From Novipirellula herctigrandis (lineage in GTDB: Bacteria > Planctomycetota > Planctomycetia > Pirellulales > Pirellulaceae), in the NCBI GenBank assembly GCA_007859835.1, contig SJPJ01000001.1:6827260-6891259 (forward strand): a stretch of DNA of 64,000 bases. The letters run 5' to 3'. This document shows positions 1 to 64,000 of the stretch, piece after piece; the first letter of the stretch is position 1, and the number at the start of each line of letters is the position of its first letter. The notes below the pieces were generated by a model. That model ran no database searches, was not told the origin of the DNA, and saw nothing but the letters and a program-made list of their open reading frames with translations. Made by a program: the position numbers and the translations under genes.

Positions 1-2
1 TG

Positions 3-3000
3 CTCGATGAAAACGGCAATGTGCTGGCACGTAGCGACAACAGTTTTGATGAGATCAGCGGCGCGTCGGATGTGCTTGTCTTGGATCCATCGTTCGAAGG
101 AACAACGACATCACTGCAAACGCAGCCGGATGTGTTCACCGAGTTTGGTGCAGGCGGCCTTTATGAAGATTTCGGATCGACGAACCCACGTGACGCTGGT
201 ATCCACTTTGTGTTACCCGGCAGTACCGCGGATTCCAACGCTCGGAGCGTCTATTTCTTCCGCGTCCTGAGCGCATCTCACAACCCCGATGACGCGGGTT
301 GTGGTCTGACCGATGGTGGCTATCGATTCCAGTTGCGATTGCAAGAAGAACAGGAATTTGCTGGCAGCGTGGTCCGCTACACGGACATTCGCTACGCCAA
401 CCATGGGATTCACACGCGTGGTTTGCCGAGTTCGTCACCACTTTTGGGTGAAGCTCAAGAGAATGAACAAATCAATTCGTTTATCGCCAGTAACGACTCG
501 ATCGCCACCGATACTGGGTTCAATGGAACGGATATTCCAGGTAACCGTGCTCAATATCTTGGCAACTTGCTGCGAAGCGAAGACATGGTCTTCAGCGTTG
601 GCGGGTCGTTGTCCAGTGGTGCCGATATTGACTTCTACCAAATCGATGTTGATCGAGTGAACGGTGGATTCAACTCGCAAACGACAGGTGTCTTTGATAT
701 TGACTATGCGGATGGTTTCAATCGTCCCAATACGACACTTTACGTGTACTACGATCCCGATGGGGAAGACGGAGCGATCGAGCCAAGCTTGGTTCTTATC
801 GGCGACGATAGCAGTGTACTAGACGATCAATCGAGTCCCGTTAGCGGGTTGGCAAACGACTTGCTCACGCGAGGCTCCGTGGCACCAGGGGATCCGTTCA
901 TCGGGCCTGTGTCGTTGTCGGGTGGATCGTATTTTGTTGCAGTCGTCAATGATGGCTTGGTCGCGGATGCTTTATTGAATCCAACGACGCGACGCGAACC
1001 GCTCGAATCGGTGTTGCGAATTTTCGAAGACCATGTCAGCTCGATCGGTGGTGGCACGGCATTGGCGCCCCGTGAAGGCGCGTTCATTGACCAAACGACG
1101 CTGAATCCTGGTTGGTCGGTCACGCTTGATCGGGCGACAGATCCAGGACACGGTATTGGTGAAACCTTTAACGGGTCGCGAACCAACGCACTCTTCCCGC
1201 CAAGTGTTCAAACGGAAATTCAGTTCCAAAATGGGACGTTTGCTTCGGCACAGGATTTGTCGCTTGGTGATCCGCTGTGGAGTTTAGCCGACGATCCGAA
1301 CATCGGAAACCGATCGGTCAATACATCGCAATTCATTCCTCACACGACCGTTAACGGTAACACGTTTAATGAGATCGTTGATATCTATCGATTTGACGTT
1401 CCTGTCGATGGTTCGGCAGTCACTTTGGATATCGACTTTGGTGCGAACCCGTTCGTCTTTGACCCTGACAATTTGCCTGACGACTTCCCTGCTATCCCCA
1501 ACCAGAATGATCCGGATAGTGTCGATTTGAAATTGGAATTGTTCGACGCCAATTTCAATCGCATTGGATTTGACTCGTTTGATGCGGTGAGTGCAGGCCA
1601 GCTCGGATCGCTGCCGATGTTTGTCACCTCGACGTTTGGCAGTTCGTTGAGCGATGACCCGTTCATCCAGCAAACTCTTTTGGCGGGTACTTATTTCGTG
1701 GCGGTTTCGCCCGAAGCGACGACCTACGATGCGGGCACTCTCTCGTTCTCACTCGACCAAGACGAACGACCAACTTCGGGAACCTATTCTCTGCAAGTGA
1801 GTGTTGAAAATCATGCAAACGATGGTGGCGATCCGACGAATTCGTCGATTCATTTTGATCGTAGCCAACCAAGCGGGACAGTCGAAAGTGTCGCGTTTGA
1901 TTTGGCAGGTTATGGTCCGAACGATCAGCCTAATTTGTACTTCAGCTATTTTTACGATCCAGGATTCGGTGACGATGTCGCGATCACGGCCCGTAGCATA
2001 GAGAATCCGACCGCAGTCGCATTAAACGATGTCACATTTTCACCAAGTACGTTCGGTAGCGTGTGGAATCAAGGCGTTGCCTCACTTGCGGACTTCGCTG
2101 GCGATACCGGAATCGTGATCGAATTCAGCTATACAAGTGGCACCGGCATCGGCGATGGTTTGTACCTCGATGATTTCATTGTCGGGTTCTCCGAACGAGG
2201 TGAAATGATTACCGGTGCTCCTTCGGGTGTAGTCGGAATATCGGGGTTCTCGGACTCGACCTCTAACAGTGGTGAATACCAATTAGAAGTTCGACCAGCC
2301 ACGTCGTACGCAACACCGAATTTCGGTGGTAGTATTACTCTTGATACGACTTATGACACGAATGATCGCTTGAGCGAATCGGTGACGGTTATCGCACCGC
2401 ATGTCGACCAAATCGCAGACGGTGATACGTTTGTCCTTAGCGATGGCGTCAAACAAGTGACGTTTGAATTTGACTTGGACACGGTTGCGGGCGTTGCGCC
2501 GGGCAATATCCAGGTTCCTTACACCGCCCTCAGCACGCAATCGCAAATTGCTGATGCGATCCGCTCAGCGATCAATTCACAAACGGTGCAAAGCACGGTG
2601 CAAATCCAAGCATCGGATTCGTCGGGTTCGGCCACAGGCGGAAACGGGGATGTGCGAGTTGCCCTGTCGGGTAACGTGGTTGGCGATTTCCTTTCGCTGG
2701 ACCGATCGACGGATTTGCCCCCATCGGGCACGCCACTTCCAAATGCCGGTAACGGTTTCCAATTGCCAGTGGTTTACAACCAAGGTTTTGGTGATGCGAA
2801 CGTCGAGCGATACCAAAGCCAAGTGATTGTGGAAAACAATGTCATTCGCGACGTCCGCGCCATCGGCGTGTACAGCGAAGCGGGCGTGCGTGGGTTTGAT
2901 CCTGAGGACCTTAGCCCCGCTCGAACGACAGACTCCGTCATTAACAACAACCCGATTCTGACGCGGTCGGCCAATAATCCGATCCGCTTTAGCGATTACG

Positions 3001-6000
3001 ATCCAGCGCCGATTGGAAATGCCTACCCAGGAGCCGTTCGCAATTTCCCAACACTTAATGACGCAGTCATTGGCGGGGAAATGAGCGGAATTGTGGTCCG
3101 CAATAATGTGATTGACCAAGCTGGCATGGTCGGCATCAAGGTCGAAGGTCAAATGCGTCCGTACGTCATCGATTCGAGTGATTTCGGGATTGATAGCGTT
3201 CTGTTTGGTGATTTGATTTCCGATGGTTTGACGATGATCGTCGATGCAGCGGATGTGCGAGTGGTCTTCGAATTTGAAGACATCGGTGGTGACGCGACGA
3301 CCGCCGGCGGTAGCGGTGTTCCGGGTGGTAACGGATTCGCCGACGGCCATGTTCCAATCTATTACCGTCGCACGTCGGGCACACCTGGATACAACGGTGG
3401 CGGTTCTGCGGGAACACGTTATGAAACGATGTTGTCGATCTATAATGCGTTCAACAGCAGTATTTTGGTCAGCAATGGACTCGCTCCCCTGGCCAAGGCA
3501 ACTTTGTCGACATCGATGCAAGGAGATGATGACGACTTCTTCGGCTCCATCTTTGGACCGACCAATGCGGCGGTATATCTTGAAGGGGTGACGAACGTTC
3601 AATTTTCGTTCTCGTTCCTGAATCCACCACCGGTTCCCGCTCTGAATCCGTTCGATTTGACTGGCTTGGCAGCGGTCCATGAGGCACCGCAACCGGTTAG
3701 CCGATTGGTCAACAATACGATCTTCGGTGAAGACGGCACAGCAAGTCTGAATACGGGATCGCCTACTGCGGAGCCGAACGAGGTTCTGTTGCAGGCCGTT
3801 GAAACGCGAGTCGGCAACGCCCATACAGGCGCATTTACCGCGACCGGGTCGATCGGTGATTCTACCGACGTTCCTGCGGCTGCCGATGTTGACATGTACC
3901 GCGTCCATTTGGGTGCCGGTGACCGATTGACGGTCGATGTGGACACGGCTCTCGGCGGCCTTGATGCCGTGATTCGCGTCTTCGATTCAAGCGGCGTCGA
4001 AGTTGCCATGAACGACTTTGGTGCAGCACCCGACTATCTCGAAACAGCAGCCAATCCTGCGGCATTCGACTCGGCTTTGGTCAATCCAGTTGACCCGTTT
4101 GTCGATTTTACTGCTCGACGCGAAGATACCTACTACGTTGGTGTCTCGTCCTCGGGACATGACGATTACGATGCCCAAACGACATCGGATCGAATTAGTG
4201 GTGCCGGTGGTACTGGGCAGTACAACGTTGCCATCGAAGCCTACGCGCCACGGTCGTTTGTGTTGTCGGTCGACGATGGAAGTAACGCTCGATTTCCTGC
4301 TGCAAACCAAGGGATTGACGGCGCTGCATTGGTCGGAACCACGTTTACGATCACGCAAATCCCCGACCGTTTGGAAACGGGTAACAATCCAACCAACGTC
4401 CAAACTTTCGAGTTTAGCAACGCAGCGGGTGGATTGCGTTTGGCCAATGGTAACGTCAACGTTCCCATTCGTGCTGGCGAGGCGTTCCGCGTTGCGGACA
4501 TTTCGACGGCGATAGCAGACGCTATTAGTGGCGTCAATTTCGTTGACAATCAAGGAACTCCCAACCCGCCGCTGCCGAACCATGAATTTGGCAACGGACC
4601 CGATGGAGTGACTGGGCCAATCGCCCGAGTGACGGCGAGTGCGCTTGGTGGCCAGGATGGCTATTCGGGTGGCTTGCAGTTCTTCTTGGACTTCCATGAC
4701 AACAACACCGTGTTTGGTCATAACCGACTTGCTGCGGTAGCCGGTTCTTCCGGTGTTGGAGGATCTTCGACTCGTGGAGATGGAGTTTCCGAACTTTACG
4801 TGCTCGTGGAACGGGCTGCTGAAATTTCGATTAGTCCTGAAGCCGCTGCTGCCGGGTTGCGACTCGATCCAGCCGCAGGACTGAATATTGACCAGTTGTA
4901 TCCTGAAACCGGTATTTTGCTGACGGGCGGAAGTAGCGGTACGGTGCTCAACAATGTGCTGTCGAATTTGCACCAAGGCGTTGTCAATGAATTTACTACT
5001 TTTAGTGGTTTCTTCCCGAACAATACCGACGTGCATCCGAAGCCAGGGTCGGTGATCGTCACCGGAAATGCGTTCCAGCATATTGAAACGGCGAACAATG
5101 TCTTCCGTCAAAACATGACGCAGCCATTCACTGGAAACGGGAATATTGGGATCACGCCGGGACCGAGTAATGTCAATGGTGGAACCGACGATTTTAACTT
5201 CACCCTGGATGACGATGAACCATTGTTCGTCAATCCAGCCGGTGACAATTTCTTGCCCGCTCCGAACGCAGTGATCATTGATAGTGCGGTAAACTCGATC
5301 ACGGATCGCGATACCTTCGTCGACGTGAAGGAGTCCGTTGGTATCTTGGCGAGCAACGTCATTGCTCCGTCGCGTGATGTTTACAGTGTGCTGCGAGCGG
5401 ACCACCCGGTTTATGCTTCGCCTCATGCCGTTGGCGAGACGATCTTCAAAGATCGCGGTGCGGTGGAACTTGCTGATTTCGTCGGCCCTGTGGCGATCCT
5501 TGAAGTGCCTCGCGATAACGATTCGCAATTCATCGATACCGATGGTGCAACGGCCTATGTCGCTTTCGAAGACAAGACGTATAAGGAATTCCGCATCCAA
5601 TTGCGTGACAATGGGGATGCATCGGATCCGTTCCTCGGCCATGGCATCGACGACAATACAATTGCGGTTCCCAATGGGCCTGGTTTGCGGCTTGCGGGAT
5701 CCAACGTGACCGTGTTCGAAGATGACCGTTTGCTCGAAGAAACGATCGACTATACCTTCCACTACGACTCGACGAAGAACATCGTTATCCTGACGCCACT
5801 TGCAGGTGTTTGGCAGAATGACCGAGCGTATCGAATCGAATTGAACGGATACGATCGCAACGTGTTGGTCGCACCGAGTGCAAGTCAGGTTTCCGATGGT
5901 GATCAAATCACGATTACTGATGCGAACGGTGGCGACGTCGTCTTCGAGTTCGAAACGGGTTACCAATTGTTGGTCCCTGAAACGATCTCGTTAATGGTTC

Positions 6001-9000
6001 CTATTAACGGAACCAACGAAGGTGGCGTCCGCGATGGCGGTATCTTCCAAATCGACGATGGTACCCATTCAAGCGTCGTCTTTGAATTCAACAAACCCGG
6101 CGACGCGAAATTGCCCGGCAGTGTTGAAGTGCTTTTGCCTGACGGACCGACTCCAGCGGATCCGGACGCCTTGGATGCGTTCTTAACTGAAATTGCGACC
6201 AACATTCAAGCGGCAATTGACGCGCAAGTTGCTGCGGGAAGCTTGGACGTTGACACAATGCTCGATGGACACGCGGTGATCATCGGTGCGGAAACCGGAG
6301 CGATCGTCAATACGCGTGGTAGCGGTTTGGTTCAAGATGTTCGCACGTTGTCGCTACAAGTACCTGCGGCGGGAGCTAGCTTCGGTGGTGTTGTCGATGG
6401 TGACACCTTTACGATCAACGATGGTGTGGAGACAGTTACATTCGAATTTAATAACGCTGGCGGACTCAATGACGCGACGAATGTTGGGATTTCGATTGTG
6501 GGCAATCCGAATGCGACTCAGTTGGCACAGCTGATTCAGCAGTCGGTCGCGGTTCGCATGCGACTGAACCCGCTTGTCTATGACACTTCGGTTTACTTGA
6601 ATTTGCCTCTTGATGGTGCTGCATCGGTTCCGAGTGGCCAACTCAGCTTGGTTGGTCTTAGCCGTACACCTACAGACGGCGATTTGATTACGCTGACGCC
6701 CGCACCAAACGCGGATGGTTCGATTGACCCGCCCGTAATCTTTGAACTCAACCGCACTGACGAATCGCCCGCTCCGGCGGACGACGGAGTCGCGATTGGC
6801 AACACCGCCATCAACATCACGCGTTTGACCACAGCGGATGAAATGGCCCAATTGGTCGTCAATGCAATTCAATCGGTTGACGTCAACGGTTTGATCGAAG
6901 CGAACGTTACAGCTGAACCGGGCGGCCAATTGTCGATTGGCGGCGAAGTCGGACTCGGATTTGATACCACGGGGGTTGCCCTGGAAGTCACCGGCCAACC
7001 AAGTGTTGCCGGTACCTCGACGATCGAAGTCTTTGGTCCGCTACTATTGCAATTGCCGCTTGTTGGCGGCGGTGGATTCGCCGACGGGTCGGTGTTGATA
7101 TTGAAGGATACTGTCGGTAACGATGTGGTCTTTGAATTCAACCTAGCGAACACGCCACAAGACGTCGCTGGTGCAGTTCCGGTCACATTCAATACGTTTG
7201 ATCCGGTCAACACGCTTGCCGGTACGTTGGTCGCTGCGATCAACAGTTCGACCGCTGGTATTGTTTCATCCAACGCAGGCAATGGTCGCGTTTCGCTTGG
7301 TCGCATCTCAGCGGATCGAGTCGATCTCGGTGGTTTGGAAAATGACCCAGTCGATCCGACCGACGATGTTCCAGGTGTTCCGCAAATCGCGGTCCGTCGT
7401 GGGATCGTTATCGATGGCGAAACCTTGACGATTCGTCAAGGAGCCGATTCGGTTACTTACGAATTTGAATCGATCTCCAATGGTGGAGGCGTTACCGCAG
7501 GCAATGTCGCGATTCCATTCTCGTCGACCAGTTCGACCGGGGACATCGCTGAGAGTTTGGCGGCCGCGATCAACAACAATCGTGGTGGGTTGCAGTTCAA
7601 TTTGAACGACGATCATCCGCTGCCAGCGGAAGTCGTGGTCGACGCGGTGGGCGATCCAACGGGTGCGGTAACACTCAACGATGTGCCAGGCACCATCATT
7701 TTAACCGCAACTCCAACGGGCGCTGAACCGACCTTAAACGTGGTTGGTATCCCGGGTGGAGCACAGCCCGTCTTTATCTCGCCATCGGCGACCGACGAAG
7801 ATGTCAAGCGAGCTTTGATCAAGGCCATCAATAGTCCATCGGTTGCTGCCTTCACTGATCTAAATGCAGTCGACCGTGGTGGATCGACGTTCTTTGTCGA
7901 GAATGCTAGCGATTTTAGTGGCCCGATTGATTCGTTCTATCTGAGTGGTATCAAAGATGTCGACGGCAATCCACTCGAAGCAAATCGCGCCGACAACACG
8001 ACCCAGTTCACGATTCTGATGCCTCAAGTTGGTTTGGACTTTGGTGATGCCGCCGGTCCAAAGCTTGGCACGATTGGCCGTTACCCAACGACCCTTGCTA
8101 CCGACGGACCACGTCACGTGGCCGGTGGTGGTTTGATGCTCGGTAGCCTCGTCGATGTGGATGCAGACGGACGACCGGGCAATCAAGCGGACGGCGACAA
8201 TGTCGCGCTTCAAGTTGCTACGACCGGATCGCTGTTTGCCGTTTCGACAATTGATGGTGTTGCAACCATCACATTGGATCCGTCGGTGCCGCTGGCAAGT
8301 GCGGATGGCGACACGATCGTTATCGATACAGGCTATGCAATCGCGACGTTGGAATTCGATACCGACGGACTGTTTGACGAAGACCACTTCGCGATCAAGT
8401 CATCGGTCAGTGACACGCCCGAGATGATCGCCGCGGCGATTGTCCGAGCGATTGCCGAAAGCCCGGTCGAGCCTGCCTCGACGGTGGTTAGCGGCGACAC
8501 AGTGGTTGTCAGCGGTAACGATGAGGATGGCGTCAGCTTTATCAGCGAGAACAATCCGCTTGGCATCCTAAACGAAGGGACCGGAACCTACGTCACGATC
8601 ACAAATACCGACGGATCGACGTACCAAGAACTTCGCTATCCTGTGACGGTCACTGTCACCGGAGGCGGTTTTGTTGACGGTTGGATTGACTTTGGCGCCG
8701 ATGGAGACTTCGATGACCCAGGCGACCAAATCCTGTTCAGTGAACCGTTTGACGGAGCATCGGGATCGGTGACTCGAACCTTCATGGTGCCGTACTCGGA
8801 AAATCCATGGAATATCACGGATTCGGCAAACACGTTTGCTCGATTCCGAGTTTCCAAGACTGGTGGGCTTTCACCGAGCGGATTGGCGCTCAGCGGTGAA
8901 GTCGAAGACTACTCGTTGGCCCTCATTCCAGGTTTGCCACCGACCGTCACACCGGCCCAAGCCGCACGCAACTTTGCGACGCCGGAAGATGTCGCCCTTC

Positions 9001-11522
9001 AAGTGTTGGATGTGGATGGCTCGCTCAGTTTGGCGACGCCCGAAGACGATGGCTTGCTCGTCGGCGTTACCGATCCTGATGGTGACACCCCCGTGATCGA
9101 TCCAGCAGACGTTGGAACGAAGATGCTGAAAATCGGTTCGGCCGATGCAGGTTCATTGACACTCAATGCCGATGGTACCTTCTCGTTTGTTCCCGAGCCG
9201 GAATTCTTCGGTGAAGTCTCGTTTGTTGCTCGTGTTAGCGATGGTTCCTTGATTAGTCCAAGAGCAATCACAGCGACAATCAATGTCATGCCAGTGAACG
9301 ATCCTCCGGTTGCGAAGACAGCCGACGTTTTGACCAGTGTGACGATTGACGAAGACGTCGTAACCACATTTGATCGCGCAACTTTGATCACTCCGTACTA
9401 CGATGCGGGACCAGCGAATGAAGTTTCCATCGGTCAGCCGATCATTTTTGAATCGGTTGGATTTGGCGGAGTGCCGTTCGCCTCCTCCGCAGGCGGCAGC
9501 ATTGCAATCACCAGTGGTGGTACCGAGTTGGTTTACACGCCACCGGCGGATTACAACGATGCAGCCGGTGACACGTTCACGTACCGTGTTGCCGACGTCC
9601 CCGGTGAGGGACAAACCTCTGCGACTGCGGTCAAGATGGGAACGGTGACGATTTCGTTCACCGCCGTCAACGATGCTCCTCGCGTGACTGACGACTTCTA
9701 TGTTGGTGACGAAGACACACCGTTGACGATTCCCTTGTCCAACGCGACTGATACCGGTGTGATCGACAATGATACGGCTGGACCGGCGGATGAAGTGGCT
9801 GCCGGACAAACGATTACTTTGGAAACGACCGGTTATCCAAAGCAAACGTTCAAGAAGGGGACTGTCCGAATCAGCAACGGCAACTTTATCTACACACCAC
9901 CGGCGAACTTCAGTGGCGTGGATCAATTTGCCTACACCGTCCTCGACGATTTGGGGGCGATGGCCACCGGGACCGTTGTGGTCAACGTTGGTGGCGATAA
10001 CGACTCGCCAGTATTCGTCGGTATCAACGGCAACCCAGGCGAGGATTCGCTGACGTTCAACGAAAGCAAGTCCGTCGCCCGAACCGAGACATTCGATTTG
10101 TCTACTTGGTTTACGGACCCCGAAAATGATTCGATGACTTACGTCGTTACTTCGACGGACAATTCAGTCGTTAGTGCAGCAGTGCTCAATGAGAAGTTGA
10201 CGTTGACCTTGCCACCGTATGGGTTTGGTACTGCGACTTTGAATGTGACTGCAACCGATTCGAATGGTTTGTTCACCAACCAAGCGGTCGCGGTCACCGT
10301 GATTGACACTCCGGATGCACCGCAAGTGATTGGCACATTCGATCCTGCGGCGACGACGGAGGATGTTGATTTTGTTGGCGATTTGAACTCGGTCTTCTTC
10401 GATCCCGATGGTTCGTCGCTAACCTACTCGGTCGCTCGTATCGGGAGTCTGATCAATCCAACCGCTTCGGAAATTGCAGCCGGTGGTTTGATTGAATCGA
10501 TTGACTTTGTCGGCGACCAAATGACGATCAATGTCTTTCCGAATCAGTTCGGTGAAGTGGAATTGGAGATCGCCGCTAACGATGATTCTTTCCGCGTCAG
10601 TGATGCGTTCACGTTTACGGTGACTCCTGTGGCGGACACACCGATCGCAGTGAACGATGGCTACAGCGTTCCGGTTGGTGCGACTTTGCAGGTTTTGAAT
10701 CCAAGCAATGGATTGCTGCGAAATGACAGTGATGCCGATGGAGATGCTTTCACGGTCGATGTTGACTCGATTACACCGAATGATTCGAACTTGACGGTCA
10801 ACCCCGATGGCACGTTCGTCTACAACGCGGGCGCCGGCACTGTCGGAAGCCAAGTGTCGTATACGTATAGCGTGATCGATGGCACGGGGCTACGCAGTAA
10901 TACGGCAACCGTAACGTTTACGCTAAATCAATCGCGTTACCAAAACCCGATTGATGATCTGAATTCCGATGTGACGGCGGACGGCTATGTTTCGGCGATC
11001 GACGCGCTTCGCGTGATCAACATGCTTAGCAGTCCATTGATGGGCGGCCGATCTGCGTTGCCTGTGAACGAGATCGGAGCACCACCACCAGACTTTGTCG
11101 ACGTCAATGGTGATGGGGTCGTGTCGGCGTTTGATGCGTTGTTAGTGATCAATGCTCTCGAAGAACGGCCGACCCAACCACTCGATGGTGAGGGCGAGCA
11201 GGTAGCAGCAACACCTGTGAGTTCGGTTGCGTCAGCTGGGGCAACCTTGTCCTATGCGGCAATGTCGACGGTTAACTTGCCAGTACGAAACGTGGTGGCA
11301 GTCGAGCCAGAGGCGGAAAGCTTCGTTGAAAGCATCGCGGTGGTTGATCCTCGTGATGCGATCCTTGAAGCCGGTTTCGAAATCGACAATGCGAAACTTG
11401 AAACGGTTGCGGATGACATGAGTTTGTCGACAACCGATGCGGATTCTATGACCGATGCGTCCAGCGTTGATGCGGCCTTCGCGTCGCTGTTGGACGACAC
11501 GTCATTCGATTTAGATATTTAA
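3..11522 (+). CDS. Giant secreted-type modular protein 1, 5'-truncated by the window edge
   Basis: The reading frame is open to the first bases, and the visible start (LDENGNVLARSD) is the middle of a pre-peptidase-like module that aligns with residue ~1655 of the second giant and ~1750 of the third. About 1,650-1,750 N-terminal residues, including the expected LEPR-XLL motif and protease-like domain, therefore lie upstream; full length may be ~5,500. Seen in order: bacterial pre-peptidase/beta-helix segment; a 'DDFIVGFSERGEM' jelly-roll-like module (~2160-2210); a run of 'DGDxFxIxDG..VTFEF' modules (densest 5870-7640); a 'DFGDA' start and GEVED domain ending in GEVEDYSLAL (~8037-8925); cadherin-like VNDAPR repeats (~9290-10650); and a dockerin with a good second calcium loop, DVNGDGVVSAFDALLVIN (~10940-11165). 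It lacks the propeller-like segment present in the other two. Expected to be exported and surface-bound or released; the biological role is unknown. Confidence 0.9.
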   Translation, partial: LDENGNVLARSDNSFDEISGASDVLVLDPSFEGTTTSLQTQPDVFTEFGAGGLYEDFGSTNPRDAGIHFVLPGSTADSNARSVYFFRVLSASHNPDDAGCGLTDGGYRFQLRLQEEQEFAGSVVRYTDIRYANHGIHTRGLPSSSPLLGEAQENEQINSFIASNDSIATDTGFNGTDIPGNRAQYLGNLLRSEDMVFSVGGSLSSGADIDFYQIDVDRVNGGFNSQTTGVFDIDYADGFNRPNTTLYVYYDPDGEDGAIEPSLVLIGDDSSVLDDQSSPVSGLANDLLTRGSVAPGDPFIGPVSLSGGSYFVAVVNDGLVADALLNPTTRREPLESVLRIFEDHVSSIGGGTALAPREGAFIDQTTLNPGWSVTLDRATDPGHGIGETFNGSRTNALFPPSVQTEIQFQNGTFASAQDLSLGDPLWSLADDPNIGNRSVNTSQFIPHTTVNGNTFNEIVDIYRFDVPVDGSAVTLDIDFGANPFVFDPDNLPDDFPAIPNQNDPDSVDLKLELFDANFNRIGFDSFDAVSAGQLGSLPMFVTSTFGSSLSDDPFIQQTLLAGTYFVAVSPEATTYDAGTLSFSLDQDERPTSGTYSLQVSVENHANDGGDPTNSSIHFDRSQPSGTVESVAFDLAGYGPNDQPNLYFSYFYDPGFGDDVAITARSIENPTAVALNDVTFSPSTFGSVWNQGVASLADFAGDTGIVIEFSYTSGTGIGDGLYLDDFIVGFSERGEMITGAPSGVVGISGFSDSTSNSGEYQLEVRPATSYATPNFGGSITLDTTYDTNDRLSESVTVIAPHVDQIADGDTFVLSDGVKQVTFEFDLDTVAGVAPGNIQVPYTALSTQSQIADAIRSAINSQTVQSTVQIQASDSSGSATGGNGDVRVALSGNVVGDFLSLDRSTDLPPSGTPLPNAGNGFQLPVVYNQGFGDANVERYQSQVIVENNVIRDVRAIGVYSEAGVRGFDPEDLSPARTTDSVINNNPILTRSANNPIRFSDYDPAPIGNAYPGAVRNFPTLNDAVIGGEMSGIVVRNNVIDQAGMVGIKVEGQMRPYVIDSSDFGIDSVLFGDLISDGLTMIVDAADVRVVFEFEDIGGDATTAGGSGVPGGNGFADGHVPIYYRRTSGTPGYNGGGSAGTRYETMLSIYNAFNSSILVSNGLAPLAKATLSTSMQGDDDDFFGSIFGPTNAAVYLEGVTNVQFSFSFLNPPPVPALNPFDLTGLAAVHEAPQPVSRLVNNTIFGEDGTASLNTGSPTAEPNEVLLQAVETRVGNAHTGAFTATGSIGDSTDVPAAADVDMYRVHLGAGDRLTVDVDTALGGLDAVIRVFDSSGVEVAMNDFGAAPDYLETAANPAAFDSALVNPVDPFVDFTARREDTYYVGVSSSGHDDYDAQTTSDRISGAGGTGQYNVAIEAYAPRSFVLSVDDGSNARFPAANQGIDGAALVGTTFTITQIPDRLETGNNPTNVQTFEFSNAAGGLRLANGNVNVPIRAGEAFRVADISTAIADAISGVNFVDNQGTPNPPLPNHEFGNGPDGVTGPIARVTASALGGQDGYSGGLQFFLDFHDNNTVFGHNRLAAVAGSSGVGGSSTRGDGVSELYVLVERAAEISISPEAAAAGLRLDPAAGLNIDQLYPETGILLTGGSSGTVLNNVLSNLHQGVVNEFTTFSGFFPNNTDVHPKPGSVIVTGNAFQHIETANNVFRQNMTQPFTGNGNIGITPGPSNVNGGTDDFNFTLDDDEPLFVNPAGDNFLPAPNAVIIDSAVNSITDRDTFVDVKESVGILASNVIAPSRDVYSVLRADHPVYASPHAVGETIFKDRGAVELADFVGPVAILEVPRDNDSQFIDTDGATAYVAFEDKTYKEFRIQLRDNGDASDPFLGHGIDDNTIAVPNGPGLRLAGSNVTVFEDDRLLEETIDYTFHYDSTKNIVILTPLAGVWQNDRAYRIELNGYDRNVLVAPSASQVSDGDQITITDANGGDVVFEFETGYQLLVPETISLMVPINGTNEGGVRDGGIFQIDDGTHSSVVFEFNKPGDAKLPGSVEVLLPDGPTPADPDALDAFLTEIATNIQAAIDAQVAAGSLDVDTMLDGHAVIIGAETGAIVNTRGSGLVQDVRTLSLQVPAAGASFGGVVDGDTFTINDGVETVTFEFNNAGGLNDATNVGISIVGNPNATQLAQLIQQSVAVRMRLNPLVYDTSVYLNLPLDGAASVPSGQLSLVGLSRTPTDGDLITLTPAPNADGSIDPPVIFELNRTDESPAPADDGVAIGNTAINITRLTTADEMAQLVVNAIQSVDVNGLIEANVTAEPGGQLSIGGEVGLGFDTTGVALEVTGQPSVAGTSTIEVFGPLLLQLPLVGGGGFADGSVLILKDTVGNDVVFEFNLANTPQDVAGAVPVTFNTFDPVNTLAGTLVAAINSSTAGIVSSNAGNGRVSLGRISADRVDLGGLENDPVDPTDDVPGVPQIAVRRGIVIDGETLTIRQGADSVTYEFESISNGGGVTAGNVAIPFSSTSSTGDIAESLAAAINNNRGGLQFNLNDDHPLPAEVVVDAVGDPTGAVTLNDVPGTIILTATPTGAEPTLNVVGIPGGAQPVFISPSATDEDVKRALIKAINSPSVAAFTDLNAVDRGGSTFFVENASDFSGPIDSFYLSGIKDVDGNPLEANRADNTTQFTILMPQVGLDFGDAAGPKLGTIGRYPTTLATDGPRHVAGGGLMLGSLVDVDADGRPGNQADGDNVALQVATTGSLFAVSTIDGVATITLDPSVPLASADGDTIVIDTGYAIATLEFDTDGLFDEDHFAIKSSVSDTPEMIAAAIVRAIAESPVEPASTVVSGDTVVVSGNDEDGVSFISENNPLGILNEGTGTYVTITNTDGSTYQELRYPVTVTVTGGGFVDGWIDFGADGDFDDPGDQILFSEPFDGASGSVTRTFMVPYSENPWNITDSANTFARFRVSKTGGLSPSGLALSGEVEDYSLALIPGLPPTVTPAQAARNFATPEDVALQVLDVDGSLSLATPEDDGLLVGVTDPDGDTPVIDPADVGTKMLKIGSADAGSLTLNADGTFSFVPEPEFFGEVSFVARVSDGSLISPRAITATINVMPVNDPPVAKTADVLTSVTIDEDVVTTFDRATLITPYYDAGPANEVSIGQPIIFESVGFGGVPFASSAGGSIAITSGGTELVYTPPADYNDAAGDTFTYRVADVPGEGQTSATAVKMGTVTISFTAVNDAPRVTDDFYVGDEDTPLTIPLSNATDTGVIDNDTAGPADEVAAGQTITLETTGYPKQTFKKGTVRISNGNFIYTPPANFSGVDQFAYTVLDDLGAMATGTVVVNVGGDNDSPVFVGINGNPGEDSLTFNESKSVARTETFDLSTWFTDPENDSMTYVVTSTDNSVVSAAVLNEKLTLTLPPYGFGTATLNVTATDSNGLFTNQAVAVTVIDTPDAPQVIGTFDPAATTEDVDFVGDLNSVFFDPDGSSLTYSVARIGSLINPTASEIAAGGLIESIDFVGDQMTINVFPNQFGEVELEIAANDDSFRVSDAFTFTVTPVADTPIAVNDGYSVPVGATLQVLNPSNGLLRNDSDADGDAFTVDVDSITPNDSNLTVNPDGTFVYNAGAGTVGSQVSYTYSVIDGTGLRSNTATVTFTLNQSRYQNPIDDLNSDVTADGYVSAIDALRVINMLSSPLMGGRSALPVNEIGAPPPDFVDVNGDGVVSAFDALLVINALEERPTQPLDGEGEQVAATPVSSVASAGATLSYAAMSTVNLPVRNVVAVEPEAESFVESIAVVDPRDAILEAGFEIDNAKLETVADDMSLSTTDADSMTDASSVDAAFASLLDDTSFDLDI
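10939..11172 (+). other. Dockerin type I-like domain of giant protein 1
   Basis: Two EF-hand-like calcium loops are visible. The first (DVTADGYVSAIDALRVIN) is slightly degenerate and the second (DVNGDGVVSAFDALLVIN) is canonical, with Asp/Asn at the ligand positions and the hydrophobic xALxVIN helix. They are joined by a Pro-rich linker. The same domain ends the second (about 29371-29580) and third (about 50157-50390) giant proteins, followed in each by a poorly conserved 80-120 residue tail. In clostridia dockerins bind cohesins; no cohesin is visible here. Confidence 0.8.
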
Positions 11523-11611
11523 CTCCAAGAGTTTTTTTCCTTTTATCCCTCGGCCAACGGCCCCAAGCCTAAAGCCTAACTCCACACGATCCCTCCGAGG
11601 TTCGGGCGAAT
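11523..11611 (+). other. Short gap between giant genes 1 and 2, no terminator seen
   Basis: This 89-bp gap holds a T-run at 11532-11538 with no stem before it, and only a 4-bp GGCC/GGCC pairing further on. A GAGG at 11596-11599 lies about 12 nt before the ATG of the second gene and may serve as its ribosome binding site. Read-through from the first gene into the second is plausible. Confidence 0.4.
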
Positions 11612-14600
11612 ATGACTAAGCGAAGATTTTCTCGCAAACCGATTAGTGCAAGCAAAAATTCATCACGACGATTGCATCATGAAACGCTTGAAAAGCGTGA
11701 ATTGTTGGCGGCCGATCTTGGCGTGTCTGAGTCTGCACCAAACCTGTTGTCGGTTGAAGCCAATTCGGGGCGACTGTTCGACTTGCAGGACAACAATCGT
11801 TTGATGGAGTCGCCGACGCAATTGAAGTTCCGCTTCGATGGTGGCCAAAATCTCGATTCAAACACGTTCGAAGCGTTCCAGATTTTCCGCTCCGGTGGTG
11901 ATGGATCGTTTACCGATGGGAACGAATCGAGAGTCGTTCCTGGGTTCATTGGATTCGAAGATGAGAACGGAACTCGAATTGTTGTCGCGCGTTTTGCTGA
12001 AACGCTCGAGGATGATTTTTACACCGTTCAAATCGCGGGTTACGACGATACGAATCTTGGTATCGAAGGCCTGCGGAACACGGATGGCGAGTTCTTTGCT
12101 CCCTCCCTTTTGCCGGATGGGACCCGTCCGAATGCGCAAACGATTCGATTCGAAGTCGAAGTCGGGCCTCGGGTGGTTGCTGTGGTGCCACAACCAGTTG
12201 TCGCGACTGGCAATACCCACATTCAAGAACGTAGCCAGATCCACGTTTACTTTAATGCGGATCCATTGTCCAATCCCGGTGCCGGTGAGATCACCAGCAC
12301 GGGTTCGGCGACCGACCCAAGCGTGGTTCAGCCACAGTTCTACAACCTATTCTTGACCAACGATACGGTCGAACCGGGTGACGACGGACCGGCCAATGAT
12401 GGGGCGGCGATCCAACCGACGGAGATTAGTTACGATCCCGCACTTCGCCGGGCCGTTTTGACGTTCTCGGATGATCTTTCGACTTTGGCAGGCCCAGACG
12501 GCGAAGGAACATACCGTTTGCGCATCGGGTCGAGCCAACCGTTGCCAGTCACGCTCACGCCAGACGCAACGGACGAAACCAACGATGTCGCCGACACGTT
12601 CCGGAATTCACGAGATCTCGGCGTTGCGTTTGGTGGTGGTACCGATTCCAGTATCACAATAAGTGGCGAAGTTGAGCCGACTGCGGGCAATACGATCCAA
12701 TGGCCAGGAATCGATTCACCGGGTGTCCGAGACGATCGCCGTGATGCCCAAGTCGTCGGTCGCGCTGATACAACCGATGGTGTGAATGTCTTCTACTACA
12801 ACTTTGCTGATCTTTATGGCGTTGATGCAGGTGGCAATAATTTAGAGAATGCGATCACGCCGGCGCAACAGCAGCGGGCCCGTGAGATACTTGATCTTTA
12901 CTCCGAGTATCTTGGGGTGCAATTTATTGAGTCGGAGAACAGAGGCTTGCAGATCGTCACCGGCGATTTGCGTGCGCTTGTAGAAGGGGCCACCACGGGG
13001 CCGGGGGCTCCGTACCAAGAGTACCGCGTCAATGACAATGATCCGACGCAAGGTGTTTTGATTCTAGAGGCCGGTGAAGCTTGGTACGACGGTTATGGGC
13101 TTAGCCCCAATGCCAACGAGCCGAGTTGGTTTGTCGAAGCCCTGCGTGGGATCGGGAATCTGTTGGGTCTTGGCCCCACGTTTGAACAAGTTCCCGGTGT
13201 GGCTAGTGGATCCAATCCTGCACTCTACGATGGATCGCTGTTTGGCTCGCCCGCCAATTTTATGATCGAACCTGATTTCCTCAGTACCAGCGACATCACC
13301 CCATTACAAGCACTGCATCGTCCCGAAGTAAGCGACGCCGACTTGTACAAGTTCAGCGTGAGTGAACGTGGAACCCTCTCGGTGGAAACTTACGCGCAGC
13401 GTTTGCTTAACACCAGTACGCTCGATACCGACCTTAAGCTTTGGAAATACAACAAACAGAGCGGCGAATACGATTTGGTCGCCCGGAACGCTGATTTTTA
13501 CGGTGACGACTCGTTCATCGGCATTGACGTTGACAGGAACGAAGACGGCACTCGAGCGACTTACGTTATCGGTATCACCGCCGCAGGAAACGAAGATTAC
13601 AACCCTAGCATCGCGAATAGCGGTGGTGGCGGCCGTAGCCAAGGTTTGTACGAAATGCGAATCGGATTCGAGAGTAGTTCGGTCGGTACGATCGAAGATA
13701 CCAACGGGTCGCGATTGGACGGCGATAGCGATGGCGAACAAGGTGGTGACTTCAATTTCTGGTTCCGCACCGCGAAGCCAAAAGATGTCGCCGGGCCCAA
13801 CGAAGTGCGAACCTTGTTTGTTAGCAGCAGTGCCGGTTTGGACTCACCAAGTAGCGGAACGGTAACCACGCCTTACAAGACGATCAAGTATGCGATAGCA
13901 CAGTCAAAAGCTTACGCCTCGTCGGCGCGACCCGGACAACCGACGCAAGACATCATTCGCTTGCTGGCCGATGGTGGGGCTGACCGACTAATTGACACCA
14001 CCGCCGACAATGTGCCGTACGAAATCGGCAGTGATGGAAGTGGTGCTCTGAAAGATGGTGCGACCTTCGAAGTGCCTAAGGGCGTGACGGTGATGGTCGA
14101 CGCCGGTGCGATTTTGAAACTTCAAAACGCGAAAATCAGTGTTGGTAGCGAAACGATCGATGAGGATCGCTCGTTGGCGGCGCTGCAAGTGCTCGGAGCA
14201 CCGTTCATCATTGACCAAAACGGTAGCGTCATTGATGGTACGGTTGACATTACCAGTTACAAGGAAGAACGTCGTGATGGTGTTCTGCTCGGGCGTGATG
14301 GTAATTCGATTCCGACCACCGCAGCTTCGGGTGATTGGGCCGGCATTGAATTCCGAAATGACTTCGACTATTCCGAAGGACGGGGTGTTTGGGAAACGGA
14401 AGGGATCTTCCTCGATTACGTTTCCAACGCGGATATCCGTTACGGCGGCGGTAGCGTTTCGTTGACTTCACCGGTGGTCAATCCACTTTCGATGCTCGAA
14501 AGTCGACCGACACTGATCTACAACCACATCAGCGATAGCCGTGATGCGGCAATGAGCGCGGATCCTGATAGCTTCGAAGAAACTAATTTCAACGCGCCGA

Positions 14601-17600
14601 TCTATCAGCAAGCGGCTTTCGATATCGATCCGGCCACGATGGTCCGGACAAAGACGACGTTTGCAAGTGACTACGACCGAGTTGGTCCGCTGGTACGCGG
14701 AAATATGCTCGAGCGGAACACGATCAATGGGCTGTTTGTTCGCGTCAATACACCTGCTGGTGGCGTTCGTACGGCTTTGTCTAGCAGTGCTCGCTTTGAC
14801 GATAGTGACATCACACACGTGTTCAGCGAAGTGTTGGTCTTGGAAGGCAACCCAGGTGGCCCACAACTGCTCGAGGATCGTCCTGACGTTCTTAGCGTCA
14901 CCCAGGGGGCGGGTGTGGTTACACCGAAACCAGCGACTGCATTGGATGAAAATCGCGTCGTCGATTATCGAGTGACGTTTGTAACCTCTGAGGGCTACGA
15001 ATCGCTGTCGAGCGAAGCGACGATGCCATTTACCGTCACCGCCACGGGTGTGGTCAATATCGGTAATTTGCCCGCCGCATCATCGGAATTTGTGGGCCGG
15101 CGGCTGTACCGATTGACGGCTTCGGGCGACTACGAGTTCGTGACACAGCTTGACCGCGCAACGCCAACTTACCAAGACATTGGCACGACGCGTGATGGTT
15201 TGCTCTCAGATGCTGCACTTGCAACGTCGACCGGCACGCGACTGCTGCCTCGTTTCGATGCTCGATTGAGTATTGATCCCGGCGTCGTCGCCAAATTTGA
15301 TACCGCGAGAATCGAAGCGACCTTCGGTGCTGATTTCTATGCCGAAGGAACCGCAAGTAACCCGATTGTCTTCACCAGTCGTTTGGATGACCGGTATGGT
15401 GCGGGCGGGTCGTTTGATACCAATAATGATGCGGCCAATAGTTCGCCGGTTGGTGGCGATTGGAGCGGTTTGGTATTCCGCCAAGGCAGTAGTGGATCGA
15501 TCGATCATGCTGTGATTAGCTACGGTGGCGGTGAGAGCTCGGGCGGTGGTGGATTTGCTTACTTCAATCCCATTGAGATTTTGCAGGCGGACGTTCGTGT
15601 TGCCAATTCACGCTTGTCTAACAATGCGAGTGGAACGGCTTCGGGAACGACCGACTATGACACCCGCGACAGCGTTGGCTTCAACGGGCCTGCGACGATC
15701 TTTATCCGCGGTGCCCAGCCGATCATCGTCGGGAACCAAATCGTCAACAACGATGGCGCTGCGATTAGCGTCAACCCGGATGCACTGAACTATATGTCGG
15801 TCGTTGACGCGGGACGCGGTACCGGTGAGATCGATCGTTTTGAATGTGATACCGATAACCAAGGTCCTCAGATCGAAGAGAATCAACTCGCTGATAACGC
15901 GATCAACGGGATCATGGTTCGCAACGAATCGCTGACGACCGAAAGCGTTTGGGACGATACCGACATTGTTCACGTCGTCGAGAACAGCGTTTATGCATGG
16001 AATCATCATCACCGCAGCACGCTACGACTCAAGAGTGACCCGAACCAAAGTTTGGTCGTGAAATTCGAAAACGGTGGTTCGCTCAACGCCGACCGCTATG
16101 AAACGGATGTCGAAGATAGTATTGGCGGAACGATCCAAGTGATCGGTCAGCCAGGTTTCCCGGTTGTCTTGACCAGCATCAGCGATGACTCGGTCGGTGC
16201 TGGCTTCACGCCTGACGGGCTGGCCCAAAATGACACTGATAATCAAACTACGCCGGCTGCGGCTGGCAATTGGGAAGGGATTGTGATCAATCCCGGAAGC
16301 AACGACCGCAATGTCGCGTTCGTTTCCGAAGCGGAACGCGCCGTGGCAACGGCATCGGCACTCAACGCGATTCCATCGACGGCTCAAATTCTTGGATTAC
16401 TTGCCAAAGACGAAGTCAGTTCCGACGAAAATCGACGGCTTGGTTTTAATGTGCGTGGTAGCCTAAGCCAAACCGGCGATATTGATGTCTATACCTTCTC
16501 GGCTAATGGTGGCACCGAAGTTTATTTTGACATCGATGATACCGATTTCGGTTTGGACACCGTGGTTGAGTTGATCGATATCAACGGCAACATTGTTGCG
16601 CTGAGCGATAGCTCCGAATTAGAATCCGTGACACCGAGTTTGCTTTTCAATGGATCCTCGGTTCCCGCGGACAACGTATTGCCGCTGTATAAGACCGGGA
16701 ACAAGGTCGTTGAGAATCCGAATGTGCTCGACGCCGGTATGCGAGTCATCTTGCCGGGCAATAGCACGTCGGTAAATACTTACTATGTTCGTGTGCGAAG
16801 TAGCAACTTGACGCCGGGTGCTTCAAGAAACAATCTGACAAACACATCACTTGTTGGTTTAGGGTTGTCGCGAGGCCAATACCAATTGTCGATTCGACTG
16901 CAAGAGACTGACGAGATCGCAGGTTCAACGATTCGCCTTGCAGACATCCGATACGCAACCACAGCAATTGATGTTCCAGCGGCCCCAAGTCATTCGCCCT
17001 TAGCTGGTGAAACCGCGGAAGAAATCGGTGGCAACGGGCTGGATGTGAATAACGGTGGTCAATCGTTTAATGCTGGTAACGGTGCTGCCAGTGCTGGGTT
17101 CAGTAACGGCGTTGCGGATCCGCTTGGCTCGCTAAATGCATCGGATCGTGGCGTGTTGAAGGTAAGTGGCGTGCTTGGTAATCAGATTGCCGCAAGCAAC
17201 ATTACGCCTGACTATCCAAAAGAATTGGACCTTGACGTTTATCGCGTTGAAATTGACTCGAATCTTCAAGCTCCTGATGTCATCAACGAGAATCGATTCG
17301 TTTCGACCATTTTTGATGTGGACTATGCCGACCAATTTGGTGGGCCGAACACTTCGGTTTCGATCTACGACGCTGCGGGACGATTGATTCTTCACGGGCG
17401 AGATTCAAACATCGCCGATGACCAAGGCCGTCCAGGCGAAGGGAATGATCCAACCAACCTGTCCGGTGGCAGCGGTGGCACATTGGATGCCTACATTGGC
17501 CCGGTAGAACTGCAAGTCGGGACGTATTACGTCGTCGTTAGCAGTGCGCAAATGATTCCAGCCAGTCTAAATCAACTGTTCGAAAACAACTCGGTTGAGT

Positions 17601-20600
17601 CGTCGGTTCGGATTCTTCCCGTCGACTCATCTCGTCGAATCGGTGAATTCGGGTTTGATGAAAACTCCGTTGCGGTCAATGGCTTTCCGGTGACCGACGA
17701 TAGTGAATTCGAAATCATACAACTCGACACCGCAGCCGAGTTGCCAACCGTTCGGCCGCTTTTCGATGAGACGTCGATTGTCCCCTATCAACTCGAGGAT
17801 ATCAGGTTGTTCCTGACGCTCGATGGTGGTTTGAGCGGAAACAATCGCAGTACCCTAATCTCGGTGAATCCATTTACTGGCGAACTCGACCGCACGATTG
17901 GTCAGTTTGATCAACCGGTCGGTGACTTGGCGACGCGGCGCGATGGCGAACTGTTTGCCTATAGCTTGGGACCAGTAAGTGGGACTCAGAATAACGGCAA
18001 CACTGGGAACTTCTTGAATATCAGTTCCGCCAATGCAAACAAAAACAGTTCTGGCGATGATGGTCTTGGCTTCCGTCGATCGAATGAGGCGGGAACCGGT
18101 ACCGAGGGTGACGATAACGCCCAACTTCTGATTAACGCGATTGCGTTCGCGCCGAGTACAGGTGGCCTCAATCCCAACAATAATCCGGCAGCCAGTGGCA
18201 ATGCACGTGCTTATGTAGTCGGCAATCGTGATAACTTTGGACGGTTCGGTGAAATTTACGATGATCTGCGCCGAAACATTGTCTATTCCGTGGTGGAAAC
18301 CAGCGGTGCCGCAACCAATCGAGGTAGTACCAACGGTAATCTCGATCGAGATTTCGGTAACGGACCGTATACCGAAGCGATGGGAGCTGCTACCAATAAG
18401 CAAGAACTTGGTATTGTCGACGTCGGTCAATTTAATGATTCGGCATTGTATGGTCACGAAGTCGATGCGGGTGACATTACCGGGATTGCCTTTATTTCCT
18501 CGTCACTGGTCTACGCTGTGACCGACGAAGGCTACGTGCTTTCGTTTAACCCATCGGACACCCGAACGGTTGATGTTGATGGTTTGGGACTCCAAACCTA
18601 CAACCGCGTGATTAACGCGACCAACCATGGGCAAGTCGCGGCTCATCAAGATCATTTTGGTACGGTTAATTTTAGTAGTCTGACTTTCGGGCCACGGCAA
18701 ACCAATGGGTCATCGTATAGTGATGTCCTGTTTGCAACGACCACGGATGGTTGGCTTTATGCAATGGAGATCGATCCGACTACGGATAAAGTGACGCCAT
18801 CGCATGTGCTTAGCGACGGTAACAGTGCGATCGCACTTTCCACAAGTGGTTATCAAATTACGGGTGCCGCATTCAGTATCCGAGAAGAGAATCTATGGCA
18901 TGTCACCGGCGATTTGAGCACCCCGTTTGGCACCACCACACCTAATGCTCATGGTACTTTCCTCAATCACAATCAAACACGCACCCGGATTTCGGGTGGG
19001 TCGAGTTTGTACTTTGGTAACGAGATTGATAACAACGCGGCCAACAATACGCTTGACGGTGGCAATGGAACACTTAACCCCGGTGGAGCGAGCGGCACCA
19101 CGGTGAGTGCTCCGTTTAGCCTTGAAGGCTATGATTCGGGCGACAAGCCGACGCTTTACTTCACCTATTTGCTTGAAACCCAAGCGAATGCGGATTTCGC
19201 GCCCAACCGAAGTCAGACCGATAGTTTCCGAGTCTTTGCGACCGGCGATGACGGCCAATGGCGGTTGCTAGCTACAAACGACTCGTGGAGAACGTGGAGC
19301 AATGTTCCTGCGAGTGCATTTGGTGGTGATGGAATCATCCGCGGTGACGAATACGACTATTTCTCGACCAACGGCGGTATCCCCGTCCAAGAGTTGTTTG
19401 AAAATACGAATGGCGATTGGCGTCAAGCTCGTATCGATTTGTCGCCTTTGGCAGGTCACACGAACGTCCAACTTCGCTTTGACTTCTCGACCGCTGGCGG
19501 TATGAATTCGAGGTCGCGGCTGAGCGGCTATCTAACCGAAGTCCAAGCGACGGCTGGGACTGATGTTGTCGACGGTTCGACCTTCGAGCTTACGGATACG
19601 GATGACTTCTTTGGCGCGCCCACGACGTTCGAGTTTGTTCGGGGCGCAGCCGTTACGGTCCCCGATCCCGCCACGATTCTAAACGGACAACAGCTTGCGT
19701 TCACCGATGTTGATGGCAATGTCTATACGGTCACGTTAACGACTGATGCCCCCGGTGCGTCAACGCCGTTTTCGGTGGATGTTGGGTTCTCTCGAACGGA
19801 TACCGCCGACACGCTGGCCACTGCCATCGCGGACGCCTTGGATTTACTGTCGCCCGAATTAGCGGTAACTGCGGTCGATTCGCAGCTTCGTGTTCCTGAG
19901 GTCACATCGTATTCGATTACACCAGAACGTTTCGGTGCAGCGGAGATTTTGATCCCTGATGATGGAACCGGCGTAGTCGATTCCGCAGCGATTCTTGGTC
20001 AAACGATTGCCGTTGGTAACTCGATTGACCAAACCACGACGGTGACTCTGGAAACCACCCAAGACGTTTCCTTTGGAGATGGGATCAACGAGATAACAGT
20101 GGAATCTAATTTCCTCGGTTTCTTCGAGGGGACTCTGATTCGCTTGGTTGATCGTGTTGCGTTGGACACTTTTGATGCTCCGCCAACGGCGACCTATGAT
20201 TTCAACGACAATGCCATCGAGGTGACGTTTAATTCGAATCCCGATCCTGCGGTCATTACGCCGACCAACAATGACTACGATGCCATTATCACAGCGATCA
20301 ATAACATTGGGTTCTTCACAACAACTCTCTCTGCTGGTGTTGGAACCACTCCGTTCCTTGCTCCAGCGACTGTGCCACAGTTCCCTGAAGACGAAGTCTA
20401 TTATGACCCCGCGTCGACCCCGGACGTCGTCGCGACCGCGATTGCAAATAAGCTCAGTGCCGTGGATCCGTTGCTTCAGGCATACACCGATGGGGCACGG
20501 TTGATTATTCCTGGTGCCAGTAGTGCTGTTAGTTTGCTTGATGTCGTTTCGGTCAACCAAGGCACGACCGCGTCCCAGTTCTTGCCGAGCGGCAATGTTC

Positions 20601-23600
20601 CAATTTTCTACTCCGAATCGATGACCGTCGAGGAAGTCCGCGATTCGATTCGTGCTTCGTTGGCGGAGGGACTCGGGTCGCAATCGTTGATTAGTGGTGT
20701 GTCCACCGCAACGGCTGATAGCTTCCCTGCCTACGGCACAAACCGTATTCGTCTATACAACCATTCGTTTGACGCGACCGACGCCGCTGCCAATACCTCC
20801 TCGCTTGGCTTTAGCACCTTCTTGCCTGGTGATGAATTCAGCGCGAATGGTAGTAGTTCGGTGAGTTCAAACCAAGTCAATACGCGGCCTGCGACCGATA
20901 ATGCGATTCGTGGCGTTCATATCGATGACATCATTGTCGGTTTTGCCGAACGTGGCGAACTCGTCTTGAACGCTCCTGTGAACCGGAACTTTGAAGTGTT
21001 GCCGGAAGTCCGAACCGAAACGTTCACGGATACGCAGCAACCGGAGTTTCTTGATGAAGTTCTTGTCGGCAATTACTCGCTCGAAGTCCGCTCTGGTGCC
21101 GAATATGGTGTGCCCGAAGACTATGATCCCATTCGTTTGGAACTCAACGAACAACTTGGATTTGGTCGTTCGTTTGATACCAATGACCGACTCAATGCTG
21201 AAGGTGTGACCCTGATTGCACCACGCGGAATTGATTTGGTCGATGGCGACGTATTCGTGTTGAGCAATGGTTCACAGGAAGTGACATTTGAGTTTGACAG
21301 CGATGGCAGCATCCAACCGGGACGTGTCCGCGTGCCGTTCACGCCCGTCGCAACCGGGACGGAATACAGTCGCGATGCGGACGAAGCCGAAGTGGTTGCC
21401 ACATCGATTCGTGATGCGATTAACAGTCCTCAAGCATTCAATATTCTTGGGGTCTATGCAGTCGGGCGCGATAGTAGCGAAGTCGGTCCGATGACCGACA
21501 ACCGAGTGGAATTGTTTGGTGAGTCCATCCAACTTAATCCAAGCAGTGGCCGGTTTAGCAAGGTCGACATGGTTGCCGAAGAAACATTCTACGGCCGCGA
21601 AACCGCACGAACCTTGCCGATGGTCGATCACGAAACGCAAACCGTGTTCGATATTTACTATCCGGACTCTTTCGCCCGAGCAACGGTAACGAATTTTGTG
21701 AATGGTGCTACGGATACTTTGGTAGCCGTAGGCAAAATCGGTGACCACGTTTCCACTCGCGACGGTGGCGATGATGTGATCAACAACAGCGGTAATGTGT
21801 TGATTCCGTTTAATCCATTTCCGGATCCGGGAGAGGAAACCGATGCCGATGCGGATTATGTCAAGATCTATCTGAATGCAGGCGACGTGATCGACGTTGA
21901 CTTAGATACCGTTGGATGGACTTTAGGAACCGAGTTCCAATTCGCATCGGTTGCCATCTTTAGCGATAATGGAACCGTCGATCCAACGCTTGAAGTGTTT
22001 GATTGGTTCAACACGGCGCCGGGCGAAAACGGCGACAATGAGGGGGCATTCATTGACGATTTTGCCGCGCCTCGATCTGGTTTCTATTACGTTGGTGTCA
22101 GTCCGATAAGCATTGTGGAAGACCCCGTTACGGGCTTCTCTAGTATTGCCCCGTTCCAGCCAATTGGTCCGTTTGACCCGTTGTTCAATGGCGTTGGTGG
22201 GGACTACGAACTGACCATTCGCCCAGGCAATCTCGTTAGTAACGGTGTTCCGGTTCCGCGAGATGTCTTGATGGTCGACTATCACTTGGATAGCGGAGAT
22301 ACCAACGCGGTTCGCGACCAAGGCCAGTATGTTATCTCGTCGAACTTTGTTCGTGATTTCTCGGTAACGGGGATCGATGCCCATTTCGTGGACAACGAGA
22401 CACCGGGTGCTGCTGCGACGCTTCGCAATGTCAATACGAGCCGATTATTGCCAGGAACGATTATCACCAATAACGTGGTTATTGCTTCAGCGGGCACCGG
22501 CATTTCATTCAGTGGTGAGACGGCCGCAGGGGGGGATTCCCCAGCACCGGTTCCCTTTGGACGTATTGTCAATAATACGGTTGTTGGCGTTGGTGGGGGT
22601 GTAGGTATTGAGGTTTCTCAAAGTGCAAGCCCAACGGTCCTGAATAATATCATCAGCGGATTTACGACCGGGTTGGATATTTCGGGAGACAGTACTAGCA
22701 CGATTGAAGGTGGCAATGCTTATCAAAGCAATGGTACCAATTCAAATCGATCGATTGCTGCCAGCAGTATCGTGATCGCTCCGACTACTCCGTTATTCGA
22801 AAATCCTGCGAGCAATGTCTACATTCCTGCTAGCGGATCGCAAGTGATTGATAGTTCGTTCTCGTCATTGTCGGATCGATCGAGCTTTGTGAACACGGTC
22901 AAGGAGCCTGTCGGCATCGCACCATCGCCAATTATTGCTCCGTCATTCGATGCGTATGGTATTCCTCGCTTTGATGATCCTGACGTGACGACACCATCGG
23001 GTGTTGGTTCAAATGTCTTTATTGATCGTGGTGCGATCGATCGTGCGGACTTTGTTCGCCCAGTCGCTGAATTGGTTTCTCCGCTTGATTTTGTGAGTGA
23101 TGATGCCGTCATCCCGCCAGGCGAAGTTGATATTAGTGCCGAGCGGTCTTATGTGCGGTTAACTAGCGGGAATTATGAGTTCTTTGAAATTCAATTGTTT
23201 GACCCCAACGGCAGTGGGCCTGATCCGGCCACGATCACCCAAGATAATGTGATCTTGACCGAAAATGGCGTTCAATTGGTTCCCGGCGTCGATTACACGT
23301 TCGGTTATAGCGCCAACAGTCGATTGGTTCGATTGACGCCACTCGCCGGTGCGTTCCGCAACGATGCGGTTTACGAAATCACGCTTAATAATAATGAGCG
23401 ATTGTCGATCGATATGCCGGCCGGAAGTCAAATCGCCGATGGCGATCAAGTGACGATTACGGATGCGACCGGTTACACCGCGGTGTTGGAATTCGACAGC
23501 GGCTACTTAGTTATGGTGCCTCAGAACAACACGATCACCGTGCTTGAAGCGAACAGCCGTTTCGTCGACAAGGAAGTCTTTACGATCACTTCGCCAACAG

Positions 23601-26600
23601 GCATTCCGCGACGATTTGAAATTAATACGACCGATGCGGTTAATAGCAATAACATCGAAGTGAACCTGAAAACCGCAGGTACGATTGGGGAAGTGCGAGA
23701 TGCAATTTTCGCCGCTCTTAGTCGACCCGATCCATCAAACAATGCGATCACGGTTGCGACGTTCTTAGGGCTCACCCCGGTGAAGGTCGGTGACAGCCAA
23801 ATCCAACTTGGTACCATCGATGGAAACGATGTTAGCGGTGCAGTTGCTGGTTTACTATTCAGTGGTTCGCCGGACTCCATCCGTGACGGAGACATGTTCT
23901 CTTACTCGCATGGTCCAGTTTCGGTTCAATTCGAGTTCACCACCACACCGGTCGACACAAGTTTGCCGGCGAACGCGAGCAAGATTCCGTTCGCATTAAC
24001 GGATGATCCTGATGCAATTGCCGAGAAGATCGTTGCAGCGGTTGCCCGTTTCCCACAATTGGGACTGAGTTCGGCGCAAGCTGTCGGTGACCTTGTCTTA
24101 CTTGGTGGCGAAGAGTCCGATAGCTTCTTGGAAGGTCCGCTTTTGGTGAATGGAACGCCAGGTGTGACGCCCTCGTTGTCACTGACGATTCCCGATACCG
24201 CTGACGGGCTTGGCTTGGTCGGCTCGACGTTTGATGTTCAGGTTGACGGATTCACCGTCACGTTCCGCTATACTGATGATCCCGCGGCCACGAGTGTGAC
24301 CGAGGAATTGATCGTGCTTACGGCAAGTATGATGCCAAGCCAAGTGGCAGCGTTGACTGCGAGTCGAATCGCTCCGTCGTTCGCGGGCGTGTTGACGCCT
24401 GCCGCGGTCGGAAGCGTCGTGACTCTAGGTGAACAAACCTCGTCGTCACTGACCACAACCGCTAACACGGCGGGTGTCGCCTTGGAAATCAATGGTGTCA
24501 GTGAAGGTGCATTGCCCGTTCGCTTTGTCCCGGATCTTTCGAGCGTTGCGATTGCTGCGACGCTTGAGTTTGCGATTGTGGATTCCAAACTCAATGTCGA
24601 GACTTTCTCGCCCGGCGGTGGCAAATTGTTGGTTGACAATGCCACAAGTGCCGTGGTTGCAATCGATGGCGTCAGTGATGGCGTTTTAGTCCCTGCGATC
24701 TCTGATTTGGCCGGAAACCCAGTCCAAGAAACGCGTGAAAACAACGAAACGCGATTCACCATCATCATGCCGGATGTATTGTTCGACTTCGGTGATGCAC
24801 TGAATTCTTACTCAACGGAAGCGACAAGCGGTGGACCTAGCCATACGATCAGCGGGAACCGCACACCGCGATTGGGTAATCTCCTCGACACCGAAACCGA
24901 TGGGCATCCGAGCACCAACGCCGACGGCGATGACCAACCGGTGCTAATCGATGCGATTGGTTCGAGTATTTTCGATGTGGATAGTGCATCGGCCAATACG
25001 ATCTCGGTAACGGTTAACTCGACCAAACCAGTTGGTGGGGAAATTTTGCAAGTCACCGTCGGAACGAAGGTCACGAATTTCGAATTGATCGAGTCCACCT
25101 CGAACCCGCAAGCCGGGAACGTGCCAGTTGTGATCAAGCTGGACGATATCAATGGCCAAGGGGGGGATACGCCAGAGCAAATCGCATCGAAACTATTGAT
25201 CGCGATGCAGGGCCAACTTGACCAAACGGGTGACGCCTTGGTTGTCGAAATTGATGCCGCTGATAGTGCGGCGATTCAAATGACGGCTGTGGACGACGAA
25301 GATGGTTTGCCGATTGGACTGTATACCGTTGGTGGTCAAAACGTCTATGTGTTTACTACCGTTGACGCGGACCCCGCGAATGTCGGTACGAACGATATCC
25401 TTGGATTCCTCAATCCGTTTGATCCGGCTGGCAGCAACGTCAATGTCGTGGTTACCGGAACTGGTTTGATCGACGCGTGGATTGACTATGATGCTGACGG
25501 TGTCTTCCAAGATGACGAGCAGGTCTTTGCGAATGCTCCAGCGAACGATGGAATCAATCGTCTGACGATCCCAAGTCGTACGGATGATCCTGACTTGACG
25601 ATTGGCGATACGATAAACACGACGATGCGAGTGCGAATCAGCGATGGTGGCAACTTGCGACCTGGTGGCGTTGCGATTGGTGGTGAAGTCGAAGATTACA
25701 TTATCTCGGTCTTGCCACGTAATCCCGCTGAACCGATTGACGATGCCTATGTGACCGAAGAAGACACGCCACTTGTCGTCGATGCAACGAGTTCGCAAGA
25801 TGACTTGTTCATTAATGATATTGGTGTCGATGCCCAATTGATTCCGATCCGGTATTTCATCATCGAAGATGTCAAGCATGGTACTTTGACGCAAACCGAT
25901 CCGACGCAAGGCTATTTCACTTATACGCCTGATCCCGATTTCGCGGGCGAAGATACATTCACGTATCGATTCAGTGCTCAGCAAAATGGCACCACAGTGG
26001 CCCAAGAGGCGACGGTGACGATTAGCGTTACGCCCGTCAACGACGCGCCAATATTCACGTTGTCGGCAACGGACATTGATGTCCTCGAAGATGACCCGCA
26101 AACCACGATCACTGGTTTCGTGACGGGTGCGGCAGTCGGTCCGGCAACGGCTTTGGATGAAATTGCTAGTCAAGATTTGAATTTGACGGTATCGCCTGTC
26201 TCCATTATTCCGGCCGGGTTGATGACCAGTCCTCCGGTCCTCAATGCCAATGGTGACTTGACGATCTCAATCGCACCGGACCAATTTGGTACCGCGATTT
26301 ATGTGATCGAAGGTGTCGACGTGGCTAAGCTTGGTGAACCGACGCTTGACGATCCGGTCACCGTTCGACAAACCTTCACCATCAATGTTCGACCGGTGAA
26401 TGACGCACCGATTGTGAATCCTGCTTTGGCCGGAACCAGTGACCAAATCACTCCGGTCGGCACGAATCCAATTGTCGACGAAGCCTACAGCATTAGTGCA
26501 ACGGGCGAGATCACTTACACGCTTCGCGAAGACAACACTCAAGCGGGTGGCGATACATCGCAGCCTTACTTTATTCCTGTCAATGCGATGGAAATCACGT

Positions 26601-29600
26601 CGAGCTACAGTCGTGTCGGGTTGGTTGACGTATTTCTACCAGGACCACCAACCGAAATTTTAGATTTGCCGGGTGGTTTGCAAACGGTTTCGTTAGTTGA
26701 CTTCCCCGCCAATCAAGCCACGGTCAAGGGTGGTACCTTAACCAGCGTGATTGAAAATGGTGTGGTCGTAGGTGTCAACTATGTTCCACCAATGAATTAC
26801 AACAGCGAAATTGATGGCGATGATTCGTTTAGCTACACGGTTCGTGACAACGGCCGAAGTTGGGATTCGAACCTTGGCGAGTTTGTTGATGACTTCAAAG
26901 AAGTGTCCAATTCGGTCAAATTGAAGTTGAACAAGGTCAATGACCGGCCCGAATTTGATGTCGGTCAAACGACGGTCACCGTCGCCGAAGATAGTGACAC
27001 AAAGACCCAAGCGAACTTTGCATTCAACATTAGTGCTGGTCCGCCACTAACGGCATTTGACGAGAACAGTGGCCCAACGGCACAGGGTGTCGTCTTTAGT
27101 GTGGTCGCCGATGAGTCCTCTGCGCCCAACACGCCAGACTACTTCACGAAGTTCCCAGAGATTCTGCCAAATGGAACGCTGTCGTTCCAACCGGCGCCCA
27201 ATGCGTTTGGTACGTTCAAGTTCAAAGTTGTTCTTAGCGACCTTGGGCCAGGGAACAAAACACGCGGTGACTTGGTATCGTCCGACCCACCGGTCATCAT
27301 GACGATCACGATTGAGCCAAAGAATGATCCCCCAGCGGTTAAACCGGATGCTCCGCAGTTGATCTACGCACTGGATGAGGGTGGGTCGTTTGTGATCCCG
27401 GTTGACGGCGACGCCACCACGGTGGGTTTGCTTGACGTCTTTAGTGTTGGGCCTGGGGATGAAGGTGAGAACACGGACCCAGGTGGCAACCAGACCCTTT
27501 CGCTTAACGAACCATACCCAACCTCATCGGCTTCCGGTGGAACCTTGACGCCAATCACCGATTCGACTGGCAAAGTCACGGGGCTACGTTATCAACCGAT
27601 GACCAATTTTGCGGGAACCGATTCGTTCCTCTACACGGTGGTTGACGATGGTGTTTCTGTGAATCCGACGACCGGAGCTACCGAATCGGATCCTCGTATC
27701 GCAGCGAACAAGGTTACGTTGGTTGTTTCGCCCGTGAATGACGAGCCGATTTACAGCGGTGCGAGCGACCAAATCAACGACGAAGACGAAAATACAGGTC
27801 TTGGTCGTGGCGTCGTGCGGGTGCCAAATTGGGCGACCAACGTGCAAGCCGGACCGGCCGGTGCGGTCGACGAAATCAATGGCATTGAAGATGTAATTCC
27901 ACCACAGGAGATGGTCTTCGATATCGTCCAAGTCAGTGGTCCGACCAATTTGTTCTCGAATCCACCATCGGCGTCGATTTCGAATGGTTCAGCAACGCTT
28001 GCTTACACGCTCGCTCCGAACGCCAATGGCGTCGCGGTCTTCACGGCAACGCTCCGTGACTTCGGACCGAATGATCCGGCAAACGGTGACGATCCAGTGG
28101 GTAAGACAACGACGTTTAGTATCACGGTTCGTCCGGTCAATGATGCTCCGACGTTTGTTTCAGGCGGCGATGTTACGGTGCTTGAGGATAATGGTCCTTA
28201 CGCCGAAGATTGGGCAGCGACGATTTCGCCTGGGCCAGCCGATGAATCGGCGCAAACGGTCGTCTTCGACATCGTCGTTCCTGACAATGCCACAAGCCTC
28301 TTCTCGTCATTGCCGATCATCACCGAAGAAGGCCAATTGCGGTTCACCCCAGCGGCTAACGCAGTTGGTGTCGCCGAATTGACGGTCACAGCAACCGATA
28401 GCGGCGGAGCAACATCGTCGGTAGTCCCGTTCACGATATCGATCACCGAGGTTAACGATCCTTCGCAACCCGTTGGCGATGACCTCGATGGTTCAGATGA
28501 AGATACCGTGTTCACGATTCCTGCAAGCGATTTGCTTGCTAACGATCAGGACCCCGATCTCGCAACCAATCCGAATGAAGTTCTCACCGTTGTGATGCCT
28601 GAGGAACTGCGTTCTGTTAGTGGTGCTCTTGTGACCTACAATTCGTTGACACAAGAGATCACTTACAACCCAACCGATTCGTCGGTGCTGCAAGCACTCG
28701 CGCCTGGGGAAAGTGTGACGGACTCGTTCTCGTACATCGTACGAGACGCCGCGGGTGTGGAAAGTGGACCCGTTGTTGTTCGACTTGAAATCAGTGGCGT
28801 CAATGACGCACCAACGTTGGTGGCGGATAACCCAACATTGGCGACGACCGGTGCGACAACGATTCATGCTCTTGATAACGACTTCGATATCGATGGTACG
28901 ATCGATCCGGCTTCGATGCGAATAGAGTTGCAGCCTGCGTTCGGTACCGTTTCATTCGACGCTAACGGTGTGATTACCTACACGCCATTTGCCAGTTTCA
29001 CGCTACAGGATTCGTTCTCCTATTCCGTAGCTGACAATTTGGGGCTACGAAGTGCTCCGGCCTTGATTGTTATCGATTCCAATGCGGCTCCGATCGCGAA
29101 GAATGATTTTGCGGGCACGTTCTTGGACGAACCTGTCGTCGTTGATGTGGCACTGAATGATTCGGACCCTGACGGGACCCTGAATTTGGCCAGTATTCAA
29201 ATTGTAAGTGGACCATCGAGGGGCGAAGCAGTACCCCTTGCCGATGGAACGGTTCGCTACATCCCGGCGGTTGGATTTACCGGCTTGGACTCGTTTACCT
29301 ACACGATCTCGGACACACAAGGTCGTCAGAGCAAACCGGCGAAAGTCGACGTGCAAGTTGTCGCTAGCGAATTGCAGAACCCGCAACGGTTCTCGGACGT
29401 TAATGATGACGGATCGGTTTCGGCGCTGGATGCCTTATTGATTATCAACTTGTTGAGCGATACTACCGAGGCGAGCATTCCGGTCGAGCCCGATGATCGT
29501 GGGCCACACTACTACGACGCTAATGGCAACCGGCAAATCACGGCCGCTGACGCGTTGTATGTTATCAACGAATTAACCGCTCGCGGAACGATCCCAAGTG

Positions 29601-29917
29601 GTGGTATCGGCGAGGGCGAATCGGTCAGCGAATTGGTTGCGACGCAAACGAGTTTGCAGAGCGATGTGATCAATTTCGCGACAACTACGACGGTTGGAGT
29701 GATTGCCGAACCTGATTCGGCGTTTGCATTGGCACCTCGCCCCGACAAGTTGGTGTCGCCATCAAGTGATCCAACGATTGATGCAATGAATGACTCAACC
29801 GACTGGTTAGAACAAGATGATGTACTCAGTTTTGTCACGGAGGACACGGTTACTCCGTCGGAATTGGATCCGACATTGTCCGCGTTGGATTCCGCTATAG
29901 CGGAGTTCAGCAAGTGA
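11612..29917 (+). CDS. Giant secreted-type modular protein 2 (6101 aa) with degenerate metzincin-like domain
   Basis: The ATG opens a basic N-terminus followed by the planctomycete LEPR-XLL-like motif LEKRELLAAD (residues 26-35), which supports this start. Next come a Big/SbsA-like Ig region, a metalloprotease-like domain whose zinc site is destroyed (residues ~391-572), a pre-peptidase-type module, right-handed beta-helix segments (~residues 750-1550), a propeller-like region (~residues 2020-2440), and a jelly-roll-like module split by a ~460-residue block of 'DGD...TFEF' modules. A second beta-helix segment, more DGD modules, a DFGDA/GEVED domain (GEVEDYIISV near 25684), many cadherin-like VNDAP repeats and a dockerin (DVNDDGSVSALDALLIIN) follow. 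It is paralogous to both neighbours along most of its length. The architecture implies export and an extracellular location. A catalytic role looks unlikely; adhesion, matrix or partner-binding roles are guesses. Confidence 0.92.
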   Translation: MTKRRFSRKPISASKNSSRRLHHETLEKRELLAADLGVSESAPNLLSVEANSGRLFDLQDNNRLMESPTQLKFRFDGGQNLDSNTFEAFQIFRSGGDGSFTDGNESRVVPGFIGFEDENGTRIVVARFAETLEDDFYTVQIAGYDDTNLGIEGLRNTDGEFFAPSLLPDGTRPNAQTIRFEVEVGPRVVAVVPQPVVATGNTHIQERSQIHVYFNADPLSNPGAGEITSTGSATDPSVVQPQFYNLFLTNDTVEPGDDGPANDGAAIQPTEISYDPALRRAVLTFSDDLSTLAGPDGEGTYRLRIGSSQPLPVTLTPDATDETNDVADTFRNSRDLGVAFGGGTDSSITISGEVEPTAGNTIQWPGIDSPGVRDDRRDAQVVGRADTTDGVNVFYYNFADLYGVDAGGNNLENAITPAQQQRAREILDLYSEYLGVQFIESENRGLQIVTGDLRALVEGATTGPGAPYQEYRVNDNDPTQGVLILEAGEAWYDGYGLSPNANEPSWFVEALRGIGNLLGLGPTFEQVPGVASGSNPALYDGSLFGSPANFMIEPDFLSTSDITPLQALHRPEVSDADLYKFSVSERGTLSVETYAQRLLNTSTLDTDLKLWKYNKQSGEYDLVARNADFYGDDSFIGIDVDRNEDGTRATYVIGITAAGNEDYNPSIANSGGGGRSQGLYEMRIGFESSSVGTIEDTNGSRLDGDSDGEQGGDFNFWFRTAKPKDVAGPNEVRTLFVSSSAGLDSPSSGTVTTPYKTIKYAIAQSKAYASSARPGQPTQDIIRLLADGGADRLIDTTADNVPYEIGSDGSGALKDGATFEVPKGVTVMVDAGAILKLQNAKISVGSETIDEDRSLAALQVLGAPFIIDQNGSVIDGTVDITSYKEERRDGVLLGRDGNSIPTTAASGDWAGIEFRNDFDYSEGRGVWETEGIFLDYVSNADIRYGGGSVSLTSPVVNPLSMLESRPTLIYNHISDSRDAAMSADPDSFEETNFNAPIYQQAAFDIDPATMVRTKTTFASDYDRVGPLVRGNMLERNTINGLFVRVNTPAGGVRTALSSSARFDDSDITHVFSEVLVLEGNPGGPQLLEDRPDVLSVTQGAGVVTPKPATALDENRVVDYRVTFVTSEGYESLSSEATMPFTVTATGVVNIGNLPAASSEFVGRRLYRLTASGDYEFVTQLDRATPTYQDIGTTRDGLLSDAALATSTGTRLLPRFDARLSIDPGVVAKFDTARIEATFGADFYAEGTASNPIVFTSRLDDRYGAGGSFDTNNDAANSSPVGGDWSGLVFRQGSSGSIDHAVISYGGGESSGGGGFAYFNPIEILQADVRVANSRLSNNASGTASGTTDYDTRDSVGFNGPATIFIRGAQPIIVGNQIVNNDGAAISVNPDALNYMSVVDAGRGTGEIDRFECDTDNQGPQIEENQLADNAINGIMVRNESLTTESVWDDTDIVHVVENSVYAWNHHHRSTLRLKSDPNQSLVVKFENGGSLNADRYETDVEDSIGGTIQVIGQPGFPVVLTSISDDSVGAGFTPDGLAQNDTDNQTTPAAAGNWEGIVINPGSNDRNVAFVSEAERAVATASALNAIPSTAQILGLLAKDEVSSDENRRLGFNVRGSLSQTGDIDVYTFSANGGTEVYFDIDDTDFGLDTVVELIDINGNIVALSDSSELESVTPSLLFNGSSVPADNVLPLYKTGNKVVENPNVLDAGMRVILPGNSTSVNTYYVRVRSSNLTPGASRNNLTNTSLVGLGLSRGQYQLSIRLQETDEIAGSTIRLADIRYATTAIDVPAAPSHSPLAGETAEEIGGNGLDVNNGGQSFNAGNGAASAGFSNGVADPLGSLNASDRGVLKVSGVLGNQIAASNITPDYPKELDLDVYRVEIDSNLQAPDVINENRFVSTIFDVDYADQFGGPNTSVSIYDAAGRLILHGRDSNIADDQGRPGEGNDPTNLSGGSGGTLDAYIGPVELQVGTYYVVVSSAQMIPASLNQLFENNSVESSVRILPVDSSRRIGEFGFDENSVAVNGFPVTDDSEFEIIQLDTAAELPTVRPLFDETSIVPYQLEDIRLFLTLDGGLSGNNRSTLISVNPFTGELDRTIGQFDQPVGDLATRRDGELFAYSLGPVSGTQNNGNTGNFLNISSANANKNSSGDDGLGFRRSNEAGTGTEGDDNAQLLINAIAFAPSTGGLNPNNNPAASGNARAYVVGNRDNFGRFGEIYDDLRRNIVYSVVETSGAATNRGSTNGNLDRDFGNGPYTEAMGAATNKQELGIVDVGQFNDSALYGHEVDAGDITGIAFISSSLVYAVTDEGYVLSFNPSDTRTVDVDGLGLQTYNRVINATNHGQVAAHQDHFGTVNFSSLTFGPRQTNGSSYSDVLFATTTDGWLYAMEIDPTTDKVTPSHVLSDGNSAIALSTSGYQITGAAFSIREENLWHVTGDLSTPFGTTTPNAHGTFLNHNQTRTRISGGSSLYFGNEIDNNAANNTLDGGNGTLNPGGASGTTVSAPFSLEGYDSGDKPTLYFTYLLETQANADFAPNRSQTDSFRVFATGDDGQWRLLATNDSWRTWSNVPASAFGGDGIIRGDEYDYFSTNGGIPVQELFENTNGDWRQARIDLSPLAGHTNVQLRFDFSTAGGMNSRSRLSGYLTEVQATAGTDVVDGSTFELTDTDDFFGAPTTFEFVRGAAVTVPDPATILNGQQLAFTDVDGNVYTVTLTTDAPGASTPFSVDVGFSRTDTADTLATAIADALDLLSPELAVTAVDSQLRVPEVTSYSITPERFGAAEILIPDDGTGVVDSAAILGQTIAVGNSIDQTTTVTLETTQDVSFGDGINEITVESNFLGFFEGTLIRLVDRVALDTFDAPPTATYDFNDNAIEVTFNSNPDPAVITPTNNDYDAIITAINNIGFFTTTLSAGVGTTPFLAPATVPQFPEDEVYYDPASTPDVVATAIANKLSAVDPLLQAYTDGARLIIPGASSAVSLLDVVSVNQGTTASQFLPSGNVPIFYSESMTVEEVRDSIRASLAEGLGSQSLISGVSTATADSFPAYGTNRIRLYNHSFDATDAAANTSSLGFSTFLPGDEFSANGSSSVSSNQVNTRPATDNAIRGVHIDDIIVGFAERGELVLNAPVNRNFEVLPEVRTETFTDTQQPEFLDEVLVGNYSLEVRSGAEYGVPEDYDPIRLELNEQLGFGRSFDTNDRLNAEGVTLIAPRGIDLVDGDVFVLSNGSQEVTFEFDSDGSIQPGRVRVPFTPVATGTEYSRDADEAEVVATSIRDAINSPQAFNILGVYAVGRDSSEVGPMTDNRVELFGESIQLNPSSGRFSKVDMVAEETFYGRETARTLPMVDHETQTVFDIYYPDSFARATVTNFVNGATDTLVAVGKIGDHVSTRDGGDDVINNSGNVLIPFNPFPDPGEETDADADYVKIYLNAGDVIDVDLDTVGWTLGTEFQFASVAIFSDNGTVDPTLEVFDWFNTAPGENGDNEGAFIDDFAAPRSGFYYVGVSPISIVEDPVTGFSSIAPFQPIGPFDPLFNGVGGDYELTIRPGNLVSNGVPVPRDVLMVDYHLDSGDTNAVRDQGQYVISSNFVRDFSVTGIDAHFVDNETPGAAATLRNVNTSRLLPGTIITNNVVIASAGTGISFSGETAAGGDSPAPVPFGRIVNNTVVGVGGGVGIEVSQSASPTVLNNIISGFTTGLDISGDSTSTIEGGNAYQSNGTNSNRSIAASSIVIAPTTPLFENPASNVYIPASGSQVIDSSFSSLSDRSSFVNTVKEPVGIAPSPIIAPSFDAYGIPRFDDPDVTTPSGVGSNVFIDRGAIDRADFVRPVAELVSPLDFVSDDAVIPPGEVDISAERSYVRLTSGNYEFFEIQLFDPNGSGPDPATITQDNVILTENGVQLVPGVDYTFGYSANSRLVRLTPLAGAFRNDAVYEITLNNNERLSIDMPAGSQIADGDQVTITDATGYTAVLEFDSGYLVMVPQNNTITVLEANSRFVDKEVFTITSPTGIPRRFEINTTDAVNSNNIEVNLKTAGTIGEVRDAIFAALSRPDPSNNAITVATFLGLTPVKVGDSQIQLGTIDGNDVSGAVAGLLFSGSPDSIRDGDMFSYSHGPVSVQFEFTTTPVDTSLPANASKIPFALTDDPDAIAEKIVAAVARFPQLGLSSAQAVGDLVLLGGEESDSFLEGPLLVNGTPGVTPSLSLTIPDTADGLGLVGSTFDVQVDGFTVTFRYTDDPAATSVTEELIVLTASMMPSQVAALTASRIAPSFAGVLTPAAVGSVVTLGEQTSSSLTTTANTAGVALEINGVSEGALPVRFVPDLSSVAIAATLEFAIVDSKLNVETFSPGGGKLLVDNATSAVVAIDGVSDGVLVPAISDLAGNPVQETRENNETRFTIIMPDVLFDFGDALNSYSTEATSGGPSHTISGNRTPRLGNLLDTETDGHPSTNADGDDQPVLIDAIGSSIFDVDSASANTISVTVNSTKPVGGEILQVTVGTKVTNFELIESTSNPQAGNVPVVIKLDDINGQGGDTPEQIASKLLIAMQGQLDQTGDALVVEIDAADSAAIQMTAVDDEDGLPIGLYTVGGQNVYVFTTVDADPANVGTNDILGFLNPFDPAGSNVNVVVTGTGLIDAWIDYDADGVFQDDEQVFANAPANDGINRLTIPSRTDDPDLTIGDTINTTMRVRISDGGNLRPGGVAIGGEVEDYIISVLPRNPAEPIDDAYVTEEDTPLVVDATSSQDDLFINDIGVDAQLIPIRYFIIEDVKHGTLTQTDPTQGYFTYTPDPDFAGEDTFTYRFSAQQNGTTVAQEATVTISVTPVNDAPIFTLSATDIDVLEDDPQTTITGFVTGAAVGPATALDEIASQDLNLTVSPVSIIPAGLMTSPPVLNANGDLTISIAPDQFGTAIYVIEGVDVAKLGEPTLDDPVTVRQTFTINVRPVNDAPIVNPALAGTSDQITPVGTNPIVDEAYSISATGEITYTLREDNTQAGGDTSQPYFIPVNAMEITSSYSRVGLVDVFLPGPPTEILDLPGGLQTVSLVDFPANQATVKGGTLTSVIENGVVVGVNYVPPMNYNSEIDGDDSFSYTVRDNGRSWDSNLGEFVDDFKEVSNSVKLKLNKVNDRPEFDVGQTTVTVAEDSDTKTQANFAFNISAGPPLTAFDENSGPTAQGVVFSVVADESSAPNTPDYFTKFPEILPNGTLSFQPAPNAFGTFKFKVVLSDLGPGNKTRGDLVSSDPPVIMTITIEPKNDPPAVKPDAPQLIYALDEGGSFVIPVDGDATTVGLLDVFSVGPGDEGENTDPGGNQTLSLNEPYPTSSASGGTLTPITDSTGKVTGLRYQPMTNFAGTDSFLYTVVDDGVSVNPTTGATESDPRIAANKVTLVVSPVNDEPIYSGASDQINDEDENTGLGRGVVRVPNWATNVQAGPAGAVDEINGIEDVIPPQEMVFDIVQVSGPTNLFSNPPSASISNGSATLAYTLAPNANGVAVFTATLRDFGPNDPANGDDPVGKTTTFSITVRPVNDAPTFVSGGDVTVLEDNGPYAEDWAATISPGPADESAQTVVFDIVVPDNATSLFSSLPIITEEGQLRFTPAANAVGVAELTVTATDSGGATSSVVPFTISITEVNDPSQPVGDDLDGSDEDTVFTIPASDLLANDQDPDLATNPNEVLTVVMPEELRSVSGALVTYNSLTQEITYNPTDSSVLQALAPGESVTDSFSYIVRDAAGVESGPVVVRLEISGVNDAPTLVADNPTLATTGATTIHALDNDFDIDGTIDPASMRIELQPAFGTVSFDANGVITYTPFASFTLQDSFSYSVADNLGLRSAPALIVIDSNAAPIAKNDFAGTFLDEPVVVDVALNDSDPDGTLNLASIQIVSGPSRGEAVPLADGTVRYIPAVGFTGLDSFTYTISDTQGRQSKPAKVDVQVVASELQNPQRFSDVNDDGSVSALDALLIINLLSDTTEASIPVEPDDRGPHYYDANGNRQITAADALYVINELTARGTIPSGGIGEGESVSELVATQTSLQSDVINFATTTTVGVIAEPDSAFALAPRPDKLVSPSSDPTIDAMNDSTDWLEQDDVLSFVTEDTVTPSELDPTLSALDSAIAEFSK
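12782..13327 (+). other. Degenerate metzincin-like domain in giant protein 2
   Basis: This segment aligns with the metzincin domain of the third giant: 'FYYNFADLYG' matches its 'RYYFPATLG', and 'LQIVTGDLRAL' matches 'LMIGKGDLRSL'. At the zinc site it reads RGIGNLLGLGP (residues 512-522) where the paralogue reads HEIGHTLGLGH. The three zinc-binding His are replaced by Arg, Asn and Pro and the catalytic Glu by Gly, while the non-catalytic Gly and Leu scaffold is kept. The Met of the probable Met-turn is also lost (LQALHRP against LQRIMPP). A proteolytically dead domain is the straightforward reading. Confidence 0.8.
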
Positions 29918-30202
29918 TAGGAAAAACGAACTTGCGATGTCTCCCCTGACTTGTTTGGGTGAGGGATCGGAATTGGGGCACGGAAGCCTAAAAGATTATT
30001 GAAAAAAGCAGCGTTGATGTGATCGCTGAATAGCCTTTCGGAGGTAAACCTTTCTCGCAGTTTTTGAGTAGGGTGTTTCGGAAGAGGGATTCGTTAGCAC
30101 TGCCAAACCGTTAGAATCAAGGTTTCATTAAATACGCGTTTCGAGCGATTGCTCGAGATATTTCCCATCGTCTCCTGCCATTTTGTCTCCCGGAATTTAT
30201 CC
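29918..30202 (+). other. Intergenic leader before giant gene 3, with a small hairpin
   Basis: This 285-bp region separates the second and third giant genes and is the only long gap in the array, so it may hold a promoter. I could not find a convincing -35/-10 pair. A perfect 6-bp inverted repeat, TCGAGC-GATT-GCTCGA, lies at 30141-30156, about 46 nt before the preferred ATG. It has no T-run after it, so it looks more like a leader structure or operator than a terminator. A GGAGG near 30040 has no start codon at a useful distance. Confidence 0.35.
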
Positions 30203-33200
30203 ATGACTCTTCGACGCATTCGCTCTCTTTTTGGTTCCACGTCCGAGCGGCGCACTGGACGCAAAGGCTTTGGCCGACGCAGCAAGGCTCATCGATCCAA
30301 ATCTCGTCAAATGCTGGCCCAAGCATTAGAGTCTCGACAATTGCTTGCTGGTCCAGATCTGATCGCGATTCGTCCTGACTCGGGCGCGCTACTGCAAGGC
30401 AATGACACGTTGAATATTGCACCACGCGAATTCAACTTGTTGTTTCAGGGTGGGGCGAATATCGATGAATCGACGATTGGAAATAGTTCGATTCAATTGG
30501 TTCGTAGTGGCGGGGACGGCGCGTTCTTTGATCCTGCGATCACCGATCCAAATGACCCTCGAAGCCTGAATAACGATATCGCGGTATCGCTTGGCTATAT
30601 TGGTTTGGGGGAACCGAACAGTACCGATCCAGACGATTTGCAGCGGATCGTATTCCGCCCATCGAGTTCGGCATCGTTCAATGCAACCGATCCGACATCC
30701 GCTTTTCCCGATGACACTTACCAGATTCAAATTGTCGGCGCCGGTGGTGGCGCGTTGACGAATCTTTCGGGCGAGGCCTTCAATGATGGCGTCGATTTCC
30801 AAACAACCTTCCGCCTTGATCGTGGGGCGCAGGTCGTTTCGGTCGTTCCACAACCGGTCAGTCGGAATACCCAGCAAATCATGTTTGCCTCGGGCGTTAC
30901 CGGTGGTTCGTTTACGCTTTCGCTCAACGGTGAAACGACTGATCCGCTGAGTGTACCGACCAGTAACGCGGCTATCAAATCGGCGCTCGAAGCGCTCGAC
31001 GGTGTCCAAACCGGTGATGTACTAGTGGGTGGTACTCGCGAAGTGACGTTCCAAGGGCAATTTGCTGGCGAACAGGTTCCATTGATGGTGATGGACACTT
31101 CGTCGCTTGTCGGCGGAACGGGCAATGTGGTGCGATCGAGCTCTTTGTCACAGGCATCCAACCAGATCGTCGTTTACTTTGACGATCAAGCGATCGATGG
31201 TGCCGAAGTGGTTGATCCAAAGTATTATCGCCTGATCAATACCTCAGGTACATTTTCGACGAATGATGATTCAACGATGTTACCGGAAAGCGTCAGCTAT
31301 GACCGCGCGGAAAACAGCGTTGTGTTGACGTTTGCCGCGGCAATTCCCGAAGGCAATTACCGACTCGATATTGGCGATAGTGGTGGCGATAATTCGACAT
31401 TAGCAGGCGCTGTAAAAGTTGGGCGATTGTCGAGCGACAATGCGTTTAGCCAAAATGGATTCATTGGTGATGTCGGTGGCTCTAGCACGGACGCGGCCGA
31501 TGTTGATTTGTACGAAGTGAAGATCGTGGCGTCGATGGCGACAACGGCGTTGAATGTTAGCGTTAGTCCAAACGCTGGCTTAGAGGGCTTGGTGCGTATC
31601 CTCGACGCAGGCGGTGCTGAGTTAGCGACGCAAACGGCCGCAGCCGGTGTCGATATTGTGGTACCTGCGTTTGCGATTGCCGCAGATGGGACCTTCTATA
31701 TCGAAGTCAGTAGCGCAGACGGCGTTTCCACGGGATCGTATACCGTGAATGCCTCGGTAACCGATAGCCCGATCGACAATCGTGATGACAACACAACGAT
31801 CAATGACGCAACCGATCTCGGAAGCCTTGGTGCGGCGGGTATCACGATCGGTGGTCAAATTAGTCCTCAATCGATTCCATTGCCGCCGCTCGTCGGCAGC
31901 GAAGATGACCTTGGTCATCGCCAAATCCAACGCGAAGCCCACATCGCTAGCACGGGCACAACGCCAACGGTCCCATCGCCGACTCGTGTTGTTCGTTACT
32001 ACTTCCCGGCAACCCTTGGCGCCGATGCTTCCGGTGGTGACTACACCAACTTGATCACTGCGACCGAAAAGCAAATTGTGCGAGATATCTTTGAAATCTA
32101 CGCTCAGCAATCGGGCTACGAGTTCATTGAATCCCCCGGAATGGCTCCTGGGGACGGTGATTTGATGATCGGAAAAGGGGATCTTCGTTCTTTGGATCCC
32201 GGTGTCGGTCCCAATAGTGGTGTTGCGGGCTTGGGTGGCGGTAATCTTGGCTTTGGCGCTGCCGTTCTAAATGGTGCGATCTACGATGGTAATAATCGCT
32301 TCTTTGGCGATGGGTTCACGGGCGTGATGTTCCACGAAATCGGGCACACTTTGGGGTTGGGCCATGCCTATGACGTTCCTGCGACGATGGGTGGTGCATT
32401 GCCCAATAACGTTTCGCCCGGGGACAACGACATCATTCATTTACAACGAATCATGCCGCCCAACAGCACTGATATCGATATGTATCAGTTCACCTTGGAT
32501 CAGCCAGGCCGGTTCACCGCTGAGACTTTTGCAGAACGTTTGGCAACTCCAAGTTTACTCAACACGGCGTTGACTCTTTACCGCGAAATTGCGGGCGGCG
32601 ATATCGAGGTTGTCTCTCGCAACGATCAATACGTCGGTGCTGATTCGTTGATCGACATTTCGCTCGAACCAGGCACCTATTTCATTGGCGTTAGTAGCAC
32701 AGGTAACACTAACTATGATCCGCGAGTCAAAGACTCTGGCTTTGGTGGAACGACTAACGGTGCCTATGAGCTAAAGCTTGCATTCGACGCTGATCGCGAT
32801 GGGGCGTTGCGTGACGCCAGTGGTACGGTGATCGATGGTGACAACGATGGTAACCCCGGCGGCGTCTATTCGTTCTGGTTCCAATCGAGCGATCCGTCGA
32901 CCACGTTGTATGTGGACAAGATTGCCGACACGACCGCCAATGTGCCCCAGGGTAGCGGTGCGATCAATGATCCGATTGATGAACTTGATCGTGCGCTCCT
33001 TTTCGCGGGCAACCGAATCGTCATTCCCAACGATGCGACCGAAGCGATTCTTGACGGCCAATCTTTTAAGGTTGACGATGGCGTAAATGTGGCGACGTTC
33101 ACCTACGGCGGAGCTGGTTTAGACCATATTGTGCTGGATCCAGCCGATAGCGTTTCCGATATTGCTACGAAAACCAACGCAGCGATTCTCGCTGCTCAAA

Positions 33201-36200
33201 GTGCCAACCGTTTGAATGCGACCGTGGAGGTATCGGTTACCGGCAAAGTTGTCCAGCTTGGGCAAATTGACAATCTCGATATCACCGAATCGCCAACCTT
33301 TTTGACTACTCCGAACCTTGTTAAGGTTGTAGGCAATGGTGGCGCGGACCAAAATATTGATACGCTTGCCGATAACCGGCCCTATCTGGTTGGGCTCGAT
33401 ACCGGTGGCAACCCGTTGGTCGATGGCGGCGAATTCCTTGTGCCACAAGGTGTGAACGTGATGATCCACGCCGGGGCGCTTTTCAAAATGCGAAAAGCGA
33501 ATCTCGACGCAGGTTCTTCATCGGCGAACATCAGCCGTGCAACTTCCTCGATGCAAGTTCTTGGGACTCCGAACAATGCTGTCTTCTTGCGATCCTTCCA
33601 CGATGATTCGGTCGGCGGTGAATCCGATGGCGTAGGGCCTGCACCGAATTCAAGCGACTTCGGTGGAATCGTTTTACGAGACGATTCGGACCTCGAAGAA
33701 AACGGCATCTTTTTGAATTACGTCAACCATGTCGATATCAAACATGGTGGTGGCAAAGTATTCGTGGATGCGAACGAATCGGTCTTTTCGCCGATTCACC
33801 TTGTTGATTCTCGACCGACCATCTCGTTCAATCGGATTACGGACAGCGATGACGCGGCGATTTCGGCTAGCCCCGATAGCTTTGATGATTCATTAGGACG
33901 AATCGGACCGACCGTCGTTGGCAATTCGCTTGCGGATAATTCGATCAACGGTTTGTTTATTCGCGTCGAAACTCCGGTCGGTGGCAGCATCGATACGTTG
34001 ACCGTTTCAGGACGCTTCGACGATACCGATATCACGCATGTTCTTAGCGAAAATCTGATCATCGCTGGGGCATCCGGTGGTCCGACATTGACATCCACGG
34101 GCACACTGGTTGCGCGTGCAGCTGGGCGACTCGTGGTTGATCCCGGTATTGTGATGAAGATGAACCGAGCGGTGATTCAAGTCCAACGTGGATCGGGATC
34201 GCTGATCGCCGAAGGAACCGTCGATCGACCGATCGTGTTTACGTCGTTCAAAGATGACCGCTACGGCGGCAGCGGCTCGTTTGACGCCGACAATACAACC
34301 GATTCACCGATGGCCGGTGATTGGAGCGGGTTGTACTTTGGGCAAGCGACCTCGGGAAGTCTTGATCATGCGATCATTACTTACGCTGGTGGCGTGTCTA
34401 ACACGAGCGGTGCTGCCTTCAATGCGGTTGAAGTGCATCAGGCTGATTTCCGAATCACCAATAGCTTGTTGCAAGACAACGCGTCAGGTGCCGCTTCGGG
34501 TGTTCGTGGAGGCCTTGGTGCGAATGCATCGTCCGTGATTTACGTTCGCGGTGCCCAGCCGATCATCATGAATAACGAGATCGTTGACAATGACGGTCCT
34601 GCGATCAGCATCAATGCGAATGCCCTTCGCTATGAAAACATGCGAGACGCGGGCCGGTCGGTTGGCGATGTCGATTTGTTTTCTCAATTCGCAGATAACT
34701 CGGGGCCTTTGGTTCGATTGAACCAACTCGATAACAACTCGATCAATGGAATGGTGGTTCGCGGCGAAGTGTTGGTGGCCCAAAGTATTTGGGATGACAC
34801 CGATATCGTACATGTGCTGCAGAGCGAAATCATTGTCGATAATTTGCATCACGTGGGCGGATTGCGCCTGCAAAGTAGCAATTCGGAAAGCTTGGTTGTG
34901 AAACTGAGTGGCGGTGCCAATGTTGGTTTCACCGCAACGGGAACGCCTGTTGAAATCGATGACCGCGTCGGCGGAACCATTCAAGTTCTTGGAACGGTCG
35001 GCCATCCTGTCATCCTAACGGCTTTGGCTGATGACTTGGTTGGTGCCGGTTTCACACCGACCGGCGAGGTGATGAAGAACACCAACAACAGTGGCAGTCC
35101 ATCAACGGGGACTCCCGGTGCGTGGCGTGGTTTCTTGTTTGACGAATTTAGCAATGACCGGAACGTTGCAGTCGTTCGTGAACTCGAAAACGCAATCACC
35201 AACAAATTGGATGTCAACGCCAATCCAACCGTGTCCCAATTGCTTGGTACGTTGGCAAAGAACGAAAAGAGTGGTGACGAAAGCAGTCGACTTGGGTTCG
35301 AAGTCTCGGGTTACATTAGCCCTAACGATGCAAACGATGTCGACGTATATAGTTTCGTTGGTACGGCGGGAACCGAAGTATGGCTCGATGTGGATCGAAC
35401 CGATACGACTCTTGATGCGGTGATCGAAGTGGTCAACGCAGCGGGAACCGTTTTGGCTCGATCGATGCGTTCGGGCGAAGTGGGTGCAGCGGGCGACTTG
35501 AATACAAGCACGTTGACAAAGAATACGCTACTGGGCGGCGACCACTATACGCAAAACTTCCGTGACCCGGGTCTCCGATATACACTTCCCGGCACTCCCG
35601 GAGCAAAAGGAACGTACTTTGTTCGCATTCGTAGTAACCCCGCTTCTTCGACCAATAAGGCAACGATTGCTGGTGAGAGCCGAGGCAATTACACGCTACA
35701 AATTCGACTGAACCAAACCAACGAGTTTCCTGGTTCAACGGTCCAATACGCGGATATCCGTTTTGCACAAACTGGGATTGATGTCCAAGGCCTTCCTGCG
35801 CACAGTCCCTTGATTGGCGAGGGTGGGGAACTAGCGGGCCAAGGCGGCTCTTATGACGCGGCCCAGTCGATGATCAATGTCCTGCAAAGCGATATTGCAG
35901 CTTTGAGTATTTCGGGAGAGTTGTCGGATGCAAATGATGTGGATTGGTACGAGTTCGATGTAGCCCAGACGGGCGTTCAGGTTATTCCAGGACAAAATGA
36001 CGACGTCGGTACGGTCGCGGTTGTCTTTGACCTTGACTATTCCGACAACGCGGTGCGTGGCGATACGACAATCGCGGTGTACGACAGCAATCAGAACTTG
36101 GTTTACGTCGGTCGCGAATCAAATATTGAGGATGATCAACCGAGTGATCCTACGGACCCTAACACTGCGGTTTCCGATCTTGGGCGTGGGTCGCTTGGCG

Positions 36201-39200
36201 TGAAGGATGCATACATTGGACCGGTCCATTTGCCCTCTGGGGGAACATACTACGTCGCGGTGATGAGCGATCGTCAATTGCCTTCGGCAATGACCGGCTC
36301 TTTTGTGGCTGACCTCGATAATGATGCCAATGCTTTTGTTCGCTTGGAACCGGTTAACTCGGTCACACGCGTCGTGGAAGACCATATCGGATTCTCAGGA
36401 TACGATTCGCGAGGTTCGCTGATCGCTCCGGAAACCGATCAGATTTTTGGTATTGAGAGTGTCGCTTCGCTCAACACGCACATTCCGCAGTACCGGTTCG
36501 AAGATGTGTCGCTTTACCTTGCGACGGATCGTGCGACTGCGGACGCGGATGACCGGCTCTATATCGTCGATCCGTACAATGGTGGCGCCTATTCCAATCC
36601 CGTTTCCCCAAACAGTTGGTCTGCTGGTGCGGACGACGTCCAAGACATCGTTGTTCGTAGCGACGGTCGAATGTTCGGCTATCAACGCGTCGATGGGGTT
36701 GCGGATTCCGTGGGGCGTTTGGTCGAGATCGATCCTTCCGACGGTTCCCTGACTACCGTTGCCCTTGACAACATCCCTGGTGAAGGCGGAGTTGCGGCTG
36801 TTGGTGCGTCGGCTCGACCCAACACACGTGATATCGACCGAAGGTTGGGTTCGCACCTTGATCGTGCCGACCAATTCACCAATTCGGACGACGTCGATGC
36901 GTTGACGTTTGAGCGACAGGGCAACCTCTCGGCGGCACCGATTTACGATGTTTATTATGTGGTTCGCGAATCGGATGATTCCTCGAAATTGTATCGAGGG
37001 AATACCATTGGCGACGCGACCCCGACGCCAGCGGTCGTGGGAGGTCCCAATGCGACCGGAAACATTGAATACGGTTTGATGGGCAACATTCAGGTCAATG
37101 ACAATGCCCAAGTTGACTTTGTCAATGGAGCTGACACCACAGGCGTGTTGTTAACGGGAATCAACGGCACGACGTTCACGGTCCAGGTCACTCGCACGAC
37201 GGATCCAACCGGTATCACAGCGGTCAATGTTGCCGCTCGAACCGCAACGATCAACTTGGATAGTGACTTTAATCCGAGCGCTCAAGAGTTCATGGATCTG
37301 ATCAATAATGACGTGGATGTCAGTCAGTTTGTGGAAGCCACGTTGCGTTTTGGTGATCCGTTATTGCAGGGAACCTTTGGTTCACCGCAACCAACCGATC
37401 CAGCGACTCCCTTCACAGACATAGACACTTACTACCGAACGATCACGTTCGACGACGGTGCCGGTGAGATTTCAACGGTTCGTGTTAGTTCGAAGTTGGG
37501 TACGTTCACATTATCGATCACGCGACGTGACGAAGCCGATGCCGTTACCGCTGTGAATGTTGCGAACCAAACTGCGACGGTGAATTTGGACGGTAGAGAA
37601 ACGCCAACCGTTTCTGTGTTGGTCAATTTAATCAACAACCATGCCGAAGTAAGTCAATTCCTGCGTGCTTCGGTCGAAACAGGCCTTGGTGGTAGTGGGA
37701 GCAACACGTCGCCAGCTGCAACGTCGATTACCGACCGTGCGACGTCTCCTACGGTGCGATTCAATAATGGTTTGGGTACGACGGCTCGCGTTGTTCTCGA
37801 TTCACTCGATGGGACCTTTACCCTTACGATTACTCGAGATGCTGATCCGGCCGTTCCGACCGGCGTGACGGCCTTTGATCCTGTGTTGCATACCGCAACG
37901 ATTAACTTAACGACCGATCCACTGGATCAAACTACGGTTGGCGAGTTCATCAATTTGATCAATACAGATCCGCAACTCATCCCATTTGTGAGTGCAAGGA
38001 TTGGTGGCGGAAGCGTGCTTTCGGATGTTGGTACGCCGACATCGCCAGCTGCGGGTGATTCGATTGCGATTGCAGCAACCGTCTACGAAGAGGTCGATTT
38101 CTTTGATGGGGTGACCACCTCGACGGCTCGGATTACTTCGATTGGGCTTGACTCGATCGCACCGGGAATCTTGACGGATCCGCCATATCAGGTAACGATC
38201 ACTCGCAATTTTGCACCGACCAGCATCACAACGATTAGTGAAGCGAATCGTGAATTTCTTGTGAATTTAGATGCCGGTTCGGCACCATCGGTTCAAGACT
38301 TTGTGGACCTGATCAATAACGATACGATCGCTCGGCGGTACATGTATGCGTCGATCGCAGTTGGTGATGACTTAAGTGTGGGGCAAGCTACTTCGCCGGC
38401 GGTTAATACTTATGTCAACCAAGCCGCGACTTATGCGAATACCGTATTCTCGGTCATTGATGACGCTGATCCACCAAACGTCACGAATATCCGTGTCCAG
38501 TCCACCCTGCCGACTGCCGATGGCGATTTTGTCCTGAATATCACTCGCCCAGGGAATCGTGGTAACGCAGTGGTTCTAGGTGTTGATCTTGCCAACCGCG
38601 TGATCAATCTTGAAATTGGCGCTCAAAATGGCGGTGGGCCGACCGCCGGTGAAATTATTGATGCACTGAACCAACACGTGGATGCTAGGCAGTTGGTTAC
38701 TGCCGTGATCGTTGGCGGTAATGCTACCGGATTTGGCGATGGTAACGAAGGAACCGATGCGAACGTTGTTGGTCGCCAAAATTACGTTGCGGGCACGGGT
38801 GAACGGCTTCGCGGACGTGTGACGGGCATTTCGTTTGACGATCCTGTGACCCCCTCGGGAACGCTTTATGGCGTGACCGCAGGTGGTGAATTTATTCGGA
38901 TCGAAAAGAATACGGGCAATGCTTCGATTCTTTTCGAAGATCCGGCCATCGAGTTCGCGGGCTTGGCGCTCGGCCCTCAGAATGTTGAAGGCGGATTGTA
39001 TGCAGATATGTTCTTTGCGATCACTAGCACCCGAGATCTATACGCGTTTGACGTAGATGGGAATCTGCAGGCTATCTTCGCTGGTGGTGCGACCTCCGTC
39101 TCGTATACCGATCCTGACAATGGTGGGACCACAAGCGATGTACCTGTGGGGATTGCATTTTCGCCGATCGATGTCAACCTCTGGCATCCCACGACTCGTC

Positions 39201-42200
39201 GTGCAACCGATGCTGGGCATGGTATCAATACAGTGGTCGATTCCACGCGTGCACCTGGCAGTGCGAACGTGAATTATGTGGATAACATCGGTGCGGATCG
39301 TTCGTTTAACCAAGGACAAGGCGGAGCAAGTTTCTACTTTGGTTTGGAACAACACATTCCTAGCGGTTCGTTTAACAGTAATACGCAAGGCTATTTGACC
39401 TACGAAGGCGTCAACGCTCAGTGGGGCTTCAGTGAAAACTTGCAACGTGACCTGACGAGTAACCCGAACATTGCCAACACATACAACTTGCCAGGCGGTG
39501 CATTTGGTTCGTTGATGTCGGATGAGTTCAGCCTTGCAGGATCGGTTGCTGAAGACCGACCGACGCTGTATTTGAACTACTATCTCGAAACGGAAAATCA
39601 TGCGGGCGAAACGGACGCCAACGGTCAAGATCCATTCCGTGATAGTGCTCGCGTCTATGCCTCTCGCGATAACGGCGCTACATGGGAATTGCTGGCGACA
39701 AACAATTCCGCGCTTAGCGCGCCTGACCCTAGTGACAACCCGAAGGGCGAATTGCCTGGGTTCTTGTCGCATCTTTCCGATGCGGGATTGAATAGTGATA
39801 CGCCTCGCGCTGAAGGCCATCAAATTGTGCAAGAACTGTTTGACCAGACAGCGGGTGGTGCTGCTCCACAAACGTGGCGTCAACTTCGAGTGGATTTGTC
39901 GACATTTGCTGATGAAGCGAACGTCCAATTGCGATTTGATTTTGCCACCGCGGGTCGCGTTGCGGGCGATCCGCTTGATAACTCTTTCGGAGAACGAGCT
40001 AGCAACCTTCGATCGAACGCTTCGCAGAACAACCAATTCGAAGGTTTCTTTATCGACGACATCATCGTCGGCTATGCCGAACGAGGTGAAATGGTTTCAG
40101 GCACGAATTCCGACACTACGATTACAAATCTGTATGCGGGCGGTTCGAGAACTCAGGATAGGGATCCAAATGCCCGCCCAGACATTGTCAATGGTCCTTA
40201 CCAAATTGAGATCCGTCGAACGGGTGAATATGTTCTAGCAGCCTCGGGTGGTCCGCAAGTCGCGGCGACTTTCGATACCAATGACCGGCATATCAACTCA
40301 GTGCTCGAAACGGGCATTGTGACGTTGGAGGGTGCGCCGGGAACCTATCCTGATACTACCCCAGTGGTGGACACTCGCATTCTTGGCGTGGATGTTCCAG
40401 CAGCCGACATTGTCGAGTGGGAGGTCTCAACGGACCAACCCTTCACGGGCGATTTTAGTCTGAAGTCGGGAGCCGTTTCGGCAACCCAGCAGCATTCGGT
40501 CTACCAATTCAATCGAAGCGATTTGGTCGCGGACGATACGGCTGGTGTGATCGAGTTCTCGTATAGCGTCTCGTCAGCGGCCGACGCGCATGGCCTGCGA
40601 TTCCTGATCGATGGCGTTGCACAGAAATTGACGCCGCCTGATTCTGATTTCCCTGGAAGGGACACTCTGTTAGCAACCGGCAATCTGGGTTACCGAACGG
40701 TCCAGTTTAGTTTCAGCGGTGGTGACCATCATTTTGCGTGGGTCTATGACTTTACCGATCCCGCCGCAGCGGAAGGATTGAACGAGGCGTTTATTGATGA
40801 TATTCGCATTTTGCAGGGTGGCACGGGATTGGTCGCCGACCGAAACCGCCAACGTGCTCAGGGCGTCTTCATTATTGACTCGAACTTCATTTCGGATTCC
40901 TCGGTAGTGGGGATTCATGTGCAACCCGGCCAAGCCGAAGCAGGCGGCAGCGTACCGCATGCGGGGTCGACGATTAATTTCCCCCAACTCAACAGTGGGC
41001 GTTTGATTCCAGGCGTTGTGATCCAGAACAACTTGGTCGCCGGTTCGTCGGGCATCATCTTCGCTGGCGAGACAAACCCAAATCCTCAACGACCTGTCCC
41101 ATACGGCAAGATTATCAACAATACACTTGTTGGTGATGGTCAAACTGGAATCGGCGTCGATGTGGTTGGGCTTGCCAGCCCCACAGTGATGAACAACTTG
41201 ATGACCGATTTGGCTGTTGGCCTTAATGGTGGAAGCGGTTCGGTCATCCGCTCAAACTTCTTCCAAGGCAATGCGGCCAACGGAACCACCGGTGCGGCAG
41301 CCATCCTTGCTGGTGGTAGCGAACCGTTATTCGTCGATAAGGCGAATCGCAACTACTATTTGTTGCCGGGGTCCAAGGCACTCGATAGTTCGCAAGACGT
41401 CGAACAGGATCGCGCCCAATTTGTTACCTTCAAGAATTCCTTTGATATACCTGAATCGCCGACCAGTGCACCGAGTCGGGATGTTTACGGGCAATTGCGA
41501 ATTGACTCTGGTGGAACCGGTGGCGGTACCGGTGCGAATGTCTTCATTGATCGTGGTGCCGTTGATCGATCCGATAAGGATCAGCCTTATGCGGTTCTAT
41601 TGAACCCAGTGGACAACGATGTCGATAATGAGGATCGTGATCCAAACGAGACGGTCGTCCATATGACGAATCCGTTGCTGGAAAACTTCAAAATCCTTTT
41701 GGGTGATGGACGTGGCCCAAATTCACCGTTCGAAGGAACCGGCGTCAATGGTTTGACGGTGGACGATCCGAACGACTTGAATATCTCTACCGACGGAGTC
41801 CAAATCGTTCACAACGGTCGACTGCTTGTCGAAAATACGGATTACTCGCTCGGCTATAACCCGCAAACAGGTGTGCTGCTGCTGACTCCGCTGTCGACTT
41901 TGTGGGAACCGACCGGCGTGTACACCATCACGCTCGACAATACCCAAATTGCTGACCTGGCGGGCAACCCATTGCGGTCGAACCAAACCGATGGTTCGAC
42001 GAAGTTCTTTATCTTGATGCCGGACGTCGAATTGGACTTTGGCGACGCGCCATCGAGTTTTGACACCTTGCTGGCAGAAAACCCCGCTCGCCATACGATC
42101 CAACCCGGCGCGACTCCGCGATTGGGAGCGCGTGTCGACGGTGAACCGGACAGCCCGGTTCCAGCAGGATCGGATGATACTGCACAAACTGTTTGGGCGT

Positions 42201-45200
42201 CCTCCCCGGATGGATTGTTCCTGATCGCCGCTTCGGTGGATCCCGCACAGAATGGCTACATGATCGACGTGGATCCAACGGCAACGGCTGTCGGTGGTGA
42301 AGAGTTGACTGTCCAGATTGGACTTCGTAGTGAGACGTTCGAACTGGTTCTTCCCGGCTTTGCGGCGAAGCGAGGTAACATCGCTGTAGCACTGACCGCG
42401 TCGGATTCAGCGTCCGATATCGCAACCAACTTGGCCGATGCGATTCGTGAACAATTGGTCGCGGAAGGGGATGCATCGTCAGTGACGATCGATGCAACCT
42501 TGCCAGAACAAATCGCGGTTCTCAGTTTCGATGATGAAGATGGTGTCGCCGTCGGTACATACCGAGTGATCCCCGATCCGGCCGACCCGGCCGTGTTCAC
42601 GGACTACACGGTCTTCCTCAATCCCGGCGCGCCCGCATTGACGACTGACTCAGCCGATGTGCTTGGGTTCCTCAATCCGCTTGACAAGTTAGGGACGACG
42701 ATTTCGGTAAACGCCAGCAGTGCTGGCAAACTCGATGCTTGGATCGACTTTAACTACAACGGCACGTTCGATGTCACTGAACAAATTTTCAAGAACGTTG
42801 ACTTGGTTGCGGGGGATAACACCTTAACGATCCAAACGCCGATTGACACCGCGGCAGGTAGTCCATGGGCACGATTCCGAATTTCAGAAGAAGGGAATCT
42901 AGGGCCCGATGAATTGGCGATCGGTGGTGAAGTGGAGGATTATCAATTCCAAGTCTTCCGGATTTCGCCAACGATTCCTGAGGATGACTCGTTTAGTGTC
43001 GACGAAGATGTGACGCTTGACACGGCCGCGATGGACATGTCGGTGCCGCCCGCGTTTACGGAAGCCTCGTTGTTCGATAATGAGGTCATCTCTGGATTCT
43101 TGCCACCGCGATTCTTGGTTTATGATCAACCAACCAAGGGGACATTGACGGTGACCGATGATGCATCGGGACGATTCGTTTATACTCCTGCGGACGACTA
43201 CTACGGCGAAGATACCTTCACGTACTGGGTGACGACTCAGCCTGTGCAAGGAGCGGTCGCCTCGCCGGCTGCATTGCCGGACAACGTCACATTGGCAACC
43301 GTGACGATCACGGTCAAACCTGTGAATGACGTTCCATTGGCAGTGGCAGGATCGTTTGTCACGCTTGAAGATACGGCCATTACCATTGATGCCGACGAAC
43401 TGCTAAGTGGGGCTGTTGCGGATGAATTGGCTCAGTATCCCGCTGCAACTCCGCCGGCTGTTTCGCCGAGTGGTTCAGCAAATCCATGGAACGAAGACAA
43501 CCAAACGTTAACCGTTGTTGCGTTGACGATTCCTGTTCTTGTTGGCGACACGAACGTTACCACGAGTGGATCCTATGAAACCGCACGCGGAACTTTTGAC
43601 GTTACCTTCGCCGGCGGCATTCTTGATCAATTGGTCTACACGCCCAAGCAAGATCTGAACCGCGACAATCGACGTGCGGTCGCGGATCCTCCGATCTTTG
43701 AAGAGTTCTCATTCACGATTCAAGATGATGGTCTATCGATCGATCCGGTGGATAGCACAATTGTCACGATGGGAGCAATCCAGACCAGCACCAAGATGGT
43801 TTCGATCGATGTGAAACCAGAAAACGACGATCCGGTCGCCAACGATGATGTGATCAGTGAAAACAATGTCCGTTGGGCCACGTACAACGCTGGTCTTGCG
43901 ACTCCGGTCACTCCCGCGCCGATTCCGACCGAAGACACTGACTTCGTGATTCCACATGCTTATTTGATCAGCAATGACTTCAATGCTCGGGACACCGCGT
44001 TTGATGAACTTGACCTGATCAATGATGGCGTCTTAACCGTGACGGGCGTTGATGCTGCATCAGCCCTTGGCGGTACGGTATCGATCGTTGGTGGCAATCT
44101 TGTCTATCGAGCACCCGAACATGCGTACGGACTTGATACGTTCAGCTACACGATCACGGACGCCGGCGTGAATATCGATGTGGCGGGTGTCAGCACGGAT
44201 GCCCCGCTAATGCATACCGCTACGGTGACGGTGTTGGTCAAACCGATCAATGACAAACCACTGGCGAATGATTTGGATGTCACGTTGTCCGAAGCAGTCG
44301 AATTGATCGACGGAACGAATGATGTTGATCCGAATGCCATGAGTGAAGGTGTTGGATTCAAGACCATCACTGCGGCCGAGTTGTTACGACTCGGCGCCGT
44401 TGGCGGTGCCTTGGAAACGACCTTCTCGACCGGCAGTAACGATACCTACGATGAGCACGAACAAGATTTGCGTGTTGTGGGCTTCGGCTTGCCTGGTGCA
44501 ACGACGCCGAGCGTCGACGCGGTATCGCTGACATATGATGTTAATGGCGAAGCGACAGAGGTGTTGCAGACCGCAAGCGGCCAGCTCGAACTGTCATTTG
44601 AAATCGATGCCACGACGGGCGTCGGCACGTTTGTCAGTTTGGTTTACACGCCGGATACTGACTATAACAATCGCAGTGAATTCCCCGCGACCGACCCGTT
44701 TGTGTACTTTGTCGAAGACTTCGGCGAGTTGACGGTTTACGGTGCGGACCAAGTTGGTGAATCGACAACGTCGGTGGATCATGGAAGCTTACGTAGTGAT
44801 CCTGCGACGGTTGTGATGACGGTGACGCCAGTCAACGATGTGCCGATCTTCCCCGAGTTCAGCACGGTCGAGTTAGTCGAGGACGAAGCGGCTGATTTCG
44901 CCGTGGTGGTTCGCGACATCTACATCGATCCATTGGTGATGATTACTCCTGGTGCGGAATCAACCGCATTGGATGAAATCGCTCGTCAAGGCGTGACGAT
45001 TGAGATCGCCGAATTGAATGTCCCAACCGGCATGTTCGCTAGCCTGCCTGTCTTGGACGAATCCGGTGTCTTGACGTTGACACCGAACCCAGACGTTTAT
45101 GGCTGGGCTGTGTTTGAAGTCACGGTGACCGATGATGGGCAAAGTTACGACTCGACCACCGGCACGTTTGTGGACGATCCACTCACGGCAGTTCGTTCCT

Positions 45201-48200
45201 TGACTGTGCATATTTCGCCAGTGAATGATGCCCCGGTTTCAGTTGACCGCAACCTGGAAGTGACCGAAGCCGAAGAGTTTGCGGTTGGTGATGGTTCGGC
45301 AACAAACCTCATCGCACGCTTGCCGTTGACTCCTGCGGACTTCCTTGGTGGGACGACGGCCAACTCTGTGTTGGCAGAACAGAGCGACTTTGCCGACAAT
45401 GTGTTGCCGAATCCGGCTCTGGGCGAAGTCGAATATGACGAAGATGAACAAAGTCTTCGCGTCGTTCAGTTCACCGTGACGGATGTGGATGGCAACTTGA
45501 TTGTCGTGGACAGGGACAACCAAAACGGCGTCGAATTGACATTGGCCACGGGCAAGATCACGTTTAACTTCGATCCGACTACTGGTGAGTTCACCGACGG
45601 GGAATACTACCCCGACACGGATTACAACGAACGACCTGAATTCGTGCCGACGGAAGCATTCACTTACATCGTCGAAGACTTTGGTCCCACGACGATCCCC
45701 GGAGCCGACGTCATTATTCCTGCAGTATCGACATCGATCGATTACACACTCGAACTGGACTCAGCGGATAATCTGAACAACCGTTCGGAACCGAAGTTGA
45801 TGACGATTCGAACGCGTTCAATGAATGACGTACCTGAATTTGATCCGATCACCAATGTGGTTAAGTTTGCTGAAGATGTTCAAGCCGATAACTCGATCGT
45901 TTACTACGACGTCTACGGTGGCACGGTGCTGATGGGTTACGACCCCGCGGCCCCAAGTTTGGCGGAAGCGATCTTTGTCAGTCGCGATACCGCATTGGAT
46001 GAACGAGCCAATGAAACCTTGACGTTCACCACGACGATGGTCGCGCCAACAGGCATGTTCGCCAGCACGCCGACGCTTGATCAATACGGCGTCTTGGCGT
46101 TGACTCCAAACCCAGACGTCTTTGGTTATGCAGTGCTTGAAATCACGGCGACCGATGACGGCCAGAGCTACGATCCGGCTTCGGGTTTGTCGGCCGATAC
46201 TCGCAGTATCACGCGCACGATCACCGTGAATATCACGCCTGTGAACGATGCCCCGATTTCGTTTGATCGTGAATTGGAATTCACCGAACGGCATGAGCCC
46301 GATGCGATTGTCGATGGCTTTGGTCAATTGCCCATCACGGTGGAAGACTTACTTCGTGAGAACACCGGTGTCGTTTCGGATCCGGCGGATGCGAATAATC
46401 CAGCCAAAGAAGGGGACTTTGCAGCAACTCTTGAATCGCGATTCGACGAGCATGAGCAGCAACTTCGTGTGGTTGAATTCACTGTCACTGACGATACCGG
46501 TGCCGATGTGATCGTTGACAAAGACAACTTCAATGGAATTCCTTTGAAGTTGGCGACAGGCACGATCGCTTTCAACTTTGAAATGGCTAGCGGTGCATTC
46601 ACCGGCGGTGTCTTTGTGCCGGATGTTGATTACAACCGCTTGCCACACTTCGATCCTCTGTTGACGGTCGAACAGTTCACTTACATCGTCGAAGATTTTG
46701 GTGCAACGACGATTCCAGGTGCTGACCAAGTATCACCCGTTGGTGATTCGCCCGTCGATTATACGACGGATGGTGGAACGCCTCCGGTGGGCCTGAACCA
46801 TCGTAGCGAACCGAAGATGGTCACCATTACGGTCAAGGAAGCGAACGATTTGCCTGTGTTGCCATCCTATGGCATCGTGCAATTGGTCGAAGATTTGAAG
46901 GACAACACGGTCGACGCTAGCGGAAATGCGATTGCAGCTGGCACCGTGAATCCTGACAACGAAATGTTGTTCTACGACATCTATTCCGACCCAACGGTCA
47001 TGGTTCTACCAGGACCTTTGACGGCCAAAGATGAATTGGCATTGCAGAATGTTGTAATCACGGTGACACCTGAAAACGTCCCGCTCGATATGTTCGCGAC
47101 CTTGCCGAGCGGCGCATACGCAGAATTGTCCACCGATGGAATCTTGACTGTTCAACCGAACCCAGACGTATTCGGTGTAGCGGTGTTCAAGATCAATGTG
47201 ACTGACACCGGTCTCGATAGCGATGGCAATAGTGATCCGCAGTCAGTCGAACGATTGATCACGATCAATATCGCTCCTGTGAACGATGCTCCCGTCGCTT
47301 ACCCGCGAGCTCTATCGGCAAGCGAATCTGTTGAGTTCGATGAGTTTGGTCAACCGCTTGATGTTCCTGTTGAGATCACGTTCAATGCGTTGAGTTTGAT
47401 CAATGGTGATGCCTCGCTTGGCGAAACGCCTGATGCCGAAGGATTGTTCGATGGTGGGTTGTCAAGTCTTTACAACGAAGATGAGCAAGAGCTTCATGTG
47501 ATCGAGTTCCTCGTTCTCGGTCCTGATAGCGATACGTTTGAAATCAAGGGTTCCGACTTTGTTGGCCAAACGGCGACACAAGAAACCCGTGGTGGCGGTG
47601 TGTTGGAATTCACTTTTGACGCAGACGGCTTCTTTACCGAAGGCGTCTATCGCCCGGCGACCGATTTCAACCGCGAAGCTCCCTATCTTTCACCAGAATT
47701 CTTTGCCTACACGATACAAGACGACGGTGCGACGGAGATTCCTCCGAGTGGCTCGCTGCTTGATCCGGCACTCCCTGTTGAACGATCGGAATTGTCCGTT
47801 GTGACGATCGAAGTCATCGCGGTTAACGACTCACCGATCTTTGTATTGCCTTCGACGGAAATTGAAGTGCTCGAAGACAATTCAGTCGAAACGATCACGA
47901 GCGTTGCTACTGGTATTAGTCCTGGTGGTGGTTTGGACGAAGTGAATCAAGAACTTGAATTCACCCTGACGGCCGATGGATTTGTTGCGACCGATTTCTT
48001 TGCTGTGGTGCCGACGATGAATGTCGAAGGCGATTTGACGTTCCAACCTGGGGCGGATGTCTTTGGTGACTTCGTGTTCGATGTCACATTGGCGGATAAC
48101 CCTGGCACGACCGATTCTGCGGTATCGACGCAGAAGTTGACGATTCATGTTCGTCCTCAAAACGATGCTCCGTTGCACACTCGTGTAGGGTCTTCGATAA

Positions 48201-50659
48201 GCTACGCTCCGTCAGTGGAAGACACGGAAATGGTGATCCCACTTGTTGGTTCGGCAACGGAAACTGGACTCCTCGATGTATTTGTTGTGGGACCGACGAA
48301 CGAAACATCCACTTTGGTCGGTGGCGGGCAAAGCATCTCAATGCAAACTCCGCTCACCAACCGCACGGCTAAAGGTGGTACGTTGACGCCGGTCGTCGAG
48401 AACGGCGTCGTCACAGGGTTGACTTATCTACCACGGCTCGACTTCGTCGGGATTGACACGTTTGTCTACACGATTACCGATGGCGGAATCAGCATTGACT
48501 TGAACACCGATGGTGAGGAGAAAGCCGATGCGTTGACTGCGACTGGAACCGTTACTTTGACGGTGACCGGCGTGAACGACCCACCGCAATTCTCAGGTGC
48601 TGCTGATCACACTTCGGCCGAAGATCAAGGAACAGTTACCGTCAAGAATTGGGCCACGGGTATTCGACCTGGTCCTATTGGCGCGGCGGACGAAGTTGGT
48701 CAAGCGATGAACTTCATCGTCACCCAAGACTCCGGACAGACGGACTTGCTCGTCGGTTTGCCTGAAGTGGTTATCAGTGGTGGTACCGCCAGTTTGGTCT
48801 ACACGGCGGCGCAAGATCAGTTTGGTGTTGCTGTCTTTACGGCAATCCTGCAAGACGATGGCGTGCCTGTTGCTGATAGTACGCCAGCACAGTTCACCAT
48901 CACGATAACGCCGGTCAATGATCCACCAACCTTCACCGCTGGTTCGCCAGTGAGCGTGAATGAAGATAGTGGCGAATATGAAGAAGTCGACTGGGCCACG
49001 ATGATTTCGCCCGGCCCGGCGAACGAAAGCGACCAAACGGTAGTCTTCAACGTGGTTACACCTGTTGAGTCGCAGTCATTGTTCGCACCTGGTGGCTTGC
49101 CACAGGTCAGTGATGATGGAACCTTGACATTTGAAGTCGCTGAAAATGCCAGTGGTGTTGCGAATGTTGAGATCACGGCGAATGATTCGGAAGGATTTGA
49201 CTCGGAAACCGTTACCTTGACGATCTCTATCGTTGAGCAAGAGGATGCGGTGGTCGCAGTTGACGATACCCTCGATACGGATGAAGACGCGGTTCTTGAA
49301 CTCGATTCGATTGACTTGACGGGCAACGACATCGATCCTGATTTGGCAACAAATCCGGAGGAAGTCTTGACGATCGTCATGCCACCAAGCCAATTGACTA
49401 GCAAAGGCGCAGTGTTGACCTATGATTCGGCAACGGGTCGAGTCGTTTACAACCCTGCAACGGCGGAAGAAATCCAAGCGATGAAACCTAGTGATTCGAC
49501 GGTCGATTCTTTCACCTACGAAGTGAGAGATCACACCGGAAACACCAGCACCGCGACCGTCACCTTGAATATCTCGGGACTGAACGATGCTCCCATTTTG
49601 GCGAACGATGGGATTCTTCTCAACGAATCTGGTCCAACCGTTGTGACGCCACTGGTCAATGATATTGATGTCGATGGCACAATTGTGCCGTCAAGCATCA
49701 TTATCACCGCCCAGCCTCAGTTCGGTGCCTTAACGGTCGAGAATGACGGTACCGTCATTTACACGCCGAATGAATCCTTTAGTAGGGTAGACACGTTCGA
49801 TTACACCGTCGGCGATAATCTTGGCCAACAAAGTGAGCCAGCGTCCGTCACAATTTCGCTAAGCTTGTTGCCGAATGTTCCTGATTTCAACGGCGTGGTT
49901 GCGACGAGTAAGGATACGACGACACTTGATGTCGGGGCTGCTTCGACCGCTATCGAAGGTACTTTGGATTTGACGAGCATTCAAATCGTTGACGGCCCGT
50001 CACATGGTACCGCGACGGTGAATGACGACGGCACGATCGGTTACATCGCCGATGCTGGCTATTTGGGCCCGGACTCATTCCAGTTCACGATTGCCGATTC
50101 GGAAGGGCGGGTGAGCGATCCAGCGACGGTGAACATCAGCGTTGTTGAATACCGCTTGCAAAACCCCGATCCGACCAAGTACAACGATGTCAATGCGAAC
50201 GGAGATGTAACTGCTTTCGATGCCTTGCTGATTATTAATCGGTTGACGGAAACGCCGCAAAATGTCGCCAGTATTCCTGTGACATCGATGGACCAAGGTC
50301 CGAACTACTACGATGTCAATGGTGACGACACGATTACGGCACTCGATGCTTTGTTGGTCATCAATCAATTGTCGCAGCAAGACGACAACAGCGTTTCGGG
50401 CGAACAAGTGGTGACGTCGGATCTTATCACTGCGACCCAATCGGCGAGCGGTGTCGTTGATACGTATGCGTCCGCGGTTGATCTTCAATCGACTCCAGAG
50501 AATCTAGAATCGGCTTCGCCGAAGAAGATGAGTGCTTCCACATCGCCCTCGCAACCGTTGGATGTGGTTGATTTGATCGCTGAAAGTCGTGAAGGCTCGC
50601 AGGAGCAGAACGACGAGAAACTAGAAGCCCTCGACGAAGCGTTCGCCAATTTGTTGTAG
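30203..50659 (+). CDS. Giant secreted-type modular metalloprotease-like protein 3 (6818 aa)
   Basis: An in-frame TTG at 30149 would add 18 residues, but the ATG at 30203 gives the expected very basic N-terminus leading to the LEPR-XLL-like motif LESRQLLAG (residues 42-50) and is preferred. Order of modules: Ig-like region; a metzincin domain with intact HEIGHTLGLGH (residues 711-721); pre-peptidase domain; beta-helix region with 'INGLFIRV' turns; a propeller-like region interrupted by five ~110-residue repeats; a jelly-roll-like module ending in DDIIVGYAERGEM; a second beta-helix; DFGDA/GEVED domain (GEVEDYQFQVF near 42921); about a dozen cadherin-like modules, four VNDxP boundaries of which mark a 330-residue super-repeat; and a dockerin with loops DVNANGDVTAFDALLIIN and DVNGDDTITALDALLVIN. 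It is probably an exported protease carried on a very large scaffold; substrate unknown. A terminator follows 10 nt after the stop. Confidence 0.92.
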   Translation: MTLRRIRSLFGSTSERRTGRKGFGRRSKAHRSKSRQMLAQALESRQLLAGPDLIAIRPDSGALLQGNDTLNIAPREFNLLFQGGANIDESTIGNSSIQLVRSGGDGAFFDPAITDPNDPRSLNNDIAVSLGYIGLGEPNSTDPDDLQRIVFRPSSSASFNATDPTSAFPDDTYQIQIVGAGGGALTNLSGEAFNDGVDFQTTFRLDRGAQVVSVVPQPVSRNTQQIMFASGVTGGSFTLSLNGETTDPLSVPTSNAAIKSALEALDGVQTGDVLVGGTREVTFQGQFAGEQVPLMVMDTSSLVGGTGNVVRSSSLSQASNQIVVYFDDQAIDGAEVVDPKYYRLINTSGTFSTNDDSTMLPESVSYDRAENSVVLTFAAAIPEGNYRLDIGDSGGDNSTLAGAVKVGRLSSDNAFSQNGFIGDVGGSSTDAADVDLYEVKIVASMATTALNVSVSPNAGLEGLVRILDAGGAELATQTAAAGVDIVVPAFAIAADGTFYIEVSSADGVSTGSYTVNASVTDSPIDNRDDNTTINDATDLGSLGAAGITIGGQISPQSIPLPPLVGSEDDLGHRQIQREAHIASTGTTPTVPSPTRVVRYYFPATLGADASGGDYTNLITATEKQIVRDIFEIYAQQSGYEFIESPGMAPGDGDLMIGKGDLRSLDPGVGPNSGVAGLGGGNLGFGAAVLNGAIYDGNNRFFGDGFTGVMFHEIGHTLGLGHAYDVPATMGGALPNNVSPGDNDIIHLQRIMPPNSTDIDMYQFTLDQPGRFTAETFAERLATPSLLNTALTLYREIAGGDIEVVSRNDQYVGADSLIDISLEPGTYFIGVSSTGNTNYDPRVKDSGFGGTTNGAYELKLAFDADRDGALRDASGTVIDGDNDGNPGGVYSFWFQSSDPSTTLYVDKIADTTANVPQGSGAINDPIDELDRALLFAGNRIVIPNDATEAILDGQSFKVDDGVNVATFTYGGAGLDHIVLDPADSVSDIATKTNAAILAAQSANRLNATVEVSVTGKVVQLGQIDNLDITESPTFLTTPNLVKVVGNGGADQNIDTLADNRPYLVGLDTGGNPLVDGGEFLVPQGVNVMIHAGALFKMRKANLDAGSSSANISRATSSMQVLGTPNNAVFLRSFHDDSVGGESDGVGPAPNSSDFGGIVLRDDSDLEENGIFLNYVNHVDIKHGGGKVFVDANESVFSPIHLVDSRPTISFNRITDSDDAAISASPDSFDDSLGRIGPTVVGNSLADNSINGLFIRVETPVGGSIDTLTVSGRFDDTDITHVLSENLIIAGASGGPTLTSTGTLVARAAGRLVVDPGIVMKMNRAVIQVQRGSGSLIAEGTVDRPIVFTSFKDDRYGGSGSFDADNTTDSPMAGDWSGLYFGQATSGSLDHAIITYAGGVSNTSGAAFNAVEVHQADFRITNSLLQDNASGAASGVRGGLGANASSVIYVRGAQPIIMNNEIVDNDGPAISINANALRYENMRDAGRSVGDVDLFSQFADNSGPLVRLNQLDNNSINGMVVRGEVLVAQSIWDDTDIVHVLQSEIIVDNLHHVGGLRLQSSNSESLVVKLSGGANVGFTATGTPVEIDDRVGGTIQVLGTVGHPVILTALADDLVGAGFTPTGEVMKNTNNSGSPSTGTPGAWRGFLFDEFSNDRNVAVVRELENAITNKLDVNANPTVSQLLGTLAKNEKSGDESSRLGFEVSGYISPNDANDVDVYSFVGTAGTEVWLDVDRTDTTLDAVIEVVNAAGTVLARSMRSGEVGAAGDLNTSTLTKNTLLGGDHYTQNFRDPGLRYTLPGTPGAKGTYFVRIRSNPASSTNKATIAGESRGNYTLQIRLNQTNEFPGSTVQYADIRFAQTGIDVQGLPAHSPLIGEGGELAGQGGSYDAAQSMINVLQSDIAALSISGELSDANDVDWYEFDVAQTGVQVIPGQNDDVGTVAVVFDLDYSDNAVRGDTTIAVYDSNQNLVYVGRESNIEDDQPSDPTDPNTAVSDLGRGSLGVKDAYIGPVHLPSGGTYYVAVMSDRQLPSAMTGSFVADLDNDANAFVRLEPVNSVTRVVEDHIGFSGYDSRGSLIAPETDQIFGIESVASLNTHIPQYRFEDVSLYLATDRATADADDRLYIVDPYNGGAYSNPVSPNSWSAGADDVQDIVVRSDGRMFGYQRVDGVADSVGRLVEIDPSDGSLTTVALDNIPGEGGVAAVGASARPNTRDIDRRLGSHLDRADQFTNSDDVDALTFERQGNLSAAPIYDVYYVVRESDDSSKLYRGNTIGDATPTPAVVGGPNATGNIEYGLMGNIQVNDNAQVDFVNGADTTGVLLTGINGTTFTVQVTRTTDPTGITAVNVAARTATINLDSDFNPSAQEFMDLINNDVDVSQFVEATLRFGDPLLQGTFGSPQPTDPATPFTDIDTYYRTITFDDGAGEISTVRVSSKLGTFTLSITRRDEADAVTAVNVANQTATVNLDGRETPTVSVLVNLINNHAEVSQFLRASVETGLGGSGSNTSPAATSITDRATSPTVRFNNGLGTTARVVLDSLDGTFTLTITRDADPAVPTGVTAFDPVLHTATINLTTDPLDQTTVGEFINLINTDPQLIPFVSARIGGGSVLSDVGTPTSPAAGDSIAIAATVYEEVDFFDGVTTSTARITSIGLDSIAPGILTDPPYQVTITRNFAPTSITTISEANREFLVNLDAGSAPSVQDFVDLINNDTIARRYMYASIAVGDDLSVGQATSPAVNTYVNQAATYANTVFSVIDDADPPNVTNIRVQSTLPTADGDFVLNITRPGNRGNAVVLGVDLANRVINLEIGAQNGGGPTAGEIIDALNQHVDARQLVTAVIVGGNATGFGDGNEGTDANVVGRQNYVAGTGERLRGRVTGISFDDPVTPSGTLYGVTAGGEFIRIEKNTGNASILFEDPAIEFAGLALGPQNVEGGLYADMFFAITSTRDLYAFDVDGNLQAIFAGGATSVSYTDPDNGGTTSDVPVGIAFSPIDVNLWHPTTRRATDAGHGINTVVDSTRAPGSANVNYVDNIGADRSFNQGQGGASFYFGLEQHIPSGSFNSNTQGYLTYEGVNAQWGFSENLQRDLTSNPNIANTYNLPGGAFGSLMSDEFSLAGSVAEDRPTLYLNYYLETENHAGETDANGQDPFRDSARVYASRDNGATWELLATNNSALSAPDPSDNPKGELPGFLSHLSDAGLNSDTPRAEGHQIVQELFDQTAGGAAPQTWRQLRVDLSTFADEANVQLRFDFATAGRVAGDPLDNSFGERASNLRSNASQNNQFEGFFIDDIIVGYAERGEMVSGTNSDTTITNLYAGGSRTQDRDPNARPDIVNGPYQIEIRRTGEYVLAASGGPQVAATFDTNDRHINSVLETGIVTLEGAPGTYPDTTPVVDTRILGVDVPAADIVEWEVSTDQPFTGDFSLKSGAVSATQQHSVYQFNRSDLVADDTAGVIEFSYSVSSAADAHGLRFLIDGVAQKLTPPDSDFPGRDTLLATGNLGYRTVQFSFSGGDHHFAWVYDFTDPAAAEGLNEAFIDDIRILQGGTGLVADRNRQRAQGVFIIDSNFISDSSVVGIHVQPGQAEAGGSVPHAGSTINFPQLNSGRLIPGVVIQNNLVAGSSGIIFAGETNPNPQRPVPYGKIINNTLVGDGQTGIGVDVVGLASPTVMNNLMTDLAVGLNGGSGSVIRSNFFQGNAANGTTGAAAILAGGSEPLFVDKANRNYYLLPGSKALDSSQDVEQDRAQFVTFKNSFDIPESPTSAPSRDVYGQLRIDSGGTGGGTGANVFIDRGAVDRSDKDQPYAVLLNPVDNDVDNEDRDPNETVVHMTNPLLENFKILLGDGRGPNSPFEGTGVNGLTVDDPNDLNISTDGVQIVHNGRLLVENTDYSLGYNPQTGVLLLTPLSTLWEPTGVYTITLDNTQIADLAGNPLRSNQTDGSTKFFILMPDVELDFGDAPSSFDTLLAENPARHTIQPGATPRLGARVDGEPDSPVPAGSDDTAQTVWASSPDGLFLIAASVDPAQNGYMIDVDPTATAVGGEELTVQIGLRSETFELVLPGFAAKRGNIAVALTASDSASDIATNLADAIREQLVAEGDASSVTIDATLPEQIAVLSFDDEDGVAVGTYRVIPDPADPAVFTDYTVFLNPGAPALTTDSADVLGFLNPLDKLGTTISVNASSAGKLDAWIDFNYNGTFDVTEQIFKNVDLVAGDNTLTIQTPIDTAAGSPWARFRISEEGNLGPDELAIGGEVEDYQFQVFRISPTIPEDDSFSVDEDVTLDTAAMDMSVPPAFTEASLFDNEVISGFLPPRFLVYDQPTKGTLTVTDDASGRFVYTPADDYYGEDTFTYWVTTQPVQGAVASPAALPDNVTLATVTITVKPVNDVPLAVAGSFVTLEDTAITIDADELLSGAVADELAQYPAATPPAVSPSGSANPWNEDNQTLTVVALTIPVLVGDTNVTTSGSYETARGTFDVTFAGGILDQLVYTPKQDLNRDNRRAVADPPIFEEFSFTIQDDGLSIDPVDSTIVTMGAIQTSTKMVSIDVKPENDDPVANDDVISENNVRWATYNAGLATPVTPAPIPTEDTDFVIPHAYLISNDFNARDTAFDELDLINDGVLTVTGVDAASALGGTVSIVGGNLVYRAPEHAYGLDTFSYTITDAGVNIDVAGVSTDAPLMHTATVTVLVKPINDKPLANDLDVTLSEAVELIDGTNDVDPNAMSEGVGFKTITAAELLRLGAVGGALETTFSTGSNDTYDEHEQDLRVVGFGLPGATTPSVDAVSLTYDVNGEATEVLQTASGQLELSFEIDATTGVGTFVSLVYTPDTDYNNRSEFPATDPFVYFVEDFGELTVYGADQVGESTTSVDHGSLRSDPATVVMTVTPVNDVPIFPEFSTVELVEDEAADFAVVVRDIYIDPLVMITPGAESTALDEIARQGVTIEIAELNVPTGMFASLPVLDESGVLTLTPNPDVYGWAVFEVTVTDDGQSYDSTTGTFVDDPLTAVRSLTVHISPVNDAPVSVDRNLEVTEAEEFAVGDGSATNLIARLPLTPADFLGGTTANSVLAEQSDFADNVLPNPALGEVEYDEDEQSLRVVQFTVTDVDGNLIVVDRDNQNGVELTLATGKITFNFDPTTGEFTDGEYYPDTDYNERPEFVPTEAFTYIVEDFGPTTIPGADVIIPAVSTSIDYTLELDSADNLNNRSEPKLMTIRTRSMNDVPEFDPITNVVKFAEDVQADNSIVYYDVYGGTVLMGYDPAAPSLAEAIFVSRDTALDERANETLTFTTTMVAPTGMFASTPTLDQYGVLALTPNPDVFGYAVLEITATDDGQSYDPASGLSADTRSITRTITVNITPVNDAPISFDRELEFTERHEPDAIVDGFGQLPITVEDLLRENTGVVSDPADANNPAKEGDFAATLESRFDEHEQQLRVVEFTVTDDTGADVIVDKDNFNGIPLKLATGTIAFNFEMASGAFTGGVFVPDVDYNRLPHFDPLLTVEQFTYIVEDFGATTIPGADQVSPVGDSPVDYTTDGGTPPVGLNHRSEPKMVTITVKEANDLPVLPSYGIVQLVEDLKDNTVDASGNAIAAGTVNPDNEMLFYDIYSDPTVMVLPGPLTAKDELALQNVVITVTPENVPLDMFATLPSGAYAELSTDGILTVQPNPDVFGVAVFKINVTDTGLDSDGNSDPQSVERLITINIAPVNDAPVAYPRALSASESVEFDEFGQPLDVPVEITFNALSLINGDASLGETPDAEGLFDGGLSSLYNEDEQELHVIEFLVLGPDSDTFEIKGSDFVGQTATQETRGGGVLEFTFDADGFFTEGVYRPATDFNREAPYLSPEFFAYTIQDDGATEIPPSGSLLDPALPVERSELSVVTIEVIAVNDSPIFVLPSTEIEVLEDNSVETITSVATGISPGGGLDEVNQELEFTLTADGFVATDFFAVVPTMNVEGDLTFQPGADVFGDFVFDVTLADNPGTTDSAVSTQKLTIHVRPQNDAPLHTRVGSSISYAPSVEDTEMVIPLVGSATETGLLDVFVVGPTNETSTLVGGGQSISMQTPLTNRTAKGGTLTPVVENGVVTGLTYLPRLDFVGIDTFVYTITDGGISIDLNTDGEEKADALTATGTVTLTVTGVNDPPQFSGAADHTSAEDQGTVTVKNWATGIRPGPIGAADEVGQAMNFIVTQDSGQTDLLVGLPEVVISGGTASLVYTAAQDQFGVAVFTAILQDDGVPVADSTPAQFTITITPVNDPPTFTAGSPVSVNEDSGEYEEVDWATMISPGPANESDQTVVFNVVTPVESQSLFAPGGLPQVSDDGTLTFEVAENASGVANVEITANDSEGFDSETVTLTISIVEQEDAVVAVDDTLDTDEDAVLELDSIDLTGNDIDPDLATNPEEVLTIVMPPSQLTSKGAVLTYDSATGRVVYNPATAEEIQAMKPSDSTVDSFTYEVRDHTGNTSTATVTLNISGLNDAPILANDGILLNESGPTVVTPLVNDIDVDGTIVPSSIIITAQPQFGALTVENDGTVIYTPNESFSRVDTFDYTVGDNLGQQSEPASVTISLSLLPNVPDFNGVVATSKDTTTLDVGAASTAIEGTLDLTSIQIVDGPSHGTATVNDDGTIGYIADAGYLGPDSFQFTIADSEGRVSDPATVNISVVEYRLQNPDPTKYNDVNANGDVTAFDALLIINRLTETPQNVASIPVTSMDQGPNYYDVNGDDTITALDALLVINQLSQQDDNSVSGEQVVTSDLITATQSASGVVDTYASAVDLQSTPENLESASPKKMSASTSPSQPLDVVDLIAESREGSQEQNDEKLEALDEAFANLL
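31991..32463 (+). other. Metzincin (matrixin-like) zinc protease domain in giant protein 3
   Basis: The extended zinc motif HExxHxxGxxH is complete as HEIGHTLGLGH: His711, His715 and His721 are the expected ligands and Glu712 the general base (numbering from 30203). It is followed about 30 residues later by LQRIMPP, whose Met751 is a candidate Met-turn. The size (~160 residues) and the upstream 'RYYFPATLG' strand fit an M10-type catalytic core. No cysteine-switch propeptide was recognised. Activity is inferred from the motif only. Confidence 0.82.
37105..38760 (+). repeat. Five degenerate ~110-residue repeats unique to giant protein 3
   Basis: Five consecutive units share a core of the form GTFTLxITRxxDPxxxTAVN, then ATINLD, then a helix like FxDLINND, then a xVSQFVxASV strand and a Gly/Ser/Pro-rich linker containing TSPAA. 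The fifth unit is the most divergent. Identity between units is at protein level; the DNA has drifted, so the duplication is old. The block interrupts the propeller-like region that is continuous in the second giant. I do not recognise the domain family. Confidence 0.7.
44241..47840 (+). repeat. ~1-kb (about 330-residue) tandem super-repeat of cadherin-like modules in giant protein 3
   Basis: The boundary strings VNDVPIFPEF (44831), MNDVPEFDP (45821), ANDLPVLPSY (46841) and VNDSPIFVLP (47822) are spaced 990, 1020 and 981 bp apart. Within each interval the same landmarks recur in order: a 'VEDExxD...YDIY' strand, 'LDExA', 'MFASLPxL', 'LTxxPNPDVxGxAVxE', 'VTDDGQSYD', 'PVNDAPxSxxRxLExTE', 'YDEDEQxLRVVxF', and 'FTYIVEDFGxTTIPGAD'. 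Each period therefore holds one short and one long cadherin-like module. Confidence 0.75.
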
Positions 50660-50669
50660 GGATGAACCT

Positions 50670-50706
50670 AAGTAGGCCGGTCGGATTGGCCGGCCTACTT
50701 TATTTC
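50670..50706 (+). terminator. Intrinsic terminator after giant gene 3
   Basis: A perfect 11-bp GC-rich stem, AAGTAGGCCGG (50670-50680) and CCGGCCTACTT (50690-50700), with a 9-nt loop is followed by a T-rich stretch (TATTTC). It starts 10 nt after the stop codon of the third giant gene and before ruvA. It probably ends the giant-gene transcript. Confidence 0.8.
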
Positions 50707-50767
50707 ACTTCTATCGGTTCTAATACGTCCCTTGAATCTTAGGATGCTCTTTCAAAGGGAATGAAAC

Positions 50768-51391
50768 GTGATCGTCACGATTACTGGAAAATTAGTCCGT
50801 GTGGGTGAAACTGCGGTGGTTTTGGAAGCCAACCCGTTCGAATATGAAGTCTTGGTTGCTGATTTCACTCGACGGCAATTACAAGCGAGAACTGGCGACG
50901 AGATTCGACTGCATACGCTTGAGTACATCGAAGGAAACGCTCAAGGAGGTCGGTTGACGCCTCGATTGATCGGATTCATGTCAGAACCGGAACGTCAATT
51001 CTTTGACTTGTTTTGCAGCGTTGATGGAGTTGGCGTCAAAAAGGCACTGCGCGCAATGGTACGCCCAGTAAAAGAACTTGCCGTGTTGATCGAGCAGCAA
51101 GACGCAAAAGCCTTGTCGGCACTGCCGGGGGTTGGTCCCGCGACCAGCGAACGCGTGATCGCTAAACTGCGTCGCAAGATGCCTCGATTTGCTTTGATGG
51201 TTGATCGTGAAGGAGTAGGCGAAACCGTTGAACTCGGCTCGCAAGTTGTCAGCGAGACATTCGATGCACTGATGACACTTGGTCACAGCGAAGCGGATGC
51301 ACGAAAATTGATCGACGAAGCACTGGCGAGTGGTAAGAAGTTCAAGGACACCGAGTCACTATTGACGATGATTTACCAACGCTCGCATTAG
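50768..51391 (+). CDS. ruvA: Holliday junction branch migration protein RuvA
   Basis: RuvA binds four-way DNA junctions as a tetramer and loads the RuvB motor for branch migration in recombination repair. The 207-residue length is normal. Visible: the N-terminal OB fold ([12 protein letters not shown]... through about residue 65); two helix-hairpin-helix elements ([10 protein letters not shown] near 79-90 and [16 protein letters not shown] near 117-132); and the C-terminal RuvB-binding helical domain ([20 protein letters not shown]). The start is GTG, supported by AAAGGGA at 50754-50760, 7 nt upstream. RuvB and RuvC are not in the window, so the usual ruvCAB cluster is broken up here. It converges on rnpA with a 35-bp gap. 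Confidence 0.97.
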
Positions 51392-51426
51392 CATGCGGGG
51401 GCATCCATTAGTCATTTTTGCTTCGC

Positions 51427-51789
51427 TTAGCTCTCTGTGCTTTGAAGTCGTTTGGCTGCTTTTTGGGCCAAGTACGGCACCGACTTTTCAATTGATTTCC
51501 ATGAAGATTTTGCTCCCTTCTTGGGACGGACGATCATCTCGATCCCTTCCGGGATCGATTCCGACTGGGTGCGAAAGGATTCGCGTATCAGTCGTTTCCA
51601 TCGATTGCGGATCACCGCGTTGCCCGTTTTCTTTGGAATCGTAATTCCGATGCGACTTGGAATGGATCGGTTTTGGTTCACAGCGAATAAAACCAATGTT
51701 CCATCGGCAACGCAAACGCCTTTCCGTAAGATTAACGTGAACGTCTGGCTTTGCACCACGCGCCGCGATTTGGGAAAAGAATAACGCAT
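51427..51789 (-). CDS. rnpA: Ribonuclease P protein component
   Basis: The protein subunit assists the RNase P RNA in cutting the 5' leader from pre-tRNAs. The 120-residue protein carries the signature RNRWKRLIRESFR in the central basic helix (about residues 60-72), preceded by 'IGITIPKKTGNAV', which together form the RNA-binding cleft. The N-terminus (MRYSFPKSRRVVQSQTF) matches the family start. The ATG is 3 nt downstream of the stop of the dnaJ-like gene, so translation is probably coupled. In most bacteria rnpA follows rpmH; here rpmH is absent and a dnaJ-like gene takes its place. Confidence 0.95.
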   Translation of the reverse strand: MRYSFPKSRRVVQSQTFTLILRKGVCVADGTLVLFAVNQNRSIPSRIGITIPKKTGNAVIRNRWKRLIRESFRTQSESIPEGIEMIVRPKKGAKSSWKSIEKSVPYLAQKAAKRLQSTES

Positions 51790-51795
51790 GCGTTA
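51782..51795. repeat. 14-bp perfect palindrome over the dnaJ-like stop and rnpA start
   Basis: TAACGCATGCGTTA reads the same on both strands. On the minus strand its TAA is the stop of the dnaJ-like gene and its central ATG is the rnpA start. It could fold locally in the mRNA around the rnpA initiation codon, or be a chance effect of the two overlapping signals. Confidence 0.6.
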
Positions 51796-52776
51796 GAATG
51801 CCAGAGCGTCGCGGAGTATCATCGGATTCTGCTCTGCAAATTTCTCAATCAATTCTTTTGATTCGTCGTCAAGAGATTCAGGCAGCCGAATTTGTATCTC
51901 GACAATCAAATCGCCTGCCGAGCCATCACGATTGCGAACGCCTTGGCCTTTCAGTCGCAATCGTCGTCCACTGCTGGTCGACGGTGGGATAGACAGTGTT
52001 ACGGTTCCAGTCGGTGTCGGGACATCGACTTTCGCACCGAGTGCCGCTTCGGGTAACGACACAGGAAGCTGCAATTCAAGATTCTTTCCGATCCGACGAA
52101 AGCTTGGATGATTGGATACCTTCAACAGCAAAATCAAATCGCCCGTGGGCCCACCATTGGGTGACGGTTGGCCTTGTTCTCGAAGCCGAATTTTCGACCC
52201 CGTCTCGACACCAGGCGGGATGGTGACGGATAGTTTTTCACTTTTTCCGCCGCGATTTAGATAGAATTCAGTCGTGCCACCGAGGACGGCGGTTTGAAGT
52301 GGCAATTCCAGTTCATGTCGCACGTTCGCGCCACGCTGTGGCGGTTGAGTTCGCCGAGCGCGGCCTCGACCCCGTCCACCGCCGGCTGCCCCGGCGCCCA
52401 TCATTTGTTCAAAAAAGTCCGAGAAACCATGTTCAAACTGGACGCCGCCACCTCCGCGACCGCGACCGCCGAAAATTTGTTCGAGGTCCAAGCCGTCAAA
52501 TCCAGCTTCACCCGCTCCGCCACCGGCGTTTGGATTCCATCCACTGCTGCGGATCTTCTCGAAATCGGCACCATAACGGTCATACGCGGCCCGTTTGTCC
52601 TCGTCGCTTAGGACATCGTAAGCTTCTTGAACTCGCTTGAATTTTTCCCGTGCTTCATCGTTGTCGGGGTTCTTATCCGGGTGAAACTTAAGCGCCAAAC
52701 GGCGATGCGCTTTTTTGATTTCATCGTTCGTCGCTGTTCGCGATACGCCTAGAACTTGATATAGGTCTTCTGTCAC
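51793..52776 (-). CDS. DnaJ-class co-chaperone without zinc finger (CbpA-like)
   Basis: J-domain proteins stimulate the ATPase of DnaK and deliver clients to it. The 327-residue protein has an N-terminal J domain (residues ~4-68) with the essential HPD at 32-34, a very Gly/Arg-rich linker (~79-145) and the two beta-sandwich client-binding domains typical of the DnaJ C-terminus (~150-320; e.g. [20 protein letters not shown]). The four CxxCxGxG zinc repeats of true DnaJ are absent, so this is the CbpA-type class. It precedes rnpA on the minus strand with a 3-nt gap and is divergent from the CehA-like gene across about 170 bp that should hold both promoters. Confidence 0.93.
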
Positions 52777-52945
52777 GACGGTTGGGTTCGCTTTTGGGAT
52801 TCGATGTGGTAGGAAACTGCACTATAACTAAGAGTGCCAACTTGGCACATTCCACCGACTTCCACTAGCGGTAGCAAACGCTGAGCCGATTGTCGATTGA
52901 AAGCCGCTTGGCCGTTTTTGGTTGGAGTTGTTGAAGGGGAATTTG

Positions 52946-54499
52946 ATGCGTTTTTGCTTCTATGCCGTGATTTTGATGTTTGCTGGGCTACTGTTGCCTG
53001 GCAATCCGCTGCGTGCTGCAGGACAACTGACCGTGTTGGTAACGGACGAAAGCACCCAACTGCCCGTTTCCGCACGGCTAGAGGTCTTTCGGGGCGAACA
53101 AGTCGGTGGAAAACTAATGCCGATACGTAAAACGGTTCCTGCGGGGACTGGATCGTCGGGGACGAGTCCTCAAAGTGTTGGTGTTGTGATCGATCGATCC
53201 TTGGAGCTCTCTTTCCCCAAAGGGACTTACTCGTTTCGGATGACTCGCGGCCCCGAATATCGGGTGGTACGTGGCCATTTCGTGTTGGAACGAGAGAGCT
53301 TTGATGAACACAAAACCGCTTTGCCGCGAATGATCGATATGGCCGAACAAGGTTGGATAAGCGGCGATTGTTGTGTGCCCTCTTCGGCCAATAGTTTGCC
53401 ACTACGGATGGCTGCCGAAGACTTGCATCTTGCTGCGGTCCTTGGCCATGTCGACGCATTGCCTATCGCTGGCCGCGACGCGCAAGATCCGATCGAGAAT
53501 GATCCGTCATGGCTACGTGAAGACGTCTTCGAAGATCGCGGGCTCGTTTTTTATGGAGGGGAACAAGACGGCGAAAGTCAATCGTCGGTTGAGCAACCCG
53601 TGGCGAGTCGACTGGCTAGGTTGCCTCGCGGGAATGACGACGTTCGGGTCGCAATTGAGAATCCATTTGCATGGCCGCTTCCGGTTTGGATTGCCAGTGG
53701 ACGAGTTGACGGGATCTTTGTCTTGGGTGATTGGTTGCAACTCGATCGAAAACAGTACACGGTCAAAGATGGTCGGTCACCCGATGGCCCACGCACCGGC
53801 GATGCCAGCGAATTGGGACGGTTTGCCGAACGAGTCTATTGGAATTTGCTCGAAGCAGGGATCCGAATTGCACCGTTGGCCGGCAGCGGGTCAGGTGGCA
53901 GAGCCACTCCGGTCGGCTACAACCGGCTCTACGTCGCCCAGCAACCCGATGGTCGATCGGCAACTGCGTCACAACAAATTGCCGCTCGGGTGCAATCGTC
54001 CGAGCAATGGTGGCAAGCGGCATGGAATGGGCAAAGTGTTGCAACGAACGGACCGATGCTACAGCCGACGCTTGATGGAAAAATCCCCGGACACGTATTC
54101 ACCGCTCACAGCGGAGAGAAGATTCGTTTGCAGCCGGAGGTTCGGTTGTCCGTACGTGACCCAGTTGATTATTTGGAAGTGATCCGCAACGGACGCGTCC
54201 ATTACAGTGCGCGGTTGGATGAATTTGCCAAGGCGGGTGGAGTGATCGAGCCGATCGAGATCGAAGAAAGCAGCTGGGTTGTTATCCGCGTTGTAACGCG
54301 TTACGAAGACCATTTCCGAGCTGCGATGAGTGCGCCGTGGTACATCGACGTTGACGGAAAACGGCGAAAAACCAAAGAGGCGACTGCGTTCTTTCAAGAC
54401 TGGCTTCGTCAATACGAGCAGCGGCTCAAGAAACGAACATCAGACGAGATTTCGAAACACGTTCCCTACATCCGAGCTGCTCGAGCCTTTTGGCAGTGA
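52946..54499 (+). CDS. Exported CehA/McbA-like protein lacking the metal-binding histidines
   Basis: The ATG at 52946 has GAAGGGGA at 52933-52940 in front of it and starts a signal peptide (residues 1-~25, hydrophobic core FCFYAVILMFAGLLL, then LRAAG). A TTG 24 nt earlier is less likely. The mature 490 residues match the layout of planctomycete CehA/McbA-type PHP metallohydrolases: an N-terminal beta domain; a 'WISGD' strand; 'MAAEDLHLAAVLGHVD'; 'PVWIASGRVDGIFVLGD'; 'FAERVYWNLLEAGIRIAPLAGSGSGG'; 'VGYNRLYV'; and a C-terminal 'VIRNGRVHYSARL' domain. Where active members read GDxHxH, this one reads GDCCVPS (residues 140-146), so the first metal site is gone. It may be a pseudoenzyme. The family call is from memory of conserved strings and is moderate; the specific substrate is unknown. 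Confidence 0.6.
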   Translation: MRFCFYAVILMFAGLLLPGNPLRAAGQLTVLVTDESTQLPVSARLEVFRGEQVGGKLMPIRKTVPAGTGSSGTSPQSVGVVIDRSLELSFPKGTYSFRMTRGPEYRVVRGHFVLERESFDEHKTALPRMIDMAEQGWISGDCCVPSSANSLPLRMAAEDLHLAAVLGHVDALPIAGRDAQDPIENDPSWLREDVFEDRGLVFYGGEQDGESQSSVEQPVASRLARLPRGNDDVRVAIENPFAWPLPVWIASGRVDGIFVLGDWLQLDRKQYTVKDGRSPDGPRTGDASELGRFAERVYWNLLEAGIRIAPLAGSGSGGRATPVGYNRLYVAQQPDGRSATASQQIAARVQSSEQWWQAAWNGQSVATNGPMLQPTLDGKIPGHVFTAHSGEKIRLQPEVRLSVRDPVDYLEVIRNGRVHYSARLDEFAKAGGVIEPIEIEESSWVVIRVVTRYEDHFRAAMSAPWYIDVDGKRRKTKEATAFFQDWLRQYEQRLKKRTSDEISKHVPYIRAARAFWQ

Positions 54500-54514
54500 T
54501 GCGTCCCGAGTTGC

Positions 54515-54546
54515 CACGTGATCGTTTTGCACGCACGTGATTGTTT
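54515..54546. repeat. Imperfect 13-bp direct repeat between convergent genes
   Basis: CACGTGATCGTTT (54515-54527) and CACGTGATTGTTT (54534-54546) match at 12 of 13 positions with a 19-bp period, and each begins with the palindrome CACGTG. The second copy runs into a weak AT-rich stem, TTGTTT-CCC-AAACAA (54541-54555). This could be a binding site or a poor bidirectional terminator between the two convergent genes. Confidence 0.35.
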
Positions 54547-54567
54547 CCCAAACAAACGCGTGTCTTT

Positions 54568-54978
54568 TCAGTCCAACGCTTCATAGCTTTCCCGCAGGGC
54601 GTCTGGGACACGTTGGAGTGTCCCCGTGCGATCGATCACCGCGAGCGTTACGGTCGCATCGACCAAGACCTCGCTATCGCGAGTGATTTGGTACTCGTGG
54701 ATGATCTTCGCGGCAGTGACTTTGGCGATTCGTGTTTGCACTTGGATTAAGTCATCGTACATGGCAGGTTTCCGATAGCGGCAATCGACTCGAACGACGA
54801 CGACCAATTGCCCCGCTTCTTCCATGTCGCGATAGCGGCCTCCCGAAGCGCGGAGAAACTCGGTTCTTCCAATTTCAAAAAAACGCAAGTAGTTTGAATG
54901 ATGGACGAAACCCATCGGGTCCACTTCGTCATAACGAACTCGCAGCTCGATCGTATGTTCACGCAAAATATGGCTCAA
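54568..54978 (-). CDS. Acyl-CoA thioesterase, YbgC/4-hydroxybenzoyl-CoA thioesterase family
   Basis: A 136-residue single hotdog-fold protein that should hydrolyse acyl-CoA thioesters in the cytoplasm. The N-terminal signature 'RVRYDEVDPMGFVHHSNYLR' carries the catalytic Asp (Asp20) followed by HHSNY, as in E. coli YbgC; 'FFEIGRTEFLR' is the central helix. Length and end match the family. The start is a TTG with no strong ribosome binding site; no ATG exists before the catalytic motif, so the non-ATG start is needed. In Proteobacteria ybgC belongs to the tol-pal operon; here it stands alone, convergent with the CehA-like gene. The acyl substrate cannot be told from sequence. Confidence 0.88.
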   Translation of the reverse strand: MSHILREHTIELRVRYDEVDPMGFVHHSNYLRFFEIGRTEFLRASGGRYRDMEEAGQLVVVVRVDCRYRKPAMYDDLIQVQTRIAKVTAAKIIHEYQITRDSEVLVDATVTLAVIDRTGTLQRVPDALRESYEALD

Positions 54979-55274
54979 TGGTTTGAGTTCAGTGGTTCTT
55001 CATCTGAATCGATACTTTAGGAAGATGTCAGGTTTGGTTCCACATGGCTTACGAATGACAAGAAATCGCCACATGCGGTAAATTGTCGATACTATGAAAC
55101 GGCACTGTGTGATTATGTCACGCTTGTGTGTCAAAAGAGCGCGCACAAAGAAAGGAAACTCACAATAGATGAGTGTTTCATAACCACATTTATGTGGCAC
55201 TCGGTTTGCTCCGCTGTAGGCTTTGCCGACGATGCGGTGGGCATCGACACGTTGCCTCTCCCGGAGAACAGACA
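54979..55274 (+). promoter_or_regulatory. Intergenic region upstream of the stress protein gene with two inverted repeats
   Basis: This region should hold promoters for the divergent thioesterase and universal stress protein genes. Two symmetrical sites are visible: GTGA-TTATG-TCAC... with arms at 55109-55112 and 55118-55121, and CCACAT-TT-ATGTGG at 55183-55196. Either could be an operator. The first loosely resembles a CRP/FNR-type half-site arrangement but its 5-nt spacing is not canonical. No regulator can be named. Confidence 0.3.
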
Positions 55275-55709
55275 ATGGCTGGACTTCATCCCAAAAAAAC
55301 AGTTGTTCCAATGGACTTTAGTGAACTCTCCTTGAACGCCCTGAATACTGCGGTCGAAATCGCGGGCGATTCGGGTTCGGTCGAAGTGATTCATGTCTTG
55401 CCGCCGATTTTGGTCATGGAGTCCAACGATTTGTACGGCTCTGTGACCGATAGTGATCGGAAGGACGCGACAAAGGCACGATTGAAGAAACAGTTGGCTG
55501 ACGACAAATATGCAAACGTTCGCATTCGAGTTGCAGTTGGAGACCCAGGACACGAGATCGTTGCCTGTGCCAAACGTGAGTCTGCGGATTTGATCATCAT
55601 GCCTTCACATGGACATGGATTTCTTAAGCACATGTGGCTCGGTTCGGTTGCCGAACGCGTGGTTCGTACATCCTGCTGTCCTGTGCTTGTGCTTCGGCAG
55701 CCGCACTAA
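55275..55709 (+). CDS. Universal stress protein (UspA family)
   Basis: A 144-residue single USP domain. The ATG at 55275 (MAGLHPKKTVVPMDFSE) is chosen because it begins the first beta strand of the fold and has GGAG at 55263-55266 in front; a longer frame upstream does not resemble the family. Visible landmarks are 'VVPMDFSELSLNAL', the central 'VAVGDPGHEIVACAKRESADLIIMPSHG' and the end 'GHGFLKHMWLGSVAERVV...CPVLVLR'. The Gly-rich GxxxxxxxxGS pattern suggests an ATP-binding member. Proteins of this family accumulate under starvation, oxygen or other stresses; the precise cue here is unknown. Confidence 0.93.
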   Translation: MAGLHPKKTVVPMDFSELSLNALNTAVEIAGDSGSVEVIHVLPPILVMESNDLYGSVTDSDRKDATKARLKKQLADDKYANVRIRVAVGDPGHEIVACAKRESADLIIMPSHGHGFLKHMWLGSVAERVVRTSCCPVLVLRQPH

Positions 55710-55714
55710 GCGGT

Positions 55715-57886
55715 TCAAAACTTTCGCGTAACCGAAATCCGTTTTCTTGGAATATCGATTTCCAAGACTTTGACTTTCGCCAAATCGCCCACTGAGACCA
55801 CTTCATTGGGGTCTTTTACGAAGCTGTTGGCGAGTTGTGAGATGTGGATGAGTCCATCTTGATGGACACCAATGTCGATGAATGCGCCAAAGTGAGTTAC
55901 GTTGGTGATGACCCCTTCGAGGACCATTCCGACTTTCAAGTCTTCCATCGAATTGACTGCATCATCAAATTTCACCGCTCGAAACTCGCTGCGCGGGTCC
56001 CGGCCCGGTTTCGCCAATTCACTAATGATGTCAACGATCGTCGGGATGCCGAATTGGTCGTCTACGAACTGTTCGGGTTTCAGTTTCTGGCTAAGTGTTG
56101 CATTGCCAACGAGTGTTTTTGAATTAGCCCCAAGCGTCTTGGCCATTCGAGTGACCACCGTGTAGCTTTCAGGATGGACGGCGGAATTGTCGAGCGGTTC
56201 ATCGCCTCCTCGGATTCGCAAAAAGCCCGCCGCTTGCTCGAACGCTTTTTTTCCAAGCTTGGGTACCTTTGTCAATTCTTTGCGATTCGAAAAGCTGCCG
56301 TGACCGTTTCTGTATTCGACAATGTTACTAGCAAGCTTTGGGCCGATACCCGCGATATGCGACAACAGTGGTACGCTAGCCATGTTCAAATCAACGCCCA
56401 CATTGTTGACACACGATTCAACCACGCGATCGAGGCACTTTCGCAGTTGAGTTTGATTCACGTCATGTTGGTATTGGCCTACACCGATCGATTTCGGGTC
56501 GGTTTTTACCAATTCCGCTAATGGGTCTTGGAGTCGACGTGCAATGCTGATGGCACCTCGGACGGTAATGTCCAAATCGGGGAACTCATTCGAGGCAAGC
56601 TCGCTGGCAGAGTAGATTGACGCCCCCGATTCGCTGACCATCACCTTGGTCACATTCAGTTTGTTTTCACGAATCAGATTACCAACAACGGCATCGGTTT
56701 CTCGCGACGCGGTTCCGTTGCCGATGGCAATCAGCTCGACTTCGTATTTCTTGATCAGTTCTAAGAGTTTTCTCCCTGCACCATCGGTATCGCTTTTGGG
56801 AGGCGTTGGATAGATCGTGGTGTTGGTTAGGAATTTACCAGTGCCGTCGACCACCGCAAGTTTGCATCCGGTGCGAAAACCAGGGTCGATACCAATGGTC
56901 ACACGAGGTCCCGCAGGGGCGGACATAAGCAGTTCGTGTAGGTTTTTGCCGAATACACTGATCGCTTCCTCGTCCGCCTTTTCTTTCAGTGTTTGCAGCA
57001 CGGTCGATGTTGTCGCGGGCATCAATAGTCGTTCGTAGCAATCGTCAACCGTTGAGACCAATTCGTTGTAAAAATCAAACTGAGGATTATGTACGAACCT
57101 GGATTTCAGTTCCCTTGCCACGCGGGAATCATCCAACTCGACACCCACGCGAAGGACTCCTTCGCTTTCGCCTCGTAGCATCGCCAAGACTCGGTGTGAC
57201 GGAATTTTGTTCGCTGGTTCATGGTGGTCCATGTACAACTCGAACTTGCCCGCGTCTTCCTTCTTGCCTCGTTTCACTTTTGAAGTGATCTTGCCAAACG
57301 ACAACGCTTGGCCCGTCATCCAAGTCCTGGTTTCTGCGTCTTCGGACCATTGTTCGGCAACAATATCCAATGCACCTTGCAGTGCCGCGTCGCGATCAGG
57401 GACCTCTTTTTCCTTGTCGACAAAATCGCCAAGGGTGTCACGTTTCGATTTCGACAGTTTGGTTTGGCTTAGAATGATCTCAGCGAGCGGTCCGAGTCCG
57501 CGTTCGCGAGCAATCGTTGCTCGAGTGCGTCGTTTTGGTTTGAAGGGAAGGTAGATCGCTTCAAGCGAACGCAGGTCAGCACAGGTTTCAATTTTCTCCC
57601 GTAGTTCATCGGTCAACATGCCTTGTTCGTCGATTGACTTAAGCACGGTTGTTTTCCGTGTTGCCAGTGCGTTTGCCTTGTCGAGTGCATCCTCGATCGC
57701 CCGCAACGCAATTTCGTCTAAACCGCCTGTCGCCTCTTTTCGATAACGAGCGATAAATGGAATGGTATTACCGTCATTGAACAGCTCAACCGCCGATTGC
57801 ACTTGGTGAACAGGGATTCCAAGGTCTTTGGCGATGGCTTGGGTGGCTGCTTCAAGATCAAAAACAGGAAATGATGGGATACTCAT
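55715..57886 (-). CDS. tex: Tex family RNA-binding transcription accessory protein
   Basis: Tex is a conserved cytoplasmic nucleic-acid-binding protein linked to transcription and to expression of toxins in Bordetella. The 723-residue protein shows the full order: N-terminal helical part ('IPFIARYRKEATGGLDE' near 40-56), 'LEAIYLPFKPKRRTRATIARERGLGPLA' , a YqgF/RNase H-like domain beginning 'VTIGIDPGFRTGCKLAVVD' (~335), a helix-hairpin-helix pair ('LSHIAGIGPKLASNIVEYR') and a C-terminal S1 domain (647-723, 'GMVLEGVITNVTHFGAFIDIG'). It ends directly after S1, without the long basic tail of some homologues. The ATG start is preceded by only a weak ribosome binding site. The M41-domain gene lies 60 bp upstream on the same strand and may be co-transcribed. 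Confidence 0.96.
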   Translation of the reverse strand: MSIPSFPVFDLEAATQAIAKDLGIPVHQVQSAVELFNDGNTIPFIARYRKEATGGLDEIALRAIEDALDKANALATRKTTVLKSIDEQGMLTDELREKIETCADLRSLEAIYLPFKPKRRTRATIARERGLGPLAEIILSQTKLSKSKRDTLGDFVDKEKEVPDRDAALQGALDIVAEQWSEDAETRTWMTGQALSFGKITSKVKRGKKEDAGKFELYMDHHEPANKIPSHRVLAMLRGESEGVLRVGVELDDSRVARELKSRFVHNPQFDFYNELVSTVDDCYERLLMPATTSTVLQTLKEKADEEAISVFGKNLHELLMSAPAGPRVTIGIDPGFRTGCKLAVVDGTGKFLTNTTIYPTPPKSDTDGAGRKLLELIKKYEVELIAIGNGTASRETDAVVGNLIRENKLNVTKVMVSESGASIYSASELASNEFPDLDITVRGAISIARRLQDPLAELVKTDPKSIGVGQYQHDVNQTQLRKCLDRVVESCVNNVGVDLNMASVPLLSHIAGIGPKLASNIVEYRNGHGSFSNRKELTKVPKLGKKAFEQAAGFLRIRGGDEPLDNSAVHPESYTVVTRMAKTLGANSKTLVGNATLSQKLKPEQFVDDQFGIPTIVDIISELAKPGRDPRSEFRAVKFDDAVNSMEDLKVGMVLEGVITNVTHFGAFIDIGVHQDGLIHISQLANSFVKDPNEVVSVGDLAKVKVLEIDIPRKRISVTRKF

Positions 57887-57946
57887 GAGTCGCCGTTGAA
57901 AACGAGGGTTGCATTGAAATTGAAGATCAAGAATTTGGCGAATGGA

Positions 57947-58594
57947 TCATTTTGATGCAACGCACTGATCATAAAAATGTCTCGCGGCACGCCCGCTGAT
58001 GGTCGTTTTCTCAACAAGTTCGTTGGCAATCTGTTGGATCGCCTTGGCGTGTCCAGGCTCAAGTAATAAATGTTCGGTCTTATCAAGCAACCGGCGTTGG
58101 AGTCGTTCAATTTGCCGGGCGTTGCCCGCGCGGTTGGACAAAAGGGACTGGACGTACCGTAAATCCTGCGAAGCACCTTGATGGCAGTAGCTACCCGTGA
58201 AACGCGCTTCCGCGACCATTCCGGCGAGTAAAATTAACGTATCGTCTTCGACGGCGTCTTTTGACTTTTTTGAACGCCCTTTTTTTAATTCGCAAACCCC
58301 AAGCCGCGATTGACCGTGTGCGGTTCGGGTCGGGGAAACGGTCACTTTTTGAATCGATCGTCCGAGCGACAAAGCCATTACTGCGTGACCGGCTTCGTGG
58401 TAAGCGGTTGCCATGATCGCATCGAATGCAGCGATTTGCGAACTCGTTTTCTCGTTTTGTTGCGTCGCATCGTTCATCATGGCAGAATAATGATCAGTTG
58501 GTTTTTCGGCTAGTGTCGCTGCATTTCCGATTTTGTGTTGTTCGAACGCTACTTTTGGGGTCTCTTCTAGGTCGCCCTCGGCCCCATAGCACAA
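57947..58594 (-). CDS. Stand-alone M41 (FtsH-type) peptidase domain protein
   Basis: FtsH is normally a membrane AAA+ protease with a C-terminal zinc peptidase; here only the peptidase-like part is present, with no AAA+ module or membrane segment. The zinc motif HEAGH is intact (residues 66-70 when counted from the TTG at 58594), and the third ligand appears as Asp144 in 'QGASQDLRYVQSL', matching FtsH 'TGASNDLERAT'. 'ILLAGMVAEARF' matches FtsH 'LAGRAAEEIVF'. The start is uncertain: TTG 58594 leaves only 18 bp to the divergent gene, whereas ATG 58480 gives a 177-residue protein still containing the whole domain and leaves room for promoters. It may be a cytosolic protease; how it is powered is not evident. 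Confidence 0.8.
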   Translation of the reverse strand: MCYGAEGDLEETPKVAFEQHKIGNAATLAEKPTDHYSAMMNDATQQNEKTSSQIAAFDAIMATAYHEAGHAVMALSLGRSIQKVTVSPTRTAHGQSRLGVCELKKGRSKKSKDAVEDDTLILLAGMVAEARFTGSYCHQGASQDLRYVQSLLSNRAGNARQIERLQRRLLDKTEHLLLEPGHAKAIQQIANELVEKTTISGRAARHFYDQCVASK

Positions 58595-58612
58595 GCGCGT
58601 TGGAGAAACTGA

Positions 58613-59704
58613 ATGAATAGAACGTACCAGGTCTCACACATTTTTGTCGCTTTGCTCACAATTGGCAGCATCGTATCTAATGGGGGTGGCATTTCAGCCC
58701 ATGCTTGTACAGTGATGCGGTTTTCGGTGGATGGGCAACTTTTTGTCGCCCGAAATCACGATTGGCCGTTCGGTGACGGGTTGATGGTGGTCAATCAACG
58801 TGGCATCGAGAAGAAGGGCATCTCCGCAGTCCAACCCGCCATCTGGACATCGAAATATGGCAGCGTGTCGTTCGTGCAGTTTGGCCGTGAGATCCCCTTC
58901 GCGGGGATGAATGAGGTAGGCCTGACGGTTGACCTACTGCAGCTACACGAGGCAAGTTTTCCCACACCCAAACGAGCGGGCAGGAGCGTCAATGTCATTC
59001 AATGGGTTCAGTACCAATTGGATACCGCAAAGAGTGTCGAAGAAGTAATCAAAAGTCTCGATCGTGTTTATCCAATGCCGCTGCTGCCAACCGTCGAACG
59101 CGTGCATTACTTCGTCACGGATGAAAAAGGTGGTGTGGCGGTGATTGAGTTTATTAATGGAGTTCCGGTCGTCCAAACCGGAAGCAATGTATCGCAGTGT
59201 GCGCTCGCAAATTCAACGCTGAAGGATTCTCGTCGTGCTTTCGCAAACCGTTGGTGGGAATCATCGAGCGAGAAGCGATATCTTCGAGCGGTTAGCGCGA
59301 TAGACAAAGCGGGTAGCAACGGCACAGATCAAACGCAGGTTGACTATGCTTTTCATTCGCTCGAATCTGTTGCCCAAGGCAATTTAACGCAATGGGCAAT
59401 CGTTTATCAGCCTCAACAGAGACGCATTGAATTCAAAACGCAAAGGGCTTCGAACCGTCGCTGGATCGACTTGGATGACCTCGCGTTCGAACCCACCGAA
59501 CCAACGTTGATCCTTGACATTGATACGGATCTTTCTGGTGATTTGAAGTCGCATTTGGTCCCTTACTCGCGAAAAGCCAACGAGCGTTTGGTACATGCTG
59601 CGTTTGATCGTTATATGTCCCCAGGCTTTGCACGTATCGCGGTAAAGCAATTGGTGCTGAATTATCCGGACACAATCAAGCCGGCAGTTCTTCGAAAGGA
59701 CTAA
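58613..59704 (+). CDS. Secreted Ntn-hydrolase, choloylglycine hydrolase/linear amide C-N hydrolase family
   Basis: Members cleave non-peptide amide bonds (bile salts, penicillin V, N-acyl homoserine lactones) using an N-terminal Cys nucleophile. The 363-residue protein starts at an ATG with GGAG at 58602-58605. A signal peptide (hydrophobic 9-27) ends in ISAHA, so cleavage would expose Cys32 as the mature N-terminal residue, exactly as the mechanism needs. RNHDW (Arg47, Asn48, Asp50) fits the conserved Arg and Asp near the active site, and 'FAGMNEVGLTVDLL' is a family strand. It is divergent from the M41-domain gene. Its stop overlaps the stop of the convergent GGDEF gene by 4 bp (CTAA). Substrate cannot be decided; bile salts are unlikely in an aquatic bacterium. 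Confidence 0.88.
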   Translation: MNRTYQVSHIFVALLTIGSIVSNGGGISAHACTVMRFSVDGQLFVARNHDWPFGDGLMVVNQRGIEKKGISAVQPAIWTSKYGSVSFVQFGREIPFAGMNEVGLTVDLLQLHEASFPTPKRAGRSVNVIQWVQYQLDTAKSVEEVIKSLDRVYPMPLLPTVERVHYFVTDEKGGVAVIEFINGVPVVQTGSNVSQCALANSTLKDSRRAFANRWWESSSEKRYLRAVSAIDKAGSNGTDQTQVDYAFHSLESVAQGNLTQWAIVYQPQQRRIEFKTQRASNRRWIDLDDLAFEPTEPTLILDIDTDLSGDLKSHLVPYSRKANERLVHAAFDRYMSPGFARIAVKQLVLNYPDTIKPAVLRKD

Positions 59705-61401
59705 CCCAACAGGCGACTGAGAGATTGCTCGAAGGTTTCCTTTTCTGAGACTTGAACCAAACCTATTTCAAGCTTTTCGACTGTTCCCTTCGCAGAATCT
59801 CCAAATTGGATCGATGCCGCACTCGCTTGTATTTGCTCAAGACGCTGTTGTGCTGTGTTTGCATCAATTCCAGGAATGCATACTAACAGTGTGCTAGCGT
59901 CTTCTGCCCCAATACGATCGACGCTGAGCAAAGTTGCTCGGACTATTTGCAGTAGAGCTCGCATCGAACCTGCAACCGGCTCGCCAGTAACATGTAGCGC
60001 CATGATGTGTGTCGATTTGCCAATCGCTTTCGAGCGTTCCTGCAGTTCCGCAAACGATCCCGCAAGTGCGGCGCGGCCTGGCAAACTGGCGAAGGCACCG
60101 CGGCTTGGCGCTTCCTCGTTCTTTGCTGGCGTCTTTTGCGGTGCCGGCTCTTGATTCGGCGAATCATTCTTTGTTGCTTCGGGCTTGTTTGGTGTTTCAG
60201 TGGCTTCGGATTCCGTTTTTTGGGTAGAGGCTTTTTTCTTGCCGACTGACTTGATTGTGTCAGCGACGGTTTCTTTCACGCCATCGGCCGCTATGGGCTC
60301 ATCGACTTCTGGAATTAGGAACGATTTTTCCTCGCGTTTGGGCTCTTGTTTGGGCGCTGGGCGAGTTTTCTTTTCCACTTTTCCATCAAGCGAAATTAGG
60401 GTCGGTTCGTTTTCGTTCATCCAGAATCCACAATTACGCCCGTGATTCTTGGCGTGGTACATTGCCGCATCCGCACGCTCGATCCATTGCTCGACACTGT
60501 CGCCATCAATCTGCTCGGCGACCCCAATACTGGCGTTAACGTTCAGTACGTTCCCTTCGAATTCGATTGATTGTTGTCCAATCGCAACACGAGCCGATTC
60601 GACAATCTTCTTGCACTCGTCAACGGAGTAGCCGTCAATGATCGCAGCGAATTCTTCGCCACCAAAACGGGCGACAATACCGTACGATTTCAGCCGAGCA
60701 TGCAGCATTTGAGCGACGACTTTGAGGACTTCATCACCGGCCCGGTGACCATACTCGTCGTTGAATTTCTTGAAGTGGTCGACATCCAATAGCATCAAGG
60801 TTCCCGCACGACCGGCACCGAGAGCGTGGCGACGGGCCAGATGCTCGTCGAACGCACCACGGTTGGACACGCTTGTCAACGCATCGGTTTGAGCACGGCG
60901 TTCTGCCGATTCGAGCTGTTCGGCTTGAGCGTGAATACGTTGTTGCGCCGAATGCAACTTTGTCTGCATCGATTCGTTGGCTTCAATCAATCGGTTGACT
61001 GCTGCGCACATCGCCTCGGCCGATAACGCTTTTTCTCCCGTCAATGAATCGCTTACTTCTTGAACATTGTGTTGATGTTCATCAACATCAATTGCCATCT
61101 TTAACGCATAATCACGAAGTCGCTCGGCGACGATGGAAAGGCGATCTTGTTCGTCATGGACCTGCTTCAGCTCCACTGCGACACGTGAAATTTGACCCAC
61201 AGCAGCCTCGTCGGAGGATTCAATCCAACCCAGTCCGTGCATAACCCACCCGCAGGAAATTCCCACACCGGCACAGCTAAACGCAATCGCTAAGTCGAGA
61301 AGCATCAAATTATTCCAAAAACACGAGCCAACAGAATCATTAGGAAAACGAAGCGAGCCAATCCCTTTGTTTTCCTGTGGTGATATAGCTCGCATTTGCA
61401 T
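59701..61401 (-). CDS. Membrane-anchored GGDEF diguanylate cyclase with a C-terminal degenerate domain
   Basis: GGDEF proteins make cyclic di-GMP from two GTP. The ATG at 61401 has GAGG 5 nt upstream and is preferred over the TTG at 61425. Counting from that TTG: one membrane segment (~39-62), a helical/coiled-coil signalling region (~75-180), a GGDEF domain (~180-335) with 'LDVDHFKKFNDEYGHRAGDE' and active-site GGEEF at 255-259. The inhibitory I-site RxxD is not present (KSYG is found there). A long Lys/Glu/Pro-rich linker (~350-450) follows, then a last ~115 residues (FAELQERSKAIGKSTHI ... FEQSLSRLLG) that resemble a worn-out second GGDEF fold without the catalytic motif. Activity is likely and probably not product-inhibited at the I-site. 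Confidence 0.9.
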   Translation of the reverse strand: MQMRAISPQENKGIGSLRFPNDSVGSCFWNNLMLLDLAIAFSCAGVGISCGWVMHGLGWIESSDEAAVGQISRVAVELKQVHDEQDRLSIVAERLRDYALKMAIDVDEHQHNVQEVSDSLTGEKALSAEAMCAAVNRLIEANESMQTKLHSAQQRIHAQAEQLESAERRAQTDALTSVSNRGAFDEHLARRHALGAGRAGTLMLLDVDHFKKFNDEYGHRAGDEVLKVVAQMLHARLKSYGIVARFGGEEFAAIIDGYSVDECKKIVESARVAIGQQSIEFEGNVLNVNASIGVAEQIDGDSVEQWIERADAAMYHAKNHGRNCGFWMNENEPTLISLDGKVEKKTRPAPKQEPKREEKSFLIPEVDEPIAADGVKETVADTIKSVGKKKASTQKTESEATETPNKPEATKNDSPNQEPAPQKTPAKNEEAPSRGAFASLPGRAALAGSFAELQERSKAIGKSTHIMALHVTGEPVAGSMRALLQIVRATLLSVDRIGAEDASTLLVCIPGIDANTAQQRLEQIQASAASIQFGDSAKGTVEKLEIGLVQVSEKETFEQSLSRLLG

Positions 61402-61813
61402 CTTTTGCCTCGACCAATTGGGCAACCGCTCACGGCTTGCTCGGATTCAATCGGCTGTTTGTGCATGTCCTGGCGGTCCTAACGATTAATCTCAGTAAGA
61501 CTTTGAACGGACGCTTTCAGCGACACGGTTTACCTATTTGCTCGCGAGGTCTTCTTCATGAGTCAAATTAAAGAGGTTCCGCTTATGCTAGCAATATGTT
61601 TTGAAACAGGGGCTTGTCAAAGGGACTATAAGAATCCGATAATATTCACGTAGTCACGATTCGAGAAATGTGTGATATTTGTTTGAAGCGCTTTCACACA
61701 TCTACCTACCTTCGAGAGCAAAGAGTCAGCGGAAGAAAATTTTGCGCATGATTGCAAAGAGTTTTTTTCACTCCAAGATGCTTCTCTTTGTGTCATTCCA
61801 ACCGGGACACAAC
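61402..61813. other. Intergenic region between the GGDEF gene and the BON gene
   Basis: About 410 bp with no convincing gene. A weak plus-strand promoter candidate is TTGTCA (61614-61619) and TAATAT (61640-61645), but the 20-nt spacing is longer than ideal. The in-frame extension of the BON gene upstream to 61679 (TTG) looks non-coding in composition. Confidence 0.3.
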
Positions 61814-62038
61814 ATGATGGAACAGACATACCAGCAAGACATTGCTTCGGCAGCTACTGAGATATTGTCACGCAGTTCGGTTGCAGAGCTGCGAAAGCTT
61901 CGAGTGGATGAGAGTGGCAATGAATTGAAACTGAGCGGACATGTTCGCAGTTTTTATCACAAGCAACTTGCCCAAGAGAGCGTTCGCCCGATCGCCGGTG
62001 GGCTACGCGTGATCAATTCTGTCGATGTGACTCATTGA
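61814..62038 (+). CDS. Small BON-domain protein
   Basis: BON domains are ~60-residue alpha/beta folds found in periplasmic or membrane-associated proteins and thought to bind phospholipids. From the ATG at 61814 (MMEQTYQQDIASAATEIL) the protein has 74 residues and is essentially a single BON fold: an N-terminal helix, 'LRVDESGNELKLSGHVRSFYHKQLAQESVRP' and 'GLRVINSVDV'. The key Gly of the LxGxV strand is present. ATGs at 61748 and 61778 and a TTG at 61679 are possible earlier starts, but the added residues do not look like a signal peptide. Exact role unknown. Confidence 0.7.
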   Translation: MMEQTYQQDIASAATEILSRSSVAELRKLRVDESGNELKLSGHVRSFYHKQLAQESVRPIAGGLRVINSVDVTH

Positions 62039-62156
62039 TAAAGAAGTGGCATTGAGCTGCCGTTCGTTGAATAAATGTCATGGCAATTCGAAGTCGCCAA
62101 CTTCATCGAAAACACATGAACGTTTTCCGGATTCCCCCTTCGGCAGCGAAAGCTGC

Positions 62157-63449
62157 CTATCGTCGCCGCCGTGTGATTTTGCGGTGCATCGGGTTGAGCT
62201 TCTTTGATGGACTTCTTTTCGGTTCATCTGGTTTAGGCGCCGACTTCACCTCGGGTTCCTCGAACCCATCTAGATGATCTCGTTTGAGCAATTTGTTGAT
62301 TCGCTGCTCAATGCTGGTTAAAAAATCACCTTCACCTGGTACGACAAAGGTAAAGGCGATGCCTTCACGGCCCATCCGTCCGGTCCGGCCCACGCGATGC
62401 ACGTAATCATCGCAGTCTTGGGGCACATCAAAATTAATGATGTGCGAAATGGTACTGATATCAATGCCGCGGCCGACTACGTCGGTGGCGACCAAAATCC
62501 GCAGTTTTCTCTCACGAAGTTGTTGTAAGACGCGATCACGTTCACGTTGAGCCAAGTCACCATGCATACTGCCGCAATCGTTATAGGTACGGCTTAGTTG
62601 CCGGTACAAGCGGTCGGTGCCACGCTTGGTGCGGCAAAAGATGATCGCTTGCTCGGGGTCTTCTCGCTCGAGCAATTGTTCGATCAATTCGACTTTCTTG
62701 TTTTGTGGGACGGTAAAATACCGCTGTTCGATCGTATCGACAGCAATGTCTTTGTCGCAGCAATCGACTACCAACGGATGATGCATATACGATTCCGCCA
62801 ATTTGCGAACCGTTGGCGGCAGCGTTGCAGAAAGCAGCAGCGTTTGCCGATCTTTTGAGCAGCGTCTAAGAATTCGTTCGATTTGCGGTCGGAATCCGAT
62901 ATCGAGCATGCGGTCGGCTTCATCCAACACGACGCACCATACTTTGTCGGTTCGAAGAGATCGACGTTGCAAGTGATCGTGTAGTCGTCCGGGGGTACCG
63001 ACGACAATTTGGACGCCGTTTTCGAGCACCCGAAGTTGGCGTTTGATGTCCTTACCACCCGCTAAGACGGCGACTTCGGTCGGAACGCCCTTGGACAACA
63101 TGACGATTTCTCGGCCAACTTGGTCGGCCAATTCACGCGTCGGTACGATGATGATCGCTTGCGGATCCCGGCACTCTTCGAGCGGATCAAGTTGTTCCAG
63201 GATGGGGATACCGAACGCAGCGGTTTTTCCCGTTCCAGTTCTCGCTTGCCCGATCACATCTTCACCCTCAAGGGCAGCTGGGATCAAACTCGATTGAATT
63301 GGCGTTGGTTCTTCAAACCCCGCATCGCGGAGGGCACGCCGCATCACGGACGATAGGTCAAGGTCGTCAAATGATGTAATTTCAGTTGTTTTTGTGTCAT
63401 CCACATCGGTTTTCATTCGCTCAGTGTATCGAATCATTTGCTTTTGCAC
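62157..63449 (-). CDS. DEAD-box ATP-dependent RNA helicase
   Basis: Unwinds RNA duplexes in ribosome assembly or RNA decay. All motifs are present in 430 residues (counted from GTG 63449): Q motif 'FEEPTPIQ' (45-52), I ARTGTGKT (69-76), Ia PTRELADQ (103-110), Ib TPGR (152-155), II DEAD (176-179), III SAT (207-209), IV 'IIFCRTKRGTDRL', V 'ATDVVGRGIDI' (321-331) and VI HRVGRTGR (351-358). A short Lys/Arg/Pro-rich tail (~390-430) probably adds RNA affinity. It is RhlE/CshA-like in size, but the subfamily cannot be fixed by eye. Starts at GTG 63449, ATG 63437 or ATG 63416 are all possible; none has a strong ribosome binding site. Confidence 0.95.
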   Translation of the reverse strand: MQKQMIRYTERMKTDVDDTKTTEITSFDDLDLSSVMRRALRDAGFEEPTPIQSSLIPAALEGEDVIGQARTGTGKTAAFGIPILEQLDPLEECRDPQAIIIVPTRELADQVGREIVMLSKGVPTEVAVLAGGKDIKRQLRVLENGVQIVVGTPGRLHDHLQRRSLRTDKVWCVVLDEADRMLDIGFRPQIERILRRCSKDRQTLLLSATLPPTVRKLAESYMHHPLVVDCCDKDIAVDTIEQRYFTVPQNKKVELIEQLLEREDPEQAIIFCRTKRGTDRLYRQLSRTYNDCGSMHGDLAQRERDRVLQQLRERKLRILVATDVVGRGIDISTISHIINFDVPQDCDDYVHRVGRTGRMGREGIAFTFVVPGEGDFLTSIEQRINKLLKRDHLDGFEEPEVKSAPKPDEPKRSPSKKLNPMHRKITRRRR

Positions 63450-63685
63450 TACGCGGGGGGAACATCAGTGAAACTAGAATTGGGATGCGTGCCAATTTTC
63501 GAGCCATTTATCCCTCACGAACGGAATAGCCGGTACAACACTCGTTTGGGCCATTTCGCAGGATCCAAACAAGGACATTCATTGTTTTTGCCCTCGGCGC
63601 GATGACGAACAGAGATTTATGCGCACCGACGAACGCCAGATTCGTTCGACTCGGAAGTACGCGTATCCACCATGGAGATTTCTGC

Positions 63686-64000
63686 GTGTCAAAACTGTCA
63701 ACGACCAATACCAATACATCCAGCCGCACCCAGGCCCGGGATTTCAGCCAAATGGTCTCTGGGGCTGCAAATCAAACTGGGGCTGCAAATCAAACAGGGG
63801 CTGCAAATCAAACAGGGGCTGCAAATCAAACAGGGGCTGCAAATCAAGCCAATCATTCGGTAACGGTTCCCGCGCCCAATGCGTCCCCTGTTTCCAATCC
63901 GGCTCAGCCCAGCATGGAACAAACGGTCGACGCGATTGTGCAGATGCTCAGCGAGACAGCCCACGATCTTCGTTCACCGCTGACGACGGTCCGCGAATCG
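63686..64000 (+). CDS. Histidine kinase, N-terminal part, truncated by the window edge
   Basis: The frame runs open to the last base, where 'ETAHDLRSPLTTVRES' is the HisKA dimerisation and phospho-acceptor motif of a sensor kinase, with the His in AHDLRSPL. Upstream the protein is Ser/Thr/Asn-rich and low in complexity, with five GAANQ(T/A) hexapeptides and no visible membrane segment. GTG 63686 (MSKLSTTNTN) is chosen because GGAG at 63673-63676 lies 9 nt before it; ATG 63602 in the same frame is an alternative adding 28 residues. The ATPase half and any partner regulator lie beyond the window, so the signal sensed is unknown. Confidence 0.8.
   Translation, partial: MSKLSTTNTNTSSRTQARDFSQMVSGAANQTGAANQTGAANQTGAANQTGAANQANHSVTVPAPNASPVSNPAQPSMEQTVDAIVQMLSETAHDLRSPLTTVRES
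63761..63850 (+). repeat. Five tandem 18-bp repeats inside the histidine kinase gene
   Basis: Copies of GGGGCTGCAAATCAAACA start at 63761, 63779, 63797, 63815 and 63833. Copies 2-4 are identical, copy 1 differs at the last base and copy 5 at its final three bases. The 18-bp period preserves the frame, encoding GAANQT repeats. The identity of the inner copies points to recent expansion by slippage. Confidence 0.95.

Follow-up and report, generated by a model that had tools for sequence, protein, structure and literature searches.

The stretch of DNA analyzed here (the window, 64,000 nucleotides of the Novipirellula herctigrandis genome) contains three neighbouring giant genes, all on the + strand, which encode proteins of 5,737, 6,101 and 6,818 aa and are separated by spacers of 89 bp (genes 1 and 2) and 285 bp (genes 2 and 3) (Table 1). 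The lengths given in the original prediction (approximately 5,500, 6,101 and 6,818 codons) were correct for genes 2 and 3; gene 1 in full occupies G000:C1:6821568-6838781, where G000 denotes the window's own genome and further G-numbers denote the genomes compared with it, and its ATG lies 5,692 bp to the left of the window. Gene 3 has an alternative start, an in-frame TTG at 30149, which would yield a protein of 6,836 aa.

Table 1. Features of the three-gene array (window positions unless another locus is named).
Feature	Position	Strand	Evidence or remark
Gene 1 (type 1), part within the window	3..11522	+	open frame, left end cut by window edge
Gene 1, dead protease domain	L009:14676-15986, left of window		sequence comparison
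Gene 1, GEVED	8673..8918	+	Pfam, 35.6 bits (cut-off 24.4)
Gene 1, dockerin type I	10965..11159	+	Pfam
Gene 2 (type 2), 6,101 aa, ATG start	11612..29917	+	open frame
Gene 2, metzincin-like domain, zinc motif lost	12695..13669	+	..WFVEALRGIGNLLGLG.. versus HEIGHTLGLGH in gene 3
Gene 2, long conserved module	15224..17962	+	homologue of 33800-37099 in gene 3
Gene 2, GEVED, followed by Big_9/cadherin-like repeats up to the dockerin	25472..25705	+	Pfam
Gene 2, dockerin type I	29396..29575	+	Pfam
Gene 3 (type 3), 6,818 aa from ATG	30203..50659	+	open frame
Gene 3, metzincin (M10/matrixin-like) domain plus sub-threshold PPC	31883..32785	+
Gene 3, zinc-binding motif HEIGHTLGLGH	32333..32365	+	Met at +8 after third His, by eye
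Gene 3, long conserved module	33800..37099	+	query for searches and trees; sub-threshold Beta_helix and PPC matches inside
Gene 3, fast-evolving stretch	36899..39148	+	residues 2251-3000 counted from TTG
Gene 3, GEVED, followed by Big_9/cadherin-like repeats	42731..42886	+	Pfam; match cut where the protein was split
Gene 3, dockerin type I, followed by tail ending LDEAFANLL	50180..50371	+	Pfam
Terminator-like hairpin	50670..50700	+	14 pairs, then T-rich; directly after gene 3

Architecture and genomic setting of the giant genes

In all three proteins, the best Pfam stretches follow the predicted order, i.e., GEVED, then cadherin-like repeats (Big_9, Cadherin_4, Cadherin_5), then Dockerin_1, and a type I dockerin with its duplicated calcium-binding loop scores above the cut-off of PF00404 in each gene. 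The beta-helix that had been placed ahead of these modules is only faintly visible, as one sub-threshold match in gene 3 (PF13229, 20.1 bits, cut-off 25.9), and the long conserved module is probably beta-helical; the PPC and M10 matches of gene 3 are likewise sub-threshold. All three proteins carry the motif LExRxLLA near the N-terminus (pattern search), and the short basic stretch that contains it is presumably a planctomycete extracellular leader. The corresponding Pfam family, Planc_extracel (PF07595), reaches 19.3 bits in gene 1 and 24.0 bits in gene 2 against a cut-off of 25.5, and is not listed for gene 3 at E<=0.01.

No terminator-like site was found on the + strand in the two gene gaps (11400-11700 and 29850-30260). 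Among ten arrays, own included, such a site follows the last gene in five, the own array being one of them, and it occurs in three of 15 gaps within arrays; the array of the nearest relative, G002, has none. The three genes are probably co-transcribed, although the placement of terminator-like sites varies among the arrays. Within 14 ORFs on each side of the arrays, no conserved neighbour or secretion genes were found, and cross-genus flank matches are sporadic, while type 1 stays first. The right flank (50768-61425) holds ordinary genes (RuvA, DnaJ, Usp, Tex, a choloylglycine-hydrolase-like protein and GGDEF); other flank matches include a FAD-binding/succinate dehydrogenase-type flavoprotein, a class 3 lipase and an AAA ATPase, and one flank ORF of the own array had no match.

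Ancient paralogy and recurrence of the array

Pairwise comparison of the three proteins (BLASTP, E<=1e-3) revealed strong blocks of about 26-40% identity that are collinear in every pair: residues 917-2239 of gene 1 align with 681-2002 of gene 2 (37%, 683 bits), 1435-2255 of gene 1 with 1305-2077 of gene 3 (39%), and 1205-2117 of gene 2 with 1297-2160 of gene 3 (40%), and at the C-terminal end residues 4843-6099 of gene 2 align with 5604-6817 of gene 3 (39%, 642 bits). The order of the N-terminal and middle blocks is also kept, and off-order matches are weaker and mostly pair one repeat with another. These collinear blocks rule out that the proteins share generic cadherin and dockerin modules alone, and they bear out the proposal that a gene of giant size was duplicated in tandem to give the array. 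A recent duplication is ruled out as well, since the paralogs are about 26-40% identical in their main blocks, compared with mostly 55-85% between the proteins at the same position in G000 and G002; the low paralog identity thus marks the duplication as old.

With the long module of gene 3 as query, 38 of the 60 genomes searched, the own one among them, yielded a family member (33 when only the 54 of good quality are counted), and the other 22 yielded none. Phylum-wide, at E<=1e-20, 20 of 392 genomes were positive, own included: nine from the same family, one from another family of the order, and ten from one other family of the class. Eleven arrays were read in ten genomes, own included, the others having been picked for at least two matches per contig; each consists of two to three adjacent giant genes, and type 1 (the counterpart of gene 1) leads in ten of the eleven, own included. 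A scan of named genomes (417 relatives, 80 kept) places a type 1 gene first in the arrays of nine out of ten genomes picked from it, namely in strains TBK1r, JC639, K23_9 and SV_7m_r, S. sedimenti, Roseiconus nitratireducens, R. europaea 6C, Aporhodopirellula aestuarii and R. solitaria CA85; Blastopirellula marina gave one match. The synteny sought in related genomes is a recurrent one, with three-gene arrays in G002, G015, G008 and strain K23_9, that of G008 combining one type 1 member with two type 2-side members. G018 carries a second giant array on C188 (L058-L061) with two type 3-side members, neither of which has the zinc motif at the corresponding alignment position, and G331 and G410 hold two further possible arrays outside the type classification.

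With the exception of the first array of G018, proteins at position 1 find their best matches among position 1 proteins of other genera. Type 1 forms a clade with an SH-aLRT of 99 in the trees with 10 and with 24 type 1 rows, and the type 3 clade (65 rows, SH-aLRT 100) also includes proteins from further families within the order; a single type 2 clade is unsupported (SH-aLRT 49). Eight duplicates of fetched loci were dropped from the 114-row tree and the later one. Because the type lineages split before the genera in these trees, the duplication is ancient, and the reading of the three genes as ancient tandem paralogs is well supported by the sequence comparisons.

Divergence within the array is uneven. 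Gene 2 of G001 (L055-L057), a genome of the same genus as G000, is a mosaic: residues about 250-4,000 are 54-76% identical to G015, which belongs to another genus, and 16-46% to G000 where aligned, residues 4,501-5,000 are nearly missing from G000, and residues 5,001-6,250 resemble both G015 and G000 (49-69%). Exchange between lineages would be the simplest reading, with old, unevenly kept alleles as a possible alternative. Residues 2251-3000 of gene 3 are 10-38% identical to the G002 ortholog, the rest of the protein 43-87%. By eye, this hypervariable stretch consists of diverged repeat-like units of ~100 aa, and no DNA repeats of at least 40 bases were found in 36900-39300.

Protease-like heads and dockerin-bearing tails

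The N-terminal domain is of the matrixin/serralysin-type metzincin class. The zinc motif HExxHxxGxxH is intact in gene 3 as HEIGHTLGLGH and absent from genes 1 and 2, so that the predicted protease-like N-terminus stands as a fold for gene 3, and genes 1 and 2 lack the catalytic motif. In gene 3, the domain conforms to the metzincin fold, and the Met-turn methionine lies, by eye, 8 residues past the third His (compared with the MMP spacing in an alignment). The Pfam M10 match scores 23.1 bits, just under the cut-off of 24.0, with relatives as low as E 2e-8. Since a profile alignment places the type 1 domain on the metzincin fold, this domain, which lacks the zinc motif in gene 1, is predicted to be a metzincin; a search of its profile against the PDB at E<=1 gave one match, to an S-layer protein (E 0.2), and this match falls outside the protease part.

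Across relatives, the zinc motif is present in none of 22 type 1, eight of 17 type 2, and 48 of 52 type 3 rows scored, numbers that count sequences rather than events, with close relatives counted apart. The motif was scored in about 1,000 residues ahead of the long module, with a pattern that also lets the Gly and the third ligand vary to some extent, and L142 was scored intact on reading of its sequence. The scoring leans towards intact: three type 3 rows with fewer than 700 residues upstream (L140, L160, L167) entered the count on the strength of a visible motif, and short-upstream rows without it were left unscored (type 3 gives 45 of 49 without these three). Unscored rows number two of 24 type 1, one of 18 type 2 and 13 of 65 type 3; 14 rows with short upstream sequence, outside the counts, have the motif in four cases and lack it in ten. 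Some type 2-side proteins (G015, G008, G030) carry a second motif further upstream, and in G001 this is the only one. Not every array contains an active partner: neither protein of the G013 array has the motif, and the active partner is encoded on another contig, outside the array, in R. europaea, Aporhodopirellula and R. solitaria. A split between active type 3 and dead type 1 heads is well supported at the level of sequence motifs.

At the other end of the proteins, a pattern search recognized a dockerin-like loop in 23 of the 27 giants; of the four without it, one is truncated by its contig end. The tails behind the dockerin often share a short hydrophobic pattern (e.g., LDEAFANLL or LDDIASDVSLAW). 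In the first set of tails, after viewing of which the pattern was written, it matches 31 of 45 (shuffle mean 5.8, highest 13). This set comprised 26 of the 27 giants (the contig-cut one left out) and 19 of 28 own-genome loci, leaving out two duplicates, four loci without a stop, one without the dockerin pattern, and L004 and L087 on judgement. In a second set (L102-L131, from G034 and G018; 30 loci, of which 26 have a stop within reach and three of the 26 are shared with the first set), the pattern matches 14 of 26 (shuffle mean 3.8, highest 11), and 13 of the 23 rows new to the analysis. The recurring hydrophobic tail could possibly be a sorting signal. Other dockerin-bearing open frames of the own genome lie at G000:C1:1308329 (12,504 aa), 4607644 (10,376 aa) and 4842901 (8,824 aa). 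The dockerin matches at G000:C1:4706360 and 4711209 (L001, L002), which are separated by 5 kb, score equally and agree in all of their last 45 residues, probably as a result of recent duplication.

Putative function and relation to known systems

We lean, with moderate confidence, towards an ancient, probably co-transcribed array of giant secreted surface proteins of the adhesin/protease kind with a non-catalytic lead partner. Each protein would consist of a leader, a metzincin-type domain with PPC, the long module, GEVED, a cadherin-like/Big_9 rod, a type I dockerin and the tail. After export, the C-terminal end would anchor the proteins at the cell surface or close to it, the calcium-binding rod would project the head, and the long module would bind glycan or protein ligands. 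The metalloprotease of gene 3 might then cleave proteins at the contact site or process neighbouring proteins, and the type 1 head would retain a non-catalytic role, either in binding or in controlling its active partner. Display at the surface, binding of ligands and regulation by the dead head are inferences. A bolder version, in which a giant type 1 pseudoprotease, always the first product of the operon, assembles with or regulates one or more giant active metzincin adhesins at the planctomycete surface, the heads of these adhesins are swapped between lineages on conserved tails, and sorting of all the proteins relies on a cohesin-free dockerin plus tail, is speculative and rather improbable.

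The dead heads of genes 1 and 2 could instead reflect decay of an unneeded module, which would leave plain giant adhesins with an incidental metalloprotease. Loss of the motif from nine of 17 type 2 and four of 52 type 3 scored rows fits such decay, as do the 12 changes of motif state that parsimony places on the 114-row tree, which point to repeated loss. In type 1, however, the loss is common to all 22 scored rows, and the remaining domain is conserved: it shows 43-78% identity to that of gene 1, genus mates included, and an omega of 0.08-0.09 (two of three comparisons computable) versus 0.07 for the active domain, rough values with dS near or at saturation. Conservation of a fold is by itself no proof of a role, and decay is a minority reading that we consider fairly unlikely.

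Two further explanations start from the binding modules rather than from the heads. A cohesin/dockerin protein-degrading complex has been proposed for freshwater planctomycetes (PMC6461901), and the Dockerin_1 domains of all three genes could plug the giants into the cohesin scaffolds of such a cellulosome-like "planctosome" for polymer degradation; cohesin matches do occur in 13 of 60 genomes (own among the 60), including the array carriers G008, G015 and G030. Yet G000 itself, despite 40 dockerin matches, has no match to cohesin PF00963 at E<=0.001, nor was one found in its two relatives of the same genus; this explanation is improbable. Similarly doubtful is the view of the giants as polysaccharide-degrading enzymes with the beta-helix as a lyase. 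It draws on Stieleria varia, where, according to Table 2 of PMC7717043, the middle one of three look-alike genes is annotated as "polysaccharide hydrolysis, related to pectin lyase" and the outer two are assigned glycosyl hydrolase activity; but no carbohydrate-enzyme family appears in the Pfam tables of genes 1-3 at E<=0.01, and a PDB search with the long-module profile gave no match at E<=0.1.

These Stieleria genes (Pla52n_17480, _17490 and _17500) are consecutive, encode 6,271, 7,630 and 6,858 aa, and end with a protein named "Matrixin" (PMC7717043, Table 2); judged from table entries rather than alignment, they look like the present array. Giant cadherin-like, calcium-binding, predicted surface proteins of planctomycetes are in print (PMC5177795, PMC7717043), and the original prediction that the system is undescribed holds mostly, for the arrangement: the portions of these two papers available here do not discuss tandem paralogy, cross-genus conservation or the active/dead protease split, nothing on these genes was recognized in that of PMC2754498, and, PMC7717043 apart, none of the papers listed by a literature search was seen to concern this array. 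By published description alone, the array resembles Giant1-5 of Apilactobacillus kunkeei, as covered in the accessible part of PMC12863079: there, too, extracellular proteins of 3,000-8,000 aa are encoded by consecutive genes, with a beta-solenoid on the N-terminal side (Giant1-4), C-terminal attachment and sequence exchange between lineages. Unlike the present proteins, those belong to a lactic acid bacterium and form rods of helical or beta-sheet repeats with SH3b-like ends, and a metalloprotease, cadherin-like repeats or a dockerin are unmentioned in that part of the text. The gene 3 head shares the fold, HExxHxxGxxH and the Met at +8 with matrixin/serralysin metzincins (PF00413; MMP-1, serralysin), but is carried here on a giant cadherin/dockerin protein, with a lead paralog lineage that is devoid of the motif.

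The giant genes of planctomycetes have been described as numerous and costly, with a mostly unknown purpose. A fixed lead gene, a split between active and dead protease heads, and a set of named carriers make this vague class experimentally concrete, and the array is relevant to how surface-living planctomycetes build their exterior.
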